NCBI GenBank assembly: GCA_011033025.1
Contig: WFMF01000324.1
Span: forward strand, 1 to 64,000
Direction: 5' to 3'
DNA: 64,000 nucleotides
Origin: Beroe forskalii
Lineage: Eukaryota; Ctenophora; Nuda; Beroida; Beroidae
Below the pieces are notes generated by a model. That model was not told the DNA's origin. It was given only the letters and a program-made list of their open reading frames with translations, and made no database searches. Numbering within the stretch: the stretch's first letter is position 1; each line of letters starts with the position of its first letter. This document shows, in pieces, positions 1 through 64,000 of this stretch. The position numbers and the translations under genes were made by a program.

Positions 1-3000
1 TTTTGCAAGTCAGTACAGTTTGATCCAACTAAGAAAGTTAGCAGATTGATTTTTAAGCCAATCTGGCATGCTGCACAGTGCCAAGCAGCCAGGATAATCC
101 AGGGGTCCTTGTAGACCTTGCCACTGTGATCTTTAGAGAGAGTGCTCTTGTCAGGAGTAGTGTTGACGTAGGGCACTGTCAACACGAGGATGATGCAACC
201 CAGCAGCATCACACCCGGCACCCAGAACGCTAGACTGCGGAGGAGAGAGGTTTTAGATAGATCTTAGATGAGATTTTTTAAAGACAGTTGATGGTAGAAC
301 AAGAAAGTTAACCACTTTGCTCCCTGTAACCGCCTATGGGGGTTGCCCCCCTTCTTGTACCCCCTATGGGGCTGCCCCCCACCTGTACCCCTATGGGGCT
401 GCCCCCTTACCTTTATCCCCTATGGGGCTGCACCCCCCTCCTACCTGTACCCCCTTTGGGGCTGCCCCCCTACCTGTAACCCCTATGGGGCTGCTCCCCA
501 CCTGTACCATCTATGGGGCTGCCCCCCTACCTGTAGCCCCTATGGGGCTGCCCCCTACCTGTAGCCCCCAGTCTCCCAGAGCACGCTGCCCAGGAAGGGT
601 CCGAAGGCCTGGGCCCCGTTGAGGGCTGCCTCCGCCAGGGCCGTCACGAAGGCTACTCGGGTGGGAACTAGCTTAGTCAGGATGGAGAAAGAGGTGACAG
701 CCATCGTGCCAGTAGAAGGTTGGGTTTGTCGGCAGTAGGGTCATACTCATATGGAATTGGAAAATCGTTATTCTCAACAATAACGTTATTCTCCCCAAAT
801 CTCTATGCCTATGATTCCGCCTTTCACGTTTTCGACAAACATACAATCAAATGATATCACTTAATCATTTAAACTGAGATAAGCTACTTGGACTTATCAT
901 TAACTTAGATAAGCTACCCACCAGTAGAAACTCCACAGAAGATTCGAATCAGGCAGGACATGACAATGTACACCGTGTTGCTCACTATCTTGTTGAAGAA
1001 ACTGAGGGGATTTGAGACTCAGCTCAGGGAATTACACTTACAGCTAATATCTTTCATTCCAGATAGACCTATGATTTCGTCGAGATCAATTTCTGTGTTG
1101 TCGAAAAAACCTTTTGGTACTACTGTAAATATAATGCTTCAGTATCAGACTTCCTTAGAGCTTCTGAGGAAATCTGAAAGTCAAGGAAATCTGCTAGTCC
1201 CGCAGAAGTTTCCGAATAACATCTCCTAAAATTCCAAATGATATCTGAATCTCTAAATTCTCGAGGCGTGCGTGACGCATGAGATAAGACAAAACAGTAA
1301 TGAGATAAGACAAGACAGTAATTGGATGAGAATAATATCACTTACTGCAGAATTCTATTAAATTCCTAAGAATTGGAATTTGGATCAACTCAACAAGATA
1401 AAATCCTATGGTATTTTTCATTCCGAAGAAGCGTGTGCGGTACACTTTCGCCTTATAATTACCCTTGCCTAATTCAAAATGATGACCAATGATAAGCCCA
1501 GAGCACTTGTGTTATTTTTCAGGCCTTGAATTATCAGTAGCACCATGGATTTATTCTTCATTGAATCGAGCATGGTCTTCAAAATAACACAAATGAATCT
1601 CTGACCTGTTGACGATGAAGAATGCTCCTAGTGTTGCGGATGCCCCAATTAGGACCGGTTTGTTGGACACGTGGTTCAACAGGACTCCAGCACACAGAGT
1701 CGCTCCCACACTCCTGCGAGAGTATTGCAGAGTGTTATTTCCAAAATGCAGGCAACATTAATTAAACATTTATATTATACATGGACATGTCGCTCCCACA
1801 CTCCTGCCAGAATATTTAGTGTCAGTTTCAAAATGCTGACAAACATTAATTATAGACATGGACATGTCCGAATGCATCTTAACATCGGAGAGGATCATGA
1901 CTGATATGAAATTAGTCAGCATTTCACGGCCCATATGCGAATGTATCTAAACACTAACACTTAACAGTGAACTTGAAGAGAATCGTGACTGATGACCAAT
2001 AACTATGAGGGATTTTATGTCCGAATGAATGTATCTAAAACCTGCACTGGAGCATGACTCACCCGACTGGCACGACGCCAATAATGACTCACCCGACTGG
2101 CACGACGCCAATAATGACTCACCCGACTGGCACGGTGCCAATAATGACTCACCCGACTGGCACTACGCCAATAATGACTCACCCGACTGGCACGACGCCA
2201 ATAATGACTCACCCGACGGGCACGACACCAATAATGACTCACCCGACTGGCACGACGCCAACTAATGACTCACCCGACTGGCACGACGCCAATAATGACT
2301 CACCCGACTGGCACGACGCCAATAATGACTCACCCGACTGGCACGACGCCAATAATGACTCACCCGACTGGCACGACGCCAATAATGACTCACCCGACTG
2401 GCACGACGCCAATAATGACTCACCCGACTGGCACGGTGCCAATAATGACTCACCCGACTGGCACTACGCCAATAATGACTCACCCGACTGGCACGACGCC
2501 AATAATGACTCACCCGACTGGCACGACGCCAATAATGACTCACCCGACTGGCACGGTGCCAATAATGACTCACCCGACTGGCACTACGCCAATAATGACT
2601 CACCCGACTGGCATGACGCCAATAATGACTCACCCGACGGGCACGACACCAATAATGACTCACCCGACTGGCACGACGCCAATAATGACTCACCCGACTG
2701 GCACGACGCCAATAATGACTCACCCGACTGGCACGACGCCAATAATGACTCACCCGACTGGCACGACGCCAATAATGACTCACCCGACTGGCACGACGCC
2801 AATAATGACTCACCCGACTGGCACGACGCCAATAATGACTCACCCGACTGGCACGGTGCCATGTGACTCACCCGACTGGCACTACGCCAATAATGACTCC
2901 CGACTGGCACGACGCCAATAATGACTCACCCGACTGGCACGACGCCAATAATGACTCACCCGACTGGCACGACGCCAATAATGACTCACCCGACTGGCAC

Positions 3001-4887
3001 GGTGCCAATTATGACTCACCCGACTGGCACTACGCCAATAATGACTCACCCGACTGGCACGACGCCAATAATGACTCACCCGACTGGCACGACGCCAATA
3101 ATGACTCACCCGACTGGCACGACGCCAATAATGACTCACCCGACTGGCGACGCCAATAATGACTCACCCGACTGGCACGACGCCAATGACTCACCCGACT
3201 GGCACGACGCCAATGACTCACCCGACTGGCACGACGCCAATAATGACTCACCCGACTGGCACGACGCCAAGCCACGACTCACCCGACTGGCTGGCGACGC
3301 CATAATGACTCACCCGACTGGCACGACAATGACTCACCCCTGACTGGCACCCGCTGGCGACGCCAATAATGACTCACCCGACTGGCAATGACGCCAATAC
3401 CTGGACAAGGCACCCGACTAAAGTGACACTCCCGACTGGCACTACGCCAATAATGACCCCGTCCCAGAGGGAGGACACGTTCCGCTGAGAGTGGTAGATG
3501 GGCAGGAAGGGAGCCGGAAGTGTGTACAGCATGAAGGACAGAGCTGCGGGGCATAGGGGGTTAGCAGGGTGTTAGCAGGGTGTTACACAGGCAGGATACT
3601 GGTCATACATATCATACAACTAGAGAATACCTAACTTGGTACATTGAAGGACCTGCCTGTTATACCTGGGGCATACTTCGGTCATATTTTTCAGTCAGAC
3701 ATACTCTTGAACATATTTGGTGACACTTCAGTCATAACTTGACCCTGGTGACCCTTGGCTGACCCCCTGAACCCTGGTGACCCCCTGAACCCTGGTGACC
3801 CTGAAAAAAAGTTTCCTGGTTTCAATAAGACCCCTGAATGGCGACCCCCCCTGACCCCTGGTTACCCCCTGAACCTTGGCTGACCCCCTGAATACTGGTG
3901 ACCCTCTGAACCCCGGTGACCCTTGGCTGACTCCTTGAACCCTGGTGACCCTTGGCTGACCCCCTGAACCTTGGCTGACCCTTGGCTGACCCTTGAACCC
4001 TGTTGACCCTTGGCTGACCCCTTGAAGTTGAACCTTGGTGACCCTTGACTGACCCTCGGCTGACCCCCCGAACCCCGGTGACCCTTGGCTGACTCCTTGA
4101 ACTCTGGTGACCCTTGGCTGACCCCCTGAACCCTGGTGACCCCTGAATGACCTCCTGAAGTCCTGAACTCTGGTGACCCTTGGCTGAACCCCTGAAGTCT
4201 GGTGACCCTTGGCTGACACCCTGGTGACCCCCTGGTGACCCCCTGGTGACCCTTGGCTGACACCCTGGTGACCCTTGGCTGACCCCCTGAAGTCTGGTGA
4301 CCCTTGGCTGACTCCCTGAACCCTGCTGACCCTTGGCTGACCCCCTGAACTCTGTTGACCCTTGGCTGATCTTTGAACCCTGGTGACCCTTGCTGACCCC
4401 CTGAACCCTGGTGACCCTTGGCTGACCCCCTGAACCCTGGTGACCCTTGGCTGACCCCCTGAACCCTGGTGACCCTTGGCTGACCCCCTGAACCCTGGTG
4501 ACCCTTGGCTGACCCCCTGAACCCTGGTGGCCCTTGCTGACCCCCTGAACCTTGGTGACCCTTGCTGACCCCTGAACTCTGGTGACCCTTGGCTAAACCC
4601 TGGTGACCCCCTGAACCCTGGTGACCCTTGTCCGACCCCCTGGTGACCCTTGCTGACCCTTGCTGACCCCCTGATCCCCTGGCTGACCCCCTGGTGACCC
4701 TTGGCTGACCCCTGAACCCTGGTGACCCTTATTGCTGACCCCCTGAACCCTGGTGACCCTTGCTGACCCCTGGTGTCCCTTAGAGTTAAGACAGAGAGAG
4801 GACGATGGTCACGACAGTAAATGCGTAGAGCATCTTAGTCTGGCTCAGCTGATAGCCTCTACTTTCGGTTTGTCCGGGTTTCGTCAT
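1..4887 (-). CDS. MFS transporter, SLC18B1-like (5' part; 3' end beyond window)
   Basis: Multi-pass membrane transporter of the major facilitator superfamily; substrate unknown. Exons on the minus strand, chosen by codon phase: 4797-4887 (ATG at 4887, MTKPGQTESRG start), 3432-3543, 1606-1713, 922-1001, 559-709 and 1-234, which runs off the left edge. The joined product has a short hydrophilic N-terminus, a first helix containing FMLYTLPAPFLPIY, then GATLCAGVLLNHVSNKPVLI, SCLIRIFCGVSTG, a long segment ending GSVLWETGGY, and LAFWVPGVMLLGCIILVLTV. The order resembles SLC18B1 (ILA..FP near VxA, then GP..G..LY..GGY). Three junctions are not GT..AG: 4797/3543, 3432/1713 and 922/709 (see findings). 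Three introns hold dense minisatellites and two of these repeat a donor site. Family call is firm at MFS level, weaker for SLC18B1. Confidence 0.72.
320..558 (-). repeat. Minisatellite reiterating an MFS splice donor (about 8 x 28 bp)
   Basis: Directly follows the exon at 559-709. On the minus strand the exon ends GGGGCTACAG and the intron starts GTAGGGGGCAGCCCC; the array repeats this border, so each unit carries a TACAG|GTAGGGG-like or TACAG|GTGGGG-like donor. Units vary by point changes and small indels. Open frames across it are repeat artefacts. Confidence 0.85.
1713..1812 (-). repeat. Duplicated acceptor plus exon start (2 copies)
   Basis: The acceptor of the exon at 1606-1713 reads GCAG|GAGTGTGGGAGCGAC on the minus strand. 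The string GGCAGGAGTGTGGGAGCGAC recurs about 90 bp upstream in the intron (1790-1812), followed by related flanks. This is a two-copy example of the splice-site-spanning repeats that occur throughout the window. Confidence 0.65.
2050..3410 (-). repeat. Minisatellite reiterating an MFS splice donor (about 45 x 30 bp)
   Basis: The minus-strand unit is about 30 bp and contains ATTATTGGCGTCGTGCCAGT followed by CGG|GTGAGTC, which matches the last bases of the exon at 3432-3543 plus a strong donor. Variants of the unit (GACGCC, GGTGCC, TACGCC and a GGGCACGACACC form, plus-strand spelling) recur in the same order in several blocks, so there is higher-order structure. The units closest to the exon (3300-3430) are degraded. 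Long open frames here on both strands follow from the 30-bp periodicity and are not genes. Confidence 0.9.
3725..4785. repeat. Minisatellite filling MFS intron 1 (CTGGTGACCCTTGGCTGACC type)
   Basis: Irregular tandem repeats of about 29-40 bp built from TGACCCTTGGCTGACCCCCT and GAACCCTGG modules, between the first two MFS exons. Unlike the neighbouring arrays I do not see the exon sequence itself inside the unit, so I class it as a simple intronic minisatellite. Open frames on the minus strand are periodic artefacts. Confidence 0.85.
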
Positions 4888-4949
4888 TGTGTGAAGATGT
4901 GGACAAATTCCCTTGGAAAATATTGCTTTTAAATTTTGAGGCTAGATAT

Positions 4950-5002
4950 AACAGGACATTGCTATTGTGACGTATGTGATTATACAGAAACGATTTAGAT
5001 CA
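4950..5002 (+). repeat. Dispersed repeat fragment (family A)
   Basis: Contains ACAGGACATTGCTATTGTGA followed by TATGTGATTATACAGAAACG, shared with copies near 9.7, 10.0, 31.7 and 60.5 kb. No coding potential. 5003-5880 is A+T-rich and holds nothing I can recognise. Confidence 0.6.
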
Positions 5003-5887
5003 AATAAAAACTGTCGCCATTGTCGAAAATGACAATGAAATCGCCGTATAGCGTCATGATGATGAAGCTGGAAAGCATCGAACACAAATAAAGAGAAGTT
5101 TTTTCAAATTGAAATTCAATGATAAACATATTCTTAAGAACCAGTCATGCTCAAGCAACAATTCGCTGTACGTACTGAACGCAAAACCTAAAGCACTGAT
5201 TATAAATATATTGTATTTATAATTGTATCTGATAAAGTACAATGACTGATTGACTGAAAGCACGTAAATTTTAATCTAATATTATTATTATACATTATCA
5301 ACTCAACGTCAAACAACCGGTGAGAAATTATCTCAAAACTTCAGAAAATTAGTGTTAAAGGTGTTTGTTTTTAGTTGCCGAGCCCAAACGCAATTACGCC
5401 CTATATAAATTATCTTATGTTTTTGTAGAGTTGCAGATAAGGACCTTACTATCAAAAATCAAAATTACTAAATCAAAATGAGTGCAACATCACAAAACTA
5501 TAACTGATAAGAAAACGTGTTCCAGTTTGTGATGAAACGAGTTTTAGGTAAAATAAACTGGCCTGCGACTGCGATATTCATCCAAAATTCCCCCATATCA
5601 TATTTGCTCACAAAATTGGATTGACCGCTGTTTTTAATTTTTATCATTTGATCAGGCGAGAGCTAATTACACCAGATAAATTGTATAAAGTAGGCCATGA
5701 ATCCCCGGGACAGATAAGAATTTGAAATATGAGATGAGTTTGATGACGCAGTGGGGAATCGCATCTGGTCCCGAGTCCGATTGTCATTGTGATCACAATT
5801 TAATTACCTCATTAACGAGTCATGTAGCGGATGCACTGTCGCATGGAATTGGATGAACAGTGGCTGTTTGCACCCACAAAAAACTGA

Positions 5888-6435
5888 GCGCTCATTTGCG
5901 CCCATTTTTGGTACGTCTCCCATGTAAACGGGAGCCTTCATTATCTGTGACAATGACGTCACTCAGAAAAATATAATTAAGCGCACCTAGCGCTTTAAGG
6001 ACTAGGGTTAGGGTTCTGATTAATGTGTTTTGTTAGGTTCTGTGTTAGATTAAGGTTAGGGTTTTGGTTAGGGCAATGGTTAAGTTTTGGATACAGAAAA
6101 ATTGACGTTTAGATCTGTGACGTCACTCAGAGCCGTTTATATGGGAGAGATACCCAATCTCCGCTTGCTCTCAGAGCGCAAATGGGTGCAAAAATGTAAA
6201 GACAAAACCCTAACCTTAATCCTAACCCTGAACCTAACAAATCCTGGCCCTAATCAGAACCCTAACCCTAGTCCTTAAAGCGCTAGGTGCGCTTAATTAT
6301 ATTTTTCTGAGTGACGTCATTGTCATAGATAATGAAGGCTCCCGTTTACATGGGAGACGTACCGGAGATTGGGGGCAAACGAACGATGCTGGGCGCAAAT
6401 GAGCGGAAAATTTTGTGCTCATTTGCAATCAGCCA
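5888..6435. mobile_element. Foldback (MITE-like) element with telomere-like core
   Basis: Two inverted arms of roughly 130-150 bp (about 5888-6020 and 6250-6435) share CGTCTCCCATGTAAACGGGA, then CATTATCT, TGACGTCACTCAG and the segment AGCGCACCTAGCGCTTTAAG in opposite orientation. The centre carries degenerate TTAGGG / CCCTAA runs on both sides of a less similar spacer, itself with a TGACGTCACTCAGAG motif and an ATGGGAGA motif. There is no transposase frame, so this is a non-autonomous foldback element. I could not define a target-site duplication with confidence. Confidence 0.75.
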
Positions 6436-6617
6436 TTTTCAGGGGTCTAGAGCGTAAATGATCGCAAATATTTGCACTCAATTTCGCCTAATAGTAATTC
6501 AAATTGCGCCCACTCGCGCTCAATTAAGCCTTGCAGTTGCGTTAAACTTATAGTTATTCCATTTGTCGTCTGCAACAATCGGATCCGATGTCATTTTGGT
6601 CGAAGGGGGTTCAATTT

Positions 6618-6808
6618 GCTTTTTTTTTTTTTTCGGCATATTCACTGTCACCCCCTTGCGGTGATGGCAGCTCTCCAGCACGGAGAGCTCGACTGGTTCC
6701 ACCTGGCTGCACTCGAGCCCCTTACCGGGCACCAGGTGACGATACCTGACGGTATTGCCAATTGAGCGGAGCCCTCAAGATTGACTACCTTGATCCCTTG
6801 GTAAGTGT
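6618..6808 (-). mobile_element. SINE-like retroelement, copy 1
   Basis: Read on the minus strand it begins GATCAAGGTAGTCAATCTT, passes through a GAGAGCT...AGCTCTCC hairpin region and ends in a poly(A) run (poly-T at 6628-6643 on +). The same organisation and many of the same words occur at 49175-49400 on the plus strand. About 190 bp, non-coding. No clear tRNA-type promoter boxes seen. 6809-7500 shows only unremarkable A+T-rich DNA and decayed reverse-transcriptase flank. Confidence 0.6.
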
Positions 6809-7529
6809 GACTGAAAGCCTGTCCCTCTAACTCTGGGTGCTAAATCACCAAGGTTAGGTCGTGCAGGAACGATCTGTAGATGCCACTGTTTATTGAATGT
6901 TTTGTATTCCTTGTTATAATAGTGGGATTATGCTTAGTTTCGGGAGATAATTTGATTCGTGATTTATTTTGATGTTTGTGATAGTATTGGTGAGCCGTTA
7001 TCGGTGGTTACTGGTTCCACTATGTATATCATCTAGCATCTGTGGTGACTATATGATTAATTTACTTTTGGCAGTGAAAGTTATTTATCGTCGGAGATAA
7101 GAGATCATTGAGCAAGTATTGTATGATACTCTGGAAACAACGCACACGACTAGGTAGAAGACTGCAACAGTGCTTTCTACTCAGAGATTGTAATGCCTGC
7201 CCTGTAGGTTGGTAAGAACAAAAAAGATATAACTTATAAGGGGCCATAATGGCATCATGACGGTCATCATGAAGACATCATGGCAGGATGGGGAGATCAG
7301 AGAGTTTCCTGAGATCTTAAAATGACTCTAGGGATGAAGAATCTTTAGAGAATGACCGTCTGGTCCTAATTCTGCTGTCATCCTAAAGTTCTATTATAGA
7401 GTCAGGGTGTGATGAGATCTTGAACAAATTTATTAAAGCAGTACTCATCATCAAAAAGTCAATCATAGCCTTCTCATTGCCCATGTGTTAGACGATGATA
7501 TGGTAGTCAACCGAACTTATGAGATACCC

Positions 7530-7850
7530 TCAACAGAACATTGAAGTGGCCCAAAAAGCAGAGAATATATTATGCTTATGTATCTTTTTTTTAAATGTCG
7601 ACTTTGTTGTTTTTGATACCACCCTAAAGGATATCCGAAATAGTGCAGACAAAGTATTCTCTAACAAACTGTGTGATTGCATATAGAGTGGTAACGATGT
7701 GGTAGTCTTACTTACTGCGTATTCAAGCTTAAGTAGGGTGTTAAGGGTTAAGTTCCACTGTAATGGCGAAAGTATACCTCCTTGCAGGCATCCCTTGTAT
7801 ATTTTTTGGATATTGAGCGTCCACGTATTCATTATCTCTTTTCATATTCA
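7530..7850 (-). pseudogene. LINE reverse transcriptase fragment (3' half)
   Basis: Minus-strand translation gives KGCLQGGILSPLQWNLTLN, the RT motif usually written GCPQGGVLSPLLWN, preceded by LNIQKIY. Stop codons and frame breaks follow. It pairs with the RT piece at 9112-9290, which encodes the segment that should come immediately before it; the two are separated by a plus-strand LINE ORF1 unit. Jockey/CR1-type by motif style; inactive. Confidence 0.75.
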
Positions 7851-7919
7851 TTCATTATCTCTTTTCATATACGTTGCTAAATTAGCTGCTTATCGCAACT
7901 TGTTGAGTTTGCTAGTTTG

Positions 7920-9112
7920 ATTATACAAGTAACCATTATACTTGTATAATGAGTGGTGATGAAAGTCCCGTACCATATGATGCGGGTGAAGCTTCCCTAC
8001 TATCGATCAGAGAAGTGAAGAGAGTAATCAGAGTGTACACAAGTTCCGAAGCAGCAGATTCTCACGTTATATCCCAGTTGAAAAGCTACCTTACTCGTGA
8101 GAGGAAGGACGTTGCAGTACACCTCATGACAGAGGCAATGGGCATCATCTTGAAGCAGAACGAGCTGATCAGAAGACTGAAACGCTCTGTGGAGGAACAA
8201 AACGAAAATACGATCGAGTTGCAGGAAGAACTTATGAATCAGAAAAGCGAGTCTGAGAACTCAATGAAGAGTATGATCAGCCATGAGCCAAGCCATCACC
8301 GAGTCTGTGTCTGATACCGTCAACGAGATAAAGTCCTACAGTTCAGCTGTGTCAAGCAACCAGGCGCAGACGTCGATCAGTCAGAAGTTTCTTCAGATGG
8401 CAGTCAAGACAGTGATTGAAGAAGAGGAGAAGGTGAAAAACGTGATAGTTTTTGGCCTTGAGGAGACACAGGGTGAAGCTTTGGAGGCAAAGGTCGGGGC
8501 AGTGTTTGAGGAACTTGGCGAGAAGCTGAAACTAGAGAGTAGCAGGATTGGATTGAGGAAGCCAGGAGTGTCAAGACCAGTCAAGGTGAAGCTCAGGAAC
8601 GGAGCAGCAGCGCAGCAGATCCTCAGGAAGAGTTCTGAAATGAAGAAATCAGCTAGGTTCACGAGGGTGTTTCTGTGTCCAGACCGGTCAGAGGAGGAAC
8701 GAGAGGTTCAGAGGAAGCTGGTGGTGGAACTCAGGAAAAAGATAGCGGAGAAGCCCCACATGTTCCACGTCATCAGGGACGGGTCAATCATTTCTAGAAT
8801 TAGGACTGAGGGTGGGAGTGGCTGATTTGTGTCGTATATTTATCTTCCCACAAATCATTTTTAGATGTTCAGGAAATTGTGCTGTTTTAAGTTTTTCTAA
8901 ATATTGGTCACACAAAACTTAATTGTTTTCGCATCATTATTCTGAAAGTTTAAGTTTGATATGTATTAATTTTAGGATCAAATTTTTAGGGATATTTGAA
9001 GATTTGTGGGTTTCATATTTATTAATTCTTTGTAAATTTCTCTATTCACTGCCCATAAAAGAGGCAACGCCCCTAAGGGGGTGGTTTCAATCAATCATAT
9101 GTACCTAATTCT
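7920..9112 (+). mobile_element. LINE ORF1-type unit, ORF1 broken by a frame change
   Basis: Two overlapping frames, 7949-8314 and 8283-8825, together give a coiled-coil-rich N-terminal half and an RNA-binding-like C-terminal half with NVIVFGLEE, VKVKLRNGAAAQQIL and FLCPDRSEEEREVQRKLV. A paralogue at 29536-30411 is one continuous frame, so the frame change near 8285 is a lesion. After the stop there is only a roughly 280-bp 3' tail (with GGCAACGCCCCTAAGGGGGT) and no ORF2, so this is a truncated or non-autonomous unit. It lies inside an older RT on the other strand. Confidence 0.7.
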
Positions 9113-9290
9113 AATATAATGAATCGATCTTGTAGCATTTCTCTGATCCAGTCTGCTATGAGAGATGGAATTTTTGCTTTCTTCAGTGCGTTGTGAATCG
9201 AGCTGTATTTTATGTTATCAAAAGCTCCTTCTACGTCTATGTCTGACAATTTATAGAATTGCTGATGAAAGCAGGAATTAGTTCACTGTT
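9112..9290 (-). pseudogene. LINE reverse transcriptase fragment (5' part)
   Basis: Minus-strand translation contains DIDVEGAFDNIKYSSIHNAL then PSLIADWIREMLQDRF, the conserved RT segment normally written LDIEGAFDN...WI..YL..R. It should run on into the GCLQGG block, now located at 7530-7850, so the ORF1 unit between them entered this element. No intact frame remains. 9291-9650 holds nothing further that I recognise. Confidence 0.75.
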
Positions 9291-9654
9291 TTGTTAATAA
9301 AGCTCTGCTCCTCACTGCTCAATTTATTAGGATGAAGTATCCGATAAAATGGAGGAAAGAGATTAAGCGTATCTCATAGACCAAAGAAGTCAGAAGGATG
9401 TCGTGGCGTACGCGGGATTACGTGTTTTGATTATCATTATTTAGAGACACCGAACAATAAGGGTATATAGGAAATGGCTGCTTATCTCTCCCATATGGTT
9501 AGAGGTGTCCTGGGTCGGTTCTAACCGGTTCTGGTAAGTGTTAGTTACTTGTGTAACGTGTTATCCCAAACGGTATGCTTTTTACCGCGCGTTGGTGCGC
9601 GCGCATAAAAACTATACTGAAAGAAATTCTTATATATTTTTCCTTGTAGAAATG

Positions 9655-10095
9655 TAGATCCTTGCTGTACGGCATGTTAAACAAGGAATCGAAACTGAGG
9701 GGCTCTGTACAGGACATTACTATTGCAGTGTATGTGATTATACAGAAAAGATTTAGATTGATTCCGTAGTCCGGTGAGCTGCACTTGATGATCGGTTCTT
9801 CCGCCTCGTCTCTCACATAAAGACTAGCTTGTAGAACATAAAATTGGAAATTAATTAGTACTGTGTGAGCATTAATTGTCAAACACAAGGAAACACTTCC
9901 ATTAGACAAGAGGTATAAAACCAACTTATGTCGTAGTAATAATGGGTGTCTATGTACCTAACCATGGTGAACTCAGTGTAGATCCTTGCTGTATCTACGT
10001 ACGGAGGAATCGAAACTGAGGGGCTCCGTACAGGACATTACTAATACCACTGCGGTGTATGTAATTATACAGAAAAGATTTAGATTCCGTATGTC
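9655..10095 (-). repeat. Two copies of dispersed repeat family A
   Basis: Copies at about 9660-9770 and 9979-10092 share GGAATCGAAACTGAGGGGCT, then CCGTACAGGACATTACTA-like sequence and GTGATTATACAGAAAAGATT TAGATT in two pieces. Related copies sit at 4950-5002, 31618-31737 (inverted) and 60446-60507. About 110 bp, non-coding. 10100-11230 is A+T-rich without recognisable genes. Confidence 0.65.
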
Positions 10096-11241
10096 GGAGG
10101 TACTTTTTGGATGGCGCAAAATGCGTGATGTTTGCCTATCGTGGCAGGTCGCTAATTGACCTCGAGCAGTTAGCATAATAGCTATTCGCTCTTGATTTGA
10201 GACAGTCCCGGATGTTGTCCAGGATGTCTACTAGCTGAGATTCTAGCACTACTAAATCTTAGCATGTGCAAGGGTAGAATCTCCATGCTGAACTTGAAGA
10301 AGTTAAAACTGAAAGGAAATGACTTTTTATTGATGTAAATAAAATAATTTACAAATACAATTAAATTTCAATACAAATTTAAAACATAGCTTCATACAGG
10401 TATAAATATCAACTCAAGCGCAAGTAAAATAAGTCAGGTATATAGAAACATCTCGAACCTCTTTTTTCTTTATCAATCTTACAGTTACCGAAATTAAGCA
10501 AGGATTTCATAAAAATAATTTTATATACCGCCTAATTATGATAAAATTTGACGTAGAAAAATATTTTTGTTAATTTCAAGAACCATCTGTGGTCAGGAAC
10601 AATAAATACTCGATCTTGCTTTATTTTGACGATATGAGAACGTTGTCGATAGCACTTCTAGTTCTTAATCTTTTTAAAGTGAATTTACGTCGACAATGAA
10701 TCCACCGTCGACATTGGACCACTTTCGACATACGACAATGATGGATCCACTGTTAACAAAGGATTGGCAGTGTACAATGGATCCACAGTCGAAACTGGAC
10801 AAAATTATTCGACGACGTTCAGTATAGCATTGCCATTAAATCTAATCGAGTTTTCATCGATTCCTGATTTTTCAGTTTCAAAAAATCGGAATATAAAACT
10901 TTATCCTCGTTGTATATACTATGAACTTACAGTTATATAGCTCTAATCGTATAAACATAAACATATGAACACATTTAATCACAGCTATAAACATTGTATA
11001 TTGTGCTTGGATTTACAAATTCAATACATACCAGACACTCTGTTTATAGGCCTAGAAAACAGAATCCACTTAATAATTCATTGAAGATTGCATCATTCGG
11101 ATTCTATACTTTGCAACTAAATGTGGTGCTGGTTTTGATAATATTAATAGTATAACAAATAAAATTCTCTAAAATAACATAAAAACAAGGGGGGAACCTA
11201 TCGCCGGCAGTATCTTACACTTACCCACAGGTCTCTCTCAC

Positions 11242-11294
11242 ATTGACCAATCAGCGTGCGAGTTGACTGTCCACTCGCACGCTGATTGGTCAAT
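11242..11294. mobile_element. Small palindromic MITE, copy 1
   Basis: Near-perfect hairpin: arms ATTGACCAATCAGCGTGCGA and its complement with a few bases of loop (TTGACTGTCCAC region). Similar hairpins occur at 12491-12546 and 44721-44779, with flanking ACTTACC..AGG motifs that also pair. Shared core, arms and size suggest a tiny non-autonomous DNA element. Confidence 0.6.
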
Positions 11295-11636
11295 GCCAAG
11301 ACGATTTTGGTATCCTTTAGGTAAACACTGCCGATCTAATGGTTACCAATGTTTTCCAGAACTAGTTCGGATCCTTTCAGCTTCCTAAATGCTCCTCAAA
11401 GAATGAATCTGAACGGTGATTCGAGCATTTTAACTTTCATCTTTCTCAGGAACTCGATTTCTTGACACTATATTTACATGGCAAGGATCTTGGCAACATT
11501 GTTCTATTACACAGGAAATCTCAGCTTTACTGCAACGATCCACCACAGATCGGTGTGGCAAGTTTACCAATCATCGCAGGTGATCAACAACAGGCGATTG
11601 TTTTTTCAAATGGTTCTTTTTCCTTTGTCTCCGTAC

Positions 11637-14600
11637 TCTGAACAAATCACTCTCCATACAAAAGGGGACGTGGAAGTCGTACTGACCCGTGTCGTAGCAG
11701 GTGATGGTCGTCCTGAAGTGAAACATAGTGAAACACAAGGAAATATTTTATGGGAGAGCTTCATTCTTCAAACGCAAGGAAATATTTTTGAATGAATGTC
11801 AAACACAAGGAAATATTAAGTGAATGCATTTAAAACACAAGGAAATGTTTTGTGAATGAATGTAGAACACAAGGAAATATTAAGTGAACGAATATCAAAC
11901 ACAAGGAAATTTTTTTGATTGATTGTCAAACACAAGAAAATGTTTTGTGAATGGATTTCAAACACAAGGATATATTTTGTGAATGAATGTCAAACACAAG
12001 GAAACATTTCGTGAATGAACGAACATAATTTGTGGAAATTGCTGAGACGATAGTTTTAGTTGATTTAAGCTTGACGTACAGATTAATTGAGTAAAAATAA
12101 TTGATTAAATTAAACATGCACATAATCTCACATCAATGATTCTTCTCATTAAATACGAAAGTTTTCATAAATCAAAAAGTTTGTGAATCACTAGAGATCA
12201 TCAGATCAATCATCTTGTATTATGAATCAAAATAATTTTCATAACCCCAAAATATCATTCCATTAAATACTGGAATTAGGTAGTATGGTCCAGTGCACTG
12301 ATAAAATATTGAAACCTGAAATTGTTCTGATTTATGGACTTGAAATGAGCTCACAAAATTCATGCCCGTATTTGGACCTATCTGAGGATTTACCTCCATT
12401 CTCACAGTAATTTGATGAATTCAAGTCTACGATGCTGCTATATTATCACCGGCTTATTAGCTCATCCGTAGGATGCTGAAACCTTCTCGACACTGACCAA
12501 TCAGCGCGCGACTTGATAGTCAGCTCACGTACTGATTGGCCTAGTGTGCACATGCATAGATCGATGTAGGGATTGTTAAAGGCGCTCATTTTACAGCGTG
12601 CGCAATTTGCTTTTCATGAAATTTCAGTCGAAAGTGGTATTTTTATGCGTTTTTTATGCATCGATCCCTGCGCCCACATGCGAGTAAGGGGGTCTACGAG
12701 TAAGCTAATCTAGTAATCGATAACAGCTTGTTATAATTCCATTATTCCCGTTAGTACTGATTGATCTGAGGTCCCTGACTCACATAGGTTCAAACCTGCC
12801 GATGGTTGTATAGCCTGGCTTGCACAGGAATATCACGCTTTTACCGCACCGTGTCGGGATGGAGCCCTGCACTGACTCGTACAACCTCCTGTTGATCTGC
12901 AGATAGGTAATAGGGATGGGAAACAGCTCTTTTTTTGAAAAAAATTGGGAAAATAATGGAAAATTTATGATTTTCAATCGCAATAGTTATCCTGAAAATC
13001 TGACATTTCCTGCACGATCCTGCTTTTTTTTGGAAAAAATGGGCAAATATTGGAAAAGTTTATGATAATATGATTTTCAAGTTGAAAGTCATAAACTTTC
13101 CCCCTTATTTGCCCAATTCAACCGCCATAGTTATTCTTTAAATATGATATTTCCTGCACGATCCGTTAACTTTTTCAGTCTCTTATGAAATGATGTCTCG
13201 AGTTTGAGAAATGGGACGTATCAGTGAGACTTTACCTTGGTGGTGCAGACGACCTTCTCACAGGTGCCTAGGGGCGGGTCCCACACTTACCTTGGTGGTG
13301 CAGACGACCTTCTCACAGGTCCCTAGAGGCGGGTCCCACACTTACCTTGGTGGTGCAGACGACCTTCTCACAGGTCCCTAGAGGCGGGTCCCACACTTAC
13401 CTTGGTGATGCAGACGACCTTCTCACAGGTCCCTAGAGGCGGGTCCCACACTTACCTTGGTGGTGCAGACGACCTTCTCACAGGTCCCTAGGGCGGGTCC
13501 CACTTACCTTGGTGGTGCAGACGACCTTCTCACAGGTCCCTAGAGGCGGGTCCCACACTTACCTTGGTGGTGCAGACGACCTTCTCACAGGTCCCTAGAG
13601 GCGGGTCCCACACTCCATCGTTCCCACAAACACTCCGCCTCTCCCCCTTCCTCTTCTCACAGCTCTCACAGCTCAGAGACGCTGTGTCGCCTACTTTAGT
13701 GCCCGTTCTGAGGGGGGAATGGAGTTATGGAATGAAGGTAGAACATGAATAGAACGCAGTTGTCCGCTGAAAAGTAATCGCGGCGACTCATACTTCACGC
13801 CAAGAACATGAAAAGAATGTTGCAGTTGTCGGCATTTACTCATTTAGATAAGAAAGCCGTCTGAAACATATTGTGGCAGTGTTTCAGCATTAGGATTAAG
13901 AAATTCATTATGCTATAGCAAAGCCCTTTTTAAAAAGGAGGATGATATTTAGGCAAAAGACAGTTGAAAATTCAAATTAGTAAAAAGGATATTCTGTGAC
14001 CTACTGCCTAGAAACTCACATGGTAACATCACTACTCAGTACTCACATGGTAACATCACTACTCAGTACTCACATGGTAACATCACTACTCAGTACTCAC
14101 ATGGTAACATCACTACTCAGTACTCACATGGTAACATCACTACTCAGTACCATGGTAACATCACTACTCAGTACTCACATGGTAACATCACTACTCAGTA
14201 CTCACATGGTAACATCACTACTCAGTACTCACATGGTAACATCACTACTCAGTACTCACATGGTAACATCACTACTCAGTACTCACATGGTAACATCACT
14301 ACTCAGTACTCACATGGTAACATCACTACTCAGTACTCACATGGTAACATCACTACTCAGTACTCACATGGTAACATCACTACTCAGTACTCACATGGTA
14401 ACATCACTACTCAGTACTCACATGGTAACATCACTACTCAGTACTCACATGGTAACATCACTACTCAGTACTCACATGGTAACATCACTACTCAGTACTC
14501 ACATGGTAACATCACTACGGGAGATGTCAGGACACTCAGGCAGCTGACAGGTTGGAAGGTCACTACTCCACAGTCCGGACTCAGTGCAGGTGAGAGGGGT

Positions 14601-17600
14601 GGGGTCACTAATCACATGACCCGGAGAACAGCTCACTGTCACCTGGGAATGAGGAATGTTACTATGACAACAACTCACTGTCACCTGGGAATGTGCAGGT
14701 GAGAGGGGTGGGGTCACTAATCACATGACCAGGCGAACAGCTCACTGTCACCTGGGAATGAGGAGTGTTACTATGACAACAACTCACTGTCACCTGGGAA
14801 TGAGGAGTGTTACTATGACAACAACTCACTGACACCTGGAAATGATTCAAAATGCTTTTTACGCAGTGATAAACAATCAATTCTTCTAAATTTTACCTTA
14901 TCACGAAAATATATGGCTAGACTGGAACCCGTTGATTTACCACCTATAGCATGGAGATGAATGAGTAACTGGGGGATGTGAGATGAATATGTAAGTAAGG
15001 GGGGGGGGGGTATGTGAGATAAGTATGTGACTAGCTTGTCTCTGTGTTTTGAATATAGCATGGAGATGAGGGGGGGATGGGATGTGAGATGTAAAAAACC
15101 TACCTCTGTGCCGTACTCGGTTTCATTAGAGCTGAGGGTGCCTGCTGGAGGGGGTGTCAGGACAGGACACTGCACATCAGGAGAACACACTGGGATGGAA
15201 CTGTTCCACCTGCCGTTGTGACACCTCAGTGAGGCACTACCTCCCCGCACTTTATAACCTGCACAGGTTTACATGATAACAGAGGGTTTAAGAGGTGGGG
15301 GGGGTAAGCCTCCCCGCACTTTATAACCTGCACAGGGTTTACATAATAACAGAGGGTTTAAGAGGTGGGGGTAAGCCTCCCCGCACTTTATAACCTGCAC
15401 AGGGTTTACATGATAACAGAGGGTTTAAGAGGTGGGGGGGGGGGTAAGCCTTCCCGCACTTTATAACCTGCACAGGGTTTACATACGACAGAGGGTTTAA
15501 GAGGTGGGGGGGTAAGCCTTCCGCACTTTATAACCTGCACAGGGTTTACATAATGACAGAGGGTTCAGGGGGTTAGGTTAGCAGAGGTTTATGAGGGTTT
15601 AAACGATAAGCGGACAACTTTCAAAGGCGGATATTTGATAGGTCATTTAAAGATATCGATTGACCTGTCGAACTGTTGCGGGGTGATATGACAATCAAAT
15701 TTAAGAATGATTTATTGATTTAAATGGCCTGTCAAACTCCCTCCTTTGAAACTAGAGAGGTTTAATGCCTGTCTCATTACGATAACATTTCCTTTGAGTT
15801 AAGAGCTGATGCGAACCGTGGTTTTGTGCAGGAAATGAATAAAATACTGAATACACAGTAACGGAGTATCGAGCCCCAGGTCCATTTTGGGCTATTCCCC
15901 GGGGGCGTTGCACAAGGGATGTGTCTGGTCAGGCATTCAGGCAACTGGCAAGTATTATAAACCCGATGAGAACGTGAGAAGGCCCTGCAACTCTTACCCG
16001 CGTCACACTTTAGCTGCACCACGCCCTCAGGCAGACCAGTGAACCGGCCGTCGTGGGGCCGGGAGAGTTTGGGGCACCCGTTGGAGACACATTCCAAGTC
16101 GTCTATACCCCTCCATACCCCTGAGGGAAGTGGGAAGTGGTTACTAAATAGTAGTCTATACTGGGGGGCCGGGGGAGCTTCCACAGGTCCCTAGAGGCGG
16201 GTCCTTAACACTTACCTTGGTGGTGCAGACGACCTTCACAAGTCCCTAGGTGGCAGATTCCCCACACTTACCTTGGTGGTGCAGACGACCTTGTCACAGG
16301 TCCCCAGGGGCGGATTCCCACACTTACCAATTGGTGCAGACGACCTTCTCACAGGTCCCCCTAGGGGGGGTCCCACACTTACTCCTTGGTGGTGCAGACG
16401 ACCTCTCACAGGTCCCTAGAGGCGGGTCCCACACTTACCTTGGTGGTGACGACCTTCTCACAGGTCCCTAGAGGCTGGATCCACACTTACCTTGGTGGTT
16501 CAGACGACCACAGGTGCTCAGGGCGATCCCAGGCCTTGGTGGCAGACGACCCACAGGTCCCAATCCCACACTTACCTGGTGGTGCAGATGACCTTCACAG
16601 GTACCTGAGGCGGGGTCCACACTTACCTTGGTGGTGCAGACGACCTTCTCACAGGTCCTAGAGGGGCGGGTCCCACACTTACCTTGGTGGTGGTGCAGAC
16701 GACCTTCTCTAAGTCCCTATAGGCGGGTCCCACACTTTACCTTGGTGGTGCAGACGACCTTCTCACAGGTCCCTAGGAGGCGGGTCCCCACACTTACCTT
16801 GGTGGTGCAGACGACCTTCTCACAGGTCCCTAGTGGCGGGTCCCACACTTACCTTGGTGGTGCAGACGACCTTGTCACAGGTACCCTAGAGGCGGGGTCC
16901 CACTTACCTGTGGTGCAGACGACCTTCTCTCAGGTGCCTGGGAGGCGGGTCCCAGCCTTACTTTTTTGGTGGTGACGACCTTCTCACAGGTGCCTAGAGG
17001 CGGGTCCCACACTTACCTTGGTGGTGCAGACGACCTTCTCACAGGTCCCCTAGAGGCCCGGGTCCCACACTTACCTCCAGGTGGTGCAGACGACCTTCAC
17101 TCTAGAGGCGGGGTCCCTAGGTGCAGACGATCCCCCACTTTCCCTACCTTGCAGCAGACGACCTTTCTCACAGGTCCCTAGAGGCGGGTCCCAACACCCC
17201 CCTTGGTGGCAGACGACCTTCTCAGGTCCCTAGAGAGGCGGGTCCCACACTTGCAGACCTCCTGGTGGTGCAGACGACCTTCTCACAGGTCCCCAGGGCG
17301 GGTCCCACACTTACTCAGGGTGGTGCAGACGACCTTCTCACAGGTGCCTAGAGGCGAGGTCCCCACACTTACCTTGGTGGTACAGACGACCTTGTCACAG
17401 GTGCCCCTAGAGGCGGGTCCCACACTTACCTTGGTGGCAGACGACCTTCTCACCCCAAGGTCCCTAGAGGCGGGTCCCCACTTACCTTGGTGGGTGCAGA
17501 CGACCTTCTCACAGTGCCCTATGGGGTCCCCACACTTACCTTGGTGGTGCAGACGACCTTTTCACAGGGTCCTCAGAGGCGGGTCCCGCCTACCAATTGG

Positions 17601-20600
17601 TGCAGACGACCTTCTACAGGTCCCTAGAGGCGGGTCCCCACACTTACCTTGGTAGTGCAGACGACCTTCTCACAGGTCCCCAGGGGCGGGTCCCCTGGTT
17701 CACAAGTCCCTAGGGCGGGTCCCACACTTACGGTGGCAGACCTTCTCACAGGTCCCCTAGAGGCGGGCCACCTTGGTGGTGCAGACGACCTTCCCCTTAG
17801 TGCGGGTCCCAGGTCCCTAGACTTACCTTGGTGGTGGCAGACGGCCTTCACAGGTCCCTAGAGGCGGATCCCACCTTACCTGGTGGTGCAGACGACCTTT
17901 CACAGGTCCCTTGGTGGTGCAGACGACCTTCTCACAGGTGCCTAGAGGCGGGTCACACTTACCTTGGGTGGTGCAGACGACCTTCTATGGGTCCCTAGAG
18001 GCGGGTCCCACACTTACCTTGGTGGTGCAGACGACCTTCTCACAGGTCCCTGGGAGGCGGGTCCACAGGGGTCCCACACTTTTTGGTGGTGCAGACGACA
18101 CCTTCTCACAGGTCCCTAGAGGCGGGTCCCACACTTACCTTGGTGGCAGACGACCTTCTCACAGGCCGGTCCCCAAGTCCCTAGGGCGGGTCCACTTACC
18201 TTGGTGGTACAGACGACCTTTTTCACAAGTCCTAGAGGCGGGGTCCCACACTTACCTTGGTGGTGCAGACGACCTTCTCACTTACCCAGTCCCTAGAGGG
18301 CGGGTCCCACACTTACCTTGGTGGTGCAGACGACCTTCTCACAGGTCCCTAGAGGCGGATCCCACACCACCCTAGGTGGTGCAGACGACCTTCTCACAGG
18401 TCCCTAGAGGCGGGTCCCACACTTACCTTGGTGGTGCAGACGACCTTCTCACAGGTCCCTAGAGGCGGGTCCCACACTTACCTTGGTGGTGCAGACGACC
18501 TTCTCACAGGTCCCTAGAGGGCGGTCCCACACTTACCTTGGTGGTGCAGACGACCTTCTCAGGTCCCTAGAGGCGGGTCCCACTTACCTTGGTGGTGCAG
18601 ACGACCTTCTCACAGGTCCCCAGAGGCGGGTCCCACACTTACCTTGGTGGTGCAGACGACCTTCTCACAGGTCCCTAGGGGCGGGTCCCACACTTACCTT
18701 GGTGGTGCAGACGACCTTCTCACAGGTCCCCAGGGGCGGGTCCCACACTTACCTTGGTGGTGCAGACGACCTTTTCACAGGTCCCTAGAGGCGGGTCCCA
18801 CACTTACCTTGGTGGTGCAGACGACCTTCTCACAGGTCCCTAGAGGCGGATCCCACACTTACCTTGGTGGTGCAGACGACCTTCTCACAGGTCCCTAGAG
18901 GCGGGTCCCACACTTACCTTGGTGGTGCAGACGACCTTCTCACAGGTCCCTAGAGGCGGGTCCCACACTTACCTTGGTGGTGCAGACGACCTTCTCACAG
19001 GTCCCTAGAGGCGGGTCCCACACTTACCTTGGTGGTGCAGACGACCTTCTCACAGGTCCCTAGAGGCGGGTCCCACTTACCTTGGTGGTGCAGACGACCT
19101 TCTCACAGGTCCCTAGAGGCGGGTCCCACACTTACCTTGGTGGTGCAGACGACTCACACCTTCTCACGGGTCCCTACTTACCTTGGTGGGAGACGACCTT
19201 CTGGGTGGTGCACCTTGGTGGTGCAGACCTCTCACAGGTCCCTAGAGGCGGGTCCCACACTTACCTTGGTGGTGCAGACGACCTTCTCACAGGTGCCTAG
19301 GGGCGGGTCCCACACTCCATCGTTCCCACAAACACTCCGCCTCTCCCCCTTCCTCTTCTCACAGCTCTCACAGCTCAGAGACGCTGTGTCGCCCACTTTA
19401 GTGCCCGTTCTGAAGAGGGTTTGGAGTTATGGTATGTTGGTAGGACATGAATAGGGGTTTCACTTGTCTGGTGATAGCAGTTGCTCGCTGAGAAGTATGC
19501 GCGGCGACTCATACTTCACGCCAGGAACATGAAAAGAATGTTGCAGTTGTCTGCATTTAGATAAGAAAGCCGTCTGAAACATATTGTGGCAGTGTTTCAG
19601 CATTAGGATTAAGAAATTCATTATGCTATAGCAAAGTCCTTTTTAAAAAGGGGGATGGTATTTAGGCAAAAGAAAGTTGAAAGTTCAAATTAATAAAAAG
19701 GATATTCTGTGACCTATTGCCTAGAAACTCACATGGTAACATCACTACGGGAGATGTCAGGACACTCAGGCAGCTGACATGATGGAAGGTCACTACTCCA
19801 AAGTCCAGTCTCAGTGCAGGTGAGAGGGGTGGGGTCACTTATCACATGGCCAGGCGAACAGTTTACTGTCACCTGGAAATGAGGGGTGTTACTATGACAA
19901 CAACTCACTGTCACCTGGGAATGAGGAGTGTTACTATGACAACAACTCACTGTCACCTGGGAATGTGGAGTGTTACTATGACAACAACTCACTGTCACCT
20001 GGGAATGAGGAGTGTTACTATGACAACAACTCACTGTCACCTGGAAATGATTCAAAATGCTTTTTACGCAGTGATAAACAATCAATTCTTCTAAATTTTA
20101 CCTTATCACGAAAATATATGGCTGAACTGGAACCCGTTGATTTACCACCTATAGCATGGAGATGAATGAGTAACTGGGGGACAACAGATGAATATGTCAC
20201 CTGGGAATGAGGAGATAAGTATGACTAGCTTGTCTCTGTGTTTTGAATATAGCATGGAGATGAGTGGAGAACATGTCACTGTGAGTGAGTAACTGGGGGT
20301 GGATGTGAATGTAAAAAACCTACCACCTGTGGTAGAACAGTTTAGAGCTGAGTGTGCCGATTTAAAGGGCTTGTCAGGACAATGACTGCACATCAGGTGA
20401 ACACACTGGGATGAACTGTTCCTTATCACGTTGTGACACCTCAATGAGGCACTGCCTCCCCGATTTACCGCCTATTTTAATCTACAAAAGAGGGTTTAAA
20501 AGTTGCAATAATTCGATCCCCGCACTTGTCTCTGTGCACAGGGTTTATAATAACAGAGGGTTTAAGGGGTGGGGGGGAGATGTAAGCCTCCCATACCTGG

Positions 20601-23600
20601 GTGCCTGCACAGGGTTTACATGATAACAGAGGGTTTGCGTGCTGGGGGGTGTCAGGACAGGACACTGCATCAGGGTTTACACATGACAGGGTTTAACTGA
20701 TGGGGGGGGGTAAGCCTTCCCGCACTTTATAACCTGCACAGGGTTTACATAATGACAGAGGGTTCAGGGGGGTTAGGGTTAGCAGAGGTTTACATGAGGG
20801 TTTAAACGATAACTTGGACAACTTTCAAAGGCGGCAATTTGATAGGTCGTTAATAAATATCGATTGACCTGTCGAACTTTTGCGGAGTGATATGACAATC
20901 AAATTTGAGAATGATTTATTGATTTAAATGACCTGTCAAACTCGCTCCTTTGAAACTAGAGACTAGAAAGGTTTAATGCCAGTCTCATTACGATAACATT
21001 TCCTTTGAATTCAGAACTGATGCGAACCGCGGCTTTAGTGCAGGAAATGAATAAAATACTGAATACACAGACACGCGCCTAACGGCGTATCGAGCCCCAT
21101 TTTGGGAAACTTCCCGAAGGATGTGTCTGGTCAGGCATTCAGGCAAGTATTATAAACCCGATGAAAACGTGAGAAGGCTCTGCAACTCTTACCCGCGTCA
21201 CACTTTAGCTGCACCACGCCCTCAGGCAGACCAGAGAACCGGCCGTCGTGGGGTCGGGAGAGTTTAGGGCACCCGTTGGAGACACATTCCAAGTCGTCTA
21301 TACCCCTCCAAACTCCTGAGGGAAGTGGGAAGTGGTTACTAAATAGTAGTCTATACCCCTCCATACCCCTGAATAGTAGGTACTGGGTAGTGGTTACTAA
21401 ATACTAGTCTACACCCCTCCATACTCCTGAATAGTAGGTACTGGGTAATGGTTACTAAATACTAGTCTACACCCCTCCAAACTCTAAAAGTCTAAATACT
21501 GGTCAATAAATACTGGGAATATCTAGCCCAGATTGGAATTTGAAACAAGGTCAATTACAGGTAAGTAGGCAAGTATGATTTACTTCTACACGCTGTAGAA
21601 CACCATCTGAGAATTTGATAACTCCAAATTTCCGACCTTCCAGAGGCCTTCTAACTCATCTCTCTAACATGAAACACCCACCTTTTCAACACACCTACCT
21701 TTCTAACAAACCCGCCTTTCTGACACACCTACCTTTCTAACATACCCACCTTTCTAACACACCCACCTTTCTAACCCACCCACATTTCTAACATACCCAC
21801 CTTTCTAACATCCCCACCTTTCAAACACAATCACATATCCAACCCACCCACCTTTCTAACACACCCACCTTTCTAACACACCCACCTTTCTAACACACCC
21901 ACCTTTCTAACACACCCACCTTTCTAACACACCCACCTTTCTAACACACCCACCTTTCTAACACCCACCTTTCTAACACACCCACCTTTCTAACACACCC
22001 ACCTTTCTAACACACCCACCTTTCTAACCCACCCACATTTCTAACATACCCACCTTTCTAACCCACCCACATTTCTAACATACCCACCTTTCTAACATAC
22101 CCACCTTTCTAACCCACCCACATTTCTAACACACCCACCTTTCTAACACCCCCACCTTTCTAACACACCCACCTTTCTAACACACCTACCTTTCTAACAT
22201 CCCCACCTTTCAAACACAATCACATATCCAACCCACCCACCTTTCTAACATCCCCACCTTTCAAACACAATCACATATCCAACCCACCCACCTTTCTAAC
22301 ATCCCCACCTTTCAAACACAATCACATATCCAACCCACCCACCTTTCTAACATCCCCCACCAAACCTTCCATATCAACCCCCACCTCTCTAACCCACCCA
22401 CCTTTCAAACACAACCACATATCCAACCCACCAACCTTTCTAACATCCCCACCTTTGGAGGAGCAGATCACATATCCAACCCACCCACCTTTCTAACATC
22501 CCCCAGATTTCAATGTCTCCCACCCCTCCCACCTTTCTACACACCCACCTTTCTAACGTACCCACCTCTCTAACACACCCACCTTTCTAACATACCCACC
22601 TTTGGAGGAGCAGACTGTCTGATATCCACCTGGAGGTGGCTTTCTAACATCCCCACCTTTCAAATCAGCACTCCAATGTCTCCCACCCCGTCCCCTGACC
22701 CGTCTACACACCCACCTTTCTAACGTACCCACCTCTCTAACACACCCACCTTTCTAACATACCCACCTTTCTAACATACCCACCTTTCTAACCCACCCAC
22801 ATTTCTAACACGCCCACCTTTCTAACCCACCCGCCTTCCAACGCCCCCACCTCTCTAACCCACCCACCTTTCTATCACAACCACATTCCTAACCCACCAA
22901 CCTTTCTAACCCACCCACCTTTTGAGGAGCAGACTGTCTGAGAAACACACCTGGACCATTCTAAAGCCCGCCTTTCACACTTTTCTAACATACCCACTCC
23001 AATGTCTCCCACCCCGTCCCCTGACCCGTCTACACACCCACCTTTCTAACGTACCCACCTCTCTAACACACCCACCTTTCTAACCCACCCACCTTTGGAG
23101 GAGCAGACTGTCTGAGAAAGCACCTGGAGGGGGGTGAAGCCCACCTCACAAATCAGCACTCCAATGTCTCCCACCCCGTCCCCTGACCCGTCTATGTAAC
23201 CTGGGAGATGTAAAATAGTAACTCAGCAAGAAGGAAGCAAAGTTCGAATGGATGGATAAAGATGGGATTAGAAATAGATACTCTTAGTCTAAGATGAGAA
23301 CAGAAGCCAAACTATAGGAAATAAGGGGAGCCATCACTATTTTACATGCCTAAATAAGTGTTATTTTGGTCAACTTTTGTAGTTCCGGTAACCTAAAATA
23401 CCACCAGACCCCAGTACCTTTGTAAAGGACAGGGAAGGCAGGACAGCGGACCCTCTCACAGCGGACAGTGCCCCTCCATAGCCCCTGCTCCCCACACACC
23501 ACATCTCCCCCCGTCCTCTGGTAACCATAGTGACACGCCACCTCCGCAACACTCCCGAAAGTGACGTCATCAGACAGAACATCCCCATGTTGTAGAGAGA

Positions 23601-24925
23601 GAGGGGGGCAGGTGAGGGGGATACAACGAGAGTGGGAGGACTTCAGCAACGTGCCATTCGCGTGACAAAACACTGTCTTAGGACCTGGGAGAGGGTGGAG
23701 GTAAAGCTGCCGTCTGGGCCAGCGAGGGCCCAGACGGCGCCAAATTGTGGGAGCTACAGGCCGGAGTCGAGCACTCCGGTGCAGTTGGACTCCCGGATGG
23801 TACGAGATTCCCACCTATCAGCAAAAAATAAAGCACATTATTGTTTGCATGTTACGAGCCTTATTTTGGTCATGTTTCTTCTAAGAAGAAGAAAGAAGAA
23901 AGAGATGTTACCTTCTAGGAGGTATCCCTGATCACAATGCATCTCTGAGGAGTGTTTTAGAGGTACTATCTCAGCAGCAATCCACCCATTGGGGATAGGG
24001 TCAGGAACACATCCGAATATCTGACACTTTGGCATCGCGCCAGACCACTGACCTAAACGTTCAGATTGAATATTAAACGTTTCACATTAAATAGTTTAGG
24101 TTGAGACAAATAATAATAATACTGAGACAAATAATTCATAGAAGTGGCATTTTAACTAATGGTTTTCAATAATAGGTTTAAATAGCAGTGAATTTAGCAG
24201 GGGTCACAAGAATGTTTGTCAAACTTGTGACCCCACTGAACTCTTTAAAATCTAAAAGCTTTGAACACCATCAATAGCTTCAATTCTAACTTTGACAGCA
24301 ATATACGAGTTGGTGTTAATTTGAAGTGGAACTATCGGAACAGAGCAAAGTTTGACTACCACTGCCAATAGCCAATATAAGTCGATGATTTACGGTTGCC
24401 TTGACTGGAAATATTTACCTACCTTACGTGACATATTTACGTGGAACGAAATTTTGGGGATTTTACGAAAAAATCCAAATATTTTCGAACCCCGCAGAAT
24501 TAATATCTAACATAAATACATGCTCGTAAGGTAGATTAATTTACCCTATTTACTATTTACCCAGATTTCACCCTATGTAAGGCATATTTACCCTATATTT
24601 ACCCTATATTTACGGTTACCCTATATTTACCCCATATTTACCCTATATTTACCCTATATTTACCCTATATTTACCCTATATTTACCCTATATTTACCCTA
24701 TATTTACCCTATATTTACCCTATATTTACCCTATATTTACCCTATATTTACCTAGATTCCACCCCGTGTATTTACCTGAGTGTAAGCAGGTAAGGTATAT
24801 TTACCCTATATTTACCTGGATTCCACCCAGTGTATTTACCTGAGGGTAAGCAGGTAAGAGTGCCTTGCCCCACCAGTCTGTGTCCTGGCTCACATATCAC
24901 TTCCACAGTGGCTCCCTCTGTGAAC
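11637..24925 (-). CDS. Multi-sushi (CCP) domain protein, partial, with duplicated exon block
   Basis: Extracellular sushi/CCP repeat protein, usually adhesion or complement-like. Phase-consistent exons: 24840-24925, 23912-24052, 23418-23684, 23093-23200, 21193-21315 (or copy 15998-16120), 15104-15258, 14503-14642 (copy 19733-19872), 13563-13707 (copy 19265-19409), 12784-12896, 11637-11712. Translation shows at least seven CCP units, for example CEPGHRLVGQGTLTCLPSG, CHYGYQRTGGDVVC, CDAGYKVRGGSASLRCHNG, CSPGHVISDPTPLTC, CGKSVIFLCKPGYTTIG. Domains are split across exons, mostly after the third cysteine. Signal peptide and C-terminus are not seen. The 19265 exon ends in phase 0 while the 16120 exon needs phase 1, so both block copies cannot be read serially. 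Confidence 0.85.
11730..12030. repeat. Minisatellite (about 9 x 33 bp, AACACAAGGAAATATTTTGTG)
   Basis: Tandem units beginning AAACACAAGGAAATATT and ending GTGAATGAATGTC, lying just upstream of the sushi exon at 11637-11712. The units do not obviously include the exon border. 12031-12480 is A+T-rich with no recognised feature. Confidence 0.8.
12491..12546. mobile_element. Small palindromic MITE, copy 2 (degenerate)
   Basis: CACTGACCAATCAGCGCGCG followed by an imperfect complement ending TACTGATTGGCCTAGTG. Same family as 11242-11294 and 44721-44779. Confidence 0.5.
13225..13620 (-). repeat. Sushi-exon donor array, short copy (7 x 55 bp)
   Basis: Minus-strand unit = end of the 13563-13707 exon (GACCTGTGAGAAGGTCGTCT then GCACCACCAAG) plus donor GTAAGTGTGGG and linker. 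Every unit therefore carries an intact AAG|GTAAGTG donor. The homologous array downstream of the duplicate exon at 19265 has more than 50 units. Confidence 0.9.
13990..14520 (-). repeat. Sushi-exon donor array (about 19 x 27 bp)
   Basis: Minus-strand unit is GTGAGTACTGAGTAGTGATG followed by TTACCAT. The exon 14503-14642 ends GATGTTACCAT and is followed by GTGAGT, so each unit repeats the last exon bases and the donor. One unit is 3 bp shorter; the rest are almost identical, implying recent expansion. The duplicate exon 19733-19872 has a single copy. Confidence 0.92.
14642..14835 (-). repeat. Sushi-exon acceptor array (about 3 units, with an exon fragment)
   Basis: Unit includes CTCCTCATTCCCAG|GTGACAGTGAG, that is the polypyrimidine tract, acceptor and first bases of the exon 14503-14642. 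One unit also carries a longer exon piece (to the CCCACCCCTCTCACCTGCAC segment) at about 14695-14745. The copy near 19.9 kb has five 39-bp units. Confidence 0.85.
15246..15570 (-). repeat. Sushi-exon acceptor array (about 5 x 65 bp)
   Basis: Each unit contains CCTGTGCAG|GTTATAAAGTG followed by CGGGGAGG, which is the acceptor and first exon bases of 15104-15258, plus a linker TTAAACCCTCTGTTATCATG with variable G runs. Same design as the other splice-border arrays. Confidence 0.88.
16165..19265 (-). repeat. Sushi-exon donor array, long copy (more than 50 x 55 bp)
   Basis: About 3.1 kb between exon 19265-19409 and exon 15998-16120, built from the same 55-bp unit as 13225-13620. Units carry the coding end (LGTCEKVVCTTK) and AAG|GTAAGTG donor. 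The 18.4-19.1 kb units are nearly uniform; the 16.2-18.3 kb units are scrambled by indels and fragments, suggesting an older, decaying side and a younger, exon-proximal side. Open frames on both strands here are artefacts. Confidence 0.92.
19265..21480 (-). repeat. Duplicated sushi exon block, copy a (partly broken)
   Basis: Matches 13563-16160 in order and flanks: exons 21193-21315, 19733-19872 and 19265-19409 are intact, but the middle exon (about 20325-20455, equivalent to 15104-15258) has lost its acceptor and has single-base deletions, so it is a pseudo-exon. Flanking intron words such as AAGAAAGCCGTCTGAAACAT are shared. Could be a true tandem duplication or two haplotypes joined end to end in assembly. 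Confidence 0.8.
19872..20055 (-). repeat. Sushi-exon acceptor array (about 5 x 39 bp)
   Basis: Unit: ACTCCTCATTCCCAG|GTGAC followed by AGTGAGTTGTTGTCATAGTA. Repeats the acceptor and start of exon 19733-19872. Expanded relative to the paralogous site at 14642-14835. Confidence 0.88.
21310..21485 (-). repeat. Sushi-exon acceptor array (3 x about 57 bp)
   Basis: Acceptor and start of exon 21193-21315 (CAG|GAGTTTGGAGGGGTATAGAC) are reiterated as CAGGAGTATGGAGGGGTGTA in three upstream units with a TAGTAACCA linker. 21486-21660 has no recognised feature. Confidence 0.8.
21660..23092 (-). repeat. Sushi-exon donor array (17-bp unit) with embedded exon copies
   Basis: Minus-strand unit GTGGGTGTGTTAGAAAG; exon 23093-23200 ends CCAAAG and its donor is GTGGGT, so each unit rebuilds an AAAG|GTGGGT donor. 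Three or four partial copies of the exon itself (plus-strand words GGAGGAGCAGACTGTCTGAG and ACTCCAATGTCTCCCACCCC) are scattered at about 22440-22530, 22605-22720 and 22920-23040. Confidence 0.9.
23711..23741. other. Perfect short hairpin beside a sushi exon
   Basis: GCCGTCTGGGCC, a five-base loop, then GGGCCCAGACGGC, about 25 bp upstream of the acceptor of exon 23418-23684. G+C-rich relative to its surroundings. No function can be assigned. Confidence 0.6.
24540..24839 (-). repeat. Donor-type array (11-bp GTAAATATAGG unit)
   Basis: The sushi exon 24840-24925 ends CCCTCAG followed by GTAAATACACTGGG; the intron then repeats GTAAATATAGG about 15-20 times. Each unit carries a GTAAAT donor-like hexamer after a G. 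24053-24539 is an A+T-rich intron without other features. Confidence 0.8.
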
Positions 24926-24949
24926 CTGCAATAGCTGTGTCGGCTCTCG

Positions 24950-25262
24950 TGAAATGGAACAACTAGTGGGGGTTCTAGGGGAAATAAGGGGGGTTCTGGG
25001 TAAATTGGTGGGGGTTCTAGGTGAAATAGTGGGGGTTCTAGGTAAAATAGTGGGGGTTCTAGGTGAAATAGTGGGAGCTCTAGGTAAAATAGTGGGGGTT
25101 CTAGGTGAAATAGTGGAGGTTCTGGGTAAAATATTGGGGGTTCTAGGTGAAAAAGTGAGGTTTTAGGTAATAACGTGGGGGTTCTAGGTGAAAAAGTGGA
25201 GGAAAATAATGGGGGTTCTCCGGTTCTAGGTAATAATGTGGGGGGTTTTAGGTAAAATATTG
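24950..25262. repeat. Minisatellite (21-22 bp GGGGGTTCTAGGTGAAATAG)
   Basis: About 14 units between the sushi exon at 24840-24925 and the stop codon of the LDLa gene. Each unit contains a CCTAGAACCCCC stretch on the minus strand (an AG dinucleotide after a short tract) but not the exon itself. Simple minisatellite. Confidence 0.8.
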
Positions 25263-25267
25263 GGGCT

Positions 25268-27112
25268 CTAGATAAAACAGGGCTTTATGGTCATCGCCCT
25301 CTTTTCTGTTGGATAGTTTATGCAGGAAGTGTGAGGAAGAGGTTTACCAAGAAAACATTGAGCTGACTGCTGGCACTGTCCCGTACACATCATGTAAATG
25401 TACAGTTCCCCAAAAATATCATGGCAATCCACACGTGCAGCAAAGTGAGGATGGAACATTACCATTTCCCTGCTTTCCTCAACTCCAATAAGTTTATTTC
25501 GTGTCTCAAGGTGGATCATTTCACATGGGCCTATGAAGGTCTGTAAACTTTCGAGACCAGGAAGGCAAATGAAGAATCCCATCCTGTACTGGGGGCTTTT
25601 GTGGTCAGTTTTCGTTACTAGATTTCCAGCTTGATTGCTTTGCCGTGACACAAGACACAATGATGAATCACAGTTCCAGGCATCGATACAAACATTGTCC
25701 AAAGCTAGATAAGCACCCTGCATTTGAGGACATTTAAGCATAGTGCTGGACTGACAGAACTTGGTTTGGTCAACCATAACATGGACATTCAGACTTCCAG
25801 TTCCACATTGCCTCTCCCAGAGGGACGTGTTTTCGTCGATGCCATCAGTGCAATCCTGCACCCCGTCTAAAACCCAGTCAGATGGAAGGGGAAGGCGTGG
25901 TTCATTCGGTTTTGAAAGCTTCCTAATGCAGGTAACTCCTGCCACTGTGTTCTTGCAAATTTGTTTACTTTCATCATCTCTTAGTGGACAGTCATCAATT
26001 CCATCGCACATTCGGTGCTTATGGATTGTGCAGCTTTGGCCCAAATCTGCACATTTCATATCCAGGTTATCATCGCATAAGCTAAGGTTTTTACAAATAA
26101 CATATTCTGATAAAGTGGTTGGATAGCCATCAACATCACAGATCAGCGGACTCATTAAACTGATGCCATAACTACAATTCATTTGATCTCTGAAATCTCT
26201 GCAAAGTCTTTTAATCAAAGTGCTCTGCAACACACCACACTTGTTTCTACTGTTTAGTGGTCTTGTGTTCTTTTGATTCGGTCCAGTGTATCCACCGAAG
26301 CAGACTTCGTCCGTATTGCAGTTTCTCTCATCGATTCCATTCGTACAATCTAAAAAAGTATCGCATACGTCCCACGGTGGCAGATATTCGAATGTTCCTG
26401 CATTGTTGAGTCTCCGGTGCCGGCACATGATGCCAGTAGAGTGATTGTAACACTTTGCCTCATCACGGCAATTCGTCTCACAATCACAAATACCATCACA
26501 AATGTTTTCTGGCCTGACTGTCTGCACTGTAAAATTGGAGGTTGGAATGCAACGGAAAAGTGTTGCCTTTGTTTCACAAAACCTCTCATCGACCGCTATT
26601 CCATCGAGCTTATTGACACATTGTGCTATGCCATCACATCGGTCATCTCCATAGGCTCCACTTGTCACGATACTTACAATGAAGGGCAGGGGTATTTTTA
26701 TCGGTGGGAATCGAGTAGGTGCAGGATATTGACACATTATTTCTCCACAAACCCCCACTCCTGCTGACTGCTGACTTTGCACATTAGGACTACAAACAAA
26801 GTGCCCGCACGACTGGTAGAAGGTGGGGTCATCTTCACACAGGTGAGTAAACCGCTGTTCTTTACATCCCTCCAGCAAAACTCGATAGAAACTGTTAGAA
26901 AAAGGACACTTGTAGTACGGCTTACCTCCAACAAAGCAACGCACTTTGAGAAACCCTCTCAGAACTATAGTACTGCAATTAGTGACTGAGGCTTCCTCAA
27001 GGGGTATTGGAGCAGTGGTGACATCGACAAGACGCTTAAGAAATGTCTCCCGTCCATGATAGTAAGCTGAGACAAAACTCACTGCTAGGCTTACTGTCAG
27101 AAATGCGAACAT
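25268..27112 (-). CDS. Secreted LDL-receptor class A-like repeat protein, intronless (614 aa)
   Basis: Single uninterrupted frame from ATG at 27112 to TAG at 25268. N-terminal signal peptide, MFAFLTVSLAVSFVSA, with likely cleavage after residue 16; no later membrane helix. Cysteine-rich throughout. Calcium-cage-like LDLa cores, CDGxxxC..xxDE..C, are visible around residues 158-179, 203-221, 247-265 (CDTFLDCTNGIDERNC), 368-386 (CDGIDDCPLRDDESKQIC) and 413-436 (DGVQDCTDGIDEN). Spacing between cores is longer than in LDLR, so this is a diverged, lineage-type LDLa protein. It has no introns, unlike every large gene around it, which could mean an old retrocopy or a lineage-specific family. Ligand unknown. 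Confidence 0.85.
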   Translation of the reverse strand: MFAFLTVSLAVSFVSAYYHGRETFLKRLVDVTTAPIPLEEASVTNCSTIVLRGFLKVRCFVGGKPYYKCPFSNSFYRVLLEGCKEQRFTHLCEDDPTFYQSCGHFVCSPNVQSQQSAGVGVCGEIMCQYPAPTRFPPIKIPLPFIVSIVTSGAYGDDRCDGIAQCVNKLDGIAVDERFCETKATLFRCIPTSNFTVQTVRPENICDGICDCETNCRDEAKCYNHSTGIMCRHRRLNNAGTFEYLPPWDVCDTFLDCTNGIDERNCNTDEVCFGGYTGPNQKNTRPLNSRNKCGVLQSTLIKRLCRDFRDQMNCSYGISLMSPLICDVDGYPTTLSEYVICKNLSLCDDNLDMKCADLGQSCTIHKHRMCDGIDDCPLRDDESKQICKNTVAGVTCIRKLSKPNEPRLPLPSDWVLDGVQDCTDGIDENTSLWERQCGTGSLNVHVMVDQTKFCQSSTMLKCPQMQGAYLALDNVCIDAWNCDSSLCLVSRQSNQAGNLVTKTDHKSPQYRMGFFICLPGLESLQTFIGPCEMIHLETRNKLIGVEESREMVMFHPHFAARVDCHDIFGELYIYMMCTGQCQQSAQCFLGKPLPHTSCINYPTEKRAMTIKPCFI

Positions 27113-28884
27113 TTTCTACGAATTTTGGGTTATATTATTATTATTATAAGAGACGGTAGGCTACTAAGCCTCCGTAGTGCCCCCAAACCCCACGGATTTG
27201 GAGGTCATATATGCACGACCATACCCTTCAAGAAACCTGGGTCGGCATGTTTCCATTCAGGTATGCGTACTAATTATAAGCATACTCGCTTTGAGAGTAC
27301 AATCTCTCCCCACTAGCGTAGCTCTAGGGTGGAGGTTCAGGTGGTTTTTTGGGTTATATTAGTATATTAATTGATAAGATGTTTTGTACCAAATCTAGTA
27401 ATTAGATTGAACTAATAATAAATAAACACCGGAAAAACGACGCGAATTTATTTCAGATGCTTGAGTACCCAAAAAGAAAGGCAATCGGCTCCTACAGAGC
27501 CAATCATCAATTCAAAAAAGAATTTTACTTCAAAATTGAATTTCGTTTAAATCATGTGATCCAATTTTGACCTTTTTCGGTCCAAAGAAACATGGTAAAC
27601 TTGATTATGGGGGTAAAATTTTTCGAAATCTATTGCGTATGAGAACGATCCCCAGGGCATTATAGACACGTCTGAGAGTTACAGCTCCCCGACAAGAATT
27701 ATAAAACTGTAAACTCGTAAAAATGTATGTCGTGGTCACATAATTCACAATGCTCAATTGCTCAAAGCTTATTATATAATTGACTTATTTCGGGGAATGA
27801 AAATCAAAGAACAAAACATAGTAGTTTAACGTCGCGACATACTGTCTCGCCGCTCACAGCCCCATTGTCTTGAAGTGCCATTCTTTGGTCTGAAAATATA
27901 AGAAAAAATAAAGTATTTAAAATCTGCTGCAGTAATAAAGGTATTTACATCACTTAATTCTAAATAGAAGACGGTTGTCACATGACATAATAAGGCCACG
28001 TCATGATTCATGGACCCCATAGTGAGGTGAGGTCATCACATGACTTGGGAGGGCCCTTCACCCATCCCTTCTAAGAAGGTGCTGCGAATTAAACCTTTAT
28101 TGTAGAAACCGGACTGTTCCTTGACAGTCAAATCTTAAGGTCATAGACTTTGGAAACCTTCCATAGGACACATTGGGCGGGAATCGACGCAGTAGAATAA
28201 ACTTGAAGACAAAGTAAAAAGCAAAGATGACGGATTTTTACTTTGTCTTCAAGTCTTCCATAATATTCTAAAAGAGTGTAATCAGAAATCCTGAATCACC
28301 TTGAGTTGCCATTTTAAGTCCAGTTAGGTCAAATGACCGACTACCGAAATTGAAAATAGATAATGTTATAACAGTCAAACTTTTTGAAAAAAAATCCAAT
28401 CATTTGCAAATGTTTGATCAAGAAAATGCAACATTGATGGAGAATGACGGTTTTAAAAAATTCAAGCGGAGTAAGAATTGAATAATTATTCCCGAAATGA
28501 AATTATATAAGTGTTAGAAATACACTAAACTGTAACTTTAAAAGTCCGGTTGTTAAACATATGTCAGTTAAAATGGTATAATTACTAGCAGGCCCGTTGG
28601 GTCAGCTAGATAATACAAAACCCCGAACTAACTAACTAAGCTCACAAACACCTCCTTGAAGGAGCAAAGTTAACATAGTCTAACATAGTCTAAGCTGTAA
28701 CAAATGTTTTGAATTTATTTATTATTCTTAATATAATAATTCGCTTGTTACTTTTAGTTATACTCAACCTGTTAGGTTTTGTTTATTATAATTGCGAAGT
28801 TAAATATGAAAATTAAAACCGAGTATCATACTCATACTGAACATTCAATTGAGCATAGATTCACGCCATGAACAGTATTCCGAA

Positions 28885-29290
28885 TTGGGTATACCTCATT
28901 GGCCTTTATTTAGCCGGCCTTTTTAACTGGCCTTTTTTAACCGGCCCTATGAGCCTATGGACAAAAATCGAACCATTTTAACCGGCCCCTTAGACAAAAA
29001 ATTTTCAAGCAGATGCCAAACCAAGAAATTTTTGCTCAAAAAAGCCACGAAAACCAATTTATACTCAGCAGATTGCATCAAAAACCTAAATCCCGGTCTT
29101 TTATTATGATTTAGGTCATTATATGTGTTATATAATGACGGTTAAAAAAGCCAAGTAATAAAAGTTTCATTTGGCCTAAATTATCTGGCCTTTAGTTTAA
29201 TCGGCTCCATTTTAACCGGCCCTTTGGAAAAAAATCTCAAAGTCGTTTTTGTCCTTAAGGGCCGGTTAAATAAGTGCCAATAAGGTATGA
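28885..29290. mobile_element. MITE with GGCCGGTTAAA-type inverted ends
   Basis: Left end ATACCTCATTGGCCTTTATT then TAGCCGGCC; the right end read in reverse is ATACCTTATTGGCACTTATT then TAACCGGCCC. Internal copies of ACCGGCC motifs occur near both ends. No coding frame. 27113-28884 contains no gene that I can support; it is A+T-rich intergenic DNA. Confidence 0.65.
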
Positions 29291-29499
29291 GCGTAAGGAA
29301 ATAGGTGGCTTTGGTGGCTATCTGGTGGTACCATGGCGGCAGTGCGACCCTAAAAACTATCCATGCCTCCACCACACATTTAAATCATCACAAATGCAAT
29401 CCTATGCTTATTCTGGCCACGAATATATGCTGACTGATTTTCGCGCTATTTAATCATTCGTTGCTATTTAATGCTCTCTTATCAGTACGCTTATCAGCA

Positions 29500-30745
29500 C
29501 GTTTGATATAGCAGCAAGATCTACACCGCTACTGTGTGGCTGCGTGTACAAGTACATTGGATGCTGAAAACCAAGGAATGCAGAAACTGGTAACGCAAAA
29601 CTGTGTTTCATTTCTCGATAAAGCGTTTAATGGACTTGGGATAACCAGCACGGCACAACTGAGCACGGCTGTTTTGATGAAAGCGAGGAAGGAGGACCTT
29701 TCACTATATTTGCGTGAGTCAGTGACCCTAATCAATAGTCTTGTGCTGCACATGACAGATTACAAGACAACATCTCATAATGTTGCAGCAGAGTTGATTG
29801 AGGCTCAGAAGACTATCATCAAGCTTCAGTCAGAGCTAATATCACTGAAGGACGAGCAGATGGACAGTATCAGAACTGCTGTTGAGACGTCAGTGTCGAG
29901 CACAGTGAAGGAGGAGATCAAGTCATACAGCGCAGCAGTTCAAGGCAGTGTGAAGGAGAATCCTGTCAGCCAGACCGTGTTAAAGAAGGTGGTGCAGGAC
30001 GTCGTTCAAGGAGAGGATCGTGCCAAGAATGTCATGATCTTTGGCCTCGAGGAAGAAAGCGATGAGGATGTTGGGTCCAAAGTCAACGAGATACTGGCGT
30101 CACTGGGAGAGAAGCCTCGAGTTGAAGCCTGTCGTGTTGGACACAAGAAGCCGAGCGGTGGAGCTGCAAGACCTATAAAGGTCTCTACATCATCCTCAAC
30201 AGTCGTGGAACAGATCCTGGCAAAGTCGAGGAAGCTTTCGTTCTTGGAGACATACAAGAAAGTGTACATCAACCCTGACAGGTCACCGGAGGAAAGGGAA
30301 CATCGGAGGGAGCTGGTGAAGGAGGTTAAACGGTTGTCAGAGGAAGAAAAGGACAGAAGACACTACATCAGGAACGGAAAAGTTTGTAGCGTCCCAAAGA
30401 GTGCTACATAGTGGTTAATGTTTTATGTGGTATCAGTATGAGACTCACGTACTGTGATATTTTGATTCTTAATGTGGTTGTTTGAGTGCCATGTGTTTTT
30501 AGTTTCTCGTTGTGAGTACACAGGACTTGGTAGTCCTCACGATCAATTGGACTCTATCTACTGCTCTTCGTTTAGTTTTAACCATTTTTGGAATCTAAAT
30601 TGGTGTGCTGTGCCCTACAAAGGGATTTTTATCTTGAATTCGATTTATATTTATTTTCTTTTTGAAGCCCTTAGTGGTGCCCCTCGTGGGTTTTCAATCA
30701 ACCAAATGCACATTCTGCGAAACATCAAATGCATCTCCCAAGGCG
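29500..30745 (+). mobile_element. LINE ORF1-type unit with intact ORF1 (29578-30411)
   Basis: One open frame ending at 30411; the first ATG in frame is at 29578 (the frame is open from 29536). The product has a helical, coiled-coil-like N-terminal half and the conserved NVMIFGLEEE, then VCRVGHKK-like and VYINPDRSPEEREHRRELV blocks also found in the 8.0-8.8 kb copy. A 3' tail with CTTAGTGGTGCCCCTCGTGG matches the 3' tail of that copy. No ORF2 follows. Function: RNA-binding chaperone of a non-LTR retroposon, by family analogy. Confidence 0.7.
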
Positions 30746-31231
30746 CGAAATTTCTTCGTCAAATTTGTAGACAAAGGTTGCTATCGTGTTTGTATAATAT
30801 CTGTGCGCGGCGCCCGCGCGCGTACGCGCATAAAACGTTTTTACCGCGTTTTTCTGTGACGCCATACTTACTTTAGCTTAGGGGCCATGCAGAAATGAGC
30901 TTATCAAAAATCAGTCTTTTTAACATACGTACATACTACCTCATCATTTGGAAAAGATACATGCATACCCCAACCTCACCTCATCATTTCACTCACTCAT
31001 CCAATATGAAAGGCTGAAGTGACGTCACTACTGCAATTTAAATTAGATCATCTAACTTTTGAATCAAAAAGTCTTCTTCTGGCCTTGATTCAGTGTACCT
31101 ACCGGTATGGTCCAAGTTTACAACGAGTGGTTGATGTCAAAATTACGCCTCAAAGTGATGAGCTCATCATTTTGCAAACCTACATACATACCCAAGTGAT
31201 GAGCTCATTTCTGGATGGCCCCTTATCCACT

Positions 31232-31318
31232 TGCCAGACGTTGCCTGGCCCCCTCGCGCGCGCGAAGCGCGCGCGCCCCAAAAAAATATGGGGCAGACAA
31301 CGTCTGGCAATTATCCAC
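31232..31318. repeat. G+C-rich palindrome
   Basis: TTGCCAGACGTTGCCTGGCC at one side and GGGGCAGACAACGTCTGGCAA-type complement at the other, enclosing GCGCGCGCGAAGCGCGCGCG. Long potential hairpin in A+T-rich surroundings; likely a small palindromic element. 30746-31600 otherwise shows nothing recognisable. Confidence 0.55.
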
Positions 31319-31617
31319 TACGTAGCAAATATTAAATTGACCTATTTGCAATTCAGCCACTGAGACTGAGAGAGTTGACACCGGCATTAATTTTGAAACG
31401 GCCCCTCGGCTTGGCCCTTTATTAGGGATGACCGATATGGTTTGAAGATGATATTCGAGTAAAATTGCGAATTATCGATGACAGTCCCGTTAACTTATTT
31501 AGAAGCACGTCAGTTGGCCATAGAATAAGCGGTTACATGTCGAAGTGGTGACCGTATACCGCGACTTACATGGTCGAGGCGACAGCTGAGACTGTGTAAG
31601 TTGGATAATGGACGAGA

Positions 31618-31737
31618 CGTGCCGAGTCCATTATCGAATCTAAATCTTGGCTGTATAATCACATTCGTCGCAATAGCAATGTCCTGTACGGAGCCCCTCA
31701 GTTTCGATTCCTTGTTTAACATGCCGTACAGCACAGC
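31618..31737 (-). repeat. Dispersed repeat family A, inverted copy
   Basis: Contains GAATCTAAATCTTGGCTGTA, then TCGCAATAGCAATGTCCTGT and AGCCCCTCAGTTTCGATTCC, the complement of the copies at 9660-9770 and 9979-10092. 31738-32150 shows no feature. Confidence 0.65.
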
Positions 31738-32153
31738 TGAGATCATGGAACCGGATTATACCCCGACCGGAAACAGCTGGGACTGACTATTCTACGGCCA
31801 AACAACACTACAACAGTATTTCTTTCCACTCGGGTCTGACGACCCTCGTCCGGATTCATCGCTTAAGTAGATTTTTGAGTGCTCCTTTATAAAATCAAAT
31901 TTCATTTTCAGCTTTTTTGCACTGTTAATCAGTGGAGACCGTATAACCAAACTTACACGGTCGCTAAAACAAGCTTGGGAGGGGTATAATGTACAATTAT
32001 AATCCCATTCAGCAAAAACACTTATTCACATTTAATGATTCTTTCAATAATAATTGCAATAAGTTGTGCAATCATGCAGAAAAAGGTGAATGTATTCTGC
32101 AGTCCTTATAAAGTAGCTGCATCAGAGTAACCATGACAATCCCTTGACAGCAG

Positions 32154-32621
32154 TCAGACATCAGTTCGCCACGGCGCACGACTCTACCTACAGCGCCTCT
32201 GTTGAGGAGCAACACGGTCGAGGAAGCTATCACAGTGAGTATTAACCAGGAACCATAATCAGGAACCATAACCAGGAACCATAATCAGGAACCATAATCA
32301 GGAACCATAATCAGCTAATCAGGAACCATAATCAGGAACCATAATCAGGAACCGTGCTAATAGTAATATGGCCCAATCTTTCAAAGCGAAAATTCAAAAT
32401 GGTTAATATGTTGATTATTAAGTTCTGTTTGTTGTCATTATGTAATTAAGTTTCATAGCACTAGATTCAGTGCTATAATTACTGAACTTTGTTAATTATT
32501 TGCATATCCCGCAGGAGCGGATGCACGTAAGAACGTTCAAGCCACTGAGTCACGTCTACTCGGACGGTAACCTCACTTCTTCCTCCACCGATGCTGCGCT
32601 GTGTGAGAGGAGGGTAGACTG
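32154..32621 (+). CDS. Two probable terminal coding exons, gene unknown
   Basis: Exon 1 about 32154-32232: acceptor TTGACAG, donor ATCACA|GTGAGT. Exon 2 from about 32516 to TGA near 32621: acceptor CATATCCCGCAG. Both are phase 0 and open through the junction, giving a hydrophilic Ser/Thr-rich tail (parts: PTAPLLRSNTVEEAIT, then ERMHVRTFKPLSHVYSDGN, then SSSTDAALCERRVD-stop). No upstream exon was found in the window, so the rest would have to lie across 27-32 kb or be missing. An alternative reading is chance open frame. I do not recognise the family. Confidence 0.35.
32238..32355. repeat. Short minisatellite (13-bp AATCAGGAACCAT)
   Basis: About 8 near-identical units just after the putative donor at 32232. 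The units do not include the exon border. 32622-33188 is A+T-rich and without recognised features, apart from a duplicated TTATCAATTGAAAATAATGA-type segment near 32.97 and 33.04 kb. Confidence 0.75.
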
Positions 32622-33188
32622 AGGTCTTAAGGACATCAGTTTCTTCTTTAGCATTTAGGTGGACTGACGACGAAAATTAGTGCGCATTGAACTTTTACAG
32701 TTTTAAATATTTTTAGCTTTGAGCATGGTAATTAATACAGGAAATTAGTATGCATACTGGGATTCGAGCTCTACTGCGCAGATGTTGCTGACCAATAATT
32801 GTTAATTTAATTATTTGGTTATGAATTTTCGAGCACCAATGTTTATACGGGATGAAATTTGGACAAACTTTTGGGGGCCAAATTCTCAATCATGCAGTTT
32901 GGTATAATTCTCTATCATTCACTTAAAACTCTGGAATCGAAGTAAAAATATTTTATTCGAAGATTAAGATTATCAATTGAAAATGATAAAAGACATATTT
33001 TCGACCCCAAAGTAATTACAGTTATTCTAACATTGTGATTATCAATTGAAAATAATGAAAGACATATTTTTGACCCCAAAGTAATTTATTAAGTTATTTT
33101 AAATAAAATTGTGGAAAGAAATCAAACGTAAGGTCCATCTTATTCTTATCAGTCTTTCTGTGATAAAATGAAAAGTCGCCTTCTTCAA

Positions 33189-33494
33189 TCAGCAAATTCT
33201 ACCATTGCAACACTTATTGAAAGCTGCGTCGTATTGTCTTGTGCCACAGCAACTGGGTCGAATGCCATTTTTAGCTTGAACTTTGCCATTGCAACACAAA
33301 TTGAAAGCTGCGTCGTATGGCTTCGTGCCACAGCAACTCGGTTGTTTGCCCCTTTTAGAATGAACTGTGCCATCGCAGCAAAGTTGGAAACTGCTATGGT
33401 ATGATCGATTGCCACAAACCCCCCGCCCAGCTTTTGCCACTGTCAGCAGTGAAGCGAGGCAAAGAAGGATTGTTATTTCCCTAACAGCCATCAT
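33189..33494 (-). CDS. Small secreted galaxin-like protein (101 aa)
   Basis: ATG at 33494 (a second ATG follows at once), stop TGA at 33189. Signal peptide MMAVREITILLCLASLLTVA, likely cut near AKAG. The mature part is three imperfect repeats of about 25-28 residues with paired cysteines: SYHSSFQLCCDG, then SCCGTKPYDAAFNLCCNGKV, then SCCGTRQYDAAFNKCCNGRI. The CCG-x4-YD...CC.G spacing is that of galaxin repeats, first known from coral skeleton matrix and also present in other invertebrates. It is much shorter than coral galaxin. Probably extracellular; role unknown. Could be a terminal piece of a larger gene, but signal and stop make it self-contained. Confidence 0.75.
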   Translation of the reverse strand: MMAVREITILLCLASLLTVAKAGRGVCGNRSYHSSFQLCCDGTVHSKRGKQPSCCGTKPYDAAFNLCCNGKVQAKNGIRPSCCGTRQYDAAFNKCCNGRIC

Positions 33495-34171
33495 TGGCTC
33501 AATGTTTGGAATGATTTTGGTTTAGAAGGTAATTGAGATTCTTCTGTCAAGAAAAATGAGTAAAACTATCTTACAAAAATCTATTGAATGATCTTAGTGA
33601 AAACGAAATTTGATAATTTTCAGTTAAGTACAATTTTTTAAACTTTTAGCTTATTAAAGTATAAACTAACAATTCACGAGATTGAATTTCTTGAAGTTCT
33701 GCTATAGGTTGAGGTACAAGATAATCAAATGAACAATATTGGCTGTATAGAATAATTTCATCACTTACTTATACCACTTCCAGTTATACTTTTATAGATA
33801 TCATTTCGCTGATTAATACTTAGTCTATTTCAAGTGAGCTCCAAATAAGCAAATAAGTTCATTACTTTGGGTGTAACAGATCCCTAAATTCTTAAACTGT
33901 ATAAAGTTGTGTACAAATCATTTAAAGGTTCTTTAAATCGTAAAATAGTATTTCCTTGTGTTATCGATGCCTCAAAAATCGATTCGATAATTCTTGGTTC
34001 ATAGGAATTGTTCATATTATAATAGATAAATACTTTAATATTGGTGCTTATAACCAAACAGTACAATATCAGTTTTTGCATCATGCTGAAACCTCTCCAG
34101 CTTACAGATCATGCAGGGTCATTGTATGTATCTATATTGCGAATGTACTACCACATTTCTCACTGTGTCCC

Positions 34172-37100
34172 TCACAGGTAGCATGTAGTGTTCCCGGCGT
34201 TGTAAAGGTAGTCTCCGGCATGGCACCCGAAGGCGCTGGAAAACTCCGGTCTCGATGCAGCTATAGCGTTCAGCCTAGGGTGAGTTCTGTTTTAGATTCC
34301 AACAATATATCATCTACTTATAAGTAGCCAAAAACCAGGTTAAGTACCAAAATTTGCATCACAAAGCTTTTGGGCATGAAACCGAATTCTTCTTTTCATA
34401 CGAAGCTAAACTCACAGTTTATGCCAGTATAACTGTCGTAGTTATACACTATACAGTATACGAAGCTAAACTCACAGTTTATGCCAGTAACTGTCGTAAA
34501 TATACGAAGCTAAACTCACAGTTTATGCCAGTAGCTGTCGTAGCTATACGAAGTGGAGCAGTAGAATTGGCCAAGTGCCAAGAAGAATATCTGATCACTG
34601 TTGTCAGGAAGGGCTGGGGCTGTCTGACCTCCTTTCTTGTACTTCGTAAACGCCTGCAATTCATAGCGCAGCGGTTTATAAAAATGTGGATAATATTTTG
34701 TTTTTGACCACTGAAAGTGGTCACTCATGGTGATGGTTGCTAAAATGTCAAAATCGGCTGAAATTGATCCTGGTGTATCACTGTTGTTTTACGGTAAGTG
34801 CCGAAAATTTTGTGAGTACCTTGTAAGCTATTTGAGATGCAATGAGGTCGTTGTGCTGGAAGTCCAATCCCCAGCTTTCCACGCTTACCGGAGTCTGAGG
34901 GGTAACAGGGAGTCAAATCAGCTGATTTTAGCTGGCGGTTAATCGCTCAACTTCCATTTCTGGCAAAAATTTGGATATTGCTGGCAAAAATGGGAATATC
35001 AACAGCTGAATTTGCTTTTGAAGACCAACATGAAAATCCAATACTCACGGGTTTGGAAGCGCCAGGGGACAAGTAAGTCACGTTCTGAAGGTAGTTGTAG
35101 CAGTCCTTGACCCCCTTAAGAGCGGCCTTGTCAGCAGCCGACACGTTGTTCGCAATAATGGTACCGTGCTCATCCGAATACTGAGACCCTGTGAGGGGGT
35201 GAGGTACGTGATACTGAGTTACGTGTTACTGAGACCCTGTGAGGGGGTGAGGTACGTGTTACTGAGACCCTGTGAGGGGGTGAGGTACGTGTTACTGAGA
35301 CCCTGTGAGGGGTGAGGTACGTGTTACTGAGACCCTGGCAGGGGGTGAGGTACGTGTTACTGAGACCCTGTGAGGGGTGAGGTACGTGTTACTGAGACCC
35401 TGTGAGGGGGTAAGGTACGTGTTACTGAGACCCTGTGAGGGGTGAGGTACGTGTTACTGAGACCCTGTGAGGGGTGAGGTACGTGTTACTGAGACCCTGT
35501 GAGGGGGTGAGGTACGTGTTACTGAGACCCTGTGAGGGGTGAGGTACGTGTTACTGAGACCCTGGCAGGGGTGAGGTACGTGTTACTGAGACCCTGTGAG
35601 GGGTGAGTTACGTGTTACTGAGACCCTGTGAGGGGGTGAGGTACGTGTTACTGAGACCCTGTGAGGGGGTGAGGTACGTGTTACTAAGACCCTGGCAGGG
35701 GGTGAGGTACGTGTTCCTGAGACCCTGTGAGGGGTGAGGTACGTGTTACTGAGACCCTGTGAGGGGGTGAGGTACGTGTTACTGAGACCCTGGCAGGGGG
35801 TGAGGTACGTGTTACTGAGACCCTGTGAGGGGTGAGGTACGTGTTACTGAGACCCTATGAGGGGGTGAGGTACGTGTTACTGAGACCCTGTGAGGGGGTG
35901 AGTTACGTGTTACTGAGACCCTGTGAGGGGGTGAGGTACGTGTTACTGAGACCCTGTGAGGGGGTGAGGTACGTGTTACTGAGACCCTGTGAGGGGTGAG
36001 GTACGTGATACTGAGACCCTGTGAGGGGTGAGGTACGTGTTACTGAGACCCTGTGAGGGGTGAGATACGTGTTACTGAGACCCTGTGAGGGGGTGAGGTA
36101 CGTGTTACTGAGACCCTGGCAGGGGTGAGGTACGTGTTACTGAGACCCTGTGAGGGGGTGAGGTACGTGTTACTGAGACCCTATGAGGGGGTGAGGTACG
36201 TGTTACTGAGACCCTGTGAGGGGGTGAGTTACGTGTTACTGAGACTCTGTGAGGGGGTGAGGTACGTGTTACTGAGACCCTGTGAGGGGGTGAGGTACGT
36301 GTTACTGAGACCCTGTGAGGGGTGAGGTACGTGTTACTGAGACCCTGTGAGGGGGTGAGGTACGTGTTACTGAGACCCTGTGAGGGGTGAGGTACGTGTT
36401 ACTGAGACCCTGTGAGGGGGTGAGATACGTGTTACTGAGACCCTGGCAGGGGTGAGGTACGTTTCACTGAGACCCTGTGAGGGGGTGAGGTACGTGTTAC
36501 TGAGACCCTGTGAGGGGGTGAGGTACGTGATACTGTGACCCTGTGAGGGGTGAGGTACGTGTTACTGAGACCCTGTGAGGGGGTGAGGTACGTGTTACTG
36601 AGACCCTGTGAGGGGTGAGATAAGTTTTACTGAGCCACTGACAAGGGTTATCTCAAGGCACTAGTGAAGCCCAAGGTTTGGTGGAGACCGTGTATAGAGG
36701 TGAGCTGGTGAGCTTCGGGCAATCAGGTGAGCCCCAGATTAAGGGGAGCGGTGAATAGGGAAGCCTTCATAAGAGGCGATCCCATTTTGTGCAGGGGAAG
36801 CCTGGGTACGGTGAACTCTGTTATTTGTGGTACCTGGAATCGGGGGAGCCCGTGTAACGGAAAGGGATATATGGGCTCCCCCTACTTTCCAGCCCCGTAG
36901 ATCATGGAACGAATAAAATGAACGTAAACGAAATGAGTTAAATTTTCAACTACTTATTTAACTCCCAAGACTCCACACTTTTGTGACAAGAAAAACCTAA
37001 TTATGAAAACAAAGAGATGTCTTCCACGTAGTGAAAAAAGTAATCAGCAATGGTCGCCTTCATTCTTCCGTTAAGGAGGCAATTACTCTAGGGGCAAAGT

Positions 37101-40100
37101 AAACCATTTCTAAGGGCGACAATTTGTTCGTTAAACCGATTGAAACTAAATAGTTAACAAATAAGCAATCATGTGCCATTGTCCTTCTCTTGGCTCTTGT
37201 TTATTCATCATTTGGGCTAGGAAGGTGGTAGCGTTTAGCTTAGTGGTAAAAATTAAGATGTGTAATTATTAAGGACGTCCTAATTAAGGAGTCTACAAAT
37301 TTCTCCAAAAATGAGGCAAATTCGCGACTAAGTTTCGCCAATTTTCAACCCAAAATACCGATATGGAAACAGAAGGGGGTAGATTTTTCCATTGAATTCA
37401 TTCTCGAAGTGATAATACCATAAAGTAACATCGCCCCCAGATTAAGACTTAAAAGTCTATATTAAATTTAATATTTCTTTTGGTTCTTAATTTTTGTCCC
37501 ACTGTAGTATTGATCTATAAAATTTGATCTTATCCCGGGCTTCACTGATGTTCTGGGCTAACCCTGAAACATTGGATGATTCGACTAAAACTTCGACTTA
37601 CAATCGTCTAACTTAAAGTTAAATTTCTGACTTACAATCGTCCTCGAGGGCGTAGACCATGTAGTATCCGAGCCAGGCGCCCAGGCCCCCGTAGTTGAAG
37701 GAGTCCGGCATGTCATGGGAGTAGAGGGGAGCAGCGAGGTAGGAGCTGGGTATGAAGATGTCGTTTCCGTGAAGGAGGTAGGTCGCTGCGTCCCCAAACA
37801 CGCCCAAGTCCCATCTGAAAAGGATGAGTACCTACTGGCAAAGGAGTTCTATGTTTATTTCGCCCAAACACTTCCAAGTCCCATCTGAAAACGATTAGTG
37901 CTGGCAGTGTTAGTTCTACTTCTATGCTTATATTCCGTCCCCCCACTTTTCAGAGGACAAGGTGGTTCTATGCTTATTTTGACCCACTTTATCAGACTAG
38001 GTAGTTCTAATCTTATTTTGCCCAACATGCAATCCCGAAACGTTCCTCCAATCTTTCACAACTCAATAAACTCAATAAACTGCTAATTGAATTGACTCTA
38101 CTACCGCAGTGTCGCAATTACTGGTGAAAACTAAGGTCACAAAGGCAACTATTATTCCTAAGTTTCTATAACTCATCCTTCACCGTCCTCGAATTGTTCC
38201 TCAGTGGACAGTAGCACGTTGGTTTTTCTAAACTTGGACATTGCCATAACGTTACCCAGGTACTGCTTGGGGTCCAAATCCACCTGCGGAAACGTGGGAT
38301 GAAAAGAGCCAATTATTGCAATAATTGGTACTGTTATAATCAATGAATGAAGACGATTGTTGAGCTATGAAATTGATGGTTATAGTACCGCAGAACAGGT
38401 TTGCAGTGGTAGCCCGGATAACTGGTTAGGATTATTACCTGCGTGTAGAACTGGTTAACCAGGGTCTGATTGAGAAGCCAGTCCGGGTATCCTATCTTCT
38501 CGTGGAGGTTTGCAACCTTTGTGCGGAGATCTGCAGCGAAACCCTTCGAGAACTGCCCAGACACAGAATCAATGGCAGCCAGGAGCTCAGTGCGGAGGTT
38601 TGCAAACACAGTTGTAGCCTGGGGAATTATATAGGGTTACAACAAAACGACTTCTTCCAAGACTATACCCTTCAGAGTTTTAGGTCCCTCTGCACCGCGC
38701 AATAAACAATATCAGCATGTTATACCGTTGTTTTCTTGGCAAGGAGGTTCTTGTCCAGCATAGTTCGGATGGATGCCCAAGGCATTAGCTTCTCTGTGAG
38801 AGTAGCACATTGGTAGTAGAGAGGGGAGGCCTCCACACTGAAATAACGCCTGGTTTGAGTCAGCTTCTTTGCCTTGTGGCAGGGGCAGGTTAAACATATA
38901 GCTGTTATATTTTCGCTAAGGCCGAAAAGCAATACCGAGCTTTTCATGCTTTCATGTACTTGAGTAGGTCTCCCAATGCCATATAAATGGCGTGTACTAA
39001 TACCCGTCATGTCCTAGATGAGTATGCATACTGAGTACTCACTCATATCTCCTGTGGGCAGTGATTTGGCCGCTGATGTGTTCTGGAAGGTGGTCTGCCA
39101 TGTTGTAGAGGAGACTCATGGCGAGGAAGTTAGCCAGCGTCCTGCAGAGAAGGGGTTTCAGTGTCCCATTCATGGGTTGCACTGCTGGTGCCCCTGACTC
39201 ACACTGGACCAAATGCTGGACTACAAATCGGAAATGTCAACAAACATGTCGCCCTTCACCAAATCTAGAGGCAATGTAATGATAGAATCAAATCCAGGAT
39301 TCGTGATCACTATCAGCCAGCGTCCTATCACTGGTGTGAGACAGGACTTTATTGAGGTCAGCAAAGTAGTCCCAGTTCTCAATGAACACAGGAGTGGAGG
39401 GATCTGGAGTTTGTTTTTCGGGGAACAGAGCAGTAATGTAAGCGGTCCAGTCAAACTGAGGATTGAAGGGGTTATAACTGAGAATTAGAAGGGTAATGAC
39501 TGAGGATTGGAGGGGTAATAACTGAGGATTGGAGGAGTAACAACTGAGGGTTGGAGGAGTAACAACTGAGGATTGGAGGGGTAATACCTGAGGATTGGAG
39601 GAGTAACAACTGAGGATTGGAGGGGTAATAACTGAGGATTGGAGTGGTAATAACAGGGGATTGGAGGGGTAATAACTGAGGATTGGAGGGGTAATAACTG
39701 AGGATTGGAGGGGTTATAACTGAGGATTGGAGGGGTAATAACTGAGGATTGGAGGGGTAATAACTGAGGTTGGAGGGGTAATAACTGAGGATTGGAGGGG
39801 TAATAACTGAGGATTGGAGGGGTAATAACAGAGGATTGGAGGGGTAATAACTGAGGTTGGAGGTAATAACTGAGGATTGGAGGGTAATAACAGAGGATTG
39901 GAGGGTAATAACTGAGGATTGGAGGGTCTTGAGATTGGAGGGGTAATATCTGAGGATTGGAGGGGTAATAACAGGGGATTGGAGGGGTAATATCTGAGGA
40001 TTGGAGGGGTAATAACTGAGCATTGGAGGGGTAATAACTGAGGATTGGAGGGGTAATAACTGAGGATTTGAGGGGTTATAACTGAGGATTGGAGGGGTAA

Positions 40101-43100
40101 TAACAGAGGATTGGAGGGGTAATAACTGAGGTTGGAGGGTAATAACTGAGGATTGGAGGGTTATAACTGAGGATTGGAGGGTTATAACTGAGGATTGGAG
40201 GGTAATAACTGAGGATTGGAGGGGTAATAACTGGGGATTGGAGGGGTAATAACTGAGGATTGGAGGGGTAATAACTGAGGATTGGAGGGGTAATAACAGG
40301 GGATTGGAGGGGTAATATCTGAGGATTGGAGGGGTAATAACTGAGGATTGGAGGGGTAATGACTGAGGGTTGGAGGGGTAATAACTGAGGGTTGGAGGGG
40401 TAATAACTGAGGATTTGAGGGGTAATAACTGAGGATTGGAGGGGTGATAACTGGGGATTGGAGGGGTAATAACTGAGGATTTGAGGGGTAATAACTGAGG
40501 ATTGGAGGGGTAATAACTGAGGATTGGAGGGTAATAACTGAGGATTGGAGGGGTAATAACTGAGGATTGTTGGGGTAATAGCTGAGAGTTGGAGGGGTAA
40601 TAACTGAGGATTGGAGGGTAATAACTGAGGATTGGAAGGTAAGGGGAGGAAAACGTGTTATTGAGACCCGGGGGAAGGAATTGGGGGGGTAGGTGTTCGA
40701 GCCCCTGGGGGGGGGTGAGGTATGTTGTGAGACCCTGTGAGGGGGTGTTAGGACCCTACATGTGTTACTGAGACCCTGTGCAGGGGTGAGGTACGTGTTA
40801 CTGAGACCACAGGGGGAGGAGGGGAGACCCTGTGAGGGGTGACACGTGTTACTGAGACCCTGAGAGGGGCAGTACGTGTTACTGAGACCCTGGAGGGGGT
40901 GGAGGTACGTGTTACTGAGACCCTGGCAGGGGTGAGGCATGTGTTACTGAGACCCCTGGCAGGGTGAGGTGCTACTGAGACCCTGTGAGGGGTGAGGTAC
41001 GTGTTACTGAGACCCTGTGAGGGGGTGAGGTACGTGCTACTGAGACCCTGTGAGGGGGTGAGGTACGTGTTACTGAGACCCTGGCAGGGGGTGAGATACG
41101 TGTTACTGAGACCCTGACAAGGGTTATCTCAAGGCATTAGTGAAGCCCAAGGTTTGGTGGAGACCGTGTATAGAGGTGAGCTGGTGAGACCTGGGCAATC
41201 AGGTGAGCCCCAGATTAAGGGGAGCGGTGTATAGGGGAGCCTTCATAAGAGGTTATCCCATGTGTAGGGGAAGCCTGGGTACGGTGAACTCTGTTATTGG
41301 TGATGAATGGGGAGCCCAACTGAAACGGATACATGGGCTCCCCCTACTTGCCAGCCCCATAGATCATGGAACGAATCAAATGAACGTAAACGAAATGAGT
41401 TAAATTTTCTACTTATTTTACTTATTAAACTCCCAAGACTCCACACTTTTGTGACAAGAAAAACCTAATTATGAAAACAAAGAGATGTCTTCCACGTAGT
41501 GAAAAAAGTAATCAGCAATGGTCGCCTTCATTCTTCAAGTTAAGGAGGCAATTACTCTAGGGGCAAAGTGAAAACCATTTCTAAGGGCGACAATTTGTTC
41601 ATTAAACCGATTGAAACTAAATATAGTTAACAAATAAGCAATCATGCCATTGTCCTTCTCTTGGCTCTTGTTTATTCATCATTTGGGCTAGGAAGGTGGT
41701 AGCGTTTAGCTTAGTGGTAAAAATTAAGATGTGTAATTATTTAGGACGTCCTAATTAAGGAGTCTACTAATTTCTCCAAAAATGAGGCAAATTCGCGACT
41801 AAGTTTCGCCAATTTTCAACCCAAAATACCGATATGGAAACAGAAGAGGGTAGATTTTTCCATTGAATTCATTCTCGAAGTGATAATACCATAAAGTAAC
41901 ATCGCCCCCAGATTAAGACTTAAAAGTCTATATTAAATTTAATATTTGTTTTGGTTCTTAATTTTTGTCCCACTGTAGTATTGATCTATAAAATTTGATC
42001 TTATCCTGGGCTTCACTGATGTTCTGGGCTAACCCTGAAACATTGGAAGATTCGACTAAAACTTCGACTTACAATCGTCTAGCTTAAAGTTATATTTCTG
42101 ACTTACAATCGTCTTCGAGGGCGTAGACCATGTAGTATCCGAGCCAGGCGCCCAGGCCCCCGTAGTTGAAAGAGTCCGGCATGTCATGGGAGTAGAGGGG
42201 AGCAGCGAGGTAGGAGCTGGGTATGAAGATGTCGTTTCCGTGAAGGAGGTAGGTCGCTGCATCACCAAACACCCCCAAGTCCCATCTGAAAACGATGAGT
42301 GCTGGCAAAGGAGTTCTACTTCTATGCTTATTTTGCCCAAACACCCCCAAGTCCCATCTGCAGTGGAAAGGATGAGTGCTGGCAGTGCCGCAGTGGAGTT
42401 GTATGCTTATTTTGTCCCACGTGTCAGTGATAGTTCTTATCATATTTTGCCCCACTTAAGCACTTATCAGTGACCTAGTTCAAATTGTGGGGTAATATAA
42501 GCATTGAACTTCAATGCTTATTTTACCCCACATGCAATCCCGAAACGTTCCTCCAATCTTTGATAACTCAATAAACTCAATATATGAGGTGCTAATTTAA
42601 TTGAACCTACTATCGCAGTCTCGCAATTACTGGTGAAAACTTAGGTCACAAAGGCAACTATTATTCCTAAGTTTCTGTAACTCATCCTTCACCGTCTTCG
42701 AATTGTTCCTCAGTGGACAGTAGCACATTTGTTTTCCTAAACTTGGACATTGCCATAACGTTACCCAGGTACTGCTTGGGATCCAAATCCACCTGCAGAA
42801 ACATGGGATTAGAAGAACCAATTATTGCAATAATTGGTACCATTACAACTAGTGAACGAAGGGGCCTGCACTAGACTGGCACCAGACCTGCATTAAACCG
42901 GCGTTAGACCTGCATTATACTGGCGCCCGGACAAAATGGCAAATGGATCTATGCCCGAATGAAGACGATTGTTGAGCTATGAAATTGATGATTATAGTAC
43001 CGCAGAACAGCTTTGCAGTGGTAGCCCGGATAACTGGTTAGGATTATTACCTGCTGGTAGAACTGGTTAACCAGGGTCTGATTGAGTAGCCAGTCCGGAT

Positions 43101-46100
43101 ATCCTATCTTCTCGTGAAGGTTTGCCACCTTTGTGCGGAGATCTGCAGCGAAGCCCTTCGAGAACTGACCAGACACAGAATCAATGGTAGCCAGGAGCTC
43201 AGTGCGGAGGTTTGCAAACACAGTTGTAGCCTGGGGAATTATATAGGGTTACAACAAAACGACTTCCTCCAAGACTATCCATTCAGAGTTTTAGGTCCCT
43301 CCGCATCGCGAGAAAAGTAAAAGAATATCAGCATATATTATACCGTTGTTTTCTTAGCAAGGAGGTTCTTGTCCAGCATAGTCCGGATGGATGCCCAAGG
43401 CATTAGTTTCTCAGTGAGAGTAGCACATTGGTAGTAGAGGGGGGAGGCTTCCACACTGAAATAACGCGTGGTTTGAGTCAGCTTCTTTGCCTTGTGGCAG
43501 GGGCAGGATAAACTAGCTGTTATTTTCGCTTAGGACTGGTCACTTGATCATATGTATCACCACAAAAGCAATACCGAGCATGCATCCTAGATGAGTGTAC
43601 ATACTCACTCATATCTCCTGTGGGCAGTGATTTGGCCGCTGATGTGTTCTGGAAGGTGGTCTGCCATGTTGTAGAGGAGACTCATGGCGAGGAAGTTAGC
43701 CAGCGTCCTGCAGAGATTCAGAGAAGGGGTTTAAGTGTTCCATTCATGAGTTACAGTTCAGGTGCCCCTGACCTATACTGGTCCAAATATGCTGGACTAC
43801 AAATTGGAAATATCAACAAACATTGCCCTTCACCAATTCTAAGTGCAATGTAATGAAACAATTAAATCCTGGATCTAATCAGACACTCACCTATCACTGG
43901 TGTGAGACAGGACTTTATTGAGGTCAGCAAAGTAGTCCCAGTTCTCAATGAACACAGGAGTGGAGGGATCCGGAGTTTGTTTGTCGGGGAACAGAGCAGT
44001 AATGTAGGCGGTCCAGTCAAACTGAGGATTGGAGGGGTAATAACTGAGGATTGGAGGGGTAATAACTGAGGATTGGAGGGGTAATAACTGAGGGTTGGAG
44101 GAATTACTAAAATTTTATAACAAGAGATCAAAACCATATAAGCCCATAAAAGTAGAATAAGACCTTGATAGACAGTGATTTTATGTTGATGCTCCTTCTC
44201 ACGATAAAGTACAGATACATTCGGTGACATCAATTGACCATTGACCTTGTAAAAACTCTTATCTATAATAGATATTTGGTGGCGTTGTATTACCGAGGTG
44301 ATGGGGAGGAAATCTCGGTAGAGCTGTCGGATTCTGAGCTGCTTGGGACTGTAGATGTCATGTCTGTAGTCCGGTAACACCTTGAAAGAGTAGATTTGCA
44401 GATCTTCAGAGACGAAGTACAATTATTCATGTTGCATTTTGTCAAGACTCTTTACTACTCATTACCGTGCAAACAACCTCGGATCGAACGGCTAGGACAT
44501 TTTCAGCACATCTCTCAAAGTGAGACCATACCCATATTCTTTGGTTTGTACGACATACCTTTGATATTTCCTGTTCGAAAGCAAAGACATCAGCCACATC
44601 AGCAGCCACTAAAGTCCTGTTGAAGGTAACTCCCAAGTTCATGATGTAATCCGTCATGCGGTTCCTGTACTCCTCTTGGCGCTGCGAAGTGAGGGAGTTA
44701 GTTTACCAACAGGTATATTTGACATCGGCCAATCAGCGCGCGAGTTGACTGTAAACTCGTTCGCTGATTGGTCGATGTCTTGAAGATTTCGCAATCCTAT
44801 GGGTAAGCTAATAATAATAATAATATGCCGCCGAGTATAGTGAGATCAAATTAGAAAGGACCTGCAATGAATGTTATAGTGAGAAATGAGGAAAACAAGC
44901 AAAAAAAGAGAGAAAACGATCTCTTGTTAATTGCTTTTCGGGAATTGATACGAATTTCTGTGCACCTGTTGGGTCCATGAAGCGTCCGAGTAATCCCATT
45001 TGTACATGTTTAGGGCGCTCGGGAAAATCTGAAATTGAGATGAAGTAATTTATGATTTGTGATGAGTACGAATTTTCCGGTTTAGTAATAAAATTAAAAG
45101 AGCGAAACTCAAATGGGTTACTAAATCTCAATCTTGATATTTTATAACTTGATATTTTGAATTTTTAGGACAAACTGCTTAAAATAGTCACTCAAGATCA
45201 CAATCCAAATTTTCACCTTGAGAGCAACATCGTTCGGTTTGAGAGGGTTCAAGCCTTTGGTGAATCTGAAGAGCGAGTTGACGTTCATCTGATGGAGCGT
45301 CTGAACCCAGAGATTCAGATCAAACTGCTTATTGTTCCAGCTTGAGCCCTGCAAGAAGTTATCAATGTCTAGTGAGGACTAAGGTAGGATAAGCTTGGAT
45401 AAACTTGGTTTACTATCTAGAGGGATAGCATTGGCAGAAGCGCAGGTTTTAGATTTGTGAGAACATAAGACCAAGGTGGTTCTTTCGAAATAAGATTGGT
45501 GCAGGTTATAGATTTGTGCGAACTTAAGACCAAGGTGGTTCACTCAAAATAAGATTGGTGGACTCACTGCGAGTGTAGGGAACTGAAGACCATCTCCCTT
45601 GTTGATAAGATCCAGGAGCGGCTTGCTGTTAGTTGAGTTGAGGGACTCTAAGTCCATACAGCTGCTGAACAGAGCCAGAACCTCCTTCGAATACTTCTGA
45701 GACTGGTCAGAAGACTCTATTGCCGACTGAAAATACGGTAGCACTAGGTGTTGACTAACTTCAAAACATCTCATACTTTGGTTAATATTATTCGCCCCTG
45801 AAGATTACTTCATATTCTGACCACCTGTTCACCCTTGTGTTAATCGTACCCTAAGCCGCTTGACGAAGGTATCCTGAAGGTCGTCCCAAACGCCGACGTT
45901 CATTGTGCTATCCTCCGCCGAGTGGTATAGCTTGTAACCCCCACAGGCATACTCGTAGAAGTCACTGTCAGGAAGATCAGGGTTATTAGAGAATGGTCAT
46001 AAAGTTTGAGTATTTCAACTAGTCTGAGTGAGTCATTGACACATTTTCGTGTTCCTGCAGACACAGTTACTTCACTCACTACAAAAAACGCACAATACAT

Positions 46101-49100
46101 CAGGGGGGGGGGCAACCCCCTCAATTTTGGTGGATATAAAAAAATCGCCAATAGGGGGTTTAATTTTGGGGGGTTTTGGGGGGTTTTAGGGGGTTTTGGG
46201 GGGCTTAATTCTTAGTGCAAAAATGGGCATTTTTTTCTCAAATGGTACCTTTTTGTTCCTGATTTTTGCACCATTTCAAAATGGTACCATTTTTTGGTCG
46301 TGATTTTTTGGCGATTTTTATAAATGGTACCATTTTGTTTCCAGTTTTGGTACCATTTTTGTTTATAATTTTTGGAACTTTTATGAAATGGTACCATTTT
46401 GTTTCTGATTTTCAGCATCTTTTTTCAAATGGTACCATTTTGTTTCTGATTTTTACATCCTTTCAAAATGGTACCATTTTGTTCCTCATTTTTGCACCAT
46501 TTCAAAATGGTACCATTTTTGTTCGTGATTTTTGGCGATTTTTAGAAATGGTACCATTTTTGTTTCCGGTTTTTGGTACCATTTTTGTTTATAATTTTTG
46601 GAACTTTTATGAAATGGTACCAATACCATTTTTGTTTCTGATTTTCAGCATCTTTTTCAAATGGTACCATTATGTTTCTGATTTTTAACACCCTTTCAAA
46701 ATGGTACCATTTTTGTTCCTGATTTTTTGCACCATTTCAAAATGGTACCATTTTTGTTCGTGATTTTTGGCGATTTTTAGAAATGGTACCATTTTTGTTT
46801 CGGTTTTTGGTACCATTTTTGTTTATAATTTTGGAACTTTTATGAAATGGTACCAATACCATTTTTGTTTCTGATTTTCAGCATCTTTTTCCAAATGGTA
46901 CCATTATGTTTCTGATTTTAACACCCTTTCAAAATGGTACCATTTTTGTTCCTGATTTTTGCACCATTTCAAAATGGTACCATTTTTGGTGGTGATTTTT
47001 GACGATTTTTAGAAATGGTACCATTTTTGTTTCCGGTTTTTTGGTACCATTTTGTTTATAATTTTGGAACTTTATGAAATGGTACCATTTTTGTTTCTGA
47101 TTTTCAGCATCGTTTTCAAATGGTACCATTTTGTTTCTGATTTTTAATATCCTTTCAAAATGGTACCGTTTTTGTTTCAGGTATTCAGCCCCTTTTTAAA
47201 TGGTACCATTTTTTTTGATTTTTGCCATCATTTTCAATTGGTACCTTTTTCGTTTCTGATTTTTCAGTACCAATGGTACCAATTTTTTGTCCGATTTTTT
47301 GCGTCTTTTCGAAATGGTACCTTTTTATTCGTGTTTTTTGGCAACTTTTTCAAATGGTACTTTTTTGTTTCTTCATTTTGGTGCTTTTTGAATCATACTA
47401 GAATAATTTCTGCTGTCGATAGGGGGTTTAATTTTGGGGGGTTTAATTTTTGCTGTCGATAGGGGGTTTAATTTTGGGGGGTTTGATTAACCCCCTGATG
47501 GATATAACAAATTTACTATAGGGGGCTTAATTTTGGGGGGTTGGCCCCCCCCCCCCACATCACTTCACTCAAAAGACATCAATTCACTCACTTGACATCA
47601 CTCAGAAGAGAACTAACTCACAAGTCAGACGTCACTTCAATTATTTGAAATTACTCACAAATATCACTTCAATCACAAGACATAACTCCACATACGAGAC
47701 AGCAGTCACACAGAAGACGTGTATGGTCATGAAGCTTGAGTATTTCAACCAGCCATTGACACATTCACATGTTCCTACAGAAATCACTCCACTCTCTATA
47801 AATCACTCAAATACAACACTTTACTCACAAAATATCACTTTCATCACTAGACATCACTCACAAGACTAAATTTTCCTCAGTAGAAATCACTCACGCAGGA
47901 CGTTACTTCACAGGGCATCACTAAACTAACTAGACATCACCTCACTACTTCACTGGTTATATTGCTCATCGCCCAATACTCATCACTAAATAACTATAAG
48001 TCACCTGCATGCCGGATGAGTTGTGTTGAGGTTGCTGGCAACTGCTGCTGCCGTCTCCACACATGGTGCTGAGTCACACGGAGTGTGGAAACAAGCAGTG
48101 AAACTGAATTTTTCATCTTTTATCGATGGAATTTTAGAGTTCAGAGTTTCAGAGTTGAATTTTATTCCTGAGCTGAGACTCAGGAGTGGGACGTTGCTAC
48201 CAAAAAAAACATAATCCTGTGACCTTCTTCTTTTAGTTTTTAGCAGGGAGGATGAGCCGGTCAGCCGGGGCCTGATCATGTGTATTCAACCACTTATCAG
48301 TTAAAAACTTACGTGTTTGTGCTGCGACTTGGCGTGTCCAATCACTCCGACTGTTGCAATGAGACCGATGTTGAGGACAATACTTAACACGACACCAATA
48401 ACTAGCAACCACCTGAAATTTGGCTTGGATCATATGGCACTATAATGACTATCCTGAATCCTGATAACTGGAATGCATCCATTGTTTCCAAATCTAATCA
48501 ATCTCTTGTACACAATATATTATATAATTGATTTCAATGGATCCATTGAATCATTAGTTTATTGGTCACAATGGATTCTCTGTCACAAAGTCAAATGGAT
48601 CCATTGTATCCAATGGATCAATTGCCTCCAATGGATTCAATGTGTCCCATTGCTGATGATCCAATGTGTCCAGTGGATCCATTAGGGACAATGGATCTAT
48701 TAGTATTCGACACATTGGATCCATTGGTGACATTGGATCCATTGGTGAAAATGGATCCATTGGACACAGTGGATCCATTGACTCAATAGATCCCTTGTCT
48801 CCAATGAATCCATCAGAGACAATGGAAACATTGAATCCATATTCTCCAATTTGGAGACAAAGGATAAGGATTCATTGTCTCCAAATCCATCATATCGCAT
48901 GGATCCATTGGATAAAATGGATCCACGCTGTAGTTGTGTTAAACTGATCCACAGTGTGATTAATCCGTGGGATACATTGAATCCATGATCCATCGTGTCC
49001 AATGGATCCATTGTCACCAATGAATCCAAAAGATCCATTGTCTCTAATGGATCCACTGGACACACTGGATCAATGGGACACATTGAACCCATTGGACTAT

Positions 49101-50254
49101 TGGAGACGATGGATCCATTGGATACAATGGATCCTTTTGAGACAGAGAATCCATTGTGTCCAAGGAAATAATGATCCAATAATAATGATCAAGGTAGTCA
49201 ATCTTCGGAGGGGCGCCCCCGACTCAATTAGCATCTGTAAAGATGCTATCATCTGGCATCCCAGGTAAGGGGTACTATAAAAATAAAAAAAAACTATAGT
49301 GCATGCCAGGTGGGTTCCAGCAGAGCTCTCTGCTATGGAGAGCTGCCACCTCTCCACGCGTGGCGGGGGAGGTGGTCAGTGAACATTGCAACAAAAAAAA
49401 TGATCCAATGGGTTCTCATTCAATGTGTCCCATGAATTCCATTGTCCCAATTGGATCCAATGGACACAATAGGTTCATTGTCTCAATGGGTTCATTGTCT
49501 CCAGATCCATTGTGACCAATGGATACAATTCCATTGTAATCAATGGAACCATTGTGTCCAATGAAACAATTGTATCCTATTTCTATGGATCCAGTGTGCC
49601 CAATGGAACCATTTTATCCATGTAATGGAACCATTACATCCATGCATTGGAACCATAATTCTATTGATCCCGTTTAATCCAATAGGCCCATTGTGTCCAA
49701 TGAATCCATCGTCTTCGGTGGATCCATTTCCAATCATGTGTCCTATGGAATATATGTGTCCCAATCACATAGATCCAATGTGTCCATTCGGGACAATGGA
49801 TCTATTTGACACAACGAAACAATGGAATCCATTGTCTCGAATTTCCCAATGAATCCATTATGGATTCATTGGGAAATTCGAGACAATGGATCCACGGGAC
49901 ACAATGGATCCATTGCATTTGCACACAATGGGTTCATTGTCTACAGATCCATTGTGTCCGATAGATCCATTGTATCAAAGGAACCGTTGTATTCATTTCC
50001 AATAGATCCAGTGTGTCCAATGAATCCGTTGATTCTATTGATTCAACGAACCCATGCGGTGTCCAATGAATTCATTGGACACATTTATGAGCTTATGGTT
50101 CAATTATTCCGATGGATTCAGTGTCCAATGGATTACCCAGTAGGCACTCAGACAATAAGTTTCAGATAATTTACCCTCGTTTGTCTGCGAAATTAAGAGA
50201 GTATCTGGTGTTGCCCGTCACAATCATCTCCGTATCATCATTCAGGGATGCCAT
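34172..50254 (-). CDS. M13 (neprilysin-like) family protein with destroyed zinc site
   Basis: Complete type II membrane protein, about 722 aa. Exons: 50175-50254 (ATG 50254), 48313-48412, 48005-48084, 45850-45964, 45568-45726, 45217-45348, 44966-45028, 44559-44681, 44294-44380, then 43891-44021, 43609-43707, 43344-43455, 43051-43230, 42686-42792, 42107-42285 or their duplicates (39325-39455, 39043-39141, 38726-38837, 38439-38618, 38177-38283, 37636-37814), then 35049-35188, 34820-34894, 34550-34653, 34172-34274. Landmarks: one TM helix (WLLVIGVVLSIVLNIGLIA), FYEYACGGY, the NYGGLG block, FFLALGQFYC and a C-terminal CHAG...C. Where M13 enzymes have HExxH the protein reads YYMVY, and ENIAD is ESWGL, so it should be catalytically dead. 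Including both exon-block copies would shift frame. Confidence 0.88.
34395..34555 (-). repeat. M13 exon donor array (3 to 4 x about 50 bp)
   Basis: Exon 34550-34653 ends CCACTTC and its donor is GTATAGC. CTTC|GTATA is repeated downstream in units that also contain GGCATAAACTGTGAGTTTAG. Another small splice-border array. Confidence 0.7.
35189..36625 (-). repeat. M13 exon acceptor array (about 43 x 33 bp)
   Basis: Minus-strand unit CACGTACCTCACCCCCTCAC then AG|GGTCTCAGTAA. Exon 35049-35188 starts GGTCTCAGTATTCGG after the same acceptor, so every unit repeats acceptor plus about ten exon bases. If an upstream copy is used after the phase-1 donor, the reading is TGG TCT CAG TAA, an immediate stop; only the exon-proximal site is productive. 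Confidence 0.92.
36625..39456 (-). repeat. Duplicated M13 exon block, copy A
   Basis: Six exons (37636 to 39455) plus downstream intron, each exon the same length as its partner in 42107-44021 (131, 99, 112, 180, 107 and 179 bp). Intron 36.62-37.6 kb matches 41.12-42.1 kb almost base for base. The donor of exon 39325-39455 is altered in this copy (GACGCTGG in place of GTGAGTGT). Block length is not a multiple of three, so it cannot be read in series with copy B. Confidence 0.88.
37800..37895 (-). repeat. M13 exon acceptor duplicated (2 units; also at 42275-42365)
   Basis: Acceptor and start of exon 37636-37814 (TTTTCAG|ATGGGACTTGG) recur about 70 bp upstream as TTTTCAGATGGGACTTGGAA. The B copy shows the same two-unit arrangement. 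Confidence 0.8.
39456..40640 (-). repeat. M13 exon acceptor array, copy A (about 53 x 22 bp)
   Basis: Minus-strand unit TTATTACCCCTCCAATCCTC AG: a near-ideal pyrimidine tract plus AG in each unit. The exon 39325-39455 begins TTTGACTGG right after the last unit. Copy B of the exon (43891-44021) has only about four such units (44022-44105). Confidence 0.93.
40645..41125 (-). repeat. M13 acceptor-type array, copy B remnant (about 12 x 33 bp)
   Basis: Same 33-bp unit as 35189-36625, but no downstream exon follows; instead it abuts the 22-bp array. Thus 40.64 kb is the junction of the block duplication. Units next to the junction are scrambled. Confidence 0.85.
41125..44105 (-). repeat. Duplicated M13 exon block, copy B
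   Basis: Partner of copy A; contains exons 42107-42285, 42686-42792, 43051-43230, 43344-43455, 43609-43707 and 43891-44021, with a normal GTGAGT donor at 43890. Differences from copy A are scattered single-base changes and small indels, with an extra insertion near 42.85-42.95 kb. Confidence 0.88.
44721..44779. mobile_element. Small palindromic MITE, copy 3
   Basis: GACATCGGCCAATCAGCGCG and its near complement ending CGCTGATTGGTCGATGTC, in an M13 intron. Flanking GTTTACCAACAGG and CCTATGGGTAAGC also pair, extending the inverted repeat. Confidence 0.6.
46105..47560. repeat. Palindrome-rich repeat block (AAATGGTACCATTT)
   Basis: About 1.1 kb contains roughly 25-30 copies of the palindrome AAATGGTACCATTT separated by T-rich linkers such as TTTGTTTCTGATTTT; a higher-order period of about 220-230 bp is visible (46.26, 46.49, 46.73, 46.97 kb). 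Both edges carry GGGGGTTTAATTTTGGGGGG runs. It lies in the M13 intron between exons 45850 and 48084. 47561-48000 contains loose CACTTCACTCA-type repeats. Confidence 0.85.
48475..50150. repeat. Interspersed palindrome block (CAATGGATCCATTG)
   Basis: Fills the first M13 intron. Dozens of ATGGATCCATTG-type palindromes, separated by short variable linkers often containing TGTCC or GGACA, with irregular spacing rather than a fixed period. Interrupted at 49175-49400 by a SINE-like insert. Confidence 0.85.
49170..49410 (+). mobile_element. SINE-like retroelement, copy 2, with target-site duplication
   Basis: Begins near GATCAAGGTAGTCAATCTTC and ends with a poly(A) run at 49392-49400. Flanked by AATGATCCAAT on both sides (about 49168 and 49399), a good target-site duplication. 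Shares start, hairpin and tail with 6618-6808. It contains GAGCTCTCTGCTATGGAGAG, a hairpin. Confidence 0.65.
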
Positions 50255-51379
50255 GATTCAAACGCAACAAATGATACACGACTGCTTAAAATGTTAAAGT
50301 CTTGATGGAAAATCAATGTATATAACAATTGAACATTAATTAAGACGAAATAAAATCAAAATAAAAGGCAAATCAGTGGAAGCTGAAATTCTATATTCAA
50401 AGATAAGAAGAATTCCTTGTGCATGAGATAAAATGGTAATATTATCCTTTCCAAGCAGCAGGAATTATAATTAAACTGCAAATCGTGGAAATGTTCGTAG
50501 AAATAATTATAACACTGCGAAAAATTCCTCCTTTTCAATGAAAAATAATAATGATAAGTTATCAAATTTAACTATATAAATACTTAAATAAGTTAATTTA
50601 CATCAACATATACTGTATATAATTATTGAAACGTGAAAATGATGGCAAGTTTTTTCTTGCGATTATTTTGCTCGTGAAGCGTATCAGAATATACGAGACC
50701 TACATTTTGTCATTGCTCTATTCCTATTTGTCAGCTGCCAGTTCACTCGAATTATTTTCAATTTTAAAATGTCAACGTTATGACGGGAGAAAGACTTGTC
50801 ACATCACGACATTTGACGTTACCCTGACCCACACAGGACTTTATCTCTCTGTCTTGACCCTAACAGTAACCGTAACCTTAACCCGGCCCAGACCCAGCCA
50901 AATGTCTTGATGTTTTGAGTCGGTTTCCCGTTTTCGCCTGCTCCAAATGCTGTCAGGCTATATTATGATCATTAAAGCATCAATAAGCATTAAGTTCAAA
51001 AGTTCATGTTAAAAACAACCAACTTCCAGTTCCTAATGATTACTTGCGATTCCATTTCTGCGATTAACGTCTAACCATGATTAGATAACATTAGAGGCAT
51101 TTAAATAATGTATGGAATATTAAAAATGATCTTAATAAAATTTGCAATTCTTCCAACTTTATTTACACAAATTATATAATATCGATATATCATGCCAAAG
51201 CCAGATGCATTTTCAGTAGTCGCTAAAAGCGTATTAAATATCAAAGTACATAAATATATAACAAGCGCATTGTAACAAGAGATAAAATTAGAATACCAGG
51301 CGCACCTACGTCGCGTCTATTTGTCTGTTTGTTTGTCTGTTTCACTGATCAGTCCCACGCTGACACCTCACACTTCCCT

Positions 51380-54300
51380 TCACCTCGTTTCATGGTAATC
51401 CTCGTGACAGTGCCGCTTAGTGTCCTGATCGTCCTCGTCCTCGGACGAGGCCGCCTCGCGTTTTAGCTGCGGCAAGTACTGCGCCCCATCACGCTTGAAA
51501 TCCCTCGCTGATAAGAGCTGCTGTTGCTGGGCGGTCACGTGGTTTTGAGGCGCGGTCACGTGACCAGGCTGTGGGGCCACGTGACCTGACTGCGCGGCGC
51601 CCTCGTGATGCACGTGCTCATGGGAGGTACTGTGCTGCGCTGAGGAGTGGTGGGAGGAAGGAAGGTGAGGGGAGTGTTGCTCGGGGTGTGACGTCACGTT
51701 AGATGCTGACTGCACGTGCTGTTGCTGCGTGGTCACGTGCTGTTGCTGCGAGGACACGTGTTGTTGCTGCGAGGTCACGTGCTGTTGCTGCGTGGTCACG
51801 TGGTTTGGTTGTGAGGGCACGTGACTGGGTTGTGAGGACACGTGGGAGGGTGTGGGAGGGGAGGAAGAGAGGTGTCGAGTGGGAGGCTGGAGGTTGTGCA
51901 GCGTCGTCTCTTCAGCTGCACTGTCAGGACTCCCTGCAGGAAAAAGTGGGGTTATGTCGGGTACTGGCAAATCGAAGCAGCAATATTATAATGTCAATCT
52001 CAAATCGTACTCAGGTCTAACCATATATAATACATTGGGTCGATATCATTCAGATTTCATTTCGCATTCTCGATGATCCATGCCCATGACCGTGAAAATA
52101 TATTATGTAAATCTATTTTCTAGAAATAACTGGCCATTGCTGGCACGAATAATTTTTCAAGATGGTTATGTATCAATTCCTTTATTCCTTTTTTGTAAAA
52201 CACCCTAGTAGCCTATAGATAAAGTACAAGCTTAGAGCACTATGAGCTTAGCACTCTATGCTAACCACCTTAAACTTAGCTAAGTATCTATCCCCTTTAA
52301 GGCTTAAAGGTGTACCCTAAACCAATCAGGGCATATCAATGGGGGGCCTGGGGGCACCGCTAGAGACCGGGAGAGACTATTATAGTCAGGGGGAGACAGC
52401 TCGTATTTTTGAGGAATAAAAACGGTGAAAAAGATCGAAAAAGATCCGGTGATTATCGACAAACGTTTGTAAAATTACGTTGGAATCTTCCACGGCACAA
52501 ATATTGAGTAAAGGGGGCTTCTGCCCCCGGAATGACGTCCCTGGTGCCTTCATTTAGATGGTCTTAATCTATGAACGCTATCAAACTTAAACGCAGCCAT
52601 AAATGTCAAATCGCATTATCAGTATGCATTATGCATATTCAAGTATTAGATTGGCGAGGGGTTGGTATATGTTTAATGTTTATGCTTTTATGATTGACCT
52701 GCAGCACATCTGCTGAATACGCCAGTATCCATGATTGGCCATCACTGAATAATACTGAATATCATGCCTGTATACAAGGTTGGAGGTGATATACTATCTA
52801 CTTATCTATAGATCTATGATTAACCAGCACCTACCTGTGACATTGTCCTCGTCCTCTCCCTCCTTCCGGTCCCCCTTCTTCCACTTGCTCCGCCGGTTTT
52901 GAAACCAAACCTGCCGAAAATAGGGGTTAAAAAGGGGGCGGAGGGGGTTAAAATGGGCGAGGGGGTTTAAATGGGGTTTAAAATAGAGGTTTGAAAAATT
53001 GTTTTTATAAACAACTTGTGTCCGAAGTAAAATAGTGAAAAAGTAAAAGGTACAACAAAAGAACACGGCGTCTGCGTGGCACGTGATCTTCAGGATCCTT
53101 TGCTCGAGCTCGCCGATTGGTTGAAATAAGACTCATGTGACTCTGACTCGGGCTCCCTATTGGTCGACAATCCGGCCCTTGTGAGACGCTCTGGGAGGCG
53201 TCTGATTGGTCAATCCCACCAGCAGATGGACTGTGATTGGTCGGACCGAACGTCACTATATACTGGCGGCGCACCAATAACAGGAAGTTTAGAGTCACGT
53301 CACGATCACGCCGCACAATGGCCATCTGATGCCCTCAACCCGCCTACTCTTCTCGGGGGACTTATAGATGAGAGCTTTTGTCTTGTCTTTGGAGTGTATG
53401 CATTGTCGTCATTATATAGCCCGCAGTGCTGTACATTGAGATAAATGTTCTCTGAATTACTAAATGAACAGACCTTTATTCGAAATGAAGTTCAGTACAG
53501 CAGTAGGTACGAGTATATAGTACTACGATATCTACATCGATATATCGAAGGGGGAGAGTTTCTCACTATTGTCAATCTAAATGTCACTATTGTCAATCTC
53601 ACTAGCTGTCATATTATTGGGAGCTTGCAAGTGATCTTGGTGATCACTGGGGTGCCATAATTCACTAGATTCTAAATCTAAGCATCATGTTTATCTTGAT
53701 TGCAAGAACACATCAAGATAACGGGATTTAATTCTAAATCAAGCTGCCTATTGAGACACGAGCATCTTCATTTTGAATATGAGCATCTTGAATAACGGGT
53801 GATGAGTAATTATCTGGAATTATTTCAATGTATTCTTGTGGGCAAATCGAAATCATGTTAGAGCTCAAATATGATCACTCTGGATCCAAAAAGTCTGCTG
53901 ATTCAGAATAACATCATGAGAAAATTTGAAAACCCTGTTTTCCCATGCTACTGGCCGATTTGTTTGAGAAGGTACAAAAAATCTTGCACAAAATCTAAAT
54001 GACAATAATTATCTCAAAAGTGTTATTTAAGCCTTACTATGGGATGATTCTGAGCAGGAGGGTCTCAAGAGTGACTGCAGTAAGTAGCATTACTAACTTA
54101 TCCAGTGGTGACCCTATGGAACCTAAAACGTGTTTGAAATCGTCAATTTTAGGATAATGTCACTTTCATAAAACTGCGATTTTGGGTAATTGTTAATCCA
54201 AAATTCTGCATACCAATGAATGGAAGTGGTCCAAAGACATGAGTTATGTTTAATGAGGTCCCTGCCATCAAATCTGAGTGTTCAGACCACCTAGGTCCTG

Positions 54301-57300
54301 TTCTAAGACTTTCTTAAGGCCTGGTGTAGCAAAAAAAACACACACCTTTTTCCAGAAATTTGGCGTGATTTTAGCTCTAAAATCCAAGAATTTTCTTGAT
54401 ATTCAACGAAATATGCATGTAGAGGTCTTCATTAGTGTCTCAGCTGACGAAGTTCATGAATAAACCTAGATGGCAACTGATGGGAACGCTCCTGTATGCA
54501 ATTTTCCGATCATATGTCAGAAGTCAATCTTTGAATTTGTGCAAGATTTTTGTACCTTCTCAAACTAATCGGCCAGTAGCATGGGAAAACAGGGTTTTAA
54601 AATTTTCTCATGATGTTATTCTGAATCAGCAGACTTTTTAGGTCCAGAATAAGCACATCTGAGCTCTAACATGATCTCGATTTGCCCACAAGAATACATT
54701 AAAATAATTCCAGATAAATAGTCATCACCCGTTATGATGGGCCTGGGACCTGGGTGTTCACAGAACATCTTGAATGTGATACTGTCTTCATCGATGGGTA
54801 ATTTGGGTGTTCACAGGACAACTTGCATATGAGGATTGAAGTTTCATCTTCAGTGATGGATCTGGGTGTTTACAGAACACGAATGTTAAATGAGACATCT
54901 CTATTCCAATATTACAACAAACCTTAATTTGCTCCTCTGTGAGACCCAGACTGTACGCCAAGCAGCTTCTTTCAGTCGTACTGAGATACTTCTGATACTT
55001 GAACCTTTCCTGAGAATGAGGAGGAGTAAATCACTCCTGAGAACGGAGAGGAGTAAATCACTGATTTCAGAAAAGGGCAGCACAGCCATTGCCGGTTCAA
55101 ATTTGTTGGGGCAAAAATTTTGGAATAAGTAGAGAAGTAGTGTACAAAATCGCCATCATAGTTTCAAAGACAATTTCTTTGCCCGATTTCTGGCAATGAG
55201 ATGAGAGAAATTTTGATTTTCGTGTGAACTATGTTAATCTACGAAAAATTGCAAAATACGTCATTGGACATATAAATTTTCACGGAATATTAATGTCCGT
55301 GAAGATAGCTTTTTCGGGCGTTAGAGAAGTTCAAAACCATTTCTTAGCGGTTGTTCGACAGTCAAACATTTGTTAATTATTTGTCGAACTATTAATTTAC
55401 CTCCAGTTCGTTGAGTTGTGTCGCTGAAAAGATCGTCCGAGGTTTCCGAGGTTTTTTCTTCTCGAATGATAACAGAGGAACTTGAGCTGAAATAGTAATA
55501 ACGGGTCAGTATCACAATGTTATAAGGGCTGTATGAATGTTTCAAAGAAAAAGGGGGATTAAAACCTGAAAACTTGTGCAGCCATTCAACATTTTATTTT
55601 TCTAAACGGCTCCAGAGTTATTTGCTATCGAAATGCTACCAGAGACCCCAATCTGGAGATATTCAGCAAGATACGTCGTGAGTTGAGATCGAGAAGACTC
55701 GTCACTGATGGAGCTGGCCCAGTACCGAATAGAATACGTCCCCAATTAATCCAGAACATTTGTAAAGACCTGAGTCCCATTTCATAGTTATATGTTTCTA
55801 TTGAGGTCCCTTCTTTCTTTCTTCCTTTCTTTGTACACAGTAGGTACACACACACACAGACACTACATCATCCATACTGTAGTACAATACAAGGTGCCGC
55901 AGTTGTTATGATACTATTTAAAGATTGATAGTTGAGGTTTTAGATCATAGGTACTCATGAGATCATCTGGGATGAGATGATCATAATATTAAAAGCTTTG
56001 ACATGTGAAATTTTGAAAATGATAATTTCATGGCCATCTAAGGTTCTATATGAAGCACGTCTTGATCATGGAGCTTTGAGTATAACAGCAGAATATGGTA
56101 TTGCATAGAGCTGCCGAGCTGGGAATGAATGGCTCATAGGGCTGTCATTGACATCACGATTTGATGAGACACAATTGTCATTTGTCAATCGTGTTGCACA
56201 GCATATTGAAAGATCAAGCAGATGCTAATAATGCCTAAATATGCTTACATGTGATGTCTAAAGCCTGACAAGGGATTCTATGAAATAGCACTCCAAGCAG
56301 TTAACCCATTAGTGCCCAACGTAGCCTAAAAGCAACAGTTACGTTTTGAGTAATTGTGGCTTCTCTGAATGAGATATTAATTTCGTTTTTTCAACAACAC
56401 CAGCTCTATTAAATTTCACACACTTCCTGATCTCGAAATATATCTTTTTGGCATCAGGCAACCAGTTAATTGACCAATTAATTTGACCATTTATTTTTTT
56501 GATAGGATTTTCTACCACCTTCAGTAATTGGGTTAATTGAGGTAGCTAAACCAGATTTTTGATTTTATTGCTGCATACACCTAAATGGTCATTGGACGTG
56601 GCATTCAGATGGTCAAAGAATGAACTCATTAGTCCAAACCAGTCAGGAGATATAAGCATTCAAAGTTCCGATTGCCTTTAGGCAACACTGGGGCTGTTGC
56701 CCAAAAGCAACAGTTCTAAATGGGCTAGAAACCTCAGAATCATGTTTTATCTGACCGTTTTGCATCGTCTGATTGCTTTATAATTGAGCCAAATTGCAAA
56801 TTCACTAAGCAGAAGAACGTTATATGCAACATTTGCTAAGTGTTGCTCTTGGGCAACACTGGGAGAAGCTGAAAATTTGCCCAAAATAGCGAAATTAACG
56901 GCTTTTAACAAAAGGCTGATACTATGTAATAGAAATCTGTATGCTGCACGTTCAGAAAAGGCTAAAATATAAAAATTGTTGCTTTGTTGCCTCTGGGCAA
57001 CACCAGGACACCATTATATTGTGAGGCATGGCCTACCACGCACGCCAATTTAAATAAACATATTGTTCTTTCTGATATAAATGTTTAAATTGTTCGTTCA
57101 GCAATGTTAAAATAAACTATATCTGTTGCCTCTGGGCAACACTGGGATACACTTATTTTGGGTCGTTCAGAACTTGACCAGAGTCCTTAATTTTCAACGG
57201 AACCAACATTAATTAAAAACATTATAAAAATATATTTAATTATGATTGGCATGTACTGTAATGGTATTTGCTATTGGTGTTAAAAAAGGTCTGTGCACAA

Positions 57301-60300
57301 TAGGCAAGTAAAATTAAAGCTCCTATAGATGGTGCAATACTCTTCATAGCCCTGAACGTACAGATTATGAGTAGTAACAGTGTGGAGTTTTTCGACTGGA
57401 TCAGGTGAGAGATCTAGCAATAGCAGAAAACTGACAAAAATACCATCAAGTGGGTTCCACCTGCATTTGCATGTCCTGTAAGAGTCTATAAACAACCCTT
57501 CACTCATTTCTACACATTACGTCTATTCAGCTTTCACTTTTCAGACTTCAGGGACATTGCATACCTAATCACAAATTACTGAAATGACGAAAGTCTCCTT
57601 ATAAAATGCCTAACTGTGGCCATGTTGAGCCTATCTGTGTCTGTAAACATCCAGTTGCAACTTTCAAGGGGCAATCCATAACCCAAAGCACACAACGGAA
57701 ACTTAACGAATATTCATTATTCACCTGTGTATAATTACTATTGGCTATACAGTATACCTACGAGGTGCCTATAAATCCACGATCCTTTTTCACAATCATC
57801 TAACCATTCTTTTAAGGAAAATGTAAACTCTGAAGGTCAGTCAGAGCCATTTTGCAAGCTCGGAATTATGTAAATAGAGTGCGCTTCAATGCTTCAATGG
57901 GGTAACGGTCATGTCAAGGCAGAAATCAGAAATGTGGCGTATCCAGTAACTCATGCAGTAAGGGACATAATTCTATGTTAACTAAAGTCCATTTGAATAA
58001 TAATAATTATTACGATCAGTTTTTTCTAATAGACCCCAATGGCCTTATCTATGAAGATTATCTGTCTTTTCAATCTACAGCCAGCCAGGGTCAGTGCAAA
58101 GAAAAGGTCCTGCCAATGCATAAAACAACATGCAGTTTATAGAAATGTATTTTTGGAGCAAAATTTATCATGTTGAATCCTGGTGTTGCCTAGAAGCAAC
58201 AATAATCTTTTGAAATTTTATGCCAGACTTCACATCTATAGAAGTATAGAACATCTAACACCAAATAAGGCGAAAAATAACCATTCTCGTAGTTGGTAGT
58301 TGAAAAATATTGTCGCATGATGCTATGTAAAATCAGGCATAGTGTTGCCTAAAAGCAACAGCATTTATGGAAATCATCCCATATTTAATGATTATATATG
58401 TTTAAAGGCATATTGTTTCCGTCCACGTGATATGAATGTCCAAGAACGTGAAATAAAATAGTTAAATGTCATTCTCCCAGTGTTGCCTGTGGGCAACAGT
58501 ACGTTTTTGAGGCTTTGGGTTCCCGTGAGTATTGCATATGATTTCCATTTCCATCTGGCTGCCTCAGTAGAATAAACCATAAATTCACTTTTAGATACCA
58601 AATATTGAGAGATAAAGTAATGTTTCCCCAAAACAGCCCAGTGTTGCCCGAAAGCAACAGGTTCATAACTCGAAAACTACTGAAGTACCAGTATTGGGAT
58701 TTTTAAACTTAGTCATTGTGGCCCAGTGTGGTTCGGAAAATAAACATGTTATATAAAATACTCTGCCAATGGGATAGCCCTAAGCAACAATTGAAGATGT
58801 TCGTAACCACTCTACTCTTCCTATTTCTGCTTAAATTGACAAAGAAATCCCTATTCTACTTTCACCAGCTATCATGAGTTTAACGTAGTGGTGTAGGTAC
58901 TTAGTCACGGAGGAGCAACAAAATTTCTCGAGAATTTCCTGTACAAAATTGTATTAATCAAGTCAAGTGATTTCAAAGCAATCAGCTTGAATCAATAACC
59001 ACTGATCAATAACCAGTAACCACAAACAAGTATGTTTTTATCTTGAAAGCAAGATTTTTAGCTGATAAGAATCTGCCCACTATTTTACCAGTGAATTACC
59101 TACTGACATCATTCTATCATTTTGTGGATTTTCATGGATTGAATGTAGGTACGTACACGCAACTTCCATTTCTGCGTGCTCTCTCTCCCCCACACTCTCC
59201 CTTGCCCACTCTATAAAGTGGTATCGAATAGAACGCCATATAGGGTATAAACGGCAAGCCAGCACCTGCGCTCTCCGCATCAGCAGTACACCTGTGTATA
59301 TATCATATACACTCGCAATACAATCAAGCAACGGGAGCATTACCAACCCCTTCTACCGAAACCGGTTAACCCCTTCCACTCTTCCAGTGGGAATGTTTAT
59401 AACCCTCAGTGGGAATGTCTATAACCCTCAGTGGGAGTGTCTATAACCTTCAGTGGGAATGTCTATAACCCTCAGTGGGAATGTCTATAACCCTCAGTGG
59501 GAATGTCTTTAACCCTCAGTGGGAATGTCTATAACCCTCAGTGGGAATGTCTATAACCCTCAGTGGGAATGTCTAAAAACCCTCAGTGGGAATGTCTAAA
59601 AACCTTCAGTGGGAATGTCTATATCCCTCAGTGAGAATGTCTATAACCCTCAGTGGGAATGTCTATAACCCTTACTGGGAATGTCTATAACCATCAGTAG
59701 GAATGTCTATAACCCTCAGTGGGAATGTCTATAACCCTCAGTGGGAATGTCTATAACCCTCAGTGGGAATGTCTGTAACCCTCAGTGGATATACCATTCC
59801 GCATATACACAGATTATAAGATTAAGGCTGGTTTTAGGAATACTTGCCGTATGGAAGATGAGACCTTATTATGATACATAAGAGATGCCACGAGCTATTC
59901 ACAAAAAGCATAGTTAGATAGTACAGCAGGGTCAATAATATCAACATTTTAATTTCTATCAAGTCATCGTTGCCACTTTCTAACTTTATTTTCTCTCTAA
60001 CTCGCTGTGTGGTTGTCTAGCCGATTACTTAATTTACAGGGTACAATAAGGAAGACTGTGCTGCATTACATGGGCAAGTTGGTATTGTTAAATCATAATG
60101 AGCAGACAAAAGGCAGAATCTCGTGGCTACGAGCAATGTATACAAGTATACGGGTTGAAGATTCCATACAAACCGCTTTTTATTAACAAAATTCTGTGTA
60201 CAGGATTACTTCAGCCCTGCTTCAGAGAGAAGATGAACAAAAAAAGAAGCCTTAACTTGTAGCAGACGCTCAAAAACACCCCAAAACCACCCAAAATTCA

Positions 60301-63300
60301 TATTTCGAGCTGTTTCGGTCGTATGAGGTGGCTCCAAATTCTGTACTATTCTAGCACAATTGCTAGCTTCTCTAGGGAGTTCGGGCTGGTTTCAGATGGT
60401 TTGCAACTGTAATTGGGCAAAAAGGTTAATTGACACTGAACCCATAATTTGAATCTAAATCTTGTCTGTATAATCAAATCACATTCGTCACAATAGCAAT
60501 GATAAGCCCTGACTGATTGCTACTATAAACGCTTCCATCATAAAGGTTTAGGGTGGCTCAACATTTTAGTAAATCTGCTGGTTGGTTTTGGACTTCAGCC
60601 TCGGGTTATCATATTATTGCATAAAACCTAGGTGATGCACTGAAACAACTCGAAAAGGCCGTTAGGGTGGTTCTGATCCAAAATAGGCTGCTCAGGGTGG
60701 TACGACATGCTTCAGTTGGTTCCCTCATTTTTAGTAGCAACGCATCGTTTCAATGGGAAGATTTGTGATTTTGTGATCCACACGACCACAGTCCACACAG
60801 TATATTTAAAGCTATCATTTATCTATCTATCATTTACCTATCGTTCATTTGTTTAACTTCAAATATCTGCAACAGAAGCTGGGCGTATTCCCTACTTAGA
60901 ACTTTAGAAGTAGCTTCTAACGGTACACTTAATTTGAATTACAATAACTGCTTTAGAGTTTCGTTTCTCTGGGGGCAACTGCTTGGAAGGAATCGACCAC
61001 GTGGTCTAGAGCTCCAGTACTGAAACAATGAGAACTAAACCACGTGACTATAGCCAGAGTCACGTGTGTCTCACGTGACCTGGTCACGTGCGCTGCCATA
61101 ACAACACGTCATGTGATAACTCATACAATGTTAGAGCCTTTGTGACTCACCGTGTTCGTATGGTGGCTGGTTATACACACGCACACACGTACCTGACGTT
61201 CGGCCGAGGTAGTGTCATATCGATGACTTGATAAATATTGGACATGGGTACCTAGCTAAATGTACCGTTTTAAGGTACTAAACAATGCTATACCTTTCTT
61301 ATTCTTAAGAAGACAATGCAGGCAGTGATACGTAGAGGCAATGTTTACTTTCATTTAAAATGGTTTAAATTCGAGGCGAGATAAATGTTAAGATATAGGG
61401 CGTGCATTGTGCCACGATAAATGAACAATGTTTCGGAAAACAAAGTTTAAGCGCTACGAATTCAATTTGTTATGGGTGCGGTGCAAAAGTACTATAACTG
61501 GTAAGGCAGGCAGAAATGTTCCACACGATCGTTAAACAGAGGAAAAAAGACGGTTCGGTTACTTATATTTGTGAGAATTCAACGGTTACTTTGCAGCAAA
61601 GTTTGCTGTGGTCATAGTAAATAAGTACCTAAATTCAAAGTACTAAAGTACTAAAAGTACCTAGATTACCAAATTCCGGTAACATTTAAAATGCCCTGAA
61701 ATCAATCAAATACACTCACTGTTGAGTCCCTTGTTTGTGAGGGTGCGAGGGGGTATCCACGCGTGCTTCACCAGCCCCGAATTGAGGAGGAAGTTGTTGT
61801 TCCGCCGCGGCCCCCCGTTGTAACCACCCTCCGACACGTCACTCTTGGGGGAGTCAGGGGGCGTCTTACTCCGCTCACCACCTGCGAATGGGGGAGTCAG
61901 GGGGCGTCTTACTCCGCTCACCACCTGCGAATGGGGGAGTCAGGGGGCGTCTTACTCCGCTCACCACCTGCGAATGGGGGTGTCAGGGGGCGTCTAACTT
62001 CGCTCGCCACCTGCGAATGGGGGAGTCAGGGGGCGTCTTACTCCGCTCACCACCTGAAAATGGGGGAGTCAGGGGCGTCTTACTCCGCTCACCACCTGCG
62101 AATGGGGGAGTCAGGGGGGCGTCTTAATCCGCTCACCACCTGCGAATGGGGGAGTCAGGGGGCGTCTTACTCCGCTCACCACCTGCGAATTGGGGAGTCA
62201 GGGGGCGTCTTACTCCGCTCACCACCTGCGAATGGGGGAGTCAGGGGGCGTCTTACTCCGCTCACCACCTGCGAATGATACGCTGTAAGGAGGATGAAGG
62301 TACTTAACTATACATTTGAAAATTGGGTGTGATTAACAAAGCACCAGGCAAATTAGGCAAAATGCCATGAGGAATAATTGTGGTGCGGTACTCAAGAAAG
62401 CGAGAAGTTACTGAGTGTTAGAAGCAGTGAACAGCATGCAACCTGAAGCCTGCAATTGACAGGCAGCTGCCCCTATACAAAAGTTAAACGACATCGTGAC
62501 GGAATGAGTGTGAAGTGGGTGGTGTTGTTCCTCACAGAATAATACAGATTAATACTTAGGATCTCGTATAATGGAATAATCTCATATGTTATGTCATGTC
62601 AATAATTATTATCTCATATTATGAGTCATAATATATGTAATCTCTTGTTATCGACTTGTGTTAGCTGTTTCTCAAGATACACGGAGAAATAACAGGAGCT
62701 AGTGGAGGTGCTCAGTGGGGCGTGTTATACAGCGGCAGTGTGCTATACCTACCCAGGTGCAGGTTTATTACCGGGTAGAGTGGTAACATGATACACGCAG
62801 AAAACCTGTGTTGTTTTATCACAGGGCTGATAAGAACAGCAGATGGCTAATAAGCATGAAGGGGCCCTGGCATAACACGTTATCGTGCTACCGTCTGTAA
62901 AAACCGCGTAACAATTTGAAATGCTGGTTTTTTCAGGTGCTGTGATATCATGCAATTGTGTATGAAGTTACTTCATTCACACTCGCATTGTTAGAATTGA
63001 AAAATAAAGAGCGCGCGCACGGAATGAAGTCCACTCCTCATCTGCTATGCTAGGCATATTATAAAGCAACCACGAAAATGGAAAATTCGCTCAGTCAAGG
63101 TATGAATTTATGATAAATCAAGTCAAATTATCAAACTTTCACACCCAATGATGAGTGGAGTTGGTTCATGATGACATCATTCACTAAAACTATTTGAAGA
63201 TTCAATTTACCTGAGGCAGTAGACGCTGGAGACTTGTTGGGCGATGACCCGGTATCAGAGTTGTTGTTATTGTTGTTGTTCTGGATAGGACTGTAAGGGG

Positions 63301-63388
63301 CCATGGGTGGTAGTGTTGAGGAGAAGGTGTTCACGGTGACATTGGGAGGAGGGATCAGGTGACCGTAGCCGTGGGTGTAGATACCACC
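51380..63388 (-). CDS. NK-type (NKL subclass) homeobox protein, NK6-like; 5' end outside window
   Basis: Sequence-specific transcription factor. Phase-consistent exons: 63211-63388, 61731-61880, 55401-55486, 54923-55009, 52835-52910 and 51380-51933 (stop). The homeodomain reads RKPRTIFSATQLNELE, then ERFKYQKYLSTTERSC, then LAYSLGLTEEQIK, then VWFQNRRSKWKKGDRK; L16, F20, W48, F49, Q50, N51 and R53 are present. Introns fall after homeodomain residues 17 and 46. LAYSLG...KVWFQNRR.KW is closest to NK6; the RKPRTI arm recalls Dlx, so the subfamily is not settled. An acidic stretch (EGEDED) follows. The last exon encodes QQQHVT/S hexapeptide repeats and ends KRHCHEDYHETR. Upstream exons carry poly-Asn (QNNNNNNN) and Ser/Pro-rich low-complexity sequence. 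Confidence 0.9.
51530..51850 (-). repeat. Coding minisatellite in the homeobox gene (18-bp QQQHVT/S unit)
   Basis: Within the last homeobox exon, units of the type CAGCAACAGCACGTGACC encode QQQHVT or QQQHVS; weaker versions (QPSHVPSQPNHV, APQNHVTAQ) extend both ways. Each His-Val pair is written CACGTG, so the exon holds about a dozen E-box palindromes. Confidence 0.85.
53795..54738. mobile_element. Long foldback element in a homeobox intron
   Basis: Arms of about 205 bp at 53795-54000 and 54530-54738: TAACGGGTGATGAGTAATTA with CATGCTACTGGCCGATTTG at the inner part, and their complements at the far side (GGCCAGTAGCATGGGAAAAC ... CATCACCCGTTA). Arms are about 90-95% alike by eye, loop about 530 bp with no long frame. 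A non-autonomous DNA element or an inverted duplication. Confidence 0.75.
56310..58795. repeat. Diverged satellite marked by conserved GTTGCC...GGCAAC hairpins
   Basis: Hairpins of the form GTTGCCTNNRGCAAC at about 56674, 56696, 56843, 56986, 57125, 58185, 58343, 58482 and 58643, with half-matches near 56322 and 58776. Spacing within the two clusters is about 133-161 bp. Sequence between the hairpins is A+T-rich and I see no alignment between spacers. No coding frame. Lies in the large homeobox intron (55487-61730). Confidence 0.65.
59370..59790. repeat. Minisatellite (about 19 x 22 bp, CCTCAGTGGGAATGTCTATAA)
   Basis: Nearly uniform units, a few with single changes (AAAAC, CTTTAAC). Located mid-intron, over 1.9 kb from the nearest exon, so it is not of the splice-border type. 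59791-60440 shows nothing recognisable. Confidence 0.9.
60446..60507 (-). repeat. Dispersed repeat family A, fragment
   Basis: GAATCTAAATCTTGTCTGTA followed by ACATTCGTCACAATAGCAAT, same orientation as the 31618 copy. Confidence 0.55.
60998..61090. promoter_or_regulatory. Cluster of five CACGTG E-boxes
   Basis: CACGTG at 60998, 61041, 61061, 61072 and 61085, five in 93 bp of A+T-rich intron, about 640 bp upstream (in transcription order downstream) of the exon at 61731-61880. CACGTG is bound by bHLH factors such as USF, MITF or Myc/Max. Possible intronic enhancer; position inside a developmental gene is the only support. Confidence 0.4.
61845..62280 (-). repeat. Homeobox-gene acceptor array (about 10 x 43 bp)
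   Basis: Exon 61731-61880 starts GTGGTGAGCGGAGTAAGACG after acceptor CATTCGCAG. The unit holds this acceptor, about 33 exon bases (up to CCCTGACTCCCCC) and is repeated about ten times upstream. Frames across it on the plus strand are artefacts. Confidence 0.93.
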
Positions 63389-63475
63389 CTGTAAAAGGAA
63401 GGTTCAGGTGGGTGTAGATACCACCCTGTAAGAGGAAGGTTTAGGTGGGTGTAGATACCACCCTGTAAAAGAATC
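63360..63475 (-). repeat. Homeobox-gene acceptor array (3 x about 45 bp)
   Basis: Acceptor TTTTACAG and exon start GGTGGTATCTACACCCAC of 63211-63388 are repeated in two further upstream copies with an AACCTTCCT linker. Confidence 0.88.
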
Positions 63476-63819
63476 ATATTTTACCCTCTTTAGCAGTTGA
63501 ACTTTTTGACCCTTGGAATTTTGGTAAGTACGAGGTGATATGTCAAGCTCCGGGGAGGAAAATTAAACGCCTGAATGGAATGGGGGAACAGCGGATAGCA
63601 AGAATTGTGAAGCAGGTGCATTCCCTGTTATTAAGGCGACAAATGTGAAATGACAATACTGAAGCGAATAAAACAATGCTAGTTTGCGGCTTCCGCTCAT
63701 TCTTATTTTATTTCGAAGGTTTTACTTCTATTCCAACAGCTGTAACAGCCAATGACAGGAATCGAAGGATTCAAGTAAACAGGCCAGTTAAGGAAGTGTA
63801 ATCCATACGACCATACTTT

Positions 63820-64000
63820 CTTCGCCCGAGACTTCGCTGCAATGGGCAGCTCCTCATTTAACCCTCCCGCACAGTTTCCTGTACGCTCGGCTGAGTGAAC
63901 CGTGTGGCTGCTTAGGTGAGAGTTCTCACCCTTAGCACGGTAAGCAAGGCCGGGAATCGAACCACCAACCTCGCGATTGAAAGTCCGACGCCCTAACCAC
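63820..64000 (-). mobile_element. tRNA-derived SINE (5' part at window edge)
   Basis: On the minus strand a polymerase III B box, GGTTCGATTCC (63953-63963), follows an A-box-like TGGTTAGGGCG (63989-63999) at tRNA spacing, with a tRNA-like arm TCGGACTTTCAATCGCGA between. The downstream body (GAGAACTCTCACC hairpin, then unique sequence) is not tRNA, so it is a SINE head rather than a functional tRNA gene; its 5' end lies outside the window. Confidence 0.7.

Follow-up and report, generated by a model that had tools for sequence, protein, structure and literature searches.

Splice-junction minisatellites in the ctenophore Beroe forskalii share the arrangement of amphioxus mirages

Are tandem duplications drawn to the edges of exons, so that introns grow from their own borders, or do ordinary minisatellites sometimes fall there by chance? 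The question arises from a 64,000-nucleotide stretch of the Beroe forskalii genome (positions 1 to 64,000 of contig WFMF01000324.1, assembly GCA_011033025.1; here, the window), in which an original prediction made from the letters alone listed about 18 tandem arrays carrying a splice site and adjoining exon bases in every unit. Here we propose that these are probably ordinary minisatellites born by chance across splice junctions, in the arrangement known from amphioxus as mirages. The host lineage is new; the kind of array is already known.

Tandem Repeats Finder (TRF) and a junction-word count over 12 stretches located arrays at the positions claimed, and 17 of the 18 repeat an exon/intron border in register. 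The exception, 34395–34555, has no recognisable exon and was not confirmed as a junction array: the nearest exon found (34178–34279) ends about 115 bp off, and no exon at the array itself scores above 2.2. An eleventh acceptor array, at 24964–25199, had been overlooked. As two paralogous pairs are included (13225/16165 and 14642/19872), the arrays correspond to about 15 independent births. The features are as follows, with strand in brackets and supporting evidence after the semicolon.

323–569 (−), donor array, 29 bp × 8.4, end of MFS-transporter exon (..VLWETGGYR); TRF, MFS_1 exon match, sequence by eye
577–712 (−), MFS exon with repeated 3′ edge; Pfam MFS_1
1713–1812 (−), duplicated acceptor, its two copies diverged and spaced about 85 bp; by eye
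2054–3410 (−), donor array, 30 bp × 43, unit of about 24 exon bases and GTGAGT (GGGTGAGT 44 times at 2000–3500, mostly at 30-bp spacing); TRF, word count, exon by eye
13232–13614 (−), donor array, 55 bp × 7, unit about 50 bp of exon plus GTAAG (AAGGTAAG 6 times at 13.2–13.7 kb and 37 times at 16.2–19.4 kb); TRF, word count, exon score
13563–13707 (−), sushi exon TGTKVGDTAS..CTTK; ab initio, Pfam Sushi
14014–14518 (−), donor array, 27 bp × 18.8, young, missing in paralogue (CATGTGAGT 18 times at 14.0–14.6 kb); TRF, word count, paralogue comparison
14503–14642 (−), sushi exon VTVSCSPGHV.., arrays at both edges; ab initio exons
14584–14845 (−), acceptor array, 42-bp units plus a 109-bp duplication; TRF, word count
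15240–15565 (−), acceptor array, 67 bp × 4.7 (GTGCAG, then exon GTTATAAAG); TRF, word count
16178–19316 (−), 55-bp donor array paralogous to 13232–13614, donor word exact in 37 places; TRF, word count
19265–19409 (−), sushi exon, paralogue of 13563–13707; ab initio
19733–19872 (−), sushi exon with single-copy donor, the array-free comparison for 14014–14518; ab initio, Pfam Sushi
19865–20050 (−), acceptor array, 42 bp × 4.4 (acceptor word CCAGGTGACAG 5 times at 42-bp spacing, 19.85–20.07 kb); TRF, word count
21326–21479 (−), acceptor array, 58 bp × 2.7, each unit joining about 23 exon bases to 35 intron bases; TRF
21674–23096 (−), degenerate 17-bp donor array with interruptions, about 73 copies; TRF, word count
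24584–24858 (−), donor array, 11 bp × 16 plus 64 bp × 2, precise exon end ambiguous; TRF, word count
24964–25199 (−), acceptor array, 21 bp × 11; TRF, word count, exon score
34457–34553 (no strand assigned), 44 bp × 2.2 array, junction status not confirmed; TRF, exon score
35215–36634 (−), acceptor array, 33 bp × 44; TRF, exon by eye only
37800–37895 (−), acceptor duplication at peptidase M13 exon, with a two-copy version at the paralogous exon near 42285; paralogue comparison
39454–40636 (−), acceptor array, 22 bp × 54.6, before M13 exon FDWTAYI..; TRF
42107–45726 (−), neprilysin-like (peptidase M13) gene, 11 exons traced; PDB, Pfam
44020–44101 (−), the same acceptor array as 39454–40636 with just 3.7 copies, in an 86% identical duplicate; TRF
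61846–62277 (−), acceptor array, 43 bp × 10, exon without independent support; TRF
63371–63471 (−), acceptor array, 37 bp × 2.7, before exon GGIYTHGYGHLIPPP..; TRF, exon score

Homology to Pfam or PDB entries, direct or through a paralogue in the window, backs the exon at 8 of the 18 listed arrays. These comprise the 320–558 array (MFS_1, E = 6e-4, below the curated cut-off), the 13225 and 16165 arrays, which share an identical exon peptide (Sushi, 2e-4), the 13990, 14642 and 19872 arrays (Sushi, 1.5e-4, the exon tested being that at 19872), and the 37800 and 39456 arrays of peptidase M13 (PDB neprilysin, 7.6e-16; Pfam Peptidase_M13_N, 1.6e-39, both obtained with the paralogous exons at 42285 and 44021). 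At the remaining nine arrays the exon is backed by an ab initio exon score or by eye only: the scorer rated the exons at 2054–3327 (−1.3) and 61846–62277 (−4.2) as poor and found no exon on the right strand at 35215–36634, and the 1713–1812 acceptor, seen by eye only, is absent from the TRF table.

Unit lengths run from 11 to 67 bp in the TRF table, with a 109-bp higher-order unit, and one acceptor duplication measures about 85 bp by eye. The expectation that unit sequences would be unrelated and that both intron ends would be affected was borne out, paralogous duplicates excepted, as was the proposal that introns lengthen through repetition of their edges and fill with decoys: the arrays do lengthen introns, and most copies hold a decoy site. 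Donor arrays lie after their exon and acceptor arrays before it, as described; this placement is geometry rather than a finding, because an array eating into an exon would destroy it.

The birth of one array can be reconstructed by comparison with a paralogue. The 27-bp unit of 14014–14518, now present in 18–19 copies, consists of 21 bp of junction and 6 bp of filler; the 21 bp occurs once at the end of the paralogous exon (19733–19872), the filler, ACTGAG, is also present 72 bp upstream, and the flanks are 94% and 97% identical to those of the array-free paralogue. Elsewhere, copy number differs between duplicates, at 54.6 versus 3.7 in the M13 acceptor array and 7 versus about 50 in the sushi donor array. 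Arrays of this kind would begin, as at this one site, when a short tandem duplication with a few filler bases copies an exon edge together with its splice site, and the paralogue comparison shows that copy number then rises or falls. If the exon-facing copy goes on supplying the splice site, the extra copies would lie inside the intron and be spliced out unnoticed, while selection would remove duplications that harm the exon. Judged from sequence, the exon-facing copy is presumably the one that is spliced.

Comparable arrays occur on other contigs, at Rpt2 (locus L022; exon PDB 5.6e-34), an AAA protein (L028; exon AAA_lid_3, 1.8e-9) and DYRK1 (L039; exon PDB 6.9e-8). At DYRK1 the acceptor copy that faces the exon is TTTGAG and those further in are TTTCAG, so the copy used may not always be the consensus. 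A further acceptor candidate, L025, accepted by the exon scorer, was rejected by eye as its array stops about 60 bp before the acceptor; an ARIH-like label for the exon at L050 has support from neither PDB nor Pfam, leaving that exon unnamed. We take L009 and L020 to be VCP and L021 to be VPS4. Rfam, run on the window and on 15 of the 20 sample loci, returned no matches.

Mirages take their host, the cephalochordates, from the amphioxus case; this is a naming taxon rather than a structural feature, and the present host lies outside it. Translation of its mitochondrial COX1 works with genetic code table 4, AGA/AGG occupying positions conserved as arginine; set against the bilaterian codes, this suggests a non-bilaterian animal, perhaps a ctenophore, and amphioxus was rejected as the source for that reason. 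Mirages were reportedly described by Canestro et al. in 2002 in amphioxus Adh3. The amphioxus globin genes BflGb6 and BflGb9 also carry them, so the original prediction, in knowing of no genome that does this routinely, passed over mirages, which are already in print (PMC3087553). In that source, mirages are minisatellite-like tandem repeats of the exon/intron boundary in several genes, at both 5′ and 3′ boundaries, with differing unit lengths, AG/GT signals in most but not every repeat and a copy number that is unstable between alleles and in somatic tissue. All but the last of these features are shared here, and copy number here differs between paralogues. As in mirages, the unit includes the boundary in 17 of the 18 listed arrays, and both intron boundaries and units of about 10–160 bp are represented. 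Copies reach about 73 here compared with 3 to 6 in BflGb6, and RT-PCR in amphioxus suggests normal splicing (PMC3087553).

Other systems resemble this one in part. Human segmental duplications likewise contain roughly 30-bp minisatellites that vary from one recent paralogue to another, and human tandem repeats at exon–intron boundaries can alter intron structure; the 27 intron modifications in primate paralogues include some novel introns, whereas the arrays here edge existing ones (PMC2812944). The model in which tandem genomic duplication of AGGT creates introns also copies a splice-site word but places the new intron inside an exon (PMC3443670); the arrays here lie at intron edges. Introners similarly enlarge the intron complement with repeated DNA, but as dispersed copies of one element (PMC9860276). 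Here no single sequence family runs across many introns, consensus units being mutually unrelated except in paralogous duplicates.

The main rival to chance birth is a splice-junction-targeted process, in which exon edges start tandem duplications and introns grow from them; we regard it as unlikely, as we do its candidate causes (transcription-linked breaks, nucleosome borders, U1-bound nascent RNA or the AGGT word itself). In its favour is an excess in the window, where 10 of 40 arrays span a predicted exon edge at score 7 against a control mean of 2.57, with 0 of 60 replicates as high. This roughly fourfold excess was matched by none of the 60 random placements at score 7 or score 9; raising the cut-off to its strictest value, 11, left 3 observed against 0.75 at random, a level that 5 of 60 replicates reached. 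Against it, 20 stretches of 10 kb from eight long contigs of the same genome gave no excess, 5 of 91 arrays spanning a predicted edge compared with random means of 3.9 to 5.7. Observed arrays had a TRF score of 70 or more and a period of no more than 150, which kept 91 of the 93 in the sample, and the placement control is generous because control arrays were two units long and allowed inside exons. The exon scorer, trained on 12 kb, misses real exons (DYRK1) and admits doubtful ones (a donor at 19865); at total score 12 it returned 32 exons in the 200 kb compared with 3 in the reversed control. A genome-wide excess of up to roughly 2.5-fold is compatible with this sample on a rough Poisson estimate. 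Loci near AAA-domain exons lean weakly towards targeting: among 15 arrays, in a set from which L019, L026, L029 and L030 were dropped because they overlap or nearly duplicate other loci, 3 to 5 arrays, depending on the score cut-off and including the doubtful L025, span an edge versus 2.0 to 2.4, a count reached by 7 to 19 of 60 random replicates. Three further arrays near AAA exons, at L020, L021 and L022, begin, as judged by eye, no more than about 15 bp from a splice site and leave the site itself out. Sample array units also hold a small surplus of strong donors at score 6 (6 of 76 versus 1.1 shuffled and 0 reversed; acceptors, 2 versus 1.2). The donor word is nevertheless not preferentially tandem in the sample at scores 5 and 6, in the genome or on contig 1. 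At score 5 the sample has 8 tandem clusters per 136 singles for donors versus 14 per 139 reversed (at score 7, 2 per 24 versus 0 per 23; in the window at score 5, 9 per 51 versus 1 per 40); the genome has 2,023 pairs for 16,902 occurrences of the donor word versus 7,270 for 29,409 of the reversed word; and among the first 100 places listed on contig 1, which cover the strands unevenly, 5 of 72 donor-word loci are tandem versus 4 of 91 for a scrambled word with 200-bp grouping, or 6 of 81 versus 3 of 92 with 60-bp grouping, four of the six being pieces of one array. Survival alone, moreover, accounts for the one-sided placement. The claim of a routine process is thus not sustained by this small-scale run of the genome-wide comparison that the original prediction had itself proposed.

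Chance birth is consistent with a genome that makes minisatellites widely, so that some land on splice junctions: TRF arrays scoring 80 or more occupy 11.4% of the 200-kb sample and 24.6% of the window. The excess in the window probably reflects gene-rich, repeatedly duplicated, array-rich loci and, in part, the choice of a striking window. That the arrays are kept for a function, extra donors or acceptors tuning splicing or making protein variants, seems very improbable. Of 284 copies in nine arrays, 269 retain the splice dinucleotide, which is less divergent than other columns (0.025 versus 0.046; lower in 6 of 9 arrays), but arrays homogenise anyway and in none is the splice dinucleotide an outlier, the fraction of dinucleotides as conserved being 0.06 to 0.96; the decoys show neither purging nor clear protection. 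Several unit lengths (55, 29, 17, 11, 22, 43 and 37) cannot be divided by three, and an inner copy, if used, would therefore often shift the frame, and the paralogue of 14014–14518 with 94–97% identical flanks manages without an array. Least credible of all is an assembly artefact in which repeats were collapsed or inflated. Tandem arrays are often misassembled and the exact copy numbers given here are unverified assembly values, but the copies differ in sequence, some paralogues have a single copy or only a few, and short arrays of 2–4 copies have the same structure.

A broader reading holds that in a non-bilaterian lineage splice junctions are the preferred birthplace of tandem duplications in some fast-evolving, duplicated genes, whose introns would lengthen from their edges and contain decoys that could seed new introns; we think it doubtful, and more so than targeting as such. 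If true, it would, together with the amphioxus cases, make such births a mutational habit of exon edges that recurs across animals; and junction targeting, which the present sample does not show, would if true genome-wide name a mutational source of intron growth. Mirages were reported from a few lancelet genes, and here 17 sites lie within 64 kb of the genome of a distant animal. Because one birth can be dated and one paralogue is free of the array, these loci provide a system in which one could trace what becomes of duplicated splice sites and how a mirage might turn into a new intron.

Within the window, taken from a genome of 216 Mb in 1,134 contigs, TRF returned 103 rows, with strong arrays numerous among them. 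Counts of junction words inside arrays confirm in-register repetition of splice sites: GGGTGAGT occurs 44 times at 2000–3500, mostly at 30-bp spacing; the two paralogous sushi arrays contain 6 and 37 occurrences of AAGGTAAG; and CATGTGAGT is found 18 times at 27-bp spacing (51 bp once) and CCAGGTGACAG five times at 42-bp spacing. When strands are read, donor arrays are preceded by exon ends and acceptor arrays followed by exon starts, as originally predicted. Seventeen of the 18 arrays listed in that prediction hold and one, 34395–34555, fails. Exon homology lies behind 8 of the 18; the others were assigned from open frames, visual reading or an exon scorer, which gave no support at three of them (2054–3327, 35215–36634 and 61846–62277). 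Further features of the window are as follows.

24964–25199, minus strand: acceptor array, 21 bp, before a sushi-like exon; absent from the original list
33189–33521, minus strand: exon of a galaxin-like repeat protein (Pfam PF24748, 1.2e-18)
36165–39536 and 40653–44102: partial tandem duplication of the M13 gene, arrays included (86–88% identity)
42107–45726, minus strand: neprilysin-like peptidase M13 gene
46240–47272: satellite of ~226–229 bp based on AAATGGTACCATTTTTGTT, found on two contigs (also locus L046, 4326–5244)

One host gene is that of the M13 peptidase, the exons of which at the arrays match Peptidase_M13_N (Pfam, 1.6e-39) and the spliced protein of which is colinear with neprilysin across the junction bearing the 22-bp acceptor array (PDB, 7.6e-16). 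Its sequence reads LGYYMVYALED at the site of neprilysin IGHEITHGFDD, and thus lacks HExxH, the catalytic motif, which suggests that the product is a pseudoenzyme. Sushi-domain exons (Pfam, 2e-4 and 1.5e-4) and an MFS transporter exon (6e-4, below the curated cut-off) also lie at arrays.

Paralogues within the window bear on how such arrays arise and grow. The sushi region is present twice (82% identity over 1.7 kb); one copy has a single donor at the exon end GTAGTGATGTTACCAT|GTGAGTTTCTAGG, whereas the other carries this junction 18 times with ACTGAG between repeats, and flanking identity between the two is 94% and 97%. Hence 21 bp of the new unit are pre-existing junction and 6 bp are filler, and ACTGAG is also found 72 bp upstream, inside the exon. 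This fits a model in which an error-prone end-joining or slippage event, a repair pathway that we infer, would create a junction repeat from which the array then grows. The same picture would result had the single-donor copy lost an older array, but this requires exact restoration of one junction. Elsewhere, paralogous arrays differ in copy number only (54.6 versus 3.7 copies in M13; 7 versus about 50 in the sushi donor arrays).

The splice dinucleotide is kept in 269 of 284 copies across nine window arrays; its mean divergence is 0.025 against 0.046 for other columns, lower in six of the nine and an outlier in none. Decoy splice sites are thus neither purged nor clearly protected, which is what one would expect if the copy next to the exon is simply the one that prevails.

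Junction arrays also occur elsewhere in the genome: at an Rpt2/PSMC1 exon (locus L022; 61 bp × 2.8 across the splice junction; exon PDB 5.6e-34), ahead of an exon encoding an AAA lid (L028; AAA_lid_3, 1.8e-9; 53 bp × 4) and at either end of a DYRK1 exon (L039; PDB 6.9e-8; donor 44 bp × 2.3, acceptor 40 bp × 10.6, with TTTGAG in the exon-facing copy versus TTTCAG in inner copies). Anchoring is weaker at L009, the L028 donor array and L050. By eye, the starts of three arrays fall no more than about 15 bp from a splice site that the array itself excludes (L020 2392–2537, L021 2112–2199, L022 467–525).

The original prediction went further, taking the arrays as the product of a process in which introns seem to lengthen by repeating their own edges. 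We compared arrays with controls of matching unit lengths placed randomly in non-array DNA, scoring a coding exon with a donor in the first unit or an acceptor in the last, in the window, in AAA-domain loci and in a genome sample made up of twenty pieces of 10 kb each, drawn from eight long contigs.

Junction overlap, observed versus control mean (control replicates as high), at scores 7, 9 and 11
Window, of 40 arrays: 10 versus 2.57 (0/60); 7 versus 1.48 (0/60); 3 versus 0.75 (5/60)
AAA-domain loci, of 15: 5 versus 2.40 (7/60); 4 versus 2.15 (15/60); 3 versus 1.97 (19/60)
Genome sample, of 91: 5 versus 5.72 (29/40); 5 versus 4.53 (16/40); 5 versus 3.85 (12/40)

Junction arrays are therefore enriched in the window but not in the genome sample, and targeting of junctions is not established. 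Whole-genome word counts agree with the genome sample: the donor word AGGTRAGT occurs 16,902 times with 2,023 pairs at 10–40 bp, and its mirror word 29,409 times with 7,270 pairs. As large arrays dominate word pairs, tandem loci were counted as well (200-bp grouping), and among the first 100 places listed, all of them on contig 1, the donor word had 5 tandem loci out of 72 and a scrambled word 4 out of 91. By a rough Poisson estimate, the data are compatible with a genome-wide excess of up to about 2.5-fold. One result from the small sample speaks for targeting: of 76 array units, 6 held strong donors, versus 1.1 after shuffling.

Two observations concern the assembly at large. The single COX1 match (L051) lies on the mitochondrial contig C1134 (13,339 bases); its very divergent 502-residue frame is sensible under code table 4 (TGA as tryptophan), with AGA/AGG codons at what we take to be positions of arginine conserved in other animals. 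This code speaks against amphioxus or any other bilaterian as the source and favours a non-bilaterian, perhaps a ctenophore in view of how far the protein has diverged. Triple TTAGGG has 943 matches genome-wide, overlaps counted (for example, C1:32013, C44:285069 and C154:417256), some lying far from contig ends, with opposite orientations only a few hundred bases apart.

A related pattern is described in human segmental duplications (PMC2812944). No title listed from the open PMC literature evidently reports mirages, the minisatellite-like repeats of exon/intron boundaries named in amphioxus, in a non-bilaterian, which leaves their absence unproven. The window arrays are a real set of mirages, of a known kind, and their host appears to be a new lineage for them.
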